In this document: positions 1 through 64,000 of the stretch, in pieces
Position numbering within the stretch: the first letter of the stretch is position 1
How the letters are laid out: the number at the start of each line of letters is the position of its first letter
NCBI GenBank assembly: GCA_947568835.1
Contig: CANOQG010000002.1
Location: forward strand, 496,001-560,000
Direction: 5' to 3'
DNA: 64,000 bases
Source: Protonemura montana
Lineage: Eukaryota > Arthropoda > Insecta > Plecoptera > Nemouridae
The notes under the pieces: model-generated
The model's input: the letters and a program-made list of their open reading frames with translations, nothing else
Databases searched by the model: none
What the model was told of the DNA's origin: nothing
Translations under genes and position numbers: made by a program

Positions 1-711
1 AGACACCAACAATATTTTTGATACTTTACTTTAATAATAATAAAACACTAAAAATTACCGTGAAAAAGACGTAGCGGGATGTAAACCTGAATTTTGAACC
101 AATATAACCCAATTTTACACGTTTTTCCTTCAGTTCTGGAGATTTCGAAAATAATTTGACATTGACGTTGACTTTGACGTTGACTTTGACGTTTAATTTG
201 GCCTAAAGATTCACTGCTGAAAAGATACATTCACGATTTCGTACACCTTGCGGTGGTGACAAAAAAGCAAACAATTGAACAAAGCTGTCAGTTTATTAGC
301 GAAATTAATTCTTTTTCACGTAAAACGATCGCAATTGAATATGTTTTCGCTCAATTACATCAACAACTTTAATACGAATGCATGAAAATGCGCCGTGGAG
401 CTCCAGGCTAGAAAAACTTGAGTATTAAAAGAATTATCAAATCGAGTTGCATCGCCTGGCTCTGAGATATCTTGCCGTCATATTTAGCAACTTTTCACCA
501 TGAAAACGATTTTAAATCGCTGTGAAAATGTCGCCTGCCAATGTAAAAGTTAATTCTGAAAAATTCTAGCCCATTTTCGTACCTTTAGAGTCTCATTTCG
601 CAATTTCCATAACCAGTAGAGCGGCCGGTTACATCCCAGCCACCCATCCACCCATATACCCACAAACTAAAAAGTTGAACATCGCAATTTAAAGCTTTTA
701 TATAAGGTTAA
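1..711 (-). mobile_element. Helitron E0, 5' terminal block only (partial)
   Basis: This is the 5' end of a Helitron whose body lies beyond the left edge of the window. Read on the minus strand it begins TTAACCTTATATAAAAGC at 711 and continues through the block shared by every element here (GGCCGGTTACATCCCAGCC region, poly-A-rich stretches). At about 155-200 it has a short GACGTTGACTTT-type 12-bp repeat. No gene is seen. The boundary at 711/712 is inferred from the ends of nested copy C. Confidence 0.8.
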
Positions 712-933
712 CTAGCAGTACCCGCTGCCTAACGGCACCTAACGATTTTGAGGGAGTGGGCATTTTGGTTTAAACGTGTCTCGAGTTTTCTTTGATGCCC
801 TATCCAAAGCCTCCTAAAAGGACCACAGCCATGCAATATCATACAATACCATAGAATACCATTGAACACCATTGAATACTATAGAATACCATAGAATACC
901 AAAGAATACCATAGAATAACATAGAAAACCAAA

Positions 934-1228
934 CACCTCATTTTAAGGGTAGAAATGATCACTACTATAAGATTATGGTGAAAGCATTTGGAAGGAGGTT
1001 AAAGAACAGAAATTCATTGGTGGATAAAGGCATTGCTGAGTGGAACGGGTTGCCTGAGAAAGTTTTTGAAAACAGGCCACCAGTTAAATTATTTAGGAAG
1101 AGAGTGTTAGAATTAAGTTAGAATATAGGTTATTATTAAGTAAATGTGTTAATATAAGTCAATGTGCCACCGAATATGTACTAATTATTCTAAGCATAAA
1201 TAAAGTTTTCATTCATTCATTCATTCAA
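934..1228 (+). mobile_element. 5'-truncated non-LTR retrotransposon (LINE) 3' end
   Basis: Unique sequence inside the decamer array. It holds the last codons of a LINE reverse transcriptase ORF, a short 3' UTR, an AATAAA signal (1199-1204) and a terminal (ATTC)n run at about 1210-1227. That layout is a severely 5'-truncated LINE insertion. A target-site duplication cannot be called because both flanks are microsatellite. It is the only element in the window on the plus strand. A CR1/L2/Jockey-type LINE is likely, but the clade is not resolved. Confidence 0.75.
936..1121 (+). pseudogene. LINE ORF2 C-terminal fragment
   Basis: An open frame of about 60 codons ends at TAG 1119-1121. It contains VDKGIAEWNGLPEKVFENRP, which matches the pattern at the C-terminus of CR1/L2/Jockey-like reverse transcriptases (a WN.LP motif followed by a short basic tail). 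The endonuclease and polymerase domains are missing, so it is a dead 5'-truncated copy. No start codon is claimed. The assignment rests on this C-terminal motif plus the AATAAA and (ATTC)n tail, not on a database search. Confidence 0.65.
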
Positions 1229-4200
1229 TACTAAAGAACACCATAGAAAACCAAACAATAACATAGAATACCAAAGAATACCATACAATACCATACAATA
1301 TCATAAAACTCCATAGAATACCAAAGTATACCATAGAATTCCATAGAATACCATATAATACCAAACAATACCATACAATACCATACAATACCATAGAATA
1401 CCAAAGACTACCAAACAATACCATACAATACCATATAATACCATAGAATACCAAACAATACCATAGAATACCATACAATAAAATACAATACCATACAATA
1501 CCATTGAATACCAAAAAATACCATAGAATACCAAACAATACCAAAGAATACCAAAGAATACAATATAACTCCATAGAATAACATAGTATAACATAGTGTA
1601 CCATAGAACACCATAGAATACCAAACAATACCATACAATACCATAAAATACCATAGAATACCATACAATATCATAGAATACCATAGAAAACCATAGAATA
1701 CCATAGAATACCATAGGATACCATAGAATGCCATAGAATACCAAAGAATAAAATACAATACCATACAATACCATACAATACCATATAATACCAAACAATA
1801 CCAATCAATACCATAGAATACCATAGAATACCATACAAAACCATACAATACCATAGAATACCATAGAATACCATAAAATACCATAGTATACCATAGAATA
1901 CCATTGAATAAAATACAATACCATACAATACCATAGAATACCATAGAATACCAAAAATACCATACAATACCATAGAATACCATACAATACCATACAATAC
2001 CATACAATACCATAGAATACCAAAGAACACCATAGAATACCAAACAATACCATAGAATACCATTGAATACATAAGAACTCCATAGAATTACATAGTATAC
2101 TATAGTATACCATAGAACACCATAGAATACCATACAGTACCATTCAATACGATAGAATTCCATAGAATACCAAACAATACCATACAATACTATAGAATAC
2201 CATAGAATACCATAGAATACCATAGAATAGAATACAATATCATAGAATACCAAAGAACCCCATATTATATCATACAATACCATAGAACTCCAAAGCATAC
2301 CATAGAATACCATAGTATACCATAGAACACCTTAGAATACAATATAATATCATAGAATACCATAGAACCCCATAGAATACCATAGAATACCAAAGAATAC
2401 CATAAAATGCCATAGAATACCATAGAATATCATAGAATACTATAGAATATCATAGAATACCAAAGAATACAATACAACTTCATAGAATACCATAGAATAC
2501 CAGAGAATGCCATAGACTTCCATAGTATATTATAGAATAGCATAGAACTCCATAGGATACCATAGAATACCATAGAATACTATAGAATACAATAGAAAAC
2601 CATAGAATACCGTAGAAGACTATAGAATACCAAACAATATCATAGAATACCATATAACTCTATAAAATACCATGGAATACCAAAGAATACCAAAGAATAC
2701 CAAAGAATACCATAGAATACCATAGAATACCATAGAATACCATAGAACACCATAGAATACCATAGAACACCATGGAACACCATAGAATACCATTGAATAC
2801 CATGGAAAAACCATAGAATACTATAGCATACCATAGAATACCATAGAATACCGAAGAACACCATGGAACACCATAGAATACCATAGTATATCATAAAAAC
2901 ACCATAGAACACAATAGAATACCATAAAACACCATAGAACACCATAGAACACCAAAGAATACCATTAACTCCATATTATACCATAGAACTCCGTAGAATA
3001 TTATAAAATACCATAGAATACCATTGAATACAATAGAATACCATAGAAGACCATATTATATTATATAATACAAAAGAATACCATAGAATACCATAGAATA
3101 CCGTAGAAGACCATATAATTCCATACAATATCATAGATTACCATAAAACTCCATTGAATACCTTTAAATACCATAGAATACCATAGAATACCATAGAATA
3201 CCAAAGAATACCATAGATTACCATAGAACACCATAGAACACCATAGAACACACTAGAACACCATAGAAAACCATAGAATACCAAAGAATACATTAGAATA
3301 CCATACAATACCATACAAAACCATACAATACCATAGAAATTCATAGAATATTATAGAATACCATAGAATACCATAGAATACCATAGAATACCATAGAACA
3401 CCATAGAACACCATAGAACACCATAGAACACAATAGAATACCATAGAAAACCAAAGAATACCATAGAATACTGTCGAATACTAAAGAATACCATACATTT
3501 TCATTCAATACCATACAATATCAAACAATAATATTAAATACCATCCAAAAACATCCAATACCAAAGAATACCATACATAACAATAAAATACCATACAATA
3601 CCATGCAGTATAATACAATCATATACAATTAGATACAATGTCGAGATCAATCAAGTGACTCTTTTGTATCTTGCTAGCCGAAAACCAACAATATTTTTGA
3701 TACTTTACTATACTTAAACACTTTTAAATCATCGTGAAAAAGACGTAGCGGCATGTAAAACTGTATTTGAACAATAGAAGCCAATTTCGCACGTTTTCCG
3801 TTCAGTTTTGGAGATTTTGAAATTGAATTTGACATTGACGTTGACTTTGACGTTTAAATTTGACGTTTGAATTTCCTGAATGCACTGCCGAAAAGATACA
3901 TTCACGATTTCGTACACCTTGCCGTGGTGTCAAAAAAGCAAACAATTGATCAAAGCTGTCAGTTTATTAGCAAAATAAATTCTTTTTTCACGTTAAACGA
4001 TCGCAATTGAATGTGTTTTTGCTCAATTACATCAACAACTTTATTACAAATGCATGAAAAATAACCGTGGAGCTCAAGGCTAGAAAAACTTGAGTATTAA
4101 AAAAGTTATAAAATCGAGCTGCATCGCCTGGCTCTGAGATATCTTGCCGTCATATTTAGCAACTTTTCACCATGAAAACGATTTTTAATCGCTGTGAAAA

Positions 4201-4391
4201 TGTCGCACGCCAATGTAAAAGTTAATTCTGAAAAATTCTAGCCCATTTCCGTACGTTTTTAGTCGAATTGCGCAATTTCTATAAACAGTAGAGCGGCCGG
4301 TTACATCCCAGCCACCCACCCAGCCAGCCAGCCAGCCACCCACAAACTAAAAAGTTGAACATCGCAATTTAAGGCTTTTATATAAGGTTAA

Positions 4392-7300
4392 CTAGCAGTA
4401 CCCGATGCCTAACGGCACCTTACGATTTTGAGGGAGTGGGCATTTTGGTTTAAACGTGTCTCGAGTTTTCTTTGATGCCCTATCTAAAGCCTCTTAAAAG
4501 GACCACAGCCATGCAATACCATGCAATACCATAGAATATCATAAAATACCATAAAAAACCATTCAAAACCAAAGAAACCCTAAGAAAACTATAAAATTCC
4601 ATTCAATACAATACAATACCATAAAATACCATAGAATACCAAACAAACCCGTTAAATACTAAACAATATCATACAATACCAAAGAGTACCTAAAATACCA
4701 TACAATACCATACAATACCATACAATACCATAGAAAACCTAAGAATGGCAAACTATATCATCGAATACAATTCAATTCCTAACAACACCATAAAGTACCT
4801 TATAATACCATTGTAATCCATAGAAACTCATAAAATACCAGAGGATACCAAACAATACCATAAAATAATATAGAAACCCATGGAACCCATGGAATACCAT
4901 ACCATTCCATACAACATCATAGACTACCAAATAATACAATCGAACACCTCCAAATACCATAGAGAACCATATTATTTCAGAGAAACCCTCAAAATTTTAT
5001 AGAATACCATCCAAAAACATTTAATACCATACACTTCCAAACAAAACCAAACAATACCATAAAATACCAAAGCATATCAAAGAATACCATAGAATACCAA
5101 AGAATACCATAGAATACCATACACTACCATAGAATACCATACAATATCAAAGAATACCATACTATATCATATAATACTATAGAACTCCATAGAATACCAT
5201 AGGACAACATAGAATACCATAGAATACCATAGAATACCATATAATATCATAGAACACCATAGAACTCCATAGAATACCATAGAATACCATAAAATACCAT
5301 AGAATACCATCGAATACCATACAATACCATAGAATACCATAGAATACCATAGAACACCAAAGAACACCATGGAACACCATAGAATACCATAGTATACCAA
5401 AGAATACCATAGAACACAATAGAATACCATAAAACACCATAGAACACCATAGAACACCATAGAATACCATTAACTCCATAAAATACCATAGAATTCCGTA
5501 GAATATTATAAATTACCATAGAATACCATTGAATACCATAGAATACCATAGAATACCATATAATATAATATAATACAAAATAATACCATAGAATACCATA
5601 GAATACCGTAGAAGACCATAGAATACCATACAATATCATAGAATACCATATAACTCCATATAATACCATTAAATACCATATAATACCATATAATACCATA
5701 AAATACCATACAGTTCCATACAATACCATACAATATCATAGAATACCATAGAACTTCATAGAATATTATAGAATAACATAGAATACCATAGAATACCATA
5801 GAATACCATAGAACACTATAGAACACAATAGAATACCATAAAACACCATAGAACACCATAGAACACCATAGAATACCATTAACTCCATATAATATTAAAG
5901 AACTCCATTGAATACCATAGAACACCATAGAATACCATAGAATATCATAGAATACCAAAGAACTCTATAGAATACCATAGTATATAATAGAATACTATAG
6001 AACTCCATAGAATACCAAAGAATACCATAGAATACCATAGAATACCATAGAATACCATAGAACTCCATAGAATACCATAGAATACCATAGAATACCATAG
6101 AATACCATAAAATACCAAAGAATACCATAGAATACCATACAATATCATAGAATACCATAGAACTCCATAGAATACCATAGAATACCATAAAATACCATAG
6201 AATACCATAGAATACCATAACATACCATAGAATACCATAGAATACCATAGAACACCAAAGAAAACCATAGAATACAATAGAATACCATAGAATACCAAAG
6301 CACACCAAAGAACACCATAAAACACCATAGAATACCATAGAATACCATAAAACACCATAGAACACCATAGAACACCATAGAATACTATTCACTCCATATA
6401 ATACCATAGAACTCAGTAGAATATTATAATATACCATAGAATACCATTGAATACCATAGAATACCATATAACTCTAAAGAATACCATAGAATACCATTAA
6501 ATACCATACCATACCATAAAATACCATACAATACCATAGAATATCATAGAATACCATAGCACTTCATAGAATACCATATAATATCATAGAATACCTTCGA
6601 ACTCCATAGAATACCATAGAATACCATAAAATACCATAGAATACCATAGAATACCATAAAATATCATAGAATACCATAGAATACCATAGAACACCAAAGA
6701 GTACTATAGAACACAATAGAATACCATAGAATACCATAGCACACCCAAGAACACCATAGAACACCATAGAATACCATAGTATACCATAGAATATCATAAC
6801 ATACCAGGGCACTCCATAGAATACCATAGAATACGATAGAATACCATAGAATACCATACAATACCATAGAACACCATAGAATACCAAACAATACCATAGA
6901 ATACCATAGAACTCCATACAATACCATACAATATCATATCATACAAAAGATATCGATAGAATACCATAGAATACCAAACAATACCATAGAATACCATAGC
7001 ACTCTATAGAATACCATAGAATACCATAGCACCCCATAGAATACCATAGAATACCATTGAATACCATAGAATACCATAGAACTCAAAAGAATACCATAGA
7101 TTACCATAAAACTCCATACAATACCATACAATACCATAGAACACCATTGAATACCATAGAATACCATAGAATACAATAGAATACATAGAATACCAAAGAA
7201 TACCATAGAACACCATAGAATATCATATAACTCCATAGAATATCATAGAACTCCATAGAATACCATAGAACTCCATAGAACTCCATTGAATACCATAGAA

Positions 7301-8736
7301 TACCATAGAATACCTTAGAATATCAATGTATACCATAGAACACCATAGAATACCATAGAATAACATAGAATGCCATACAATATCATACAATAACACCTTG
7401 TACCATAGACTTCCAAAGAACACCATAAAGTGCTGTACAATATTATACAATTCCATAGAAAACCATATGAAACTAAGATTGCGTATTTGGATTAGATTTG
7501 ATAAAACTGCAATCTGTCATTAATGACGTTTTGAATTTAAATACCTGTTGAATGATCACGGCATTCTCGAAAATAAAATAAAAATCCACGGCGTCCTGAT
7601 TCGATGAAAGATATCTGTCAAATGTTTATCTTTGATCTGTCAATGTCACTCTAAATCTAGTTTTGGCTAAATTATCAATAAAAAACTAATTAAGTGTGTT
7701 TTGTTTGTTTAAAAACCCTATTTAATGTCTTAAAGACCTGCAAAGAAAGTTAGGATTGTTATTGATTTACATAATTGTCACAAATATCATTGATGGCTTG
7801 GAATCAACTGTGTGATCTTGTCTAGGCAGGGGATGAAGAAAAATCGTCGTATTTTCACGACATTTCTCGTCATTCGTATACTATTTACAATAAATATCTT
7901 TAAATATGTTTACAAAAGATTCCAATAGTTGTGTTAATAGATTGTTTAACTTTACAAACCTTTTTGACGTGTAAATAATCTCCACAAGAATGCCACGGGC
8001 TTGTCAAGTGGCTATTTTTCATCTTGCTTGCCAAGACACTAACAATATTTTTGATACTTTACTATAATAATGCACTTTGAAATTACCGTGAAAAAGACGT
8101 AGCGGGATGTAAACCTGAATTATGAACCAATGTAAGCCAATTTCACACGTTTTTCCTTCAGTTCTGGAGATTTCGAAAATAATTTGACATTGACGTTGAC
8201 TTTGACGTTTGAATTTGACGTTTAATTTGGCCTGATAATCCACTGCTGAGAAGATACATTCACGATTTCGTACACCTTGCCGAGGTGACAAAATAGCAAA
8301 CATTTGAACAAAGCTGTCAGTTTATTAGCAAAATTAATTCTTTTTCACGTGAAACGATCGCAATTGAATATGTTTTCGCTCACTTACATCAACAACTTTA
8401 ATACGAATGCATGAAAATGCGCCGTGGAGCTCCAGGCTAGAAAAACTTGAGTATTAAAATAATTATCAAATCGAGCTGCATCGCCTGGCTCTGAGATATC
8501 TTGCCGTCATATTTAGCAACTTTTCACCATGAAAACGATTTTAAATCGCTGTGAAAATGTCGCCTGCCAATGTAAAAGTTAATTCTGAAAAATTCTAGCC
8601 CATTTCCATACGTTTTGAGTCTAATTTCACAATTTCCATAACCAGTAGAGCGGCCGGTTACATCCCAGAGACCCACCTACCTACCCACAAACTAAAAAGT
8701 TGAACATCGCGATTTAAAGCTTTTATATAAGGTTAA
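4392..8736 (-). mobile_element. Helitron E2, non-autonomous
   Basis: The 3' end is at 4392 (CTAG and hairpin), followed by a 3' segment almost identical to that of E1, the decamer array (about 4511-7470), and a long 5' region (7471-8736). The 5' region includes the roughly 550-bp segment 7475-8030, also present in E3, E5 and E6. This segment is a diverged relative of the sequence next to the ATGCT array in autonomous copies (for example 21840-22200). No gene is seen. Confidence 0.82.
4511..7470. repeat. Decamer microsatellite in E2
   Basis: The same ATACCATAGA-type array as in E1, more degenerate at its left end (4511-5050). It contains a longer marker block at about 5880-6010 (including the rare run AGTATATAATAGAATAC) that recurs in E4 near 42740 and 43165, so larger segments are shared between elements. 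Open frames in it are array artefacts. Confidence 0.95.
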
Positions 8737-8764
8737 CTAGCAGTACCCGATGCCTAACGGCACC
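8737..8764 (-). other. Helitron 3' terminus with hairpin (copy A)
   Basis: On the minus strand the sequence reads GGTGCC-GTTA-GGCATC, then GGGTACTG, then CTAG. That is a 6-bp stem with one G-T pair, a 4-nt loop, an 8-nt spacer and a CTRR-type end. This is the canonical Helitron termination signal. The same structure starts each element at 712, 4392, 23025, 36590, 41287, 44626, 47339, 48115 and 62880. Confidence 0.88.
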
Positions 8765-9719
8765 TGTTGTTCTTATCCCTAGTGGTTTTATTTTAGTATA
8801 TTAGTATTGTCTTTGAACTTGGATTAACAATTACAAATAGCTCACTACTGTTTTTCTAGTACCCTATGCCCATAGGGCATATGCCGATAGGATAGATCAT
8901 GACAAAAATATATGGGCCTAGGCCAAAATCTAGTCCCTAAGCCCTGGGACCGAACTGAGACTTTACACTTAATGTAGCCTCTACGCATACATTTAAGAAA
9001 CTTTTATGGGACAACAAAATAAAGTACTGAAAAAATGGCAAGAAAACAAAGTATTGTGCCCTTACGACTTGATATACCATACTATGCCTGATTTCCGCCA
9101 GTACTTTCAACGATGATGGCTAACCAGCAGCATTGCTTATAAGGACACAACCATTTGGTGTGCTTTTTGGACAGAAAGGAATCATTACAAATATTTTTGG
9201 TTTGGTTTCAGTGACGAAGGTTTTTTTTTGAAGATTAAACACACAAAAAATGTACCTATTCATTACTGTAATTTTTATTTGCCAATATTATGATCATTTT
9301 TACAAATATAAGAAATATTCACATGTTTACGACGATTTGCGTTGAAAACTTTGACCATTTGAAAGCAACAGTCAATGCAGACCAGCCATGTCGCAGTATC
9401 GCCACTGTTCATTCGTAATTGAAAGTAATCTCCGCAATGGTGCCATGAAGAAGTTCCTTCTCCACGATTGGCAGGGGGAGGGGCTGTCTAAAACAAAATA
9501 AAAATAGACGGCAAGAGAGAGGCACCATTCTTGGAGAAATGAAAAGTTTCTAAATGTATTCAAGCTGTTAAGTGAGAGAATTTTAAAAATATTTGTTATG
9601 CCGGGGCCCCCATCCCGCCCCGGCAGCATGGCGATCGTCGCACACTACATCGCCTCTGCCTTACACTATCAAAGATTGTGCAGCCCGTTGCAAGCAACAG
9701 GAATCTCTGATGTGCGGAC
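8765..9719. other. Helitron 3' non-coding region (copy A)
   Basis: Non-repetitive sequence between the 3' hairpin and the 131-bp repeats. It contains a palindrome around 8868-8885 (CCCATAGGGCAT). A module at about 8858-9070 resembles, in permuted order, 17130-17400 of the same element. The interval 9290-9480 corresponds to the small candidate exon described for copy B. No confident gene. Confidence 0.6.
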
Positions 9720-9981
9720 ATGCAAGGATTCATGCAAGGATCAACTGTGTCGGATAGGTAGGATGCATTGATCAGTTTTTAGACTGATGCAATGCTATCA
9801 TGCTTGGTGGTTAGTTGGTTTGGCATTCCAAGATGGAATCAAGAAGAGAGATGCAAGGATTCATGCAAGGATCAACTGTGTCGGATAGGTAGGATGCATT
9901 GTTCAGCTTTTAGACTGATGCAATGCTATCATGCTTGGTGGTTAGTTGGTTTGACATTCCAAGATAGAATCAAGAAGAGAG
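9720..9981. repeat. 131-bp tandem repeat, 2 units (copy A)
   Basis: Two units beginning ATGCAAGGATTCATGCAAGG at 9720 and 9851, spaced exactly 131 bp. Copy C has five units at the homologous place, B two (one split by a retrotransposon) and D one before the window ends. Frames of 75-76 codons inside the units are a by-product of the repeat. Confidence 0.93.
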
Positions 9982-10040
9982 AAACATGCAGTAAAAAGAC
10001 CGACACGAAAGTAAGATTGTGACCTTAAAAAAATTGCAAA

Positions 10041-10420
10041 CATGCAGATAGAAAACAGCAGCTTGCATAACTATTAACTACTTACTTACCAACTACTACT
10101 ACTTACTACTTAGTAACTACTTTACTAAATCTATGATATTTTTTTTTTGTTTTTTTGTTTTTTTGAACATGCATGACATGCAGATAGAAAACAGCAGGTT
10201 GCATAACTATTAACTACTTGCTTACCAACTACTACTACTTACTACTTAGTAACTACTTTACTAAATCTACGATATGTTTTTTTATTTTATTTTTTTTTTT
10301 GGAACATGCATGACATGCAGATAGAAAACAGCAGGCTGCATTTCTAATACTATTAGTTAGAAGTAACTACTTTACTAAATGTATGTACAATATACTTTTT
10401 TTTTTGTTTTTCAACAGCAT
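10041..10420. repeat. About 136-bp tandem repeat with poly-T tracts (copy A)
   Basis: Three units starting CATGCAGATAGAAAACAGCA at 10041, 10177 and 10314. Each holds a TACTACTTACTACTTAGTAA-type stretch and a long T-rich run. Copy C has six units, B three. Confidence 0.9.
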
Positions 10421-10744
10421 TCAAATTTGAAGTACCTTTACCAAATCTACGATAGGGCTATCAATTAATTTACATGCATAATTGTCTAGCTCTGGGAGGA
10501 GCAGTTCCGTTAGAGTGTCCACATGCGAGCGCAATGGTCGTGAAGTTAAAGGGCTATGCGGCGTCCGGTGCTTTATACCTGCAGCAGAAAAGCGTGTCAG
10601 CATGGTGAAATATATGGGAATTGGGTTGCTACCTGCCGTGCTAGTCACGGTTCCTGGTCTGCCCTACCTAGCCTTACTGAATTTAAATTTATCTAGGAAA
10701 TGTTACCGCTATTGCAAATGTAAGGGATAGTACAATGATAGGAT
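10421..10744. other. Conserved 3' flank of the Rep/helicase gene
   Basis: About 320 bp of non-repetitive sequence just downstream of the stop codon, almost unchanged in A, B (29161-29449) and C (50576-50862). It is probably the 3' UTR. Short frames exist on both strands (82 codons plus, 75 minus), but neither resembles a known protein and conservation is equal on both strands, so no gene is called. Confidence 0.5.
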
Positions 10745-13700
10745 TTAGGAGGAGGAGGTGTCCATTGGAACTTCTTCATCCGCATCCGATACAGCGAGTT
10801 GACTAAGCGACTGCTCAAGGGCCTGCTGGTCAGCCTCTTGATAGCCACTACGCGAGGAAGGATCCGCTGCCTGGTGGTCCGGCGCATGAATCTCGAGCAC
10901 CTCCTGGTACACGATGTTCTTGGTGAAGGTGGTGTTGCTCGAGACGATCAACTTGCCCTGCGCCTCGTTACCGGCGACTGCCACGAAGATTGAGTCCAAA
11001 GAGCGAGCCCGAGAAAGCGCCACGTATAGCTGACCGTGTCCGAATACTGGTTTTTCTAAATGAATTCCCACCCTCTTTAAAGATTGACCCTGGGCTTTAT
11101 TGATGGTCATGGCGAATGCCAGACGGATCGGAAACTGGCGCCTTGTCATCGTAAAGGGCATGCCAATGTCCGAGGGAGTTAGGTTGACTCTACATAGGAA
11201 AGTGCGTCGTCCCGCACAGCGCCCTCCGATGATCCTGCAGTCGATCACGTGCTCGTGGAGTGCAACAACGCTGAGTCGAGTCCCATTGCATAGGCCGGCT
11301 CTCACGTCGACGTTCCTCATGAGCATCACGATTGCATGAACTTTCAGACGAAGCTTGTGCGGTGGCATCCCGGATGGCGTTAATGAATTTAGATATTCTA
11401 CGGGATAATCGGTAGCCAAAACGTCGCCATCTTCGCCTTCACTGACATCGACAGTGTCGGCGCTGCAGTATTCGAACACGTCACCTTCGAGGCGCTCAAG
11501 AACGTTGTCATTGATGTTCAAAGACTCCACGTTCTTCGGGCAGAGGATGGCATGGTCTTGCATCACGGCCATCTCGGCAGCACTAATGCTCGTGCCGAAG
11601 ACGGCGTCAATGACGCAGTCCACGACGCATTGGACAGGTAATGCGATGGTGTCATCCGGGAGGTGGCAGTCATTCAAAATCTCGCCGTTTCCGACACGCA
11701 AGAGCCACTCGACGAACTCTACTTCGCCTGGGTTGGCGCGCATGTTCGCGCGCAGCTCGAGGGTGCGGAACAACGACCAAAGCGCGCCACGCTTAATGCA
11801 TTGCTCGACAATGGTCGTTCGGTTGCCATTTCGAACGACTGGGAGGCACTGCCTAAAATCCCCGCCGATAACGATCACCTTTCCGCCGAACGGACGCTCA
11901 TCGTTTGTCACGTCTCTTAGCGTCCGCTCGATCACGTTCAGGGCCAGCAGAGGCGCCATGGGTCCTTCATCCAAGATGATGACCTTGGCCGCCCTCAGCG
12001 AAGCGCCCTCGGCGGAGTTGGGCTTCACGCCAGACGTGCTGTTTTCCACAATCGGAACAGGCAATCGAAATCGCGAGTGGCAGGTCCTCCCTCCCTTCAG
12101 TAACGTCGCCGCAATGCCCGTCCACGCGACGGCCACGGCTCGCTCGCCTCGGGCTCGCAGCGTGCTGATGAGGGTGTTGTATAGGAAGGTCTTCCCGCTG
12201 CCGCCCGGGCCGTCCAGGTAGAAGCACCTCTGCTCGGCGTTCGGGTCGTCGATTGCTGCCATCACCGCGTCGAATGCCACGCGCTGCCTGCCGTTGAGCT
12301 TCACCACGTTCTCCTCGGCCTCTTCCCTTTCGGCGGTCTGGTCGAACTGCTCGTCGACAGCAACGATGACTGGCACTCGAGGCGCCGGCAAACCGATTTC
12401 GGCGTTGGTCAGGCGGTGTAGGGCAAGGACGGACTGGATGGAATTCAGGGCCAACTGTTCTGCCTCGATGGGGTCGTGTTCTCGGGCGAAATCTTCGCAG
12501 AAATCGCCCTTGAAACGCTCCCATAGAGACAGCGGGTCAAGAGGCTGACAGAACGCGCAAATGATAGCAAACAGCTGACGAAGTTCGTTTGGCATCTTTA
12601 TAGCAACCGCCTCCTGCAGACATTTCTGCCACTCGTCGTCGTCCATTAGAAGGTTGCGTGCGATGGCAGCTTCCTTGAAGGTAGCGTAAACCCTACCCTG
12701 GAACGTGCGCACGTCCTCGAATGAGGTGGCGCCGGCGACGTGTAGCAAAAGGAGACGAAGATGGTATCGCTCGATCTGCCGGGGCGTCACGGAGTACATT
12801 CGGCTGATGATGGAGCCGGCACCTCGCTTTCGTGGCTTCCACGCTTTGCCCTCGAAACGGAAGTGGTACGGGATGTCGATGTACTTGTACTGCCGTGCCG
12901 CCGGGTTGCTACTATTCAGCGCAAACCATGCCGTCAGCGTAGTCAGCGCAGCCCTGCCGCGTTCTGCTGCGGCTTCCTCGTCTCCAGGACGGAACGTGAC
13001 CATGTGGTCACCCTCGAGGTGGATCGCCAAACGGATGATAGTGTGCGACTTTTCGTGCATTTCAAATCCGAAAATTCTCCACGCAGCCTCTTGGGGACTC
13101 ACGTAGCGAGAGTCGATGAACTGTGAGACCTCGTCCCACACCAACTCTTGCTGGGCACCGTGCGCTGGACGTGGCTCATGATCGCCCTCCGCGGGGACAG
13201 AGACGCGGAGCTGGACCCTGGCACAGTCGTGACCTTTGTACACGTACTTGCACAGGTACTTGACCGTCTTCGCGGATCCACAGTGCTCGATGTTCAGGTG
13301 GCAGTCAAACTTGGAGCTTAAGTACTTGTTGTAAGGCACTACGTCTCGGTTGTCGACCACTCTTCCTGAGATGGTATGCGTCTGCCCGCTCTCTCGACGG
13401 CGATAGACGGTGAAACCCCCCTCGTTGACCACAGTCACATCTGTGAACGACTTGGGGAACTTCTTCTTACACTTTCCGTCCTCCATGCACACAGAGGACA
13501 TGTTCCGAGCGCCGCACGGGCCGTGGATCATCGACGACACGATGACCTTGTGCAGTCTCTCCTCGGTCACCGGATCGGGCAACTCGGCACAGATAAGTGC
13601 GTCTACCTCCTCGGGAGTGCGGATCTTGTCCTCGTCGCGAAGGATTACCAGGATGTGAGCGTGAGGGAGTCCACGTTTTTGGAACTCGATCACGTGGAAG

Positions 13701-16219
13701 TGAGCCATGGGAACGCCCAGCACGTGCCTCTTGGTGAGATCAGACATGAGCTCCTTGAGTTTAAGTTGGAATACTCGCGCGGTGAGATCGGGTCGGTCTT
13801 CTGCCCTTTCGTACGCCGCTAGGCTCGTCTGAATCTCAGGCCACTTCGGATTACACGTCATAGTAAGGAAAAGATCGGGTTTTCCAAACTTGGTGACGAT
13901 ACTCATAGCGTCTTGATATAGCTGCTGGCAATGCCTGGGGCTTCCGATGAAACTGGAAGGCAGAATCACCATCTTCCCGAAATTGCAGCCCTGCCGCTCA
14001 GCACGGTTCGCCAAGTGGTCCATGAGCCCACTGTAGAGTTCGGCGCGCAGCGTTTTCTGGTTCCTGATGACGAACTCAAGGCGATTGCCCTCAACCTTGA
14101 TATAGGCGTCTACCATAAACTGCTGCGTCAGCTTGCCGGCGTGCAGCACTGGATGGAAGGCGCCGACACGCTCGTGGAGTCGATGGCTATAAAACTCCAT
14201 TAGAGTGACGACGCTGTGCTTAGATTGCCTGGTGTGCGGCATACCTCGTTGCCAGCCGGGTTCTCCACGTGGGAACAACAGCACGTAGCTGAGCGGATCC
14301 GTGTTGGGCGACAGGACAGACAGCTGCTCAATAAATCCGCCACGAGTATGGATACGAATATCACGTCCTAGAGGAGGCATGCCACCGTCAACGCTCTGAT
14401 AAACAACGGCCACCTCGTGGGCCGTAGGATTTTCGTACAGCCGCCGTCGGTCATCCACGAAACGCAGTTCGGCCATGACCTCGGGTCGCCCCTCGGCAGC
14501 TGCACGGATCCTGTCGTCGGCCTCCACCTGACCTAACGTTTTAAGCCCTTGGGCAAAAGGATTTATTTCGCGAACCAGCGCGTCCAGCTCATGAAGCAGG
14601 TTGGGTAGCAGATTAGCATTCTGGCGCCTGTCCATTCGATGCGTCTTCGCTTGTTCCGCGTCAAGAAAGTACAGGTGCGAATAGAGGGGATTCTGCACCG
14701 CCTGCCCCATATGGCCGATCCTATGCTGGATGTTGCCATGGACACGAAAACAGTATGTGCCACGGCCCTGGGGGATGTCCGTCTTAACTCCGACTGAAGC
14801 GAAGGAGAGCGAACTGTTGTACGACCGGATGTTTTTGCGGAAGTTCTTAGACTCGCAATGATCTCCGGTCAGCAACGCATGCATTAAATCGGGATACGCG
14901 AGGAGAGGCTCGAGGATTACGTTGCCCGAGTGACAACAGAGTTTGTAAATTTTGTCAGAAGGACGCTCTCCTGCGAAGTACAGAGCGCCGCACACCCTGC
15001 ATACTTCGTCCATTCTGCCGCAGTGAAAAAGGGCGACGTCAGCGACGTCTTGCCGTGCAGCCTCCAAGTGGAAAGGATGAAGGTTCACTGGAGCAAGATC
15101 AGGTTCGAACTGATCGTCTGCCACGTCAATAGCCTCGACCGCGACTCGCTGGCTTTGCTCTAGTTCAGCCTCTTGGGCGCGTTGAGACGCCTCCTCCTCA
15201 GCGCGCTGAGAGACTTCCACTTCGAATGCCGCGAGCTTATCCCTGGTCTCTATATTTCGACGCTGCTGAGATCGCTCCCGCGCGGCGACTAATCGGCTCT
15301 CGCGCGCCTCTGTAGTCTCATGCTGCCTTTCACACTGCGTTTGAACTGCCTTCTGGCTTAATCGCTGAAGGCGCTGTTCCTCAGCTTCGTCGCTCAAGCG
15401 GCGACGCTTGAACTCTGCCATAAGGGCTAGTCGCTGAAGGCGCTGTTCGTCAGCTTCGTTACTCAAGCGGCGACGCTTTGACTCTGCCATAAGGGCTAGT
15501 CGCTGAAGGCGCTGTTCGTCAGCTTCGTCACTCAAGCGGCAACGCTTTGACTCTGCCTTAAGGGCTAGTCGCTGAAGGCGCTGTTCTTCCGTACATTTTG
15601 CCAAGCGGAGGCGCTCAGACTCGGCCTTTTTAGCAAGAAGCTGTAGGCGTCGTCCCTCAGAAGCTTCGTCTAGTCGTCGACGCTTCGACTCGGCAACCTG
15701 AGCCAGACGCAGAAGACGCTGGGCCTCATCCTCAGCCTTTCTGCGCTGGCGAGCATTTCTAGCTTTTTCCGCTAGTCGGGCACTCCGTTCGTTTGCTGCT
15801 ACTTGCACGTTCTTATCCTCTTGGAGCTGGCCAACTGAATTTTCCAGGATCTGAGTCTGGTCAAGGGATGGGAGTATAGACGGCAAATTGTCGGAAAAGG
15901 AATGCATATAGCGGCTTGTAGAGGGTTGATCATAAAAAGCTGGAAGAGAAGCGGGGGCGGCCTGTTCTAATAATGAATCATGCTTTAAGACACTCACCGG
16001 GGCTTCTCTAAGAACAGCGGAAAGAAAAGGACGCTGCTCGTCGAGCGTCGACGTCGACGGGCTTGCAGTCGCCTGATGGTCGGCGTGCTCGGCCGTCTCT
16101 CTCGTCCTCGCTCTCTCGTCAGCAGCAGCCCTTTTCCTCGCCGCCGCGCTCTCCGCTCTTGCCGTTGCACCTTTCCCGCCCTTCCGAGACGTCAGATTTA
16201 CACGCTTCTTAGGTGGCAT
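10745..16219 (-). CDS. Helitron Rep/helicase transposase (copy A)
   Basis: An intact 1824-aa protein expected to nick, strand-transfer and unwind DNA for rolling-circle transposition of Helitrons. From the N-terminus: a basic start (MPPKKRVNLTSRKGGKG); a charged coiled coil at about 140-320 built from 22-residue repeats around EEQRLQRLALKAESKRRRLS; a Cys-rich region (CRVCG near 406, CCHSG near 430); the Helitron-like N domain; the HUH nuclease motif in GLPHAHIL near 854; and the paired tyrosines in YLCKYVYKGHD near 990. The C-terminal PIF1-family helicase shows Walker A GPGGSGKT near 1340, Walker B ILDEGPMAP near 1418, GGDFRQ near 1454, NKAQGQS near 1709 and YVALSRA near 1735. The length fits animal Helitron proteins without extra domains. 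The start is the first ATG of the open frame. Intron-free as read. No inactivating change was seen, so it may be active. Confidence 0.93.
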   Translation of the reverse strand: MPPKKRVNLTSRKGGKGATARAESAAARKRAAADERARTRETAEHADHQATASPSTSTLDEQRPFLSAVLREAPVSVLKHDSLLEQAAPASLPAFYDQPSTSRYMHSFSDNLPSILPSLDQTQILENSVGQLQEDKNVQVAANERSARLAEKARNARQRRKAEDEAQRLLRLAQVAESKRRRLDEASEGRRLQLLAKKAESERLRLAKCTEEQRLQRLALKAESKRCRLSDEADEQRLQRLALMAESKRRRLSNEADEQRLQRLALMAEFKRRRLSDEAEEQRLQRLSQKAVQTQCERQHETTEARESRLVAARERSQQRRNIETRDKLAAFEVEVSQRAEEEASQRAQEAELEQSQRVAVEAIDVADDQFEPDLAPVNLHPFHLEAARQDVADVALFHCGRMDEVCRVCGALYFAGERPSDKIYKLCCHSGNVILEPLLAYPDLMHALLTGDHCESKNFRKNIRSYNSSLSFASVGVKTDIPQGRGTYCFRVHGNIQHRIGHMGQAVQNPLYSHLYFLDAEQAKTHRMDRRQNANLLPNLLHELDALVREINPFAQGLKTLGQVEADDRIRAAAEGRPEVMAELRFVDDRRRLYENPTAHEVAVVYQSVDGGMPPLGRDIRIHTRGGFIEQLSVLSPNTDPLSYVLLFPRGEPGWQRGMPHTRQSKHSVVTLMEFYSHRLHERVGAFHPVLHAGKLTQQFMVDAYIKVEGNRLEFVIRNQKTLRAELYSGLMDHLANRAERQGCNFGKMVILPSSFIGSPRHCQQLYQDAMSIVTKFGKPDLFLTMTCNPKWPEIQTSLAAYERAEDRPDLTARVFQLKLKELMSDLTKRHVLGVPMAHFHVIEFQKRGLPHAHILVILRDEDKIRTPEEVDALICAELPDPVTEERLHKVIVSSMIHGPCGARNMSSVCMEDGKCKKKFPKSFTDVTVVNEGGFTVYRRRESGQTHTISGRVVDNRDVVPYNKYLSSKFDCHLNIEHCGSAKTVKYLCKYVYKGHDCARVQLRVSVPAEGDHEPRPAHGAQQELVWDEVSQFIDSRYVSPQEAAWRIFGFEMHEKSHTIIRLAIHLEGDHMVTFRPGDEEAAAERGRAALTTLTAWFALNSSNPAARQYKYIDIPYHFRFEGKAWKPRKRGAGSIISRMYSVTPRQIERYHLRLLLLHVAGATSFEDVRTFQGRVYATFKEAAIARNLLMDDDEWQKCLQEAVAIKMPNELRQLFAIICAFCQPLDPLSLWERFKGDFCEDFAREHDPIEAEQLALNSIQSVLALHRLTNAEIGLPAPRVPVIVAVDEQFDQTAEREEAEENVVKLNGRQRVAFDAVMAAIDDPNAEQRCFYLDGPGGSGKTFLYNTLISTLRARGERAVAVAWTGIAATLLKGGRTCHSRFRLPVPIVENSTSGVKPNSAEGASLRAAKVIILDEGPMAPLLALNVIERTLRDVTNDERPFGGKVIVIGGDFRQCLPVVRNGNRTTIVEQCIKRGALWSLFRTLELRANMRANPGEVEFVEWLLRVGNGEILNDCHLPDDTIALPVQCVVDCVIDAVFGTSISAAEMAVMQDHAILCPKNVESLNINDNVLERLEGDVFEYCSADTVDVSEGEDGDVLATDYPVEYLNSLTPSGMPPHKLRLKVHAIVMLMRNVDVRAGLCNGTRLSVVALHEHVIDCRIIGGRCAGRRTFLCRVNLTPSDIGMPFTMTRRQFPIRLAFAMTINKAQGQSLKRVGIHLEKPVFGHGQLYVALSRARSLDSIFVAVAGNEAQGKLIVSSNTTFTKNIVYQEVLEIHAPDHQAADPSSRSGYQEADQQALEQSLSQLAVSDADEEVPMDTSSS

Positions 16220-16526
16220 CTGTGTAAAGAAAGCGAGGCTTTAGTAATGCCTAGCGTAGCCGAGCTGACGCGGGAATGGCTGAGCACGAACCGACCGCCA
16301 TGTTCAATAAAAATGACCTCACGCAAATATCATGCCAGGCTAAATGTATGCTTTAATATGCACAACAATCACTTCAGTTTCTTTACAAAGAAATATGCTA
16401 ATTTGCTTCGAATGCGAGCTTGGACGCCATGTTGAACACACTTCTAATTGTTGGAACGGTGGGCATGGGAGGATTGGGGAGGGGGATGAGAATCGCGTCG
16501 AGCGATTGCATCATGTTACGTAAAAA

Positions 16527-16534
16527 TGACGTCA
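16527..16534. promoter_or_regulatory. CRE-like palindrome TGACGTCA (distal to second site)
   Basis: A perfect TGACGTCA about 310 bp upstream of the Rep/helicase start, preceded by TACGTAAAAA. A second copy lies at 16890-16897 with the same TACGTAAAA prefix. Both are retained in B (35230 and 35595) and C (56648 and 57012). CREB/ATF-family binding is the usual meaning of this palindrome; the role here is inferred. Confidence 0.45.
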
Positions 16535-16889
16535 TGGAAATATCCACAAGACGGGCAAAATGTATGCTTTCCAGTCTTGATGATGAACGATAATTTTAAT
16601 AATTAAGTAGCTAAACGCTATAAAATCACTATAAATAATTGAATCACTTGATGATATCAGTGGTTACTATTACTGGATATTGTGACATGCAAATTAAATC
16701 TGAAATAAGATTACCTTGAATAGCGACGAAATTCTTCCCCACAAGAGTGTTTCGCCGTGTAGGTAATCCGCACTCTCATGCTATACTAACTGCTATAGCA
16801 AATGGCGGTTGGCGAGCTTTGGGAGTGTGACTAATTGCCGAGCGTGGATGCCGATCAAAAAGCGGTAACCAACAACCCGCTACGTAAAA

Positions 16890-16897
16890 TGACGTCA
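16890..16897. promoter_or_regulatory. CRE-like palindrome TGACGTCA (second site)
   Basis: Second perfect TGACGTCA upstream of the Rep/helicase gene, about 670 bp from the start codon, in the context TACGTAAAATGACGTCACGC. Conserved in position in B and C. Confidence 0.45.
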
Positions 16898-17429
16898 CGC
16901 AAATTCAAACTTGAACACCACGCGCGACGATTTAAATTACGTGCCATAAGAAGCTGTCGATGCTACACGCTGTAAATGAATGAAGCCAGAAGTCAAATTA
17001 TTGTGGTCAGTGATCATAATAATATGTCTTTAGAGGTTAACTAATTAATTACGCGTTAAATCACTACTAAATTTATCTGAAAACTTATTAAAGAAACACA
17101 ATTGAACACAAAATATGCACCTGTGCCTTTTTAAAGCCTTTTATGGGACCACCACCCAAAGAACTAAGAAAATAAATAAGAAAATATAGTTTTTGGCCCT
17201 TTCGATTTAAATAAGCATTTTGCCTCTTCACCAGTAGCTACCCTATGCTCTGCGGGCATGCCCGATGGCCAGATTATTACTCAAATATGGCCCTAGTCCA
17301 TTACCTAGGTCCTCAGACCTGGGATATATTTCTTTTTAAAATATGTCTTTTAATGTACATTCAGAAGGCATTATTAAAGCCCATTGCCCAATAGATGTAA
17401 AGATACAAACTGCTGATTTAAAAAAATCT

Positions 17430-18740
17430 GGATAGAGCATAGGATCCAGCCAGCTGATCTCAAATAACATGGATAGAGCATAGGATCCAGCCAGCTGATC
17501 TCAAATAACCTGGATAGAGCATAGGATCCAGCCAGCTGATCTCAAATAACCTGGATAGAGCATAGGATCCAGCCAGCTGATCTCAAATAACATGGATAGA
17601 GCATAGGATCCAGCCAGCTGATCTCAGATAACCTGAATAGAACATAGGATCCACCCAGCTGATCTCAAATAACCTGAAAAGAGCATAGAATCCAGTCAGC
17701 TGATCTCAAATAACCTGGATAGAGCATAGGATCCAGCCAGCTGATCTCAAATAACCTGGATAGAGCATAGGATCCAGCTAGCTGATCTCAAATAACCTGG
17801 ATAGAGCATAGGATCCAGCCAGCTGATCTCAAATAACCTGGATAGAGTATAGGATCCAGTCAGCTGATCTCAAATAACCTGGATAGAGCATAGGATCCAC
17901 CCAGCTGATCTCAAATAACCTGGATAGAGCATAGGATCCAGCCAGCTTATCTCAAATAACCTGGATAGAGCATAGGATCCAGCTAGCTGATCTCAAATAA
18001 CCTGGATAGAGCATAGGATCCAGCCAGCTGATCTCAAATAACCTGGATAGAGCATAGGATCCAGCCAGCTGATCTTAAATAATCTGGATAGAGCATAGGA
18101 TCCAGTCAGCTGATCTCAAATAACCTGGATAGAGCATAGGATCCAGCCAGCTGATCTCAAATAACCTGGATAGAGCATAGGATCCAGCCAGCTAATCTCA
18201 AATAACCTGGATAGACCATAGGATCCAGCCAGCTGATCTCAAATAACCTAGATAGAGCATAGGATCCACCCAGCTGATCTCAAATAACCTGGATAGAGCA
18301 TAGGATCCAGCCAGCTGATCTCAAATAACCTGGATAGAGCATAGGATCCAGCCAGCTGATCTCAAATAACCTGGATAGAGCATAGGATCCAGCCAGCTGA
18401 TCTCAAATAACCTGGATAGAGCATAGGATCCAGCCAGCTGATCTCAAATAACCTGGATAGAGCATAGGATCCAGCCAGCTGATCTCAAATAACCTGGATA
18501 GAGCATAGGATCCACCCAGCTGATCTCAAATAACCTGGATAGAGCATAGGATCCAGCCAGCTGATCTCAAATAACCTGGATAGAGCATAGGATCCAGCCA
18601 GCTGATCTCAAATAACCTGGATAGAGCATAGGATCCAGCCAGCTGATCTCAAATAACCTGGATAGAGCATAGGATCCAGCCAGCTGATCTCAAATAACCT
18701 GGATAGAGCATAGGATCCAGCCAGCTGATCTCATATAACA
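17430..18740. repeat. 41-bp minisatellite, about 32 units (copy A)
   Basis: Tandem 41-bp units starting GGATAGAGCATAGGATCCAG and followed by CCAGCTGATCTCAAATAAC; the first two starts are 17430 and 17471. Variants are point changes (for example AGCTAGCTGA, ACCCAGCTGA) and arrays A and C share the same order of variants at the left end. There is no gene and no unique spacers. Confidence 0.95.
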
Positions 18741-18770
18741 TGAATAGAGCTCTAGATATAAAACCTGTAA

Positions 18771-18838
18771 AATCCGTATTCCATGCTGAGGTTGCTAGCA
18801 ATAGAAATTAAACCCACAGGTGATTTGCATTAAAGTCA
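18771..18838. repeat. Left direct repeat flanking the ATGCT array (copy A)
   Basis: About 67 bp beginning AATCCGTATTCCATGCTGAG and ending TTGCATTAAAGTC, matched with a few differences by 22037-22103 on the other side of the ATGCT array. Copy C has the same pair at about 58893-58958 and 60209-60275. Confidence 0.8.
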
Positions 18839-18840
18839 GA

Positions 18841-21703
18841 TTGCTATGCTTTGTTATTCTATGCTATGCTATGCTATGCTATGTTATGTTATGCTATGCT
18901 TTGCTATGCTATGCTTTGCTTTGCTTTGCTATGCTTTGCTATGCTATGCTATGCTTTGCTTTGCTATGCTATGCTATGCTATGCTTTGTTATTCTATGCT
19001 ATGCTATGCTATGCTATGTTATGTTATGCTATGCTTTGCTATGCTATGCTTTGCTTTGCTTTGCTATGCTTTGCTATGCTATGCTATGCTTTGCTATGCT
19101 ATGCTATGCTATGCTATGCTTTGCTATGCTTTGCTATGCTTTGCTATGCTATGCTTTGCTATGATATGCTTTGCTATGCTATGCTATGCTTTGATAAGCT
19201 ATGCTATGCTATGCTATGCTATGCTTTGCTATGCTTTGCTTTGCTATGATATGCTTTGCTATGCTATGCTATGCTTTGATAAGCTATGCTATGCTATGCT
19301 ATGCTATGCTTTGCTATGCTTTGCTATGCTATGCTATGCTTTGCTATGCTTTGCTATGATATGCTTTGCTATGCTATGCTATGCTTTGATAAGCTATGCT
19401 ATGCTTTTCTATGCTATGCTATGCTATGCTATGCTATGCTATGCTATGCTCTGCTATGCTATGCTTTGATAAGCTATGCTATGCTATGCTTTGATAAGCT
19501 ATGCTATGCTATGCTTTGCTATGCTATGCTTTGATAAGCTATGCTATGCTATGCTATTCTATGCTATGCTTTGCTATGATATGCTTTGCTTTGCTATGCT
19601 ATGCTATGCTATGCTATGCTTTGCAATGCTATGCTATGCTTTGCTATGCCTTGCTATGCTATGCTATGCTATGCTATGCTTTGCTATGCTTTGCTATGCT
19701 TTGCTATGCTATGCTTTGCTTTGCTTTGCTATACTATGCTTTGATAAGCTATGCTATGCTATGCTTTGCCATGCTATGCTTTGATAAACTATGCTATGCT
19801 ATGCTATTCTATGCTATGCTTTGCTATGATATGCTATGCTATGCTATGCTATGCTATGCTATGCTATGCTTTGCAATGCTATGCTATGCTTTGCTATGCT
19901 TTGCTATGCTATGCTATGCTATGCTATGCTTTGCTATGCTTTGCTATGCTTTGCTATGCTATGCTTTGCTTTGCTATGCTATGCTATGCTATGTTATGCT
20001 ATGCTTTGCTATGCTTTGCTATGCTATGCTTTGCTATGATATGCTTTGCTATGCTATGCTATGCTTTGATAAGCTATGCTATGCTATGCTATGCTATGCT
20101 TTGCTATGCTTTGCTTTGCTATGATATGCTTTGCTATGCTATGCTATGCTTTGATAAGCTATGCTATGCTATGCTATGCTATGCTTTGCTATGCTTTGCT
20201 ATGCTATGCTATGCTTTGCTATGCTTTGCTATGATATGCTTTGCTATGCTATGCTATGCTTTGATAAGCTATGCTATGCTTTTCTATGCTATGCTATGCT
20301 ATGCTATGCTATGCTATGCTATGCTCTGCTATGCTATGCTTTGATAAGCTATGCTATGCTATGCTTTGATAAGCTATGCTATGCTATGCTTTGCTATGCT
20401 ATGCTTTGATAAGCTATGCTATGCTATGCTATTCTATGCTATGCTTTGCTATGATATGCTTTGCTTTGCTATGCTATGCTATGCTATGCTATGCTTTGCA
20501 ATGCTATGCTATGCTTTGCTATGCCTTGCTATGCTATGCTATGCTATGCTATGCTTTGCTATGCTTTGCTATGCTTTGCTATGCTATGCTTTGCTTTGCT
20601 TTGCTATGCTATGCTTTGATAAGCTATGCTATGCTATGCTTTGCCATGCTATGCTTTGATAAACTATGCTATGCTATGCTATTCTATGCTATGCTTTGCT
20701 ATGATATGCTATGCTATGCTATGCTATGCTATGCTATGCTATGCTTTGCAATGCTATGCTATGCTTTGCTATGCTTTGCTATGCTATGCTATGCTATGCT
20801 ATGCTTTGCTATGCATTGCTATGCTTTGCTATGCTATGCTTTGCTTTGCTATGCTATGCTATGCTATGTTATGCTATGCTTTGCTATGCTTTGCTATGCT
20901 ATGCTTTGCTATGCTTTGCTATGCTTTGCTATGATATGCTTTGCTATGCTATGCTATGCTTTGATAAGCTTTGCTATGCTATGCTTTTCTATGCTATGCT
21001 ATGCTATGCTATGCTATGCTATGCTTTGCTCTGCTATGCTATGCTTTGATAAGTTTGCTATGCTTTGCTTTGCTTTGCTATGCTATGCTATGCTATGCTT
21101 TGCTATGCTATGCTTTGATAAGCTATGCTATGCTTTGCTATTCTATGCTTTGCTATGCTATGCTATGCTATGCTTTGCTTTGCTATGCTATGCTATGCTA
21201 TGCTTTGCTATGCTTTGCTTTGATAAGCTATGCTATGCTTTGCTATTCTACGCTTTGCTATGCTTTGCTATTCTATGCTTTGCTATGATATGCTATGCTA
21301 TGCTCTGCTATGCTATGCTTTGATAAGCTATGCTATGCTTTGCTTTGCTTTGCTATGCTATGCTATGCTATGCTTTGCTATGCTATGCTTTGATAAGCTA
21401 TGCTATGCTTTGCTATTCTATGCTTTGCTATGCTATGCTATGCTATGCTATGCTATGCTATGCTATGCTATGCTATGCTTTGCTATGATATGCTATGCTA
21501 TGCAATGCTATGCTATGCTATGCTTTGCTTTGCAATGCTATGCTATGCTTTGCTATGCTTTGCTATGCTATGCTTTGCTATGCTTTGCTATGCTATGCTA
21601 TGCTATGCTATGCTATGCTTTGCTATGCTATGCTATGCTATGCTTTGCTATGCTATGCTATGCTTTGCTATGCTATGCTATGCTTTGCTGTGCTATGCTA
21701 TGC
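18841..21703. repeat. ATGCT/TTGCT pentamer array (copy A, about 2.9 kb)
   Basis: Pentanucleotide array mixing ATGCT and TTGCT with occasional variants (TTGATAAGCT, TTATGTTATG, ATTCT). An internal 875-bp segment is duplicated in tandem: about 19130-20005 and 20005-20880. Plus-strand frames of up to 315 codons repeat MLCYA/LLCFA and are array artefacts. The same array in C is only about 0.9 kb. Confidence 0.95.
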
Positions 21704-23024
21704 CAAATGTTCAGGACAGCCTTTAAAATTGCCAAAGAAATTGTGAATGCATTGTTTTTCGCATTCAAAACAATTAATAGGTACCTTGATATAGGTACCA
21801 ATTACGTATTTGCGCGGTAAAAAAAAAAAAAAAATAAATAAAAATGTTCTCACTAAACACTTTGCGTTTGAAAACCTGTTGCTAATTCACGGCAGTCTTG
21901 AAAATTATAATTTTTTTCACGGCTTCTTACGTCGATGCAAAAGAATTGTCACCTGTTTTTGCGATCTGTCACTCAAAATCAAGATTTGTCGGAATAATCT
22001 CTAAAAAACATGTTTAGTATAGTTTGGTTGTTAAGAAATCCATATTCCATGCTTAGGTTGCTAGCAATGGAAAGTTAACCCACAGGTGATTTGCATAAAA
22101 GTCGGAAATATCATTTCCGTTTGAAATTGGTGGTGGAATCTTGTCTAGGTTGGGGTTGAATAGTATGCGTCGTATTTGAACAATTTCGGCTTAAATCGGC
22201 AAGATGTTTATACCTTTATGAAACACAATTAAACTAAAGAAATTCAATTGAACACAAAATGTGCAATAAAAATACAATTTTTACGCCTGTAAAGAGTCAA
22301 ACTTTTTCCTTACCTACCTGTTTCATATGAAGTGGCATTTGGAATCCTGTCAAATCGCCGTATGACATCAACTCACCTTAAAAATGTCGCGTTTCATATC
22401 ATGCTTCGAAATCATGTACAAATTATAACCATTTCCTGTCGTTTTTGACCGATTTTCGCCAAAAACAAAGGGGTTTTAGTAGATAGTTTGACATTTCAAC
22501 CCATTTTGACATTTAATTTGGCCTGATAATCCACTGCTGAGAAGATACATTCACGATTTCGTACACCTTGCTGTGGTGTCAAAATAGCAAACAATTGATT
22601 AAAGCTGTCAGTGTATTAGCAAAATTAATTCTTTTTCACGTAAAACGATCGCAATTGAATGTGTTTTCGCTCAATTACATCAACAACTTTATTACGAATG
22701 CATGAAAAATCACCGCAAAGCTCGAGGCTAGAAAAACTTGAGTATTAAAATAGTTATAAAATCGAGCTGCATCGCCTGGCTCTGAGATATCTTGCCGTCA
22801 TATTTAGCAACTTTTCACCATGAAAACGATTTTTAATCGCTGTGAAAATGTCGCACGCCAATGTAAAAGTTAATTCTGAAAAATTCTAGCCCATTTTCGT
22901 ACGTTTTGAGTCTCATTTCGCAATTTCTATAAACAGTAGAGCGGCCGGTCACATCCCAGCCACCTACCTACCCACAAACTAAAAAGTTGAACATCACAAT
23001 TTTAAAGCTTTTATATAAGGTTAA
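21704..23024 (-). other. Helitron 5' terminal region (copy A)
   Basis: It begins on the minus strand at 23024 with TTAACCTTATATAAAAGC, which contains a TATA-like stretch very close to the terminus. The last 530 bp (22490-23024) align closely with the 5' block of every element in the array. The inner part (21840-22200) is a diverged match to the roughly 550-bp segment of E2, E3, E5 and E6. It includes the right direct repeat at 22037-22103. No gene. Confidence 0.75.
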
Positions 23025-23052
23025 CTAGCAGTACCCGATGCCTAACGGCACC
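23025..23052 (-). other. Helitron 3' terminus with hairpin (copy B)
   Basis: CTAG, 8-nt spacer and hairpin identical to copy A. It directly abuts the 5' end of A (23024). Confidence 0.88.
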
Positions 23053-23561
23053 TGTTGTTCTTATCCCTAGTGGTTTTATTTTAGTATTAGTATTGTCTTT
23101 GAACTTTGATTAACAATGACAAATAGCTCACTACTATTTTTCTAGTACCCTATGCCCATAGGGCATGTGCCGATAGGATAAGTCGTGACAAAAATATATG
23201 GGCCTAAGCCAAAATCTAGTCCCTAAGCCCTGGGACCGAACTGAGACTTAACACTTAATGTAGCCTCTACGCATACATTTAAGAAACTTTTATGGGAAAA
23301 CAAAATAAAGTACAGAGAAAATGTCAAGAAAACAAAGTATTGTGCCCTTACGACTTGATATACCATACTATACCTGATTTCCGCCAGTACCTTCAACGAT
23401 GATGGCTAACCAGCAGCATAACTTATGGGGACACAACCATTTGGTGTGCTTTTTGGACGGAAAGGAATCATTACAAATATTTCTGGTTTGGTTTCAGTGA
23501 CGAAGTTTTTTTTTTAAGATTACATACAAAAGCAAAATGTACATATTAATTATTGTAATTT

Positions 23562-23798
23562 TTATTTGCCAAGATTATTATCATTCTTACAAATATAAGA
23601 AATATTCACATGTTTACGACGATTTGCGTTGAACACTTTGACCATTTGAAAGCAACAGTCAATGCAGACCTGCCATGTCGCAGTATCGCCACTGTTCATT
23701 CGTAATTGAAAGTAATCTCCGCAATGGTGCCATGAAGAAGTTCCTTCTCCACGATTGGCAGGGGGAGGGGGTCTAAAACAAAATAAAAAAGACGGCAA
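23562..23798 (-). CDS. Small Cys-containing candidate exon, unknown (copy B)
   Basis: A 78-codon open frame with SSWHHCGDYFQLRMNSG, then TATWQVCIDCCFQMVKVF and ISYICKN. A nearly identical frame is present in D (63415-63651) and, with a change at the 5' side, in A (about 9290-9480) and C. Just upstream on the minus strand a pyrimidine-rich tract ends in TTGTTTTAG, which would suit a splice acceptor. Some substitutions between copies are silent (the VFN and DYF codons), others change residues. It lies downstream of the Rep/helicase gene. The family is not recognised. It could be a captured exon or simply a chance open frame. Confidence 0.22.
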   Translation of the reverse strand: MPSFLFCFRPPPPANRGEGTSSWHHCGDYFQLRMNSGDTATWQVCIDCCFQMVKVFNANRRKHVNISYICKNDNNLGK

Positions 23799-24146
23799 GA
23801 GAGAGGCACCATTCTTGGAGAAATGAAAAGTTTCTAAATGTATTCAAGCTGTTAAGTGAGAGAATTAAAAAAAATTGTTGTTATGCCGGGGCCCCCATCC
23901 CGCCCCGGCAGCATGGCGATCGTCGCACACTACATCGCCTCTGCCTTACACTATCAAAGATTGTGCAGCCCGTTGCAAGCAACAGGAATCTCTGATGTGC
24001 GGACATGCAAGGATTCATGCAAGGATCAACAATGTCGGATAGGTAGGATGCATTGTTCAGTTTTTAGACTGGTGTAATGCTATCATGCTTGGTTGTTAGT
24101 TGGTTTGACATTCTAAGATGGAATCGAGAAGAGAGATGCAGAGATT

Positions 24147-24412
24147 TGTGGAGGTGAGGGACGTATGGGGGCAATAAGGTGATGAGCCGTAGGAGTTATT
24201 TGCTTTATTAGCACTAGATGCACAGACACAATGGAGATGTAGTTCGATGCAGTCGGCGGGATCGGAGAAGGCGCGTTGTCTTCTCGTCGACCGGGTCGTG
24301 ACTGCTTCCTCGTGGTCGGCTCCACTGCCGACCACTTTTTCACCCCCACGCGCATCCCGCCGTGCCGCGCCACCAGCGCGTGGTTTGAGGAGTGGCGGGT
24401 ACATCCCCCACA
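24147..24412 (-). repeat. 3' LTR of the gypsy element
   Basis: 266 bp, bounded by TGTGG...CCACA. Its AATAAA polyadenylation signal (minus strand) is at 24204-24209. No difference from the LTR at 28360-28625 was found by eye. Confidence 0.95.
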
Positions 24413-27400
24413 GGACCCCCTCCCCAGTGTCCCGTGTGCATCGCGGAACACGATACCACGGTCGCGAGACGTGCAGGAAAATGTACTCGACGGCCGGAGC
24501 GGGTGGTGACGATTGGAGCTGGTGTAGCGGCGTCGTCGCCCCGAGGAGGCAAGGGTGCCGAAGTGTTGTCGCCCCGCGGAGGCGGGGGTGCAACAGCGGT
24601 GTCGTTCACTGGAGGCGAGGGTGTAGCGGTGTCGTCGGGCAAAATGTAAGCTGGCTTCAGCCTGTCCACGGAAACGACGACCCTCTGCCCGCCGCGCATG
24701 ATTGTGACACATTTGTCGTGGCGGGCAATGACCTCGAACGGTCCATCGTACGGTGGTTGCAGTGGTGTGCGCACCGCGTCATGGCGCACGAACACATGCG
24801 TGCATGTCGCCAGATCCTTGAACAGGAAAACCGCATGCTGACCGTGATGCGAGGGTTGCGCGGGGCGCAGCTTCTCCAGGTGTTGTCGCAGCTGGTCCAC
24901 GTACGCCGAGGTAGCGTCTCGTGCCCCGGCTGAGGGCGCAAGGTACTCGCCGGGAAGACGAAGCGTAGCACCGTACACTAGTTCAGCTGATGTGGCTTTT
25001 AAGTCCTCCTTCCAGGCTGACCGTATTCCCAGTAACACCCAGGGAAGCACGTCCGTCCATTTGTCGTCCTCGTGGCACTTGATGGCCGCTTTCAGTTGCC
25101 GGTGGAGGCGCTCTACCATTCCATTGGCCTGAGGGTGATGGGCTGTAGTATGCAGATGTGTCGAGCCGGTCAGATGGCTGAGGGATCGGAAAAGGCCCGA
25201 CTCGAATTGACGTCCTTGATCTGTGGTTATGCGAAGCGGCGTGCCAAAGCGGGCTATCCATCCCGTAACCAAGGCAGTCGCTACCGTGTCCGCGGTTATG
25301 TCGGGGATTGGGATGGCTTCTGGCCACCGTGTGAACCGGTCGACGCACGTGAGCAGGTATCTAGACCCGTTTGAGACCGGCAGTGGTCCCACTAGGTCTA
25401 TGTGTATGTGCTCGAACCGGTTACTCGGTGCGGCAAACTGGTGGATCGGTGCCTTTGTGTGACGCGTCACCTTGGAACGTTGACACTGGAGGCATGTTCT
25501 CGCCCACTCCCTGCAGTCCTTGTTTATCGATGGCCAGACGTAGCGCTCCGCCACGAGCTTGCTGGTTGCCCGGACCCCGGGGTGAGACAGGCTGTGTAGG
25601 CTGTCGAACACCCTGCGTCGGAGCAATTCTGGCACGAATGGACGCTGCCGTGCCTGTGACGTGTCATATTGTAGACTGAGGTTGCTGCCATCCAACTGTC
25701 GGCTTCTCATCTGCAAGGACGTGTTGGAATGCAGAAAGTTGTTGAGCTCTGCGTCGTTCTGCTGTGCTCGTGCGATCTCTTCCTGACTTACTGGGGCTGC
25801 GACAGCCTCGACCCTGGAGAGGGCGTCGGCTACCGTGTTGTCCTTTCCCGGTATGTGCCGGATATCTGTCGTATACTGTCCAATTAGGTCCAGATGTCGA
25901 AACTGGCGCGGAGAGCACTTCTCTGGGCGCTGCTTGAAAGCGAACGTAAGAGGCTTGTGGTCCGTATACACAGTGAAAGCCCGTGCCTCCACCATGTGTC
26001 TGAAAAATAGGACCGCCTCGTATATCGCCAGCAACTCGCGATCATATGCTCCATAGTTTTTCTGCGCTGCGTTGAGTTTGCGCGAGAAAAAGGCGAGCGG
26101 TTGCCAGCCGAGACTTGTGTGCTGCTGGAGTGCTGCGCCAATGCTGGTGTCGGAGGCGTCTGCTACGACCGCGAGTTCAGCGTTGATGTCCGGGTGGGCC
26201 AAAAGCGTGGCGTGGGCAAGGCTGCGTTTGCATGCCTCAAATGCGGTCTCCAGCTGCGGCGTCCATGAGATCGGCGTCTTCCCGGAGCTCTCAGCGCCCG
26301 CAAGCAGGTCGTTGAGGGGGGCTTGGAGCTTGGCTGCTGCAGGCAAAAAACGTCGGTAAAAATTTAGCATTCCAAGGAATTGGCGCAGCTGTTTGATGTT
26401 GGCTGGTTTCGCGAAGGAAGCTATTGCTTCCACTTTTTCCTTGGGGGGTCGGGTCCCGGAAGCGTTGACCGTGTACCCCAGGAACGTGACCTCCGGTTCA
26501 CCTAACACGCACTTAGCGGAGTTCACCAAGACACCGTACTCGGAGAGTCGAGTGAAAAGCCGTCGAAGGTGCTCCTCGTGCTCGGCACGGTCGGTTGAGG
26601 CGACCAGAATGTCGTCTATGTACGCGTAACAAAAATTGAGGCCCCGCAGCACCTCGTCCATGAATCTTTGGAACGTCTGAGCTGCGTTCCTCAACCCAAA
26701 GCTCATGTACGGAAACTCAAAAAGTCCGAACGGTGTGGTGAACGGTGTGGTGTTGAAAACACCGTCTTGTGGGCGAGTGCCTGAGCAAAATCCTGTATGT
26801 GGGGGACCGGATAGCGGTCCGGGATCGTGCGATCGTTGAGGGCCCGATAATCGCCGCACGGCCTCCACTGATCTTCTTTCTTTGGCACCAAATGTAGTGC
26901 TGCGGACCAACTACTGGCTGACCGTCGAGCGATGCCAGACTGTAGCATCATGTCGAACTCTCGCTTGGCAATCCGCAGACGGTCGGGGGCCAGGCGCCGT
27001 GGCTTGCACGCTGCCGGCTGGCCGGGCGTCGTGTGGATGTGGTGCACCGTGTGGTGTTTCACCTCGATCCGTGTCCCCGCGGGTCGAGTGATAGCGGGAA
27101 ACTCGGCCAGAAGCGAATAGTACACCGACCTGCCGTAAACTGCTTTCACATGATCAGGTTCCTTCGATGATGCCCGGCCGGATATGGTGAGCGACGTAAC
27201 CTCGTCGGTGAGCCTCTGTTGGCGAATGTTTACCACGAGGTTGTAAAAAGACAGAAAATCGACGCCAATGATCGGTTGCGACACGTCGGCGATGACAAAC
27301 TGCCACTCGAATGGTCGGCGCAGACCGAGGTCAAGGACTAGGCGGAAGGTGCCGTATGTAGCAATTATTGTGCCATTGGCTGCGAAAAGTTGGTAGTCTG

Positions 27401-27626
27401 TTTTCTGGCGTGGGCCCCCTACTTTAGACCGAGGGAAAACGCAAAGGTCCGATCCGGTGTCGACCAAAAATTGTAGTCGGGATTTAACGTCCGTGACGTA
27501 CAAGCGGCGTGCGGACGGGCAGAAGTCCGCCGATGCTACTGTCTGCCCGCGAAGTTTTTTGATGAGAAATTGCACGGCTTCCTGCACTGCTTGGCCCGTT
27601 CCCCGTAGGTACGGTGGTACCAACAC
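24340..27626 (-). pseudogene. pol: Gypsy pol with a deletion/frameshift in RT
   Basis: Two open frames represent pol. The upstream frame (26703-27626) overlaps the end of gag in the -1 frame. It holds the aspartic protease (LVDTGSDLCVFP, about 27450) and the start of RT (PCGDYRALNDRTIPDRYPVP). The downstream frame (to 24340, ending inside the LTR) has the rest of RT (YIDD near 26620), RNase H (VVADAS, YTDHKPL), the integrase zinc-binding HHCC region near 25490-25600, the integrase DDE core (IDLVGPLP, TTDQG, NGMVERLH) and a C-terminal chromodomain-less tail. Between them, near 26740-26755, about 20 codons usually found in this family are missing, including the block with the first catalytic aspartate, and the frame shifts. 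A 12-bp tandem duplication (26728-26751) marks the spot. This copy should not make functional RT. Confidence 0.87.
24413..24425 (-). other. Polypurine tract
   Basis: On the minus strand GGGGAGGGGGTCC lies immediately before the 3' LTR, the expected place for the plus-strand DNA primer. Confidence 0.75.
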
Positions 27627-28282
27627 AGCTCCTCGTTCCGGGCGTCGCGATCCGGGGGCCTCCGGCGGCTCGTGGAGCGCGTGCGCGGCCTGTCGGCCGA
27701 GAGGGCCGCTAACTGGCGCGTCAAAGTGTCGAGCTGCGTCTGGACGTCGTTTGCTGGCGATGGGTCTACGCTCGCCACGTGTGGCGCAACTGTTGAGTTC
27801 TCGCTGATCCGGTCAGCGACCCCCGCCAAAACCTCCAGGTTCTGGTCCGCAGACGCCACCAGGATATCCTGCATGCGACCTGGCAGGCGACTTATCCACA
27901 GCGTCTGCATCAACTTGTCGGAGACCGCTCCTGCACCTAACTCGCGCAGGTGTCGCAGGAATTCCGATGGCGTCCGGTCACCGATCTCTTCACGCTGCAA
28001 CAGGCGCTGGAGCTGCGCCTCTGGTGACGGCGATAACCGCGCTATTAACGCGTTCTTAATACAGTCATATTTGCCCTCGCTGGGCGGGGACAATATCACA
28101 TCGCGCACGACCTTCGCCGCGGATTGTTCGAGGGCGCATACAACTGTGTGGAACTTCACTATGTCGCGCGAAATCGTCGCCGACGCGAAATGGCACTCTA
28201 TCTGCGCGAACCACAACGCCGGATCGTCCTTCCAGAACGGTGGCATCTTCATACTCACACGCTCCACCACGGGGTCGGCCAT
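27536..28282 (-). CDS. gag: Gypsy gag polyprotein
   Basis: A capsid/nucleocapsid precursor of about 248 aa that would assemble the retrotransposon particle. ATG at 28282 (MADPVVERVSMKMPPFW) is chosen because the open frame upstream of it runs through the primer site into the LTR. The PPFW...ALWFAQIE...F region is the usual start of arthropod gypsy capsids. A short Cys/His motif near the C-terminus (CWYHRTYGERAKQCRKPC) is the type common in these elements in place of a classic CCHC knuckle. It ends at TAG 27536-27538 within the pol overlap, so pol probably depends on -1 frameshifting. No inactivating change seen in gag itself. Confidence 0.85.
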   Translation of the reverse strand: MADPVVERVSMKMPPFWKDDPALWFAQIECHFASATISRDIVKFHTVVCALEQSAAKVVRDVILSPPSEGKYDCIKNALIARLSPSPEAQLQRLLQREEIGDRTPSEFLRHLRELGAGAVSDKLMQTLWISRLPGRMQDILVASADQNLEVLAGVADRISENSTVAPHVASVDPSPANDVQTQLDTLTRQLAALSADRPRTRSTSRRRPPDRDARNEELCWYHRTYGERAKQCRKPCNFSSKNFAGRQ

Positions 28283-28340
28283 CGCTATTGTTAATGCACA
28301 CGCACCGCACACACCACGCAACACTTTTCGCTTAAAAAAT

Positions 28341-28358
28341 ATCACGTCGGGGTCACCA
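28341..28358 (-). other. Primer binding site, tRNA-Trp type
   Basis: Minus-strand TGGTGACCCCGACGTGAT, one nucleotide inside the 5' LTR. It is complementary to the 3' end of metazoan tRNA-Trp and is, from memory, the same primer site used by avian leukosis/sarcoma viruses. Confidence 0.85.
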
Positions 28359-28359
28359 C

Positions 28360-28625
28360 TGTGGAGGTGAGGGACGTATGGGGGCAATAAGGTGATGAGC
28401 CGTAGGAGTTATTTGCTTTATTAGCACTAGATGCACAGACACAATGGAGATGTAGTTCGATGCAGTCGGCGGGATCGGAGAAGGCGCGTTGTCTTCTCGT
28501 CGACCGGGTCGTGACTGCTTCCTCGTGGTCGGCTCCACTGCCGACCACTTTTTCACCCCCACGCGCATCCCGCCGTGCCGCGCCACCAGCGCGTGGTTTG
28601 AGGAGTGGCGGGTACATCCCCCACA
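28360..28625 (-). repeat. 5' LTR of the gypsy element
   Basis: 266 bp, TGTGG...CCACA, apparently identical to the 3' LTR at 24147-24412. AATAAA (minus strand) at 28417-28422. The flanking target duplication GATT is at 28626-28629. Confidence 0.95.
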
Positions 28626-28807
28626 GATTCATGCAAGGATCAACTGTGTCGGATAGGTAGGATGCATTGTTCAGTTTTTAGACTGGTGCAATGCTATCAT
28701 GCTTGGTGGTTAGTTGGTTTGACATTCCAAGATGGAATCGAGAAGAGAGAAACATGCAGTAAAAAGACCGACACGAAAGTAAGATTGTGACCTTAAAAAA
28801 TTGCAAA

Positions 28808-29160
28808 CATGCAGATAGAAAACAGTAGGTTGCATAACTATTAACTACTTACTTACCAACTACTACTACTTACTACTTAGTAACTACTTTACTAAATCTA
28901 TGATTTTTTTTTTGTTTTTTTGTTTTTTTGAACATGCATGACATGCAGATGGAAAACAGCAGGATGCATAACAATTAACTACTTACTAACCAACTACTAC
29001 TACTTACTACTTAATCACTACTTTACTAAATCTACGATATGTTTTTTTATTTATTTTTTGTTTTTTTGAACATGCATGACATGCAGATGGAAAACAGCAG
29101 GTTGCATTTCTAATACTATTAGTTAGAAGTAACTACTTTACTAAATGTATGTACAATATA
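28808..29160. repeat. About 136-bp tandem repeat with poly-T tracts, 3 units (copy B)
   Basis: Units beginning CATGCAGAT(A/G)GAAAACAG, the same family as in A and C, ending just before the conserved 3' flank (29161-29449). Confidence 0.88.
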
Positions 29161-29449
29161 ATCTATCAATTAATGTACATGCATAATTGTCTAGCTCTGG
29201 GAGGAGCAGTTCCGTTAGAGTGTCCACATGCGAGCGCAATGGTCGTGAAGTTAAAGGGCTATGCGGCGTCCGGTGCTTTATACCTGCAGCAGAAAAGCGT
29301 GTCAGCATGGTGAAATATATGGGAATTGGGTTGCTACCTGCCGTGCTAGTCACGGTTCCTGGTCTGCCCTACCTAGCCTTACTGAATTTAAATTTATCTA
29401 GGAAATGTTACCGCTATTGCAAATGTAAGGGATAGTACAATGATAGGAT

Positions 29450-32400
29450 TTAGGAGGAGGAGGCGTCCATTGGAACTTCTTCATCCGCATCCGAAACAGC
29501 GAGTTGACTAAGCGACTGCTCAAGGGCCTGCTGGTCAGCCTCTTGATAGCCACTACGCGAGGAAGGATCCGCTGCCTGGTGGTCCGGCGCATGAATCTCG
29601 AGCACCTCCTGGTACACGATGTTCTTGGTGAAGGTGGTGTTGCTCGAGACGATCAACTTGCCCTGCGCCTCGTTACCGGCGACTGCCACGAAGATCGAGT
29701 CCAAAGAGCGAGCCCGAGAAAGCGCCACGTATAGCTGACCGTGTCCGAATACTGGTTTTTCTAAATGAATTCCCACCCTCTTTAAAGATTGACCCTGGGC
29801 TTTATTGATGGTCATGGCGAATGCCAGACGGATCGGAAACTGGCGCCTTGTCATCGTAAAGGGCATGCCAATGTCCGAGGGAGTTAGGTTGACTCTACAT
29901 AGGAAAGTGCGTCGTCCCGCACAGCGCCCTCCGATGATCCTGCAGTCGATCACGTGCTCGTGGAGTGCAACAACGCTGAGTCGAGTCCCATTGCATAGGC
30001 CGGCTCTCACGTCGACGTTCCTCATGAGCATCACGATTGCATGAACTTTCAGACGAAGCTTGTGCGGTGGCATCCCGGATGGCGTTAATGAATTTAGATA
30101 TTCTACGGGATAATCGGTGGCCAAAACGTCGCCATCTTCGCCTTCACTGACATCGACAGTGTCGGCGCTGCAGTATTCGAACACGTCACCTTCGAGGCGC
30201 TCAAGAACGTTGTCATTGATGTTCAAAGACTCCACGTTCTTCGGGCAGAGGATGGCATGGTCTTGCATCACGGCCATCTCGGCAGCACTAATGCTCGTGC
30301 CGAAGACGGCGTCAATGACGCAGTCCACGACGCATTGGACAGGTAATGCGATGGTGTCATCCGGGAGGTGGCAGTCATTCAAAATCTCGCCGTTTCCGAC
30401 ACGCAAGAGCCACTCGACGAACTCTACTTCGCCTGGGTTGGCGCGCATGTTCGCGCGCAGCTCGAGGGTGCGGAACAACGACCAAAGCGCGCCACGCTTA
30501 ATGCATTGCTCGACAATGGTCGTTCGGTTGCCATTTCGAACGACTGGGAGGCACTGCCTAAAATCCCCGCCGATAACGATCACCTTTCCGCCGAACGGAC
30601 GCTCATCGTTGGTCACGTCTCTTAGCGTCCGCTCGATCACGTTCAGGGCCAGCAGAGGCGCCATGGGTCCTTCATCCAAGATGATGACCTTGGCCGCCCT
30701 CAGCGAAGCGCCCTCGGCGGAGTTGGGCTTCACGCCAGACGTGCTGTTTTCCACAATCGGAACAGGCAATCGAAATCGCGAGTGGCAGGTCCTCCCTCCC
30801 TTCAGTAACGTCGCCGCAATGCCCGTCCACGCGACGGCCACGGCTCGCTCGCCTCGGGCTCGCAGCGTGCTGATGAGGGTGTTGTATAGGAAGGTCTTCC
30901 CGCTGCCGCCCGGGCCGTCCAGGTAGAAGCACCTCTGCTCGGCGTTCGGGTCGTCGATTGCTGCCATCACCGCGTCGAATGCCACGCGCTGCCTGCCGTT
31001 GAGCTTCACCACGTTCTCCTCGGCCTCTTCCCTTTCGGCGGTCTGGTCGAACTGCTCGTCGACAGCAACGATGACTGGCACTCGAGGCGCCGGCAAACCG
31101 ATTTCGGCGTTGGTCAGGCGGTGTAGGGCAAGGACGGACTGGATGGAATTCAGGGCCAACTGTTCTGCCTCGATGGGGTCGTGTTCTCGGGCGAAATCTT
31201 CGCAGAAATCGCCCTTGAAACGCTCCCATAGAGACAGCGGGTCAAGAGGCTGACAGAACGCGCAAATGATGGCAAACAGCTGACGAAGTTCGTTTGGCAT
31301 CTTTATAGCAACCGCCTCCTGCAGACATTTCTGCCACTCGTCGTCGTCCATTAGCAGGTTGCGTGCGATGGCAGCTTCCTTGAAGGTAGCGTAAACCCTA
31401 CCCTGGAACGTGCGCACGTCCTCGAATGAGGTGGCGCCGGCGACGTGTAGCAAAAGGAGACGAAGATGGTATCGCTCGATCTGCCGGGGCGTCACGGAGT
31501 ACATTCGGCTGATGATGGAGCCGGCACCTCGCTTACGTGGCTTCCACGCTTTGCCCTCGAAACGGAAGTGGTACGGGATGTCGATGTACTTGTACTGCCG
31601 TGCCGCCGGGTTGCTACTATTCAGCGCAAACCATGCCGTCAGCGTAGTCAGCGCAGCCCTGCCGCGTTCTGCTGCGGCTTCCTCGTCTCCAGGACGGAAC
31701 GTGACCATGTGGTCACCCTCGAGGTGGATCGCCAAACGGATGATAGTGTGCGACTTTTCGTGCATTTCAAATCCGAAAATTCTCCACGCAGCCTCTTGGG
31801 GACTCACGTAGCGAGAGTCGATGAACTGTGAGACCTCGTCCCACACCAACTCTTGCTGGGCACCGTGCGCTGGACGTGGCTCATGATCGCCCTCCGCGGG
31901 GACAGAGACGCGGAGCTGGACCCTGGCACAGTCGTGACCTTTGTACACGTACTTGCACAGGTACTTGACCGTCTTCGCGGATCCACAGTGCTCGATGTTC
32001 AGGTGGCAGTCAAACTTGGAGCTTAAGTACTTGTTGTAAGGCACTACGTCTCGGTTGTCGACCACTCTTCCTGAGATGGTATGCGTCTGCCCGCTCTCTC
32101 GACGGCGATAGACAGTGAAACCCCCCTCGTTGACCACAGTCACATCTGTGAACGCCTTGGGGAACTTCTTTTTGCACTTGCCGTCCTCCATGCACACAGA
32201 GGACATGTTCCGAGCACCGCACGGGCCGTGGATCATCGACGACACGATGACCTTGTGTAGTCTCTCCTCGGTCACCGGATCGGGCAACTCGGCACAGATA
32301 AGTGCGTCTACCTCCTCGGGAGTGCGGATCTTGTCCTCGTCGCGAAGGATTACCAGGATGTGGGCGTGAGGGAGTCCACGTTTTTGGAACTCGATCACAT

Positions 32401-34924
32401 GGAAGTGAGCCATGGGAACGCCCAGCACGTGCCTCTTGGTGAGATCAGACATGAGCTCCTTGAGTTTAAGTTGGAATACTCGCGCGGTGAGATCGGGTCG
32501 GTCTTCTGCCCTTTCGTACGCCGCTAGGCTCGTCTGAATCTCAGGCCACTTCGGATTACACGTCATAGTAAGGAAAAGATCGGGTTTTCCAAACTTGGTG
32601 ACGATACTCATAGCGTCTTGATATAGCTGCTGGCAATGCCAGGGGCTTCCGATGAAACTGGAAGGCAGAATCACCAGCTTCCCGACATTGCAGCCCTGCC
32701 GCTCAGCACGGTTCGCCAAGTGGTCCATGAGCCCACTGTAGAGTTCGGCGCGCAGCGTTTTCTGGTTCCTGATGACGAACTCAAGGCGATTTCCCTCAAC
32801 CTTGATATAGGCATCTACCATAAACTGCTGCGTCAGCTTGCCGGCGTGCAGCACTGGATGGAAGGCGCCGACACGCTCGTGGAGTCGATGGCTATAAAAC
32901 TCCATTAGAGTGACGACGCTGTGCTTAGATTGCCTGGTGTGCGGCATACCTCGTTGCCAGCCGGGTTCTCCACGCGGGAACAACAGCACGTAGCTGAGCG
33001 GATCCGTGTTGGGCGACAGGACAGACAGCTGCTCAATAAATCCGCCACGAGTATGGATACGAATATCACGTCCTAGAGGAGGCATGCCACCGTCAACGCT
33101 CTGATAAACAACGGCCACCTCGTGGGCCGTAGGATTTTCGTACAGCCGCCGTCGGTCATCCACGAAACGCAGTTCGGCCATGACCTCGGGTCGCCCCTCG
33201 GCAGCTGCACGGATCCTGTCGTCGGCCTCCACCTGACCTAACGTTTTAAGCCCTTGGGCAAAAGGATTTATTTCGCGAACCAGCGCGTCCAGCTCATGAA
33301 GCAGGTTGGGTAGCAGATTAGCATTCTGGCGCCTGTCCATTCGATGCGTCTTCGCTTGTTCCGCGTCAAGAAAGTACAGGTGCGAATAGAGGGGCTTCTG
33401 CACCGCCTGCCCCATATGGCCGATCCTGTGCTGGATGTTGCCATGGACACGAAAACAGTATGTGCCACGGCCCTGGGGGATGTCCGTCTTAACTCCGACT
33501 GAAGCGAAGGAGAGCGAACTGTTGTACGACCGGATGTTTTTGCGGAAGTTCTTAGACTCGCAATGATCTCCGGTCAGCAACGCATGCATTAAATCGGGAT
33601 ACGCGAGGAGAGGCTCAAGGATTACGTTGCCCGAGTGACAACAGAGTTTATAAATTTTGTCAGAAGGACGCTCTCCTGCGAAGTACAGAGCGCCGCACAC
33701 CCTGCATACTTCGTCCATGCTGCCGCAGTGAAATAGGGCGACGTCAACGACGTCTTGCCGTGCAGCCTCCAAGTGGAAAGGATGAAGGTTCACTGGAGCA
33801 AGATCAGGTTCGAACTGATCGTCTGCCACGTCAATAGCCTCGACCGCGACTCGCTGGCTTTGCTCTAGTTCAGCCTCTTGGGCGCGTTGAGACGCCTCCT
33901 CCTCAGCGCGCTGAGAGACTTCCACTTCGAACGCCGCGAGCTTATCCCTGGTCTCGGCATTTCGACGCTGCTGAGATCGCTCCCGCGCGGCGACTAATCG
34001 GCTCTCGCGCGCCTCTGGAGTCTCATGCTGCCTTTCAGACTGCGTTTGGACTGCCTTCTGACTTAATCGCTGAAGGCGCTGTTCCTCAGCTTCGTCACTC
34101 AAGCGGCGACGCTTTGACTCTGCCTTAAGGGCTAGTCGCTGAAGGCGCTGTTCCTCAGCTTCGTCACTAAAGCGGCGACGCTTTGACTCTGCCTTAAGGG
34201 CTAGTCGCTGAAGGCGCTGTTCGTCAGCTTCGTCACTCAAGCGGCGACGCTTTGACTCTGCCTGAAGGGCCAGTCGCTGAAGGCGCTGTTCTTCTGTACA
34301 TTTTGCCAAGCGGAGGCGCTCAGACTCGGCCTTTTCAGCGAGAAGCTGTAGGCGTCGTCCCTCAGAAGCTTCGTCTAGTCGTCGACGCTTTGACTCGGCA
34401 ACCTGGGCCAGACGCAGAAGACGCTGGGCCTCATCCTCAGCCTTTCTGCGCTGGCGAGCATTTCTAGCTTTTTCCGCTAGTCGGGCACTCCGTTCGTTTG
34501 CTGCTACTTGCACTTTCTTGTCCTCTTTTAGCTGGCCAACTGAATTTTCCAGGATCTGAGTTTGGTCAAGGGATGGTAGTACAGATGGCACATTGTCGGG
34601 AAATGAATGCATATAGCGGCTTGTAGAGGGTTGATCATAAAAAGCTGGAAGAGAAGCGGGGGCGGCCTGTTCTAATAATGAATCATGCTTTAAGACACTC
34701 ACCGGGGCTTCTTCGAGAATAGCGGAAAGAAAAGGACGCTGCTCGTCGAGCGTCGACGTCGACGGGCTAGCAGTTGCCTGATGGTCGGCGTGCTCGGCCG
34801 TCTCTCTCGTCCTCGCCCTCTCGTCAGCAGCAGCCCTTTTCCTCGCCGCCGCGCTCTCTGCTCTTGCCGTTGCACCTTTCCCGCCTTTCCGAGACGTCAG
34901 ATTTACACGCTTCTTAGGTGGCAT
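29450..34924 (-). CDS. Helitron Rep/helicase transposase (copy B)
   Basis: An intact 1824-aa protein with the same domain order as copy A: coiled-coil repeats, Cys-rich region, HUH (GLPHAHIL near 854), Y2 (KYVYKGHD near 992) and PIF1 helicase (GPGGSGKT near 1340, ILDEGPMAP near 1418). It has the most differences of the three copies, concentrated in the N-terminal 330 residues. Examples are FLSAILEEAP versus FLSAVLREAP, QLKEDKKVQ versus QLQEDKNVQ, and changes inside the 22-residue repeats. The nuclease and helicase parts are almost unchanged (NVGKLVILPSSFIGSPWH near 760 differs). No stop or frameshift. The host element lost its 5' arrays and took an LTR insertion downstream, but the gene remains open. 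Confidence 0.93.
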   Translation of the reverse strand: MPPKKRVNLTSRKGGKGATARAESAAARKRAAADERARTRETAEHADHQATASPSTSTLDEQRPFLSAILEEAPVSVLKHDSLLEQAAPASLPAFYDQPSTSRYMHSFPDNVPSVLPSLDQTQILENSVGQLKEDKKVQVAANERSARLAEKARNARQRRKAEDEAQRLLRLAQVAESKRRRLDEASEGRRLQLLAEKAESERLRLAKCTEEQRLQRLALQAESKRRRLSDEADEQRLQRLALKAESKRRRFSDEAEEQRLQRLALKAESKRRRLSDEAEEQRLQRLSQKAVQTQSERQHETPEARESRLVAARERSQQRRNAETRDKLAAFEVEVSQRAEEEASQRAQEAELEQSQRVAVEAIDVADDQFEPDLAPVNLHPFHLEAARQDVVDVALFHCGSMDEVCRVCGALYFAGERPSDKIYKLCCHSGNVILEPLLAYPDLMHALLTGDHCESKNFRKNIRSYNSSLSFASVGVKTDIPQGRGTYCFRVHGNIQHRIGHMGQAVQKPLYSHLYFLDAEQAKTHRMDRRQNANLLPNLLHELDALVREINPFAQGLKTLGQVEADDRIRAAAEGRPEVMAELRFVDDRRRLYENPTAHEVAVVYQSVDGGMPPLGRDIRIHTRGGFIEQLSVLSPNTDPLSYVLLFPRGEPGWQRGMPHTRQSKHSVVTLMEFYSHRLHERVGAFHPVLHAGKLTQQFMVDAYIKVEGNRLEFVIRNQKTLRAELYSGLMDHLANRAERQGCNVGKLVILPSSFIGSPWHCQQLYQDAMSIVTKFGKPDLFLTMTCNPKWPEIQTSLAAYERAEDRPDLTARVFQLKLKELMSDLTKRHVLGVPMAHFHVIEFQKRGLPHAHILVILRDEDKIRTPEEVDALICAELPDPVTEERLHKVIVSSMIHGPCGARNMSSVCMEDGKCKKKFPKAFTDVTVVNEGGFTVYRRRESGQTHTISGRVVDNRDVVPYNKYLSSKFDCHLNIEHCGSAKTVKYLCKYVYKGHDCARVQLRVSVPAEGDHEPRPAHGAQQELVWDEVSQFIDSRYVSPQEAAWRIFGFEMHEKSHTIIRLAIHLEGDHMVTFRPGDEEAAAERGRAALTTLTAWFALNSSNPAARQYKYIDIPYHFRFEGKAWKPRKRGAGSIISRMYSVTPRQIERYHLRLLLLHVAGATSFEDVRTFQGRVYATFKEAAIARNLLMDDDEWQKCLQEAVAIKMPNELRQLFAIICAFCQPLDPLSLWERFKGDFCEDFAREHDPIEAEQLALNSIQSVLALHRLTNAEIGLPAPRVPVIVAVDEQFDQTAEREEAEENVVKLNGRQRVAFDAVMAAIDDPNAEQRCFYLDGPGGSGKTFLYNTLISTLRARGERAVAVAWTGIAATLLKGGRTCHSRFRLPVPIVENSTSGVKPNSAEGASLRAAKVIILDEGPMAPLLALNVIERTLRDVTNDERPFGGKVIVIGGDFRQCLPVVRNGNRTTIVEQCIKRGALWSLFRTLELRANMRANPGEVEFVEWLLRVGNGEILNDCHLPDDTIALPVQCVVDCVIDAVFGTSISAAEMAVMQDHAILCPKNVESLNINDNVLERLEGDVFEYCSADTVDVSEGEDGDVLATDYPVEYLNSLTPSGMPPHKLRLKVHAIVMLMRNVDVRAGLCNGTRLSVVALHEHVIDCRIIGGRCAGRRTFLCRVNLTPSDIGMPFTMTRRQFPIRLAFAMTINKAQGQSLKRVGIHLEKPVFGHGQLYVALSRARSLDSIFVAVAGNEAQGKLIVSSNTTFTKNIVYQEVLEIHAPDHQAADPSSRSGYQEADQQALEQSLSQLAVSDADEEVPMDASSS

Positions 34925-35803
34925 CTGTGTGAAGAAAGGGAGGTTTTAGTGCCTAGCGTCGCCGAGCTGAAGCGGAGCGTGGCTGAGCACGAACCAACCG
35001 CCATGTTTTGTAAAAATGACCTCACGCAAATATCAAGCCAGGCTAAATGTATGCTTTAATATGCACAACAATCACTTCAGTTTCTTTACAAAGAAATATG
35101 CTAATTTGCTTCGAATGCGAGCTTGGACGTTATGTTGAACACACTTCTAATTGTTGGAACGGAGGGCATGGGAGGGTTGGGGAGGGGGATGAGAATCGCG
35201 TCGAGCGATTGCATCATGTTACGTAAAAGTGACGTCATGGAAATATCCACAAGACGGGCAAAATGTATGCTTTCCAGTCTTGATGAACGATAATTTTAAT
35301 AATAATTTAGAAGCTAAACGCTATAAAATCACTATAAATAATTGAATCACTTGATGATATTAGGGGTGGACTATTAGTGGATATTGTGACATGCAAATTA
35401 AATCTGAAATAAGATTACCTTGAATAGCGACGAAATTCTTCCCCACAAGAGTGTTTCGCCGTGTAGGTAATCCGCACTCTCATGCTCGACTAACTGCTAT
35501 AGCAAATGGCGGCTGGCGGGCTTTGGGAGTGTGACTAATTGCCGAGCGTGGATGCCGATCAAAAAGCGCTAAACCATCATCCCGCTACGTAAAATGACGT
35601 CACGCAAATTCAAACTTTTACACCACGCGCGACGATTTAAATTACGTGCCATAAGAAGCTGTCGATGCTACACGCTGTAAATGAATAAAGCCAGAAGTCA
35701 AATTATTGCGGACAGTGATCATAATAATGTGTCTTTAGAAGTTAGCTTATTAATGACGGGTTAAATCATTACTAAATATATCTGCAAACTCATTAAAGAA
35801 ACA
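34925..35803. promoter_or_regulatory. Upstream region with two TGACGTCA motifs (copy B)
   Basis: Corresponds to 16220-17100 of A. Perfect TGACGTCA palindromes at 35230-35237 and 35595-35602 keep their spacing. No gene. The promoter role is inferred from position upstream of the Rep/helicase gene. Confidence 0.45.
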
Positions 35804-36589
35804 CAATTGAACGCAAAATGTGCAATAAAAATACAATTTTTTACGCCTGTAAAGAGTCAAACTTTTTCTTTACCTACCTGTTTCATATGAAGTTGCTTTT
35901 AAAATCCTGTTTTAATCGCCGTATGCCATCAACTCACCTTAAAAATGTAGCGTTTCATAAATTGCTTCGAAATCATGTACAAATTATAACCATTTCCTGT
36001 CGTTTTTGACCGATTGTCGCCAGAAACAAAGGGTTTTTAGTAGATAGTTTGACATTTCAACCCATTTTGACGTTTAATTTGGCCTGATGATCCACTGCTG
36101 AGAAGATACATTCACGATTTCGTACACCTTGCCGTGGTGTCAAAAAAGCAAACAATTGATCAAAGATGTCAGTTTATTAGCAATATTAATTCTTTTTCAC
36201 GTAAAACGATCGCAATTGAATGTGTTTTCGCTCAATTACATCAACAACTTTATTACAAATGCATGAAAAATAACCGTGGAGCTCAAGGCTAGAAAAACTT
36301 TGGTATAAAAAGAGTTTTAAAAATCGAGCTGTATCGCCTGGCTCTGAGATATCTTGCCGTCATATTTAGCAACTTTTCACCATGAAAACGATTTTAAATC
36401 GCTGTGAAAATGTCGCCTGCCAATGGAAAAGTTAATTCTGAAAAATTCTAGCCCATTTTCGTACGTATTGAGTCGCATTTCGCAATTTCCATAACCAGTA
36501 GAGCGGCCGGTTACATCCCAGAGACCCACCCATCCACCCACAAACTAAAAAGTTGAACATCGCAATTTAAAGCTTTTATATAAGGTTAA
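35804..36589 (-). other. Helitron 5' terminal region (copy B), arrays absent
   Basis: At 35804-35819 a single CAATTGAACGCAAAAT joins the gene-side flank (matching A at 17099) directly to the 5'-end-side sequence (matching A from 22245). It then continues through the shared 5' block to TTAACC at 36589. Confidence 0.8.
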
Positions 36590-39500
36590 CTAGCAGTACC
36601 CGATGCCTAACGGCACCTTAAGATTTTGAGGGAGTGGGCATTTTGGTTTAAACGTGTCTCGAGTTTTCTTTGATAGAAAACCATTCAATACCAAAGAAAC
36701 CCTAAGAAAACCATAAAATTCCATTCAATACAATACAATACCATAAAATGCCATAAAATACCAAACGAACCCATATAATACCAAACAAACCCATAAAATA
36801 CCAAACAATATCATACAATACCAAAGAGTACCTAGAATACCATACAATACCATACAATACCATACAGTACAATAGAATACCATACAATACCTAATAATGT
36901 CAAACTATAGCATCGAAACCCATTCAATTCCTAGCAACACCATAAAGTATCTTCTTATACCATAGAAATCCATTGAAACTCATAAAATACCAGAGGATAC
37001 CAAAAAATACCATAAAATAATATAGAAACCCATAAGAACATATGGAATACCAAACCATTCCATGCAACATCCTAGGATAGCAAATAATACTATCGAATAC
37101 CTCCAAATACCAAAGAGAGCATATTATATCAAAGAAACCCATAAAATTTTATAGAAAACCATCCAAAAACATTTAATACCATACATTTTCAAACAAAACC
37201 AAAATATACCATAGAAAACCATTGAATACCATACAATACCATATAATACCATAGAATACCATAGAACACCATAGAACACCATAGAGAACCATAGAATACC
37301 ATAAAATATCATAGAACTCCATAGGATACCAAAGAATACCAAAAAATATCATAGCATACAAAGGAACACCAAAGAATACCAAACAATACAATAGAATACC
37401 ATACAATACCATACAATACCTTATAAAACCAAAGAATACCATGGCATACCATAGAATACCATAGAATACCAAAGAATACCATAGAATACCATAGAAAACC
37501 ATAGAATACCATAATATACAATAGAATACCATAGAATACCATAGAATACCATTAAACTCCAAAGAATACCATATAATACAATACCATACCATACAATACC
37601 ATAGAACACCATAGAATACCAAACAATACCATAGAATACCATAGAACTCCATACAATACCAAACAGTACCATACAATACCATACAAAAGCATACAATACC
37701 ATACAATATTATAGAATACCATATCACTCCATTGAATACCATAGCACTCCATACAATACCATAGAATATCATAAAATACCATAGAATGCCATAAAATACC
37801 ATAGAATACCATAGAATGTCAAAGAATACCAAAGAATACAATAGAATACCATAGAATACCATAGAATACAATTGTTTACCATAGAATACCATAAAATACC
37901 ATATAATACCATATAACTCCATACAATACCATACAATACCATACAATACCATACAACTCCATAGAATACCATAGAATACGATAGAATATCATAGAATACC
38001 ATAGCACTCCATAGAATACCATAGAGTACCTTAGCACTCCATAGTATACCATAGAATACCATAGAATACCATAGAATACCATAAAATACCAAAGAATACC
38101 ATACATTACCATAGAATACCATAGAATACCATAAAATACCATAGAGTACCATAGAACACCATAGAATACCAAAGAATACCATAAAATATCATAGAACTCC
38201 ATAGAATACCAAAGAATACCAAAAAATATCATATAATACAATGGAACACCAAAGAATACCAAACAATACAATAGAATAACATACAATACCATACAGTTCC
38301 ATAGAATACCAAAGAATACCAAACCATACCATAGAATACCATAGAATACCAAAGAATACCATAGAATACCATAGAATATCAAAGAATACCATAGAATACC
38401 ATAGAATAGCATAGAACACCATTAAACTCTATAGAATACCATATAATACAAAACAATACCATACAATACCATAGAACACCATAAAATACCAAACAATACC
38501 ATAGAATACCATAGAACTCCATACAATACCATACAATACCATACAATAGCATACAATACCATAAAATATCATAGAATACCATATCAGTCCATTGAATACC
38601 ATAGCACTCCATAGAATGCCATAGAATACTATAGAATACCATAAAATGCCATAGAATACTATAGAATACCATAGAATACCATAGAATACCATAGAATACC
38701 AAAGAATACTATATTCTACAATATAATACCATAGAATACCATAAAACACCATCGAATACTATAGAATACCATAGAATACCAAAGTATAACATAGTATACC
38801 TTACAATACCATAGAATTCCATAGAATACCATAGAATACCAATGAATACCATAGAATACCATTGAATACCATAGAATACCATAGAATACCATAGTTTACC
38901 ATAGAATACCATGGAATACCATATAATACCATATAATACCATATAACTTCATACAATACCATACAATACCATACAATATCAAATAATACAATCGAAATCA
39001 ATATAATACTTTAGAATACTATAGAATACCATAGAATACCATAGTTATCTAAAGAATACCATAGAATACCATACCACACCATAGAATATCAAAGAATACC
39101 AAAGCATTCCATAGAATACCATAGTATACCATACAATACCATATAATATCATAGAATACCATAGCACTCCATAGAATACCAAAGCGTACCATAGCACTCC
39201 ATAGAATACCATAGAATACCATAGAATACCATAAAATACCATAAAATACCATAGAATACCATAAAATATCTAAGTATACCATAGAATACTATAGTATACC
39301 ATACAATACCATATAATACCATAGACTACCATAGAATACCATAGAATACCAAAGAATACCATAGTTTACCATAGAATACTATAGAATTCCATATAATACC
39401 ATATAATACCATAGAACTCCATACAATACCATACAATACCATACAATATCATAGAATACAATAGAAATCAATAGAATACCATAGAATACCATAGAATACC

Positions 39501-41286
39501 ATAGAATACCATAGAATTCCATAGAATACCATAGAATACCATAGAATACCATAGAATACCAAAGAATACCATAGAATACCATAGAATATCATAGAATACC
39601 ATAGCATTCCATAGAATACCATAGATTACTATACCATCCCATAGAATACCATAGAATACCATAGTATACCATAGAATACCATAGTATACCATAGAATACC
39701 ATAGTATACCTTACAATATCATAGAATACTATAGAACTCCATAGAATACCATAGAATACCATAGAATACCATAGAATACCATACAACTCCATAGAATATC
39801 ATAGAATACTATCCAATACCATAGAATATCATAGAATACAATACAATTCCCAAAAATATCATAGAATACCAAACACTATCATAAAATACCTTAGAACTCT
39901 ATAGAATACCATCGAATACCATAGAATAACATAGACTACCATATAACACCATGAAGTACTATACAATACCATACAGTTCCAAAGAAAACCATATTAAACT
40001 TAGATTGCGTATTTGGATTATTAGGTTTGATAAAACTGCACTCTGTCATTAATGACGTTTTGAATTTAAATACCTGTTGAATGATCACGGCATCCTCGAA
40101 AATAAAATAAATATCCACGGCGTCTTGATTTGATGAAAGATATCTGTCAATTGTTTATCTTTGATCTGTCAATGTCACTCTTAATCTAGTTTTGGCAAAA
40201 TTATCAATAAAAAACTAATAAAGTGTGTTTTGTTTGTTTGAAAACCCTATTTAATGTCTTAAAGACCTGCAAAGAAAGTTAGGATTGCTATTGATTTACA
40301 TAATTGTCACAAATATCATTGATGGCTTGGAATCAACTGTATAATCTTGTCTAGGCTGTGGATGAAGCAAAATCGTCGTATTTTATGAAAATTTCTCGTC
40401 TTTCGTATACTATTTACAATAAATATCTTTAAATATGTTTACAATAGATTCCAATAGTTGTGTTAATAGATTTTTTAACTTTCCAGACCTTTTTGACGTG
40501 TAAATAACCTCCACAAGAATGCCACGGGCTTGTCAAGTGGCTATTTTTCATTTTGCTAGCCAAGACACCAACAATATTTTTGATACTTTACTATAATAAT
40601 AATAATAATACACTTTAAATTACCGTGAAAAAGACGTAGCGGGATGTAAACCTGAATTATGAACCAATATAAGCCAATTTTACATGTTTTTCCTTCAGTT
40701 CTGGAGATTTCGAAAATAATTTGACATTGACGTTGACTTTGACGTTGACTTTGACGTTTGAATAGCCTAGGTTCACTGCCGAAAAGATACATTCACGATT
40801 TCTTACACCTTGCTGTGGTGTCAAAATAGCAAACAATTTATCAAAGCTGTCAGTTTATTAGCAAAATTAATTCTTTTTCACGTAAAACGATCGCAATTGA
40901 ATGTGTTTTCGCTCAATTACATCAACAACTTTAATACGAATGCATGAAAAATCACCGCAAAGCTCGAGGCTAGACAAACTTCAGTATTAAAATAGTTATA
41001 AAATCGAGCTGCAACGCCTGGCTCTGAGATATCTTGCCGTCATATTTAGCAACTTTTCACCATGAAAACGATTTGTAATCGCTGTGAAAATGTCGCACGC
41101 CAATGTAAAAGTTAATTCTGAAAAATTCTAGCCCATTTCCGTACGTTTTGAGTCTCATTTCGCAATTTCCATAAACAGTAGAGCGGCCGGTTACATCCCA
41201 GCCACCCACCCAGCCAGCCAGCCAGCCATATACCCACAAACTAAAAAGTTGAACATCGCTAAAATAAGGCTTTTATATAAGGTTAA
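36590..41286 (-). mobile_element. Helitron E3, non-autonomous
   Basis: 3' end at 36590 with hairpin, then about 80 bp of 3' sequence ending in TTTTCTTTGATAG (shorter than in E1/E2 and shared with E4), a decamer array (about 36674-39990), the roughly 550-bp inner segment (39995-40555) and the 5' block to 41286. No gene. Confidence 0.82.
36674..39990. repeat. Decamer microsatellite in E3, with higher-order duplication
   Basis: The longest decamer array in the window. Marker variants recur at offsets of about 860-880 bp (for example AAAAAATATC at 37341 and 38221; ATATCA(C/G)TCC at 37721 and 38581) and about 470 bp (CATAGTTTACC near 38890 and 39360). Blocks of many units have therefore been duplicated. 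Confidence 0.93.
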
Positions 41287-44200
41287 CTAGCAGTACCCGA
41301 TGCCTAACGGCACCTTACGATTTTGAGGGAGTGGGCATTTTGGTTTAAACGTGTCTCGAGTTTTCTTTGATAGAAAACCATTCAATAACAAAGAAACCCT
41401 AAGAAAACCATAAAATTCCATTCAATACAATACAATACCATAAAACGCCATAAAATACCAAACAAACCCATAAAATACCAAACAATATCATACAATACCA
41501 AAGGGGACCTAGAATACCATACAAAACAATAGAATACCATAGAATAACATACAATACCATAGAATACCTAAAAATACCAAACTGTATCATCAAATACCAT
41601 TCAATTCCTAACAACACCATAAAGTATCTTCTTAAACCATAGAAAACCATTAAAACTCATAAAATACCAGAGGATACCATAAAATACCATAAAATAATAT
41701 AGAAACCCATAGGAACATATGGAATACCATACCATTCCATACAACATCATAGGATACCAAATGATACTATCGAATACCTCCAAATACCATAGAGAACCAT
41801 ATTATATCAAAGAAACCCATAAAATTTCATAGAATACCATCCAAAAACATTTAATACCATACACTTCCAAACAAAACCAATAATTTTATACAATACCATA
41901 GAATACCATAGAATACAATACAATACCAAAGAATACCATAGAATACCATAGAATACCAAAGAGTACCATAGAATACCATACAATATCATAGAATTCCATA
42001 GAATACCATCGAATACCATACAATATCAAATAATACCATAGAATACCATAGAATACCATACAATGCCATACAATATCATAGAATTCCATAGAATACCATA
42101 GAATACCATACAATATCAAAGAATACCATGGAATACCAAAGAATACCTTCGAATACCTAAGAATACTATAGAATACCATAGAATACCATAGAATACCATA
42201 GAATACTAAAGACTACCATAGAATACCAAAGAATACCATAGAATACCATGGATTACCATAGAATACCATAGAATACCATAGAATACCATAGAATACCATA
42301 GAATACCATAGAATACCATAGAACACCATACAATGCCATACGATATCATAGAATTCCATAGAATACCATAGAATACCATACAATATCAAAGAATACCATA
42401 GAACTCCATGAAATACCTTAGAATACCACAGAATACTAAAGAATACCATAGAATACCAAAGAATACCTTAGAATACCAAAGAATACCATAGAATACCATA
42501 GAATACCATGAAATACCATAAAATACCATACAATACCATAGAATACCATAGAATTCTTAGATTACAACATAATACCATAGATATCCATAGAATTCCATAG
42601 AACTCTATAGAATACCATACAATACCATAGAATACCATAGAATGCCATAGAATACCATAGAACACCATAGATAACCATAGAATACCATAGAATACCATAG
42701 AATACCATAGAATACCATAGAATATCATAGAATACCAAAGAACTCTATAGAATACCATAGTATATAATAGAATACTATAGAACTCTATAGAATACCAAAG
42801 AATACCATAGAATGCCATAGAATACCATAGAATACCATAAAATATCATAGAATACCAAAGAACTCCATAAAATACCATAAAATACCATAAAATACTATAG
42901 AATACCATAGAATACCATCGAACACCAAAGAATACCATAGAACACAATAGAATACCATAGAAAACTATAGCATACCATAGAACACCACAGAATACCATTA
43001 AATACCATAGAACACCATAGAACACAATAGAATACCATAAAACACCATAGAACACCATAGAACACCATAGAATACCATTAACTCCATATAATATTATAGA
43101 ACTCCATTGAATACCATAGAACACCATAGAATACCATTGAATATCATAGAATACCAAAGAACTCTATAGAATACCATATTATATAATAGAATACTATAGA
43201 ACTCCATAGGATACCAAAGAGTACCATAGAATACCATAGAATACCATACAATATCATAGAATACCATAGAACTTCATAGAATACCATAGAATATTATAAA
43301 ATACCATAGAATACCATAGAACACAATAGAATACCATAGAATACCATAGCACACCATAGAACACCATGGAACACCATAGAATACCATTAACTCCACATAA
43401 TACCATAGAACCCCGTAGAATAGTATAAAATAACATAGAATACCATTGAATACCATAGAATACCATAGAATACCATATAATATTAAATTATACAAACGAA
43501 TACCATAGAATACCATAGAATACAGTAGAAGACCAAAGAATACCATAGAACACCATAGAATACCATAGAATACCATAGAACACCATAGAGTACCATAGAA
43601 CACCATAGAACACCATAGAATACCAAAGAATACCTTAGAATACCATACAATACCATACAATACCATAGAATACCATGGAAATTCATAGAATACCATAGAA
43701 TACCATAGAATACTGTCGAATACTAAAGAATACCATACATTTTCATTCAATACCATACAATATCAAACAATAATATTAATTACCATCCAAAAACATCCAA
43801 TACCAAAGAATACCATACATAACAATAAAATACCATACAACACCATGCAGTATAATACAATCATATACAATACCATACAATGTCGGGATCAATCAAGTGA
43901 CTCTTTTGTATCTTGATAGCCGAACACCAACAATATTTTTGATACTTTACTTTACTAAAACACCTTTATATCATCGTGAAAAAGACGTAGCGGGATGTTA
44001 AACTGTATTTGAACAATAGAAGCCAATTTCACACGTTTTCCGTTCAGTTTTGGAGATTTTGAAATTGAATTTGACATTGACGTTGACTTAGACGTTTAAA
44101 TTTGACGTTTGAATTTCCTGAATGCACTGCCGAAAAGATACATTCACGATTTCGTACACCTTGCCGTGGTGTCAAAAAAGCAAACAATTGATCAAAGCTG

Positions 44201-44625
44201 TCAGTTTATTAGCAAAATTAATTCTTTTTCACGTTAAACGATCGCAATTGAATGTGATTTTGCTCAATTACATCAACAACTTTATTACAAATGCATGAAA
44301 AATAACCGTGGAGCTCAAGGCTAGAAAAACTTGGGTATTTAAAGAGTTTTAAAAATCGAGCTGTATCGCCTGGCTCTGCGATATCTTGCCGTCATATTTA
44401 GCAACTTTTCTCCATGAAAACGATTTTAAATCGCTGTGAAAATGTCGCCTGCCAATGGAAAAGTTAATTCTGAAAAATTCTAGCCCATTTCCGTACGTTT
44501 TGAGTCGCATTTCGCAATTTCCATAACCAGTAGAGCGGCCGGTTACATCCCAGCCATCCACCCACCCATATACCCACAAACTAAAAAGTTGAACATCGCA
44601 AATTAAGGCTTTTATATAAGGTTAA
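41287..44625 (-). mobile_element. Helitron E4, non-autonomous
   Basis: 3' end at 41287, 3' sequence like E3, decamer array (about 41372-43880), then directly the 5' block (43885-44625) without the roughly 550-bp inner segment, as in E1. The array-to-block junction (TCGGGATCAATCAAGTGAC) matches E1 (TCGAGATCAATCAAGTGAC). No gene. Confidence 0.82.
41372..43880. repeat. Decamer microsatellite in E4
   Basis: ATACCATAGA-type array. A marker block with ATATAATAGAATACTATAGA occurs near 42765 and again about 425 bp further on; the same block occurs once in E2 near 5985. Confidence 0.93.
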
Positions 44626-47338
44626 CTAGCAGTACCCGCTGCCTAACGGCTGCAGTTGATGTTGAGGGTGTGGCCATTTTAGTTAAAACGTTTGTCGAGT
44701 TTTCTTTGATGCCCTATCCAAAGCCTCTAAAAAGGACCATGCAATACCATACAATACCATTGAATACAATTCAATTCCTAACAACACCATAAAATTCCAT
44801 ATAATACTATAGAAACCCAAAGAAACGCATAAAATACCATAGAATACCATTCAATACCTTAGAATACCATAAAATTCCATACAGCATCATAGAATACCAA
44901 AAATACCAAAGAAAAGCAAACAATACCAAACAATACCATACAATACCATAGCATACCATATATTTCCATACAAAACAATTGAATACTAAAAAATACAATT
45001 GAAACGCATTGAATACCTTACATTACCATACAATACCATAGAATACCACACAAAACCATTCAATACCAAACGCACTTATATAATATGAAATAATGCCATA
45101 CAATACCAAAAAAACTCATAGAATACCATAGAATGCCATAAAATACCAGAAAATACCATACACTTCCATAAAGTATTAAACAATACCATACAATACCATA
45201 GAGAACCATACAATACCAAAGAAACCCATATAATACCATAAAAAGCCATACAATACCATACAATACCATACAATACCATACAATACCATACACTACAAAA
45301 GAAACCCATAAAATACCGTAGAATACCATAAAGTTCCATAAAACACCATAGAATACCATTCAATTCAATACAACACTATAGAATACCATCGAATACCATA
45401 AACACCATACAATACCATATAAACCCATAGAATACCATAGAATACCATAGAAAAATAAAGAATACTATAGAATACCATACAATACCATAGAAACCCATAA
45501 AATACCATACATTACCATACAATACCATACAATATTATACAATAACATAAAATATCAAACAACATCATACATTACCATACAATACCATAGAATACCATAG
45601 AATACCATAGCACTCCATAGAATACCATAGCATACCATAGAATACCATAGCATACCATAGAATACCATAGAATATCATAGAATACCATAGAATACCATAG
45701 AATACCATAGCACTCCATAGAATACCATAGCATACCATAGAATACCATAGTATACCATAGAATACCATAGCATACCATAGAATACCAAAGAATATCATAG
45801 AATACCATAGAATACCATTGAATACCATAGAATACCATAGCATACCATAGAATACCATAGAATACCATAGAATATCATAGAATACCATAGAATACCATAG
45901 AATACCATTGAATACCATCGAATACCATAGCATACCATATAATATCATAGAATACCATAGAATACCAGAGACTACCATAGAATACCATAGAATACCATAG
46001 ACTACCATATAACACCATAAAGTACTATATAATATTATACAATTCCATAGAAAACCATATTAAACTGAGATTGCTTATTTGGATTAGATTTGATAAAACT
46101 GCACTCTGTCATTAATGACGTTTTGAATTTAAATACCTGTTGAATGATCACGGCATCCTCGAAAATTAAATAAATATTCACGGCGTCCTGATTCGATGAA
46201 AGATATCTGTCAAATGTTTATCTTTCATCTGTCAATGTCACTCTAAACCTAGTTTTGGCAAAATCATCAATAAAAAACTAATAAAGTATGTTTTGTTTGT
46301 TTGAAAACCCTATTTAATGTCTTAAAGACATGCAAAGAAAGTTAGGATTGCTATTGATTTACATAATTGTCACAAATATCATTGATGGCTTGGAATCAAC
46401 TGTATGATCTTGTCTAGGCTGGGGATGGAGAAAAATCGTCGTATTTTAAGAAATTTCTTGACTTTCGTATACTATTTACAATAAATATCTTTAAATATAT
46501 TTACAAAAGATTCCAATAGTTGTTGTTATAGATTGTTTAACTTTCCAAACCTTTTTGACGTGTAAATAACCTCCACAAGAATGCCACGGGCTTGTCAAGT
46601 GGCTATTTTTCATCTTGCTAGCCAAGACATCAACAATATTTTTGATACTTTACTATAATAATGCACTTAAAAATCACCGTGAAAAAGACGTAGCGGAATG
46701 TAAACCTGAATTTGAACCAATATAAGCCAATTTCACACGTTTTTCCTTCAGTTCTGGAGATTTCGAAAATAATTTGACATTGACGTTGACTTTGACGTTT
46801 GAATTTGACGTTTAATTTGGCCTGATAATCCACTGCTGAGAAGATACATTCACGGTTTCGTACACCTTGCCGAGGTGACAAAATAGCAAACAATTGAACA
46901 AAGCTGTCAGTTTATTAGCAAAATTAATTCTTTTTCACGTAAAACGATTGCAATTAAATGTGTTTTCGCTCAATTACATCAACAAATTTAATATGAATGT
47001 ATGAAAAATCACCGAGAAGCTCGAGGTTAGACAAACTTCAGTATTAAAAGAGTTATCAAATCGAGCTGCATCGCCTGGCTCCGAGATATCTTGCCGTCAT
47101 ATTTAGCAACTTTTCACCATGAAAACGATTTTTAATCGCTGTGAAAATGTCGCACGCCAATGTAAAAGTTAATTCTGAAAAATTCTAGCCCATTTCCGTA
47201 CGTTTTTAGTCGAATTTCGCAATTTCTATAACCAGTAGAGCGGCCGGTTACATCCCAGCCAGCCACCCACCCAGCCAGCCATCCACCCACAAACTAAAAA
47301 GTTGAACATCGCGATTTAAAGCTTTTATATAAGGTTAA
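44626..47338 (-). mobile_element. Helitron E5, non-autonomous
   Basis: The 3' end at 44626 has the variant hairpin GCTGCC-TAAC-GGCTGC (plus strand). About 90 bp of 3' sequence follows, then a short decamer array (about 44736-46060), the roughly 550-bp inner segment and the 5' block ending 47338. No gene. Confidence 0.82.
44736..46060. repeat. Decamer microsatellite in E5
   Basis: The left half (44736-45540) is degenerate with ATACCATACA and A-rich variants. The right half (45580-46000) is homogeneous ATACCATAGA/ATACCATAGC. Decay is strongest toward the element's 3' end, as in E2. Confidence 0.93.
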
Positions 47339-47495
47339 CTAGCAGTACCCGCTGCCTAACGGCTGCAGTTGAAGTCGAGGGTGTGGGCATTTTGGTTTAA
47401 ACTGTCCACATTATAAACAATCCATAAAACATCGACAACTTTCTCGAGTTTTCTTTGATGCCCTATCCTAATTCTCTAAAAAGGACCACAGCTAA

Positions 47496-48114
47496 AAGTA
47501 CCATGCAATACCATACAATACCATAGAATATCATAAAATACCATAGAAAACCATACAATATCATAGAATACCAAAGAACTCCATAGAATACCATAGAATA
47601 CCATAGAATACCATAGAACTTCATAGAATACCATATAATATCATAGAATACCATATAATACCAAACATGATCAAAGAATACCATATAACTCCATAGAATA
47701 CCATAGAATACCATAGAACTCCATAGAATACCATAGAATACCATAGAATACCATTGAACTCCATAGAATACCATAGAATTCCATAGACTAACATTGAACT
47801 CCATAGAATACCATAGAATACAATAGAATATCATATAATACCAAAAAATATCATAGAATACCATAGAACTCCGTAGAATACCATAGAATACCATAGAATA
47901 CCATAGAACTCCATAGAATACCATATAATACCATATAATACCATAGAATACCATATAATACCAAACAATATCATAGAATACCAAATAACACCATAGAATA
48001 CCAAAAATACCAAACAATACCATAGAATACCATAGAATACTATACAATGCCATACAATAGCATAGAATCCCAAACAATATCATAAAATACCATAGAACTC
48101 TATAGAATACCATA
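47496..48114. repeat. Decamer microsatellite in E6, left part
   Basis: ATACCATAGA-type array that stops abruptly at ...GAATACCATA where CTAG of Helitron C begins. Confidence 0.93.
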
Positions 48115-48142
48115 CTAGCAGTACCCGATGCCTAACGGCACC
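48115..48142 (-). other. Helitron 3' terminus with hairpin (copy C)
   Basis: CTAG 48115-48118, 8-nt spacer, then the GATGCC-TAAC-GGCACC hairpin (plus strand, 48127-48142). The host T required after CTAG is present on the minus strand. Confidence 0.9.
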
Positions 48143-49097
48143 TGTTGTTCTTATCCCTAGTGGTTTTATTTTAGTATATTAGTATTGTCTTTGAACTTGG
48201 ATTAACAATTACAAATAGCTCACTACTGTTTTTCTAGTACCCTATGCCCATAGGGCATATGCCGATAGGATAGATCATGACAAAAATATATGGGCCTAGG
48301 CCAAAATCTAGTCCCTAAGCCCTGGGACCGAACTGAGACTTTACACTTAATGTAGCCTCTACGCATACATTTAAGAAACTTTTATGGGACAACAAAATAA
48401 AGTACTGAAAAAATGGCAAGAAAACAAAGTATTGTGCCCTTACGACTTGATATACCATACTATGCCTGATTTCCGCCAGTACTTTCAACGATGATGGCTA
48501 ACCAGCAGCATTGCTTATAAGGACACAACCATTTGGTGTGCTTTTTGGACAGAAAGGAATCATTACAAATATTTTTGGTTTGGTTTCAGTGACGAAGGTT
48601 TTTTTTTGAAGATTAAACACACAAAAAATGTACCTATTCATTACTGTAATTTTTATTTGCCAATATTATGATCATTTTTACAAATATAAGAAATATTCAC
48701 ATGTTTACGACGATTTGCGTTGAAAACTTTGACCATTTGAAAGCAACAGTCAATGCAGACCAGCCATGTCGCAGTATCGCCACTGTTCATTCGTAATTGA
48801 AAGTAATCTCCGCAATGGTGCCATGAAGAAGTTCCTTCTCCACGATTGGCAGGGGGAGGGGCTGTCTAAAACAAAATAAAAATAGACGGCAAGAGAGAGG
48901 CACCATTCTTGGAGAAATGAAAAGTTTCTAAATGTATTCAAGCTGTTAAGTGAGAGAATTTTAAAAATATTTGTTATGCCGGGGCCCCCATCCCGCCCCG
49001 GCAGCATGGCGATCGTCGCACACTACATCGCCTCTGCCTTACACTATCAAAGATTGTGCAGCCCGTTGCAAGCAACAGGAATCTCTGATGTGCGGAC

Positions 49098-49752
49098 ATG
49101 CAAGGATACATGCAAGGATCAACTGTGTCGGATAGGTAGGATGCATTGTTCAGTTTTTAGACTGGTGCAATGCTATCATGCTTGGTTGTTAGTTGGTTTG
49201 ACATTCTAAGATGGAATCAAGAAGAGAGATGCAAGGATTCATGCAAGGATCAACTGTGTCGGATAGGTAGGATGCATTGTTCAGTTTTTAGACTGATGCA
49301 ATGCTATCATGCTTGGTGGTTAGTTGGTTTGACATTCCAAGATGGAATCAAGAAGAGAGATGCAAGGATTCATGCAAGGATCAACTGTGTCGGATAGGTA
49401 GGATGCATTGTTCAGTTTTTAGACTGATGCAATGCTATCATGCTTGGTGGTTAGTTGGTTTGGCATTCCAAGATGGAATCAAGAAGAGAGATGCAAGGAT
49501 TCATGCAAGGATCAACTGTGTCGGATAGGTAGGATGCATTGTTCAGTTTTTAGACTGATGCAATGCTATCATGCTTGGTGGTTAGTTGGTTTGACATTCC
49601 AAGATGGAATCAAGAAGAGAGATGCAAGGATTCATGCAAGGATCAACTGTGTCGGATAGGTAGGATGCATTGTTCAGTTTTTAGACTGGTGCAATGCTAT
49701 CATGCTTGGTGGATAGTTGGTTTGACATTCCAAGATAGAATCAAGAAAAGAG
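49098..49752. repeat. 131-bp tandem repeat, 5 units (copy C)
   Basis: Unit starts at 49098, 49229, 49360, 49491 and 49622, all 131 bp apart and almost identical. Copy A has two units at the same site. Each unit carries a 75-codon plus-strand frame (MLSCLVVSWF...), which is repeat-derived. Confidence 0.95.
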
Positions 49753-49811
49753 AAACATGCAGTAAAAAGACCGACACGAAAGTAAGATTGTGACCTTAAA
49801 AAAATTGCAAA

Positions 49812-50309
49812 CATGCAGATAGAAAACAGCAGGTTGCATAACTATTAACTACTTACTTATACCGACTACTACTACTTACTACTAAGTAACTACTTTACTA
49901 AATCTATGGTATTTTTTTTTGTTTTTTTGTTTTTTTGAACATGCATGACATGCAGATGGAAAACAGCAGGTTGCATAACTATTAACTACTTACTAACCAA
50001 CTACTACTTATTACTACTTAGTAACTACTTTACTAAATCTATGGTATTTTTTTTTGTTTTTTTGTTTTTTTGAACATGCATGACATGCAGATAGAAAACA
50101 GCAGGTTGCATAACTATAAACTACTTACTTACCAACTACTACTTATTACTACTTAGTAACTACTTTACTAAATCTATGGTATTTTTTTTTGTTTTTTTGT
50201 TTTTTTGAACATGCATGACATGCAGATAGAAAACAGCAGGTTGCATAACTATAAACTACTTACTTACCAACTACTACTACTTACTACTTAGTAACTACTT
50301 TACTAAATC

Positions 50310-50341
<32 letters not shown>

Positions 50342-50575
50342 GAACATGCATGACATGCAGATGGAAAACAGCAGGTTGCATAACTATTAACTACTTACTT
50401 ACCAACTACTACTACTTACTACTTAGTAACTACTTTACTAAATCTACGATATGTTTTTTTATTTATTATTTTTTTTTTTTGGTCATGCATGACATGCAAA
50501 TGGAAAACAGCAGGCTGCATTTCTCATACTATTAGTTAGAAGTAACTACTTTACTAATTGTATGTACAATATAAT
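49812..50575. repeat. About 136-bp tandem repeat with poly-T tracts, 6 units (copy C)
   Basis: Six units beginning CATGCAGAT or CATGCAAAT, each with TACTACT-rich sequence and a T-run. One T-run (about 50318-50341) is uninterrupted. Twice the copy number seen in A and B. Confidence 0.92.
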
Positions 50576-50862
50576 CTATCAATTAATTTACATGCATAAT
50601 TGTCTAGCTCTGGGAGGAGCAGTTCCGTTAGAGTGTCCACATGCGAGCGCAATGGTCGTGAAGTTAAAGGGCTATGCGGCGTCCGGTGCTTTATACCTGC
50701 AGCAGAAAAGCGTGTCAGCATGGTGAAATATATAAGAATTGGGTTGCTACCTGCCGTGCTAGTCACGGTTCCTGGTCTGCCCTACCTAGCCTTACTGAAT
50801 TTAAATTTATCTAGGAAATGTTACCGCTATTGCAAATGTAAGGGATAGAACAATGATAGGAT

Positions 50863-53800
50863 TTAGGAGGAGGAGGAGGCGTCCATTGGAACTTCTTCAT
50901 CCGCATCCGAAACAGCGAGTTGACTAAGCGACTGCTCAAGGGCCTGCTGGTCAGCCTCTTGATAGCCACTACGCGAGGAAGGATCCGCTGCCTGGTGGTC
51001 CGGCGCATGAATCTCGAGCACCTCCTGGTACACGATGTTCTTGGTGAAGGTGGTGTTGCTCGAGACGATCAACTTGCCCTGCGCCTCGTTACCGGCGACT
51101 GCCACGAAGATCGAGTCCAAAGAGCGAGCCCGAGAAAGCGCCACGTATAGCTGACCGTGTCCGAATACTGGTTTTTCTAAATTAATTCCCACCCTCTTTA
51201 AAGATTGACCTTGGGCTTTGTTGATGGTCATGGCGAATGCCAGACGGATCGGAAACTGGCGCCTTGTCATCGTAAAGGGCATGCCAATGTCCGAGGGAGT
51301 TAAATTGACTCTACATAGGAAAGTGCGTCGTCCCGCACAGCGCCCTCCGATGATCCTGCAGTCGATCACGTGCTCGTGGAGTGCAACAACGCTGAGTCGA
51401 GTCCCATTGCATAGGCCGGCTCTCACGTCGACGTTCCTCATGAGCATCACGATTGCATGAACTTTCAGACGAAGCTTGTGCGGTGGCATCCCGGATGGCG
51501 TTAATGAATTTAGATATTCTACGGGATAATCGGTAGCCAAAACGTCGCCATCTTCGCCTTCACTGACATCGACAGTGTCGGCGCTGCAGTATTCGAACAC
51601 GTCACCTTCGAGGCGCTCAAGAACGTTGTCATTGATGTTCAAAGACTCCACGTTCTTCGGGCAGAGGATGGCATGGTCTTGCATCACGGCCATCTCGGCA
51701 GCACTAATGCTCGTGCCGAAGACGGCGTCAATGACGCAGTCCACGACGCATTGGACAGGTAATGCGATGGTGTCATCCGGGAGGTGGCAGTCATTCAAAA
51801 TCTCGCCGTTTCCGACACGCAAGAGCCACTCGACGAACTCTACTTCGCCTGGGTTGGCGCGCATGTTCGCGCGCAGCTCGAGGGTGCGGAACAACGACCA
51901 AAGCGCGCCACGCTTAATGCATTGCTCGACAATGGTCGTTCGGTTGCCATTTCGAACGACTGGGAGGCACTGCCTAAAATCCCCGCCGATAACGATCACC
52001 TTTCCGCCGAACGGACGCTCATCGTTTGTCACGTCTCTTAGCGTCCGCTCGATCACGTTCAGGGCCAGCAGAGGCGCCATGGGTCCTTCATCCAAGATGA
52101 TGACCTTGGCCGCCCTCAGCGAAGCGCCCTCGGCGGAGTTGGGCTTCACGCCAGACGTGCTGTTTTCCACAATCGGAACAGGCAATCGAAATCGCGAGTG
52201 GCAGGTCCTCCCTCCCTTCAGTAACGTCGCCGCAATGCCCGTCCACGCGACGGCCACGGCTCGCTCGCCTCGGGCTCGCAGCGTGCTGATGAGGGTGTTG
52301 TATAGGAAGGTCTTCCCGCTGCCGCCCGGGCCGTCCAGGTAGAAGCACCTCTGCTCGGCGTTCGGGTCGTCGATTGCTGCCATCACCGCGTCGAATGCCA
52401 CGCGCTGCCTGCCGTTGAGCTTCACCACGTTCTCCTCGGCCTCTTCCCTTTCGGCGGTCTGGTCGAACTGCTCGTCGACAGCAACGATGACTGGCACTCG
52501 AGGCGCCGGCAAACCGATTTCGGCGTTGGTCAGGCGGTGTAGGGCAAGGACGGACTGGATGGAATTCAGGGCCAACTGTTCTGCCTCGATGGGGTCGTGT
52601 TCTCGGGCGAAATCTTCGCAGAAATCGCCCTTGAAACGCTCCCATAGAGACAGCGGGTCAAGAGGCTGACAGAACGCGCAAATGATAGCAAACAGCTGAC
52701 GAAGTTCGTTTGGCATCTTTATAGCAACCGCCTCCTGCAGACATTTCTGCCACTCGTCGTCGTCCATTAGAAGGTTGCGTGCGATGGCAGCTTCCTTGAA
52801 GGTAGCGTAAACCCTACCCTGGAACGTGCGCACGTCCTCGAATGAGGTGGCGCCGGCGACGTGTAGCAAAAGGAGACGAAGATGGTATCGCTCGATCTGC
52901 CGGGGCGTCACGGAGTACATTCGGCTGATGATGGAGCCGGCACCTCGCTTTCGTGGCTTCCACGCTTTGCCCTCGAAACGGAAGTGGTACGGGATGTCGA
53001 TGTACTTGTACTGCCGTGCCGCCGGGTTGCTACTATTCAGCGCAAACCATGCCGTCAGCGTAGTCAGCGCAGCCCTGCCGCGTTCTGCTGCGGCTTCCTC
53101 GTCTCCAGGACGGAACGTGACCATGTGGTCACCCTCGAGGTGGATCGCCAAACGGATGATAGTGTGCGACTTTTCGTGCATTTCAAATCCGAAAATTCTC
53201 CACGCAGCCTCTTGGGGACTCACGTAGCGAGAGTCGATGAACTGTGAGACCTCGTCCCACACCAACTCTTGCTGGGCACCGTGCGCTGGACGTGGCTCAT
53301 GATCGCCCTCCGCGGGGACAGAGACGCGGAGCTGGACCCTGGCACAGTCGTGACCTTTGTACACGTACTTGCACAGGTACTTGACCGTCTTCGCGGATCC
53401 ACAGTGCTCGATGTTCAGGTGGCAGTCAAACTTGGAGCTTAAGTACTTGTTGTAAGGCACTACGTCTCGGTTGTCGACCACTCTTCCTGAGATGGTATGC
53501 GTCTGCCCGCTCTCTCGACGGCGATAGACGGTGAAACCCCCCTCGTTGACCACAGTCACATCTGTGAACGACTTGGGGAACTTCTTCTTACACTTTCCGT
53601 CCTCCATGCACACAGAGGACATGTTCCGAGCGCCGCACGGGCCGTGGATCATCGACGACACGATGACCTTGTGCAGTCTCTCCTCGGTCACCGGATCGGG
53701 CAACTCGGCACAGATAAGTGCGTCTACCTCCTCGGGAGTGCGGATCTTGTCCTCGTCGCGAAGGATTACCAGGATGTGAGCGTGAGGGAGTCCACGTTTT

Positions 53801-56340
53801 TGGAACTCGATCACGTGGAAGTGAGCCATGGGAACGCCCAGCACGTGCCTCTTGGTGAGATCAGACATGAGCTCCTTGAGTTTAAGTTGGAATACTCGCG
53901 CGGTGAGATCGGGTCGGTCTTCTGCCCTTTCGTACGCCGCTAGGCTCGTCTGAATCTCAGGCCACTTCGGATTACACGTCATAGTAAGGAAAAGATCGGG
54001 TTTTCCAAACTTGGTGACGATACTCATAGCGTCTTGATATAGCTGCTGGCAATGCCTGGGGCTTCCGATGGAACTGGAAGGCAGAATCACCATCTTCCCG
54101 ACATTGCAGCCCTGCCGCTCAGCACGGTTCGCCAAGTGGTCCATGAGCCCACTGTAGAGTTCGGCGCGCAGCGTTTTCTGGTTCCTGATGACGAACTCAA
54201 GGCGATTGCCCTCAACCTTGATATAGGCGTCTACCATAAACTGCTGCGTCAGCTTGCCGGCGTGCAGCACTGGATGGAAGGCGCCGACACGCTCGTGGAG
54301 TCGATGGCTATAAAACTCCATTAGAGTGACGACGCTGTGCTTAGATTGCCTGGTGTGCGGCATACCTCGTTGCCAGCCGGGTTCTCCACGTGGGAACAAC
54401 AGCACGTAGCTGAGCGGATCCGTGTTGGGCGACAGGACAGACAGCTGCTCAATAAATCCGCCACGAGTATGGATACGAATATCACGTCCTAGAGGAGGCA
54501 TGCCACCGTCAACGCTCTGATAAACAACGGCCACCTCGTGGGCCGTAGGATTTTCGTACAGCCGCCGTCGGTCATCCACGAAACGCAGTTCGGCCATGAC
54601 CTCGGGTCGCCCCTCGGCAGCTGCACGGATCCTGTCGTCGGCCTCCACCTGACCTAACGTTTTAAGCCCTTGGGCAAAAGGATTTATTTCGCGAACCAGC
54701 GCGTCCAGCTCATGAAGCAGGTTGGGTAGCAGATTAGCATTCTGGCGCCTGTCCATTCGATGCGTCTTCGCTTGTTCCGCGTCAAGAAAGTACAGGTGCG
54801 AATAGAGGGGATTCTGCACCGCCTGCCCCATATGGCCGATCCTATGCTGGATGTTGCCATGGACACGAAAACAGTATGTGCCACGGCCCTGGGGGATGTC
54901 CGTCTTAACTCCGACTGAAGCGAAGGAGAGCGAACTGTTGTACGACCGGATGTTTTTGCGGAAGTTCTTAGACTCGCAATGATCTCCGGTCAGCAACGCA
55001 TGCATTAAATCGGGATACGCGAGGAGAGGCTCGAGGATTACGTTGCCCGAGTGACAACAGAGTTTGTAAATTTTGTCAGAAGGACGCTCTCCTGCGAAGT
55101 ACAGAGCGCCGCACACCCTGCATACTTCGTCCATTCTGCCGCAGTGAAAAAGGGCGACGTCAGCGACGTCTTGCCGTGCAGCCTCCAAGTGGAAAGGATG
55201 AAGGTTCACTGGAGCAAGATCAGGTTCGAACTGATCGTCTGCCACGTCAATAGCCTCGACCGCGACTCGCTGGCTTTGCTCTAGTTCAGCCTCTTGGGCG
55301 CGTTGAGACGCCTCCTCCTCAGCGCGCTGAGAGACTTCCACTTCGAATGCCGCGAGCTTATCCCTGGTCTCTATATTTCGACGCTGCTGAGATCGCTCCC
55401 GCGCGGCGACTAATCGGCTCTCGCGCGCCTCTGTAGTCTCATGCTGCCTTTCACACTGCGTTTGAACTGCCTTCTGGCTTAATCGCTGAAGGCGCTGTTC
55501 CTCAGCTTCGTCGCTCAAGCGGCGACGCTTGAACTCTGCCATAAGGGCTAGTCGCTGAAGGCGCTGTTCGTCAGCTTCGTTACTCAAGCGGCGACGCTTT
55601 GACTCTGCCATAAGGGCTAGTCGCTGAAGGCGCTGTTCGTCAGCTTCGTCACTCAAGCGGCAACGCTTTGACTCTGCCTTAAGGGCTAGTCGCTGAAGGC
55701 GCTGTTCTTCCGTACATTTTGCCAAGCGGAGGCGCTCAGACTCGGCCTTTTTAGCAAGAAGCTGTAGGCGTCGTCCCTCAGAAGCTTCGTCTAGTCGTCG
55801 ACGCTTCGACTCGGCAACCTGAGCCAGACGCAGAAGACGCTGGGCCTCATCCTCAGCCTTTCTGCGCTGGCGAGCATTTCTAGCTTTTTCCGCTAGTCGG
55901 GCACTCCGTTCGTTTGCTGCTACTTGCACGTTCTTATCCTCTTGGAGCTGGCCAACTGAATTTTCCAGGATCTGAGTCTGGTCAAGGGATGGGAGTATAG
56001 ACGGCAAATTGTCGGAAAAGGAATGCATATAGCGGCTTGTAGAGGGTTGATCATAAAAAGCTGGAAGAGAAGCGGGGGCGGCCTGTTCTAATAATGAATC
56101 ATGCTTTAAGACACTCACCGGGGCTTCTCTAAGAACAGCGGAAAGAAAAGGACGCTGCTCGTCGAGCGTCGACGTCGACGGGCTTGCAGTCGCCTGATGG
56201 TCGGCGTGCTCGGCCGTCTCTCTCGTCCTCGCTCTCTCGTCAGCAGCAGCCCTTTTCCTCGCCGCCGCGCTCTCCGCTCTTGCCGTTGCACCTTTCCCGC
56301 CCTTCCGAGACGTCAGATTTACACGCTTCTTGGGTGGCAT
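50863..56340 (-). CDS. Helitron Rep/helicase transposase (copy C)
   Basis: An intact 1825-aa protein, nearly identical to copy A and with the same motifs: coiled-coil repeats (about 140-320), CRVCG and CCHSG, HUH in GLPHAHIL, Y2 in KYVYKGHD, Walker A GPGGSGKT, Walker B ILDEGPMAP, NKAQGQS and YVALSRA. Differences seen by eye include VGINLEKP for VGIHLEKP near 1717, CNVGKMVILPSSSIGS for CNFGKMVILPSSFIGS near 760, and one extra C-terminal serine from an added GGA triplet in a purine run over the stop. That so few changes separate A and C, with no stops, suggests recent transposition or very recent duplication. Confidence 0.94.
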   Translation of the reverse strand: MPPKKRVNLTSRKGGKGATARAESAAARKRAAADERARTRETAEHADHQATASPSTSTLDEQRPFLSAVLREAPVSVLKHDSLLEQAAPASLPAFYDQPSTSRYMHSFSDNLPSILPSLDQTQILENSVGQLQEDKNVQVAANERSARLAEKARNARQRRKAEDEAQRLLRLAQVAESKRRRLDEASEGRRLQLLAKKAESERLRLAKCTEEQRLQRLALKAESKRCRLSDEADEQRLQRLALMAESKRRRLSNEADEQRLQRLALMAEFKRRRLSDEAEEQRLQRLSQKAVQTQCERQHETTEARESRLVAARERSQQRRNIETRDKLAAFEVEVSQRAEEEASQRAQEAELEQSQRVAVEAIDVADDQFEPDLAPVNLHPFHLEAARQDVADVALFHCGRMDEVCRVCGALYFAGERPSDKIYKLCCHSGNVILEPLLAYPDLMHALLTGDHCESKNFRKNIRSYNSSLSFASVGVKTDIPQGRGTYCFRVHGNIQHRIGHMGQAVQNPLYSHLYFLDAEQAKTHRMDRRQNANLLPNLLHELDALVREINPFAQGLKTLGQVEADDRIRAAAEGRPEVMAELRFVDDRRRLYENPTAHEVAVVYQSVDGGMPPLGRDIRIHTRGGFIEQLSVLSPNTDPLSYVLLFPRGEPGWQRGMPHTRQSKHSVVTLMEFYSHRLHERVGAFHPVLHAGKLTQQFMVDAYIKVEGNRLEFVIRNQKTLRAELYSGLMDHLANRAERQGCNVGKMVILPSSSIGSPRHCQQLYQDAMSIVTKFGKPDLFLTMTCNPKWPEIQTSLAAYERAEDRPDLTARVFQLKLKELMSDLTKRHVLGVPMAHFHVIEFQKRGLPHAHILVILRDEDKIRTPEEVDALICAELPDPVTEERLHKVIVSSMIHGPCGARNMSSVCMEDGKCKKKFPKSFTDVTVVNEGGFTVYRRRESGQTHTISGRVVDNRDVVPYNKYLSSKFDCHLNIEHCGSAKTVKYLCKYVYKGHDCARVQLRVSVPAEGDHEPRPAHGAQQELVWDEVSQFIDSRYVSPQEAAWRIFGFEMHEKSHTIIRLAIHLEGDHMVTFRPGDEEAAAERGRAALTTLTAWFALNSSNPAARQYKYIDIPYHFRFEGKAWKPRKRGAGSIISRMYSVTPRQIERYHLRLLLLHVAGATSFEDVRTFQGRVYATFKEAAIARNLLMDDDEWQKCLQEAVAIKMPNELRQLFAIICAFCQPLDPLSLWERFKGDFCEDFAREHDPIEAEQLALNSIQSVLALHRLTNAEIGLPAPRVPVIVAVDEQFDQTAEREEAEENVVKLNGRQRVAFDAVMAAIDDPNAEQRCFYLDGPGGSGKTFLYNTLISTLRARGERAVAVAWTGIAATLLKGGRTCHSRFRLPVPIVENSTSGVKPNSAEGASLRAAKVIILDEGPMAPLLALNVIERTLRDVTNDERPFGGKVIVIGGDFRQCLPVVRNGNRTTIVEQCIKRGALWSLFRTLELRANMRANPGEVEFVEWLLRVGNGEILNDCHLPDDTIALPVQCVVDCVIDAVFGTSISAAEMAVMQDHAILCPKNVESLNINDNVLERLEGDVFEYCSADTVDVSEGEDGDVLATDYPVEYLNSLTPSGMPPHKLRLKVHAIVMLMRNVDVRAGLCNGTRLSVVALHEHVIDCRIIGGRCAGRRTFLCRVNLTPSDIGMPFTMTRRQFPIRLAFAMTINKAQGQSLKRVGINLEKPVFGHGQLYVALSRARSLDSIFVAVAGNEAQGKLIVSSNTTFTKNIVYQEVLEIHAPDHQAADPSSRSGYQEADQQALEQSLSQLAVSDADEEVPMDASSSS

Positions 56341-57551
56341 CTGTGTAAAGAAAGCGAGGCTTTAGTAATGCCTAGCGTAGCCGAGCTGACGCGGGAATGG
56401 CTGAGCACGAACCGACCGCCATGTTCAATAAAAATGACCTCACGCAAATATCATGCCAGGCTAAATGTATGCTTTAATATGCACAACAATCACTTCAGTT
56501 TCTTTACAAAGAAATATGCTAATTTGCTTCGAATGCGAGCTTGGACGCCATGTTGAACACACTTCTAATTGTTGGAACGGTGGGCATGGGAGGATTGGGG
56601 AGGGGGATGAGAATCGCGTCGAGCGATTGCATCATGTTACGTAAAAATGACGTCATGGAAATATCCACAAGACGGGCAAAATGTATGCTTTCCAGTCTTG
56701 ATGATGAACGATAATTTTAATAATTAAGAAGCTAAACGCTATAAAATCACTATAAATAATTGAATCACTTGATGATATCAGTGGTTGACTATTACTGGAT
56801 ATTGTGACATGCAAATTAAATCTGAAATAAGATTACCTTGAATAGCGACGAAATTCTTCCCCACAAGAGTGTTTCGCCGTGTAGGTAATCCGCACTCTCA
56901 TGCTAGACTAACTGCTTTAGCAAATGGCGGTTGGCGAGCTTTGGGAGTGTGACTAATTGCCGAGCGTGGATGCCGATCAAAAAGCGGTAACCAACAACCC
57001 GCTACGTAAAATGACGTCACGCAAATTCAAACTTGAACACCACGCGCGACGATTTAAATTACGTGCCATAAGAAGCTGTCGATGCTACACGCTGTAAATG
57101 AATGAAGCCAGAAGTCAAATTATTGTGGTCAGTGATCATAATAATGTGTCTTAAGAGGTTAACTAATTAATTACGCGTTAAATCACTACTAAATTTATCT
57201 GAAAACTCATTAAAGAAACACAATTGAACACAAAATATGCACCTGTGCCTTTTTAAAGCCTTTTATGGGACCACCACCCAAAGAACTAAGAAAATGAATA
57301 AGAAAATATAGTTTTTGGCCCTTTCGATTTAAATAAGAATTTTGCCTCTTCACCAGTAGCTACCCTATGCTCTGCGGGCATGCCCGATGGCCAGATCATT
57401 ACTCAAATATGGCCCTAGTCCATAACCTAGGTCTTCAGACCTGGGATATATTTCTTTTTAAAATATATCTTTTAATGTACATTCAGAAGGCATTATTAAA
57501 GCCCATTGCCCAAAAGATGTAAAGATACAAACTGCTGATTTAAAATAATCT
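56341..57551. promoter_or_regulatory. Upstream region with two TGACGTCA motifs (copy C)
   Basis: Equivalent of 16220-17429 in A, nearly identical. TGACGTCA at 56648-56655 and 57012-57019. The role as promoter region is inferred. Confidence 0.45.
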
Positions 57552-58862
57552 GGATAGAGCATAGGATCCAGCCAGCTGATCTCAAATAACATGGATAGAG
57601 CATAGGATCCAGCCAGCTGATCTCAAATAACCTGGATAGAGCATAGGATCCAGCCAGCTGATCTCAAATAACCTGGATAGAGCATAGGATCCAGCCAGCT
57701 GATCTCAAATAACATGGATAGAGCATAGGATCCAGCCAGCTGATCTCAAATAACCTGAATAGAACATAGGATCCACCCAGCTGATCTCAAATAACCTGAA
57801 AAGAGCATAGAATCCAGTCAGCTGATCTCAAATAACCTGGATAGAGCATAGGATCCAGCTAGCTGATCTCAAATAACCTGGATAGAGCATAGGATCCAGC
57901 CAGCTGATCTCAAATAACCTGGATAGAGTATAGGATCCAGTCAGCTGATCTCAAATAACCTGGATAGAACATAGGATCCAGCCAGCTGATCTCAAATAAC
58001 CTGGATAGAGCATAGGATCCAGCCAGCTAATCTCAAATAACCTGGATAGAGCATAGGATCCAGCTAGCTGATCTCAAATAACCTGGATAGAGCATAGGAT
58101 CCAGCCAGCTGATCTCAAATAACCTGGATAGAGCATAGGATCCAGCCAGCTGATCTCAAATAACCTGGATAGAGTATAGGATCCAGTCAGCTGATCTCAA
58201 ATAACCTGGATAGAACATAGGATCCAGCCAGCTGATCTCAAATAACCTGGATAGAGCATAGGATCCAGCCAGCTAATCTCAAATAACCTGGATAGAGCAT
58301 AGGATCCAGCTAGCTGATCTCAAATAACCTGGATAGAGCATAGGATCCAGCCAGCTGATCTCAAATAACCTGGATAGAGCATAGGATCCAGCCAGCTAAT
58401 CTCAAATAACCTGGATAGAGCATAGGATCCAGCCAGCTGATCTCAAATAACCTGGATAGAGCATAGGATCCAGCCAGCTAATCTCAAATAACCTGGATAG
58501 ACCATAGGATCCAGCCAGCTGATCTCAAATAACCTGGATAGAGCCTAGGATCCAGCCAGCTGATCTCAAATAACCTGGATAGAGCATAGGATCCAGCCAG
58601 CTGATCTCAAATAACCTGGATAGAGCATAGGATCCAGCCAGCTGATCTCAAATAACCTGGATAGACCATAGGATCCAGCCAGCTGATCTCAAATAACCTG
58701 GATAGAGCCTAGGATCCAGCCAGCTGATCTCAAATAACCTGGATAGAGCATAGGATCCAGCCAGCTGATCTCAAATAACCTGGATAGAGCATAGGATCCA
58801 GCCAGCTGATCTCAAATAACCTGGATAGAGCATAGGATCCAGCCAGCTGATCTCAAATAACA
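57552..58862. repeat. 41-bp minisatellite, about 32 units (copy C)
   Basis: The same unit as in A (GGATAGAGCATAGGATCCAG...). The array shares A's variant order at its left end but contains an internal repeat of a several-unit block (AGAGTATAGGATCCAGTCAG occurs near 57926 and again near 58172). The two arrays have about the same total length but different internal histories. Confidence 0.95.
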
Positions 58863-58962
58863 TGAATAGAGCTCTAGATATAAAACCTGTAAAATCCGTA
58901 TTCCATGCTGAGGTTGCTAGCAATAGAAATTAAACCCACAGGTGATTTGCATTAAAGTCAGA

Positions 58963-59876
58963 TTGCTATGCTTTGTTATTCTATGCTATGCTATGCTATG
59001 CTATGTTATGTTATGCTATGCTTTGCTATGCTATGCTTTGCTTTGCTTTGCTATGCTTTGCTATGCTATGCTATGCTTTGCTTTGCTATGCTATGCTATG
59101 CTATGCTTTGTTATTCTATGCTATGCTATGCTATGCTATGTTATGTTATGCTATGCTTTGCTATGCTTTGCTATGCTATGCTTTGCTATGCTTTGCTATG
59201 CTATGCTATGCTTTGATAAGCTATGCTATGCTATTCTATGCTATGATTTGCTATGCTTTGCTATGCAATGCTTTGCTATGCTTTGCTATGCAATGCTTTG
59301 CTATGCTTTGCTATGCTTTGCTATGCTATGCTATGCTTTGCTATGCTATGCTATGCTATGCTATGCTATGCTATGCTATGCTATGCTATGCTATGCTTTG
59401 CTATGCTTTGCTATGCTTTGATAAGCTATGCTTTGCTATTCTATGCTATGCTTTGCTATGCTTTGCTATGCTTTGCTATGCTATGCTTTGCTATGCTTTG
59501 CTATGCTATGCTTTGCTATGCTTTGCTATGCTATGCTTTGCTATGCTCTGCTATGCTTTGCTATGCTATGCTTTGCTATGCTTTGCTATGCTATGCTTTG
59601 CTATGCTATGCTATGCTATGCTATGTTATGTTATGCTATGCTTTGCTTTTCTATGCTATGCTATGCTATGCTATGCTATGCAATGCTATGCTCTGCTATG
59701 CTATGCTTTGATAAGCTATGCTATGCTTTGCTTTGCTTTGCTATGCTATGCTATGCTATGCTTTGCTATGCTATGCTATGCTATGCTATGCTATGCTTTG
59801 CTATGCTATGCTATGCTTTGCTATGCTATGCTATGCTTTGCTATGCTATGCTATGCTTTGCTGTGCTATGCTATGC
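58963..59876. repeat. ATGCT/TTGCT pentamer array (copy C, about 0.9 kb)
   Basis: The same array and flanks as in A but about 2 kb shorter; it lacks A's 875-bp internal duplication. The right end (TTTGCTGTGCTATGCTATGCC) is identical to A. Confidence 0.95.
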
Positions 59877-61197
59877 CAAATGTTCAGGACAGCCTTTAAA
59901 ATTGCCAAAGAAATTGTGAATGCATTGTTTTTCGCATTCAAAACAATTAATAGGTACCTTGATATAGGTACCAATTACGTATTTGCGCGGTAAAAAAAAC
60001 ACAAATTTAAATAAAAATGTTCTCGCTAAACACTTTGCGTTTGAAAACCTGTTGCAAATTCACGGCAGTCTTGAAAATTATTATTTTTTTCACGGCTTCT
60101 TACGTCGATGGAAAAGAATTTTCACCTGTTTTTGCGATCTGTCACTCAAAATCAAGATTTGTCGGAATAATCTCTAAAAAACATGTTTAGTATAGTTTGG
60201 TTGTTAAGAAATCCATATTCCATGCTTAGGTTGCTAGCAATGGAAAGTTAACCCACAGGTGATTTGCATAAAAGTCGGAAATATCATTTCCGTTTGAAAT
60301 TGGTGGTGGAATCTTGTCTAGGTTGGGGTTGAATAGTATGCGTCGTATTTGAACAATTTCGGCTTAAATCGGCAAGATGTTTATACCTTTATGAAACACA
60401 ATTAAACTAAAGAAATTCAATTGAACACAAAATGTGCAATAAAAATACAATTTTTACGCCTGTAAAGAGTCAAACTTTTTCCTTACCTACCTGTTTCATA
60501 TGAAGTGGCATTTGGAATCCTGTCAAATCGCCGTATGACATCAACTCACCTTAAAAATGTCGCGTTTCATATCATGCTTCGAAATCATGTACAAATTATA
60601 ACCATTTCCTGTCGTTTTTGACCGATTTTCGCCAAAAACAAAGGGGTTTTAGTAGATAGTTTGACATTTCAACCCATTTTGACATTTAATTTGGCCTGAT
60701 AATCCACTGCTGAGAAGATACATTCACGATTTCGTACACCTTGCTGTGGTGTCAAAATAGCAAACAATTGATTAAAGCTGTCAGTGTATTAGCAAAATTA
60801 ATTCTTTTTCACGTAAAACGATCGCAATTGAATGTGTTTTCGCTCAATTACATCAACAACTTTATTACGAATGCATGAAAAATCACCGCAAAGCTCGAGG
60901 CTAGAAAAACTTGAGTATTAAAATAGTTATAAAATCGAGCTGCATCGCCTGGCTCTGAGATATCTTGCCGTCATATTTAGCAACTTTTCACCATGAAAAC
61001 GATTTTTAATCGCTGTGAAAATGTCGCACGCCAATGTAAAAGTTAATTCTGAAAAATTCTAGCCCATTTTCGTACGTTTTGAGTCGAATTTCGCAATTTC
61101 TATAAACAGTAGAGCGGCCGGTCACATCCCAGCCACCTACCTACCCACAAACTAAAAAGTTGAACATCACAATTTTAAAGCTTTTATATAAGGTTAA
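59877..61197 (-). other. Helitron 5' terminal region (copy C)
   Basis: Nearly identical to 21704-23024 of A. It ends ...TATATAAGGTTAA at 61197, where decamer microsatellite of E6 resumes. No gene. Confidence 0.8.
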
Positions 61198-61610
61198 TAA
61201 TACCATATAACACCATAGAATACCAAAGAATATTCATAGAATACCATATAATACCATAGAATACCATAGAATACCATAGAATACCACAGAACTCCATAGA
61301 ATACCATATAATACCATAGAATATTATAGAATACCATAGAATACCATAGAATACCTTACAATACCATAAAATATCATAGAATACCAAACAATATCATAGA
61401 ATACCATAGAATACCATAGAATACCATAGAATACCATAGAATACCATAGAACACCATAGAATATTCATAGAATACCATATAATACCATACAATATCATAG
61501 AATATCATAGAACTCTATAGATTACCATAGAATACCAGAGAATAACATAGACTACCATATAACACCATAAAGTACTATACAATACCATATAATTCCATAG
61601 AAAACTATAT
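61198..61610. repeat. Decamer microsatellite in E6, right part
   Basis: Continuation of the array interrupted by Helitron C, in the same 10-bp register, up to the unique inner segment starting near 61615. Confidence 0.93.
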
Positions 61611-62879
61611 TAAACTTAGATTGCGTATTTGGATTAGATTTGATAAAACTGCACTCTGTCATTAATGACGTTTTGAATTTAAATACCTGTTGAATGATCA
61701 CGGCATCCTCGAAAATAAAATTAATATCCACGGCGTCCTGATTCGATGAAAGATATCTGTCAAATGTTTATCTTTGATCTGTCAATGTCACTTTTAATCT
61801 ATTTTTGGCAAAATTATCAATAAAAAACAAATTAAGTGTGTTTTGTTTGTTTAAAAACCTATCTTAGGTCTTTAAGACCTGCAAAGAAAGTTAGGATTGC
61901 TATTGATTTACATAATTGTCACAAATATCATTGATGGCTTGGAATCAACTGTGTGATCTTGTCTAGGCTGGGGATAGTGAAAAATCGTCGTATTTTAAGA
62001 AATTTCTCGTCTTTCGTATACTATTTACAATAAATATCTTTAAATATGTTTACAAAAGATTCCAATAGTTGTGTTAATAGATTGTTTAACTTTCCAAACC
62101 TTTTTGACGTGTAAATAACCTCCACAAGAATGCCACGGGCTTGTCAAGTGACTATTTTTCATCTTGCTAGCCAAGACACCAACAATATTTTTGATACTTT
62201 ACTATACTATAATAATAATAATACACTTTAAATTACCGTGAAAAAGACGTAGCGGGATGTAAACCTGAATTATGAACTAATATACGCCAATTTCACACGT
62301 TTGTCCTTCAGTTCTGGAGATTTCGAAAATCATTTGACATTGACGTTGACTTTGACGTTGACTTTGACGTTTGAATAGCCTAGGTTCACTGCCGAAAAGA
62401 TACATTCACGATTTCGTACACCTTGCCGTGGTGTCAAAAAAGCAAACAATTGATCAAAGATGTCAGTTCATTAGCAAAATTAATTCTTTTTCACGTAAAA
62501 CGATCGAAATTAAATGTGTTTTCGCTCAATTACATCAACAACTTTAATACGAATGCATGAAAAATAACCGTGGAGCTCCAGGCTAGAAAAACTTGAGTAT
62601 TAAAATAGTTATAAAATCGAGCTGCATCGCCTGGCTCTGAGATATCTTGCCGTCATATTTAGCAATTTTTCACCATGAAAACGATTTTTAATCGCTGTGA
62701 AAATGTCGCACGCCAATGTAAAAGTTAATTCTGAAAAATTCTAGCCCATTTTCGTACGTTTTGAGTCGAATTTCGCAATTTCTATAAACAGTAGAGCGGC
62801 CGGTCACATCCCAGCCACCTACCTACCCACAAACTAAAAAGTTGAACATCACAATTTTAAAGCTTTTATATAAGGTTAA

Positions 62880-64000
62880 CTAGCAGTACCCGATGCCTAA
62901 CGGCACCTGTTGTTCTTATCCCTAGTGGTTTTATTTTAGTATTAGTATTGTCTTTGAACTTTGATCAACAATGACAAATAGCTCACTACTATTTTTCTAG
63001 TACCCTATGCCCATAGGGCATATGCCGATAGGATAAGTCATGACAAAAATATATGGGCCTAGGCCAAAATCTAGTCCCTAAGCCCTGGGACCGAACTGAG
63101 ACTTTACACTTAATGTAGCCTCTACGTATACATTTAAGAAACTTTTATGGGACAACAAAATAAAGTACTGAGAAAATGTCAAGAAAACAAAGTATTATGC
63201 CCTTACGACTTGATATACCATACTATACCTGATTTCCGCCAGTACCTTCAACGTTGATGCCTACCAGGAGCATAACTTTTGGGGACACAACCATTTGGTG
63301 TGCTTTTTGGACGGAAAGGAATCATTACAAATATTTCTGGTTTGGTTTCAGTGACGAAGGTTTTTTTTTTGAAGATTAAACAAAAAAAAATGTACCTATT
63401 AATTATTGTAATTTTTATTTGCCAATATTATGATCATTCTTACAAATATAAGAAATATTCACATGGTTACGACGATTTGCGTTGAAAACTTTGACCATTT
63501 GAAAGCAACAGTCAATGCAGACCTGCCATGTCGCAGTAGCGCCACTGTTCATTCGTAATTGGAAGTAATCTCCGCAATGGTGCCATGAAGAAGTTCCTTC
63601 TCTACGATTGGCAGGGGGAGGGGGTCTAAAACAAAATAAAAAAGACGGCAAGAGAGAGGCACCATTCTTGGAGAAATAAAAAGTTTCTAAATGTATTCAA
63701 GCTGTTAATTGAGAGAATTTTAAAAATAATTGTTATGCCGGGGCCCCCATCCCGCCCCGGCAGCATGGCGATCGTCACACACTACATCGCCTCTGCCTTA
63801 CACTATCAAAGATTGTGCAGCCCGTTGCAAGCAACAGGAATCTCTGATGTGCGGACATGCAAGGATTCATGCAAGGATCAACTGTGTCGGATAGGTGGGA
63901 TGCATTGTTCAGTTTTTAGACTGATGCAATGCTATCATGCTTGGTGGTTAGTTGGTTTGACATTCCAAGATGGAATCAAGAAAAGAGAAACATGCAGTAA
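62880..64000 (-). mobile_element. Helitron D, autonomous type, 3' part only (runs off window)
   Basis: CTAG at 62880 with hairpin, then the 3' non-coding region typical of autonomous copies (closest to B), the small candidate frame (63415-63651) and one 131-bp repeat unit (63857-63987). The Rep/helicase gene would start about 1 kb or more beyond the right edge. Confidence 0.85.
63857..63987. repeat. 131-bp repeat unit (copy D)
   Basis: A single unit starting ATGCAAGGATTCATGCAAGG, followed at once by AAACATGCAGTAA, the sequence that ends the array in A-C. D therefore has one unit here. Confidence 0.88.

Follow-up and report, generated by a model that had tools for sequence, protein, structure and literature searches.

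Gap-free tandem arrays of autonomous and non-autonomous Helitrons in the stonefly Protonemura montana, and duplicated sites consistent with growth at 5' borders

Tandem centromeric Helitrons of plants were reportedly described by Xiong et al. in 2016. The available part of one account of such plant arrays gives several to several hundred repeats, with truncated copies (PMC12628747). For Metarhizium acridum one case of three tandem Helitrons is known, for which the authors name 5'-end insertion and rolling-circle replication as the two possible origins; bat, Drosophila, rice and maize have likewise yielded reports of tandem insertion (PMC5148889, as far as its available text goes). Oyster HINE/Helentrons carry internal tandem repeats, and a 2-kb oyster satellite, CgiSat48, has Helitron boxes at both ends (excerpts of PMC7492417 and PMC8268682). 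Helitron circles carry a joint of the 3' to the 5' end (PMC5876387, in excerpt), and Helraiser, which starts with TC and ends with CTAG, has a palindrome 11 nt from its end, inserts mostly at AT and can read past its 3' end (PMC4778049, in excerpt). Serial insertion, rolling-circle multimers and recombination are left as alternatives for the origin of tandem arrays in the available parts of PMC5148889 and PMC12628747, and sister sites with shorter and longer arrays in one genome make this question directly testable. A literature search combining Plecoptera and Helitron returned no paper, and among reports on tandem Helitrons, judged mostly from titles and listings, we found no paired sites of differing array length.

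Here we report that a stretch of 64,000 nucleotides from Protonemura montana (GCA_947568835.1, contig CANOQG010000002.1, positions 496,001 to 560,000; hereafter the window), which is part of a 925-kb contig (C7), is a gap-free tandem of mixed autonomous and non-autonomous Helitrons that extends well beyond the window. We also compare duplicated sites at which arrays of the same family differ in length.

Anatomy and classification of the array

The window comprises eight complete units and two units cut by its edges. The junction string GGTTAA|CTAGCAG is present in exact form nine times (706..718 on the plus strand; other starts 4386, 8731, 23019, 36584, 41281, 44620, 47333 and 62874), with an extra base at none of the nine and all matches in one orientation, and the first-pass annotation, which had listed nine identical junctions of uniform orientation, was correct on both points. 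With up to two mismatches allowed there were 12 matches, 9 of them exact, whereas 100 dinucleotide shuffles had 1.28 on average and never more than 4. The elements are on the minus strand, with the CTAG 3' end to the left and the TTAACC 5' end (element strand) to the right, and both ends are kept in every complete unit.

From left to right, and with all units on the minus strand, the first is the 5' part of an edge-cut unit (1..711, 5' terminus at 711), which matches the 5' parts (713-727 bp) of E2, E3, E6, E7, E8 and E9 at 88.6-93.5%. Two non-autonomous units follow, 712..4391 with both termini, a AATACCATAG-type satellite of ≈2160 bp and a longest stop-free frame of 307 aa, and 4392..8736, which was assigned by its two termini and its AATACCATAG satellite content and matches at 99.5% over its full length a C7 unit (C_12/W_2) situated ≈370 kb off in a block of opposite orientation. 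The autonomous unit 8737..23024 includes the RepHel ORF 10745..16219 and internal tandem repeats, i.e. 41-bp and TGCTATGCTA minisatellites. The next autonomous unit, 23025..36589, matches it at 92.6-98.0% in the larger aligned pieces outside an insert, which is a Gypsy-type LTR retrotransposon (24147..28625, minus strand; RT, RNase H and integrase) with identical terminal repeats of ≈266 bp and GATT on both sides. Three more non-autonomous units with a AATACCATAG satellite body, again identified by both termini and satellite content, occupy 36590..41286, 41287..44625 and 44626..47338. In 47339..62879, the first 776 and the last 1681 bp resemble the non-autonomous units and the middle resembles an autonomous unit; this non-autonomous unit houses a nested autonomous copy of the solo-insertion type (48115..61197, minus strand). 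Last is the 3' part of an edge-cut autonomous-type unit (62880..64000), which matches the 3' parts of the three autonomous copies at 95.6-96.0%. The autonomous copies and the units with AATACCATAG-type satellite agree over ≈530 bp at the 5' terminus and over the first ≈25 bp of the 3' end. The ten elements counted at first remain as eight complete and two edge-cut units, with the correction that 47339-62879 hides the nested copy 48115-61197. This copy, the Gypsy-type insertion in 23025-36589 and the non-canonical 5' end (TTAACC, not TC) had been missed in that reading.

Three copies in the window have an uninterrupted RepHel frame of 1824-1825 aa, 10745..16219 and 29450..34924 (1824 aa each) and, in the nested copy, 50863..56340 (1825 aa), all on the minus strand. 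A Pfam scan of the RepHel ORFs gave PF14214 with E 1e-60 and PF05970 with E 2e-56; specifically, the values for 10745..16219 were 1.3e-60 for Helitron_like_N and 1.9e-56 for PIF1, together with Pif1_2B, and the other two ORFs likewise rest on Pfam domains. GLPHAHILV, which we take to be the HUH Rep motif, and a Walker A motif (GPGGSGKT) are present in all three ORFs, and YxxKY, presumably the two tyrosines, was sought and found in one of them (29450-34924, residue 988). Helentron/Helitron2 transposases have an apurinic-type endonuclease domain; in the window, Pfam showed no such domain in any of the three RepHel ORFs.

With respect to the termini, the 3' end follows CTRR, with CTAG at all nine junctions and in the nested copy, and GGTGCC-GTTA-GGCATC ends 12 nt before the 3' terminus, a putative hairpin for which, in two units, 39 and 22 of 200 shuffles fold equally well. 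The canonical 5' TC end is absent and the 5' end is TTAACC, with the boundary set by the empty site of the nested copy. The RepHel with HUH and two-tyrosine motifs and a PIF1-type helicase, the CTAG end and the insertion at A^T place the elements in the Helitron superfamily, as the first reading had proposed. We refer to the family as canonical-like rather than canonical because the 5'-TC hallmark is missing. Its RepHel is probably active.

Insertion site and genome-wide extent

The empty site of the nested copy can be read exactly, as CCATA^TAATACC, with the 10-bp period of the satellite intact, and the element therefore extends from TTAACC to CTAG and is inserted between A and T. A boundary of the form TAACC...CTAGT with a T^T target was rejected since the empty site would then break the 10-bp period. 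Across the genome T follows 279 exact 5' ends, and among 100 of these listed 95 continue into host-like sequence and 5 into altered junction sequence; 672 5' ends are followed by a base other than T, and among 100 listed 98 run into CTAG (backwards control, 9). Moreover, 233 3' ends with a base other than A at -2 were found, with A at -1 in 96 of 100 listed (control, 2). Free ends hence mostly obey the A^T rule, with ≈4-5% of those listed violating it or representing altered junctions, and there is no target duplication. That free copies end at TTAA/CTAG, as predicted in the first-pass annotation, is borne out among the listed free 5' and 3' ends.

Genome-wide counts cover 258.5 Mb in 34 contigs, one of which (C34) encodes a COX1 stretch of 446 aa with 100% identity to several Nemouridae entries. 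Counting the junction string, as had been proposed, gave 667 occurrences of the 13-mer versus 2 for the backwards control, and for one type of 3' end 370 of 504 exact intact ends directly adjoin a 5' end (GGTTAA). On C7 we read positions 1-200000 and the window, i.e. 264 of 925 kb. In C7:1-200000, with up to two mismatches, every 3' end but one (27 of 28) forms part of a junction, the orientation is uniform, and the exception is the 3' end of a nested copy; among 29 5' ends two are free, that of the nested copy and the outer end of the array at 8789. Autonomous-type junctions number 143 in the genome, and among the first 100, which were listed, C7 has at least 20 in a minus block (18-338 kb), at least 18 in a plus block (370-684 kb) and at least 13 in a second minus block (721-920 kb), and C8 has at least 32, reaching up to 740 kb among the matches listed. 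A stop-free frame of at least 1400 aa is present in 12 of the 34 complete units read, and on a third contig, C4, dense arrays are found within the first 0.8 of 25.9 Mb. The gap-free, head-to-tail and mixed arrangement recognised in the window thus continues well beyond it, and the term satellite-forming, used in the first reading, describes the portion sampled fairly.

Neighbouring units show little or no excess similarity over other pairs. For 26 units on C7 the values are 0.914 for neighbours versus 0.900 for other pairs (permutation p 0.012), and for the eight units of the window 0.912 versus 0.920 (p 0.89), which argues against arrays copied from a single template. In one neighbour pair on C7 the last 560 bp are identical, and this pair and the p value of 0.012 on C7 indicate that some local copying occurs.

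Duplicated sites with shorter and longer arrays

Contig C4 has a duplicated segment with two insertion sites, and the host parts compared are 98.97-100% identical between its copies A and B (17.6 kb of copy B was read, transposons included). At site 1, copy B has a single element of 2431 bp and copy A an array of ≈63 kb. The 3'-most unit of the array is 98.85% identical to the single element, and the outermost 5' end of the array abuts the host base that flanks the single copy, with a flank that is 100% identical over 1003 bp. Both ends of this array were read and eight exact junctions are listed between them; among nine 3' ends listed inside it, the one at C4:327931 is outside any exact junction. 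As many as 25 of the 31 differences in the compared stretch are within the last ≈500 bp of the unit, and this clustering suggests conversion or an older exchange.

At site 2, copy A has six units (A1 to A6; 919, 919, 923, 1088, 914 and 1089 bp) and copy B five (B1 to B5; 919, 920, 919, 920 and 923 bp). A1 and B1 are 99.9% identical, A2, B2 and B4 are 100% identical, and A3 equals B5 over 923/923 bp. The additional units A4-A6 match every other unit at 79-96%, and A1-A3 and B1-B5 at 92.8% at most, and they are positioned exactly between the 5' terminus of A3 and a 502-bp host flank that is identical in both copies. A6 and B5 have no more than their 18 terminal bases in common, and a deletion or a circle crossover would therefore have to fall within those 18. 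Precise loss of three units is formally an alternative to their gain at this site; at both sites we consider growth from the shorter to the longer state the probable direction. The order A4-A5-A6 recurs at 88-93% at no fewer than 7 other places, and two-unit parts of this order recur at 96-97%, with 32 scored candidates out of 1358, such that A4-A6 may have arrived as one block, or two common unit types may often alternate.

Unit B3 is a mosaic that agrees with A3/B5 at 16 of 16 informative sites through column 768 and with A1/B1 at 8 of 8 from column 864, a pattern that identifies it as the exact product of one unequal exchange. Two further duplicated sites (L034/L035 and L036/L037) are built alike in both copies and are uninformative on growth. 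A mechanism was absent from the first-pass annotation; what the duplicated loci suggest is insertion at 5' borders together with unequal exchange.

Origin of the arrays and comparison with known systems

We think it likely that new units insert at the A/T step of an element's 5' border and that arrays grow in one direction from a founder at the 3' end. A copy of the form TTAACC...putative hairpin...CTAG (element strand) enters between a host A and a host T, and with an element that begins with T the step from host A to element T at the 5' border is again an A^T target; the 3' border (G|T) offers none. Insertion at the 5' border would generate ...CTAG|TTAACC... without adding or removing a base and would restore the target at the new outer 5' border, and growth would proceed 5'-ward only, leaving the founder at the 3' end. 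Autonomous copies would supply RepHel, satellite-bearing and short copies with matching ends could join the arrays, either a single unit or a multi-unit block might be added per event, and unequal crossing-over would afterwards copy and mix units. Insertion at 5' borders would explain the gap-free junctions, the single orientation per array, the intact ends and the mixture of unit types.

Random choice among A^T sites would give negligible stacking, and hence a preference for 5' borders or repeated insertion of blocks is needed. We infer that RepHel prefers 5' borders, as random choice could not yield the junction excess, and that circular intermediates are involved. The chances are roughly even that the transposition complex favours the 5' border of its own family, which would lead to directional, self-extending arrays of hundreds of kb with autonomous copies inside. 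If true, a transposon builds satellite-scale DNA by targeting itself and not by recombination alone, with a predicted polarity, and the order of units is a record of time with the founder at the 3' end.

Rolling-circle concatemers, where replication of a circle or an array passes the 3' end and a ready-made multimer inserts, represent a possible although tentative source. The circle junction described in the available part of PMC5876387 joins the 3' end to the 5' end just as the array junction does, and both the recurrent A4-A5-A6 order and the C7 pair with its 560 identical bp would fit such multimers. Neighbours, however, often differ in type, and in the end that they share their similarity of ≈91% is near that of any other pair. 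Moreover, the copies in plant arrays ascribed to concatemers are truncated, and many of these arrays combine a single 3' end with several 5' ends (PMC12628747, available part), whereas nearly all 3' ends in C7:1-200000 are in junctions (see above); truncated-copy concatemers as the sole source were rejected on these grounds.

We regard it as unlikely that the arrays expanded from a few seeds through unequal crossing-over or segmental duplication. The identity of A2, B2 and B4 and the exact mosaic B3 are what such exchange would leave behind, but on its own it can neither add three locally unlike units (A4-A6) exactly at a 5' border nor mix unrelated unit types. With local duplicates present, unequal exchange contributes as a second process next to insertion at 5' borders.

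Entry of Helitron circles into resident copies by homologous recombination instead of transposition would also give exact CTAG|TTAACC junctions, without special targeting, but it predicts that the outermost unit carries the 5' tail of the resident. At site 2 this tail stays with the inner unit (A3 and B5) and the outermost unit has only the last 18 bp in common with the resident, and at site 1 the inner unit shares a suffix of 52 bp and the outer unit one of 22 bp. This route is disfavoured unless the crossover fell within the last 18 bp, and we consider it improbable. An assembly artefact, with unlinked copies chained or haplotypes placed in tandem, is very improbable, since despite the dense repeats in C7 and C8 and a C4 duplicate that could be an uncollapsed haplotype, short arrays built alike are found in large contigs with free ends in ordinary-looking sequence, nested copies and the GATT-flanked retrotransposon interrupt units, and the comparison of A and B holds even if they are haplotypes.

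Compared to known systems, the stonefly family is like Helibat1/Helraiser in its RepHel, the CTAG end, a putative palindrome ≈11-12 nt before the end, insertion at A^T without target duplication and presumably circles with joined ends (PMC4778049 and PMC5876387, in their available parts), and unlike it in having TTAACC instead of TC, a short putative stem of 4-6 bp and most intact copies in tandem. It shares internal tandem repeats with the oyster HINE/Helentrons, which are mainly dispersed; CgiSat48 arrays have at most 3 repeats, and the available parts of PMC7492417 and PMC8268682 describe no autonomous copies within them. Tandem copies are also a feature of Metarhizium acridum, where the available text of PMC5148889 describes no paired sites of differing array length. 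Long tandem Helitron arrays are shared with plant centromeres, but as far as the available part of PMC12628747 describes the plant arrays, they consist of truncated copies, with multiple 5' ends but a single 3' end in many arrays, whereas in the stonefly the units have both ends intact and autonomous copies lie among them. Helitrons in tandem are thus already known, and the stonefly arrays are a large, end-intact variant; what is new is that the duplicated sites appear to show stacks at different stages of growth.

Internal repeats of the autonomous Helitrons

The RepHel frames of the three autonomous copies in the window each contain a 69-bp repeat (positions 15362-15660, 34067-34365 and 55483-55781) that overlaps with STPR-type repeats (PF21107). 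Among the complete units of the window and of the first 200 kb of its contig (C7:1-200000), stop-free RepHel frames vary between 1783 and 1946 aa, and these differences seemingly arise in part at the 69-bp repeat. Two of the autonomous copies, 8737-23024 and the nested 48115-61197, also carry 41-bp and TGCTATGCTA minisatellites (17412-21703 and 57534-59876, respectively), which are absent from the third copy of the window (23025-36589); the 41-bp array has the same length in both carriers, and the TGCTATGCTA array covers 2862 bp in the former vs 913 bp in the latter.

Retrotransposon-type insertions

Within the autonomous unit 23025-36589 we identified a Gypsy-type LTR retrotransposon (24147-28625) with RT, RNase H, integrase and DUF7041. 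Since its two LTRs are identical and GATT flanks it on each side, it is a recent arrival in its host Helitron. By eye, unit 712-4391, the first complete one, seems to have its satellite body broken at approximately 950-1225 by a retroposon-like 3' tail that terminates in ATTC repeats.

Unit ends, orientation and mitochondrial-like sequence elsewhere in the assembly

The 3'-end variant CTAGCAGAACCC is typical of short units (≈0.92 and ≈1.09 kb) that form short tandem arrays on contigs C1, C2, C3 and C4 (e.g. C2:6433991-6441061), and in C7:1-200000 it is present also on two long units, at 44856 and 155795. Among the autonomous-type junctions listed (100 of 143), large Helitron blocks reverse orientation at C7 338-371 kb, C7 684-721 kb and C8 274-300 kb.

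Inside the chromosome-size contig C4, long COX1 matches were detected at 5760925-5762262, where the score equals that of the mitochondrial contig (C34), and at 5776811-5777755; either a recent transfer of mitochondrial DNA to the nucleus or a misjoin would account for them. Finally, among the 5' ends listed, atypical junctions in which TTAA, or else the ATAAGGTTAA tail, is doubled (C4:679095, C4:685873 and C1:282861) are perhaps traces of imprecise strand transfer.
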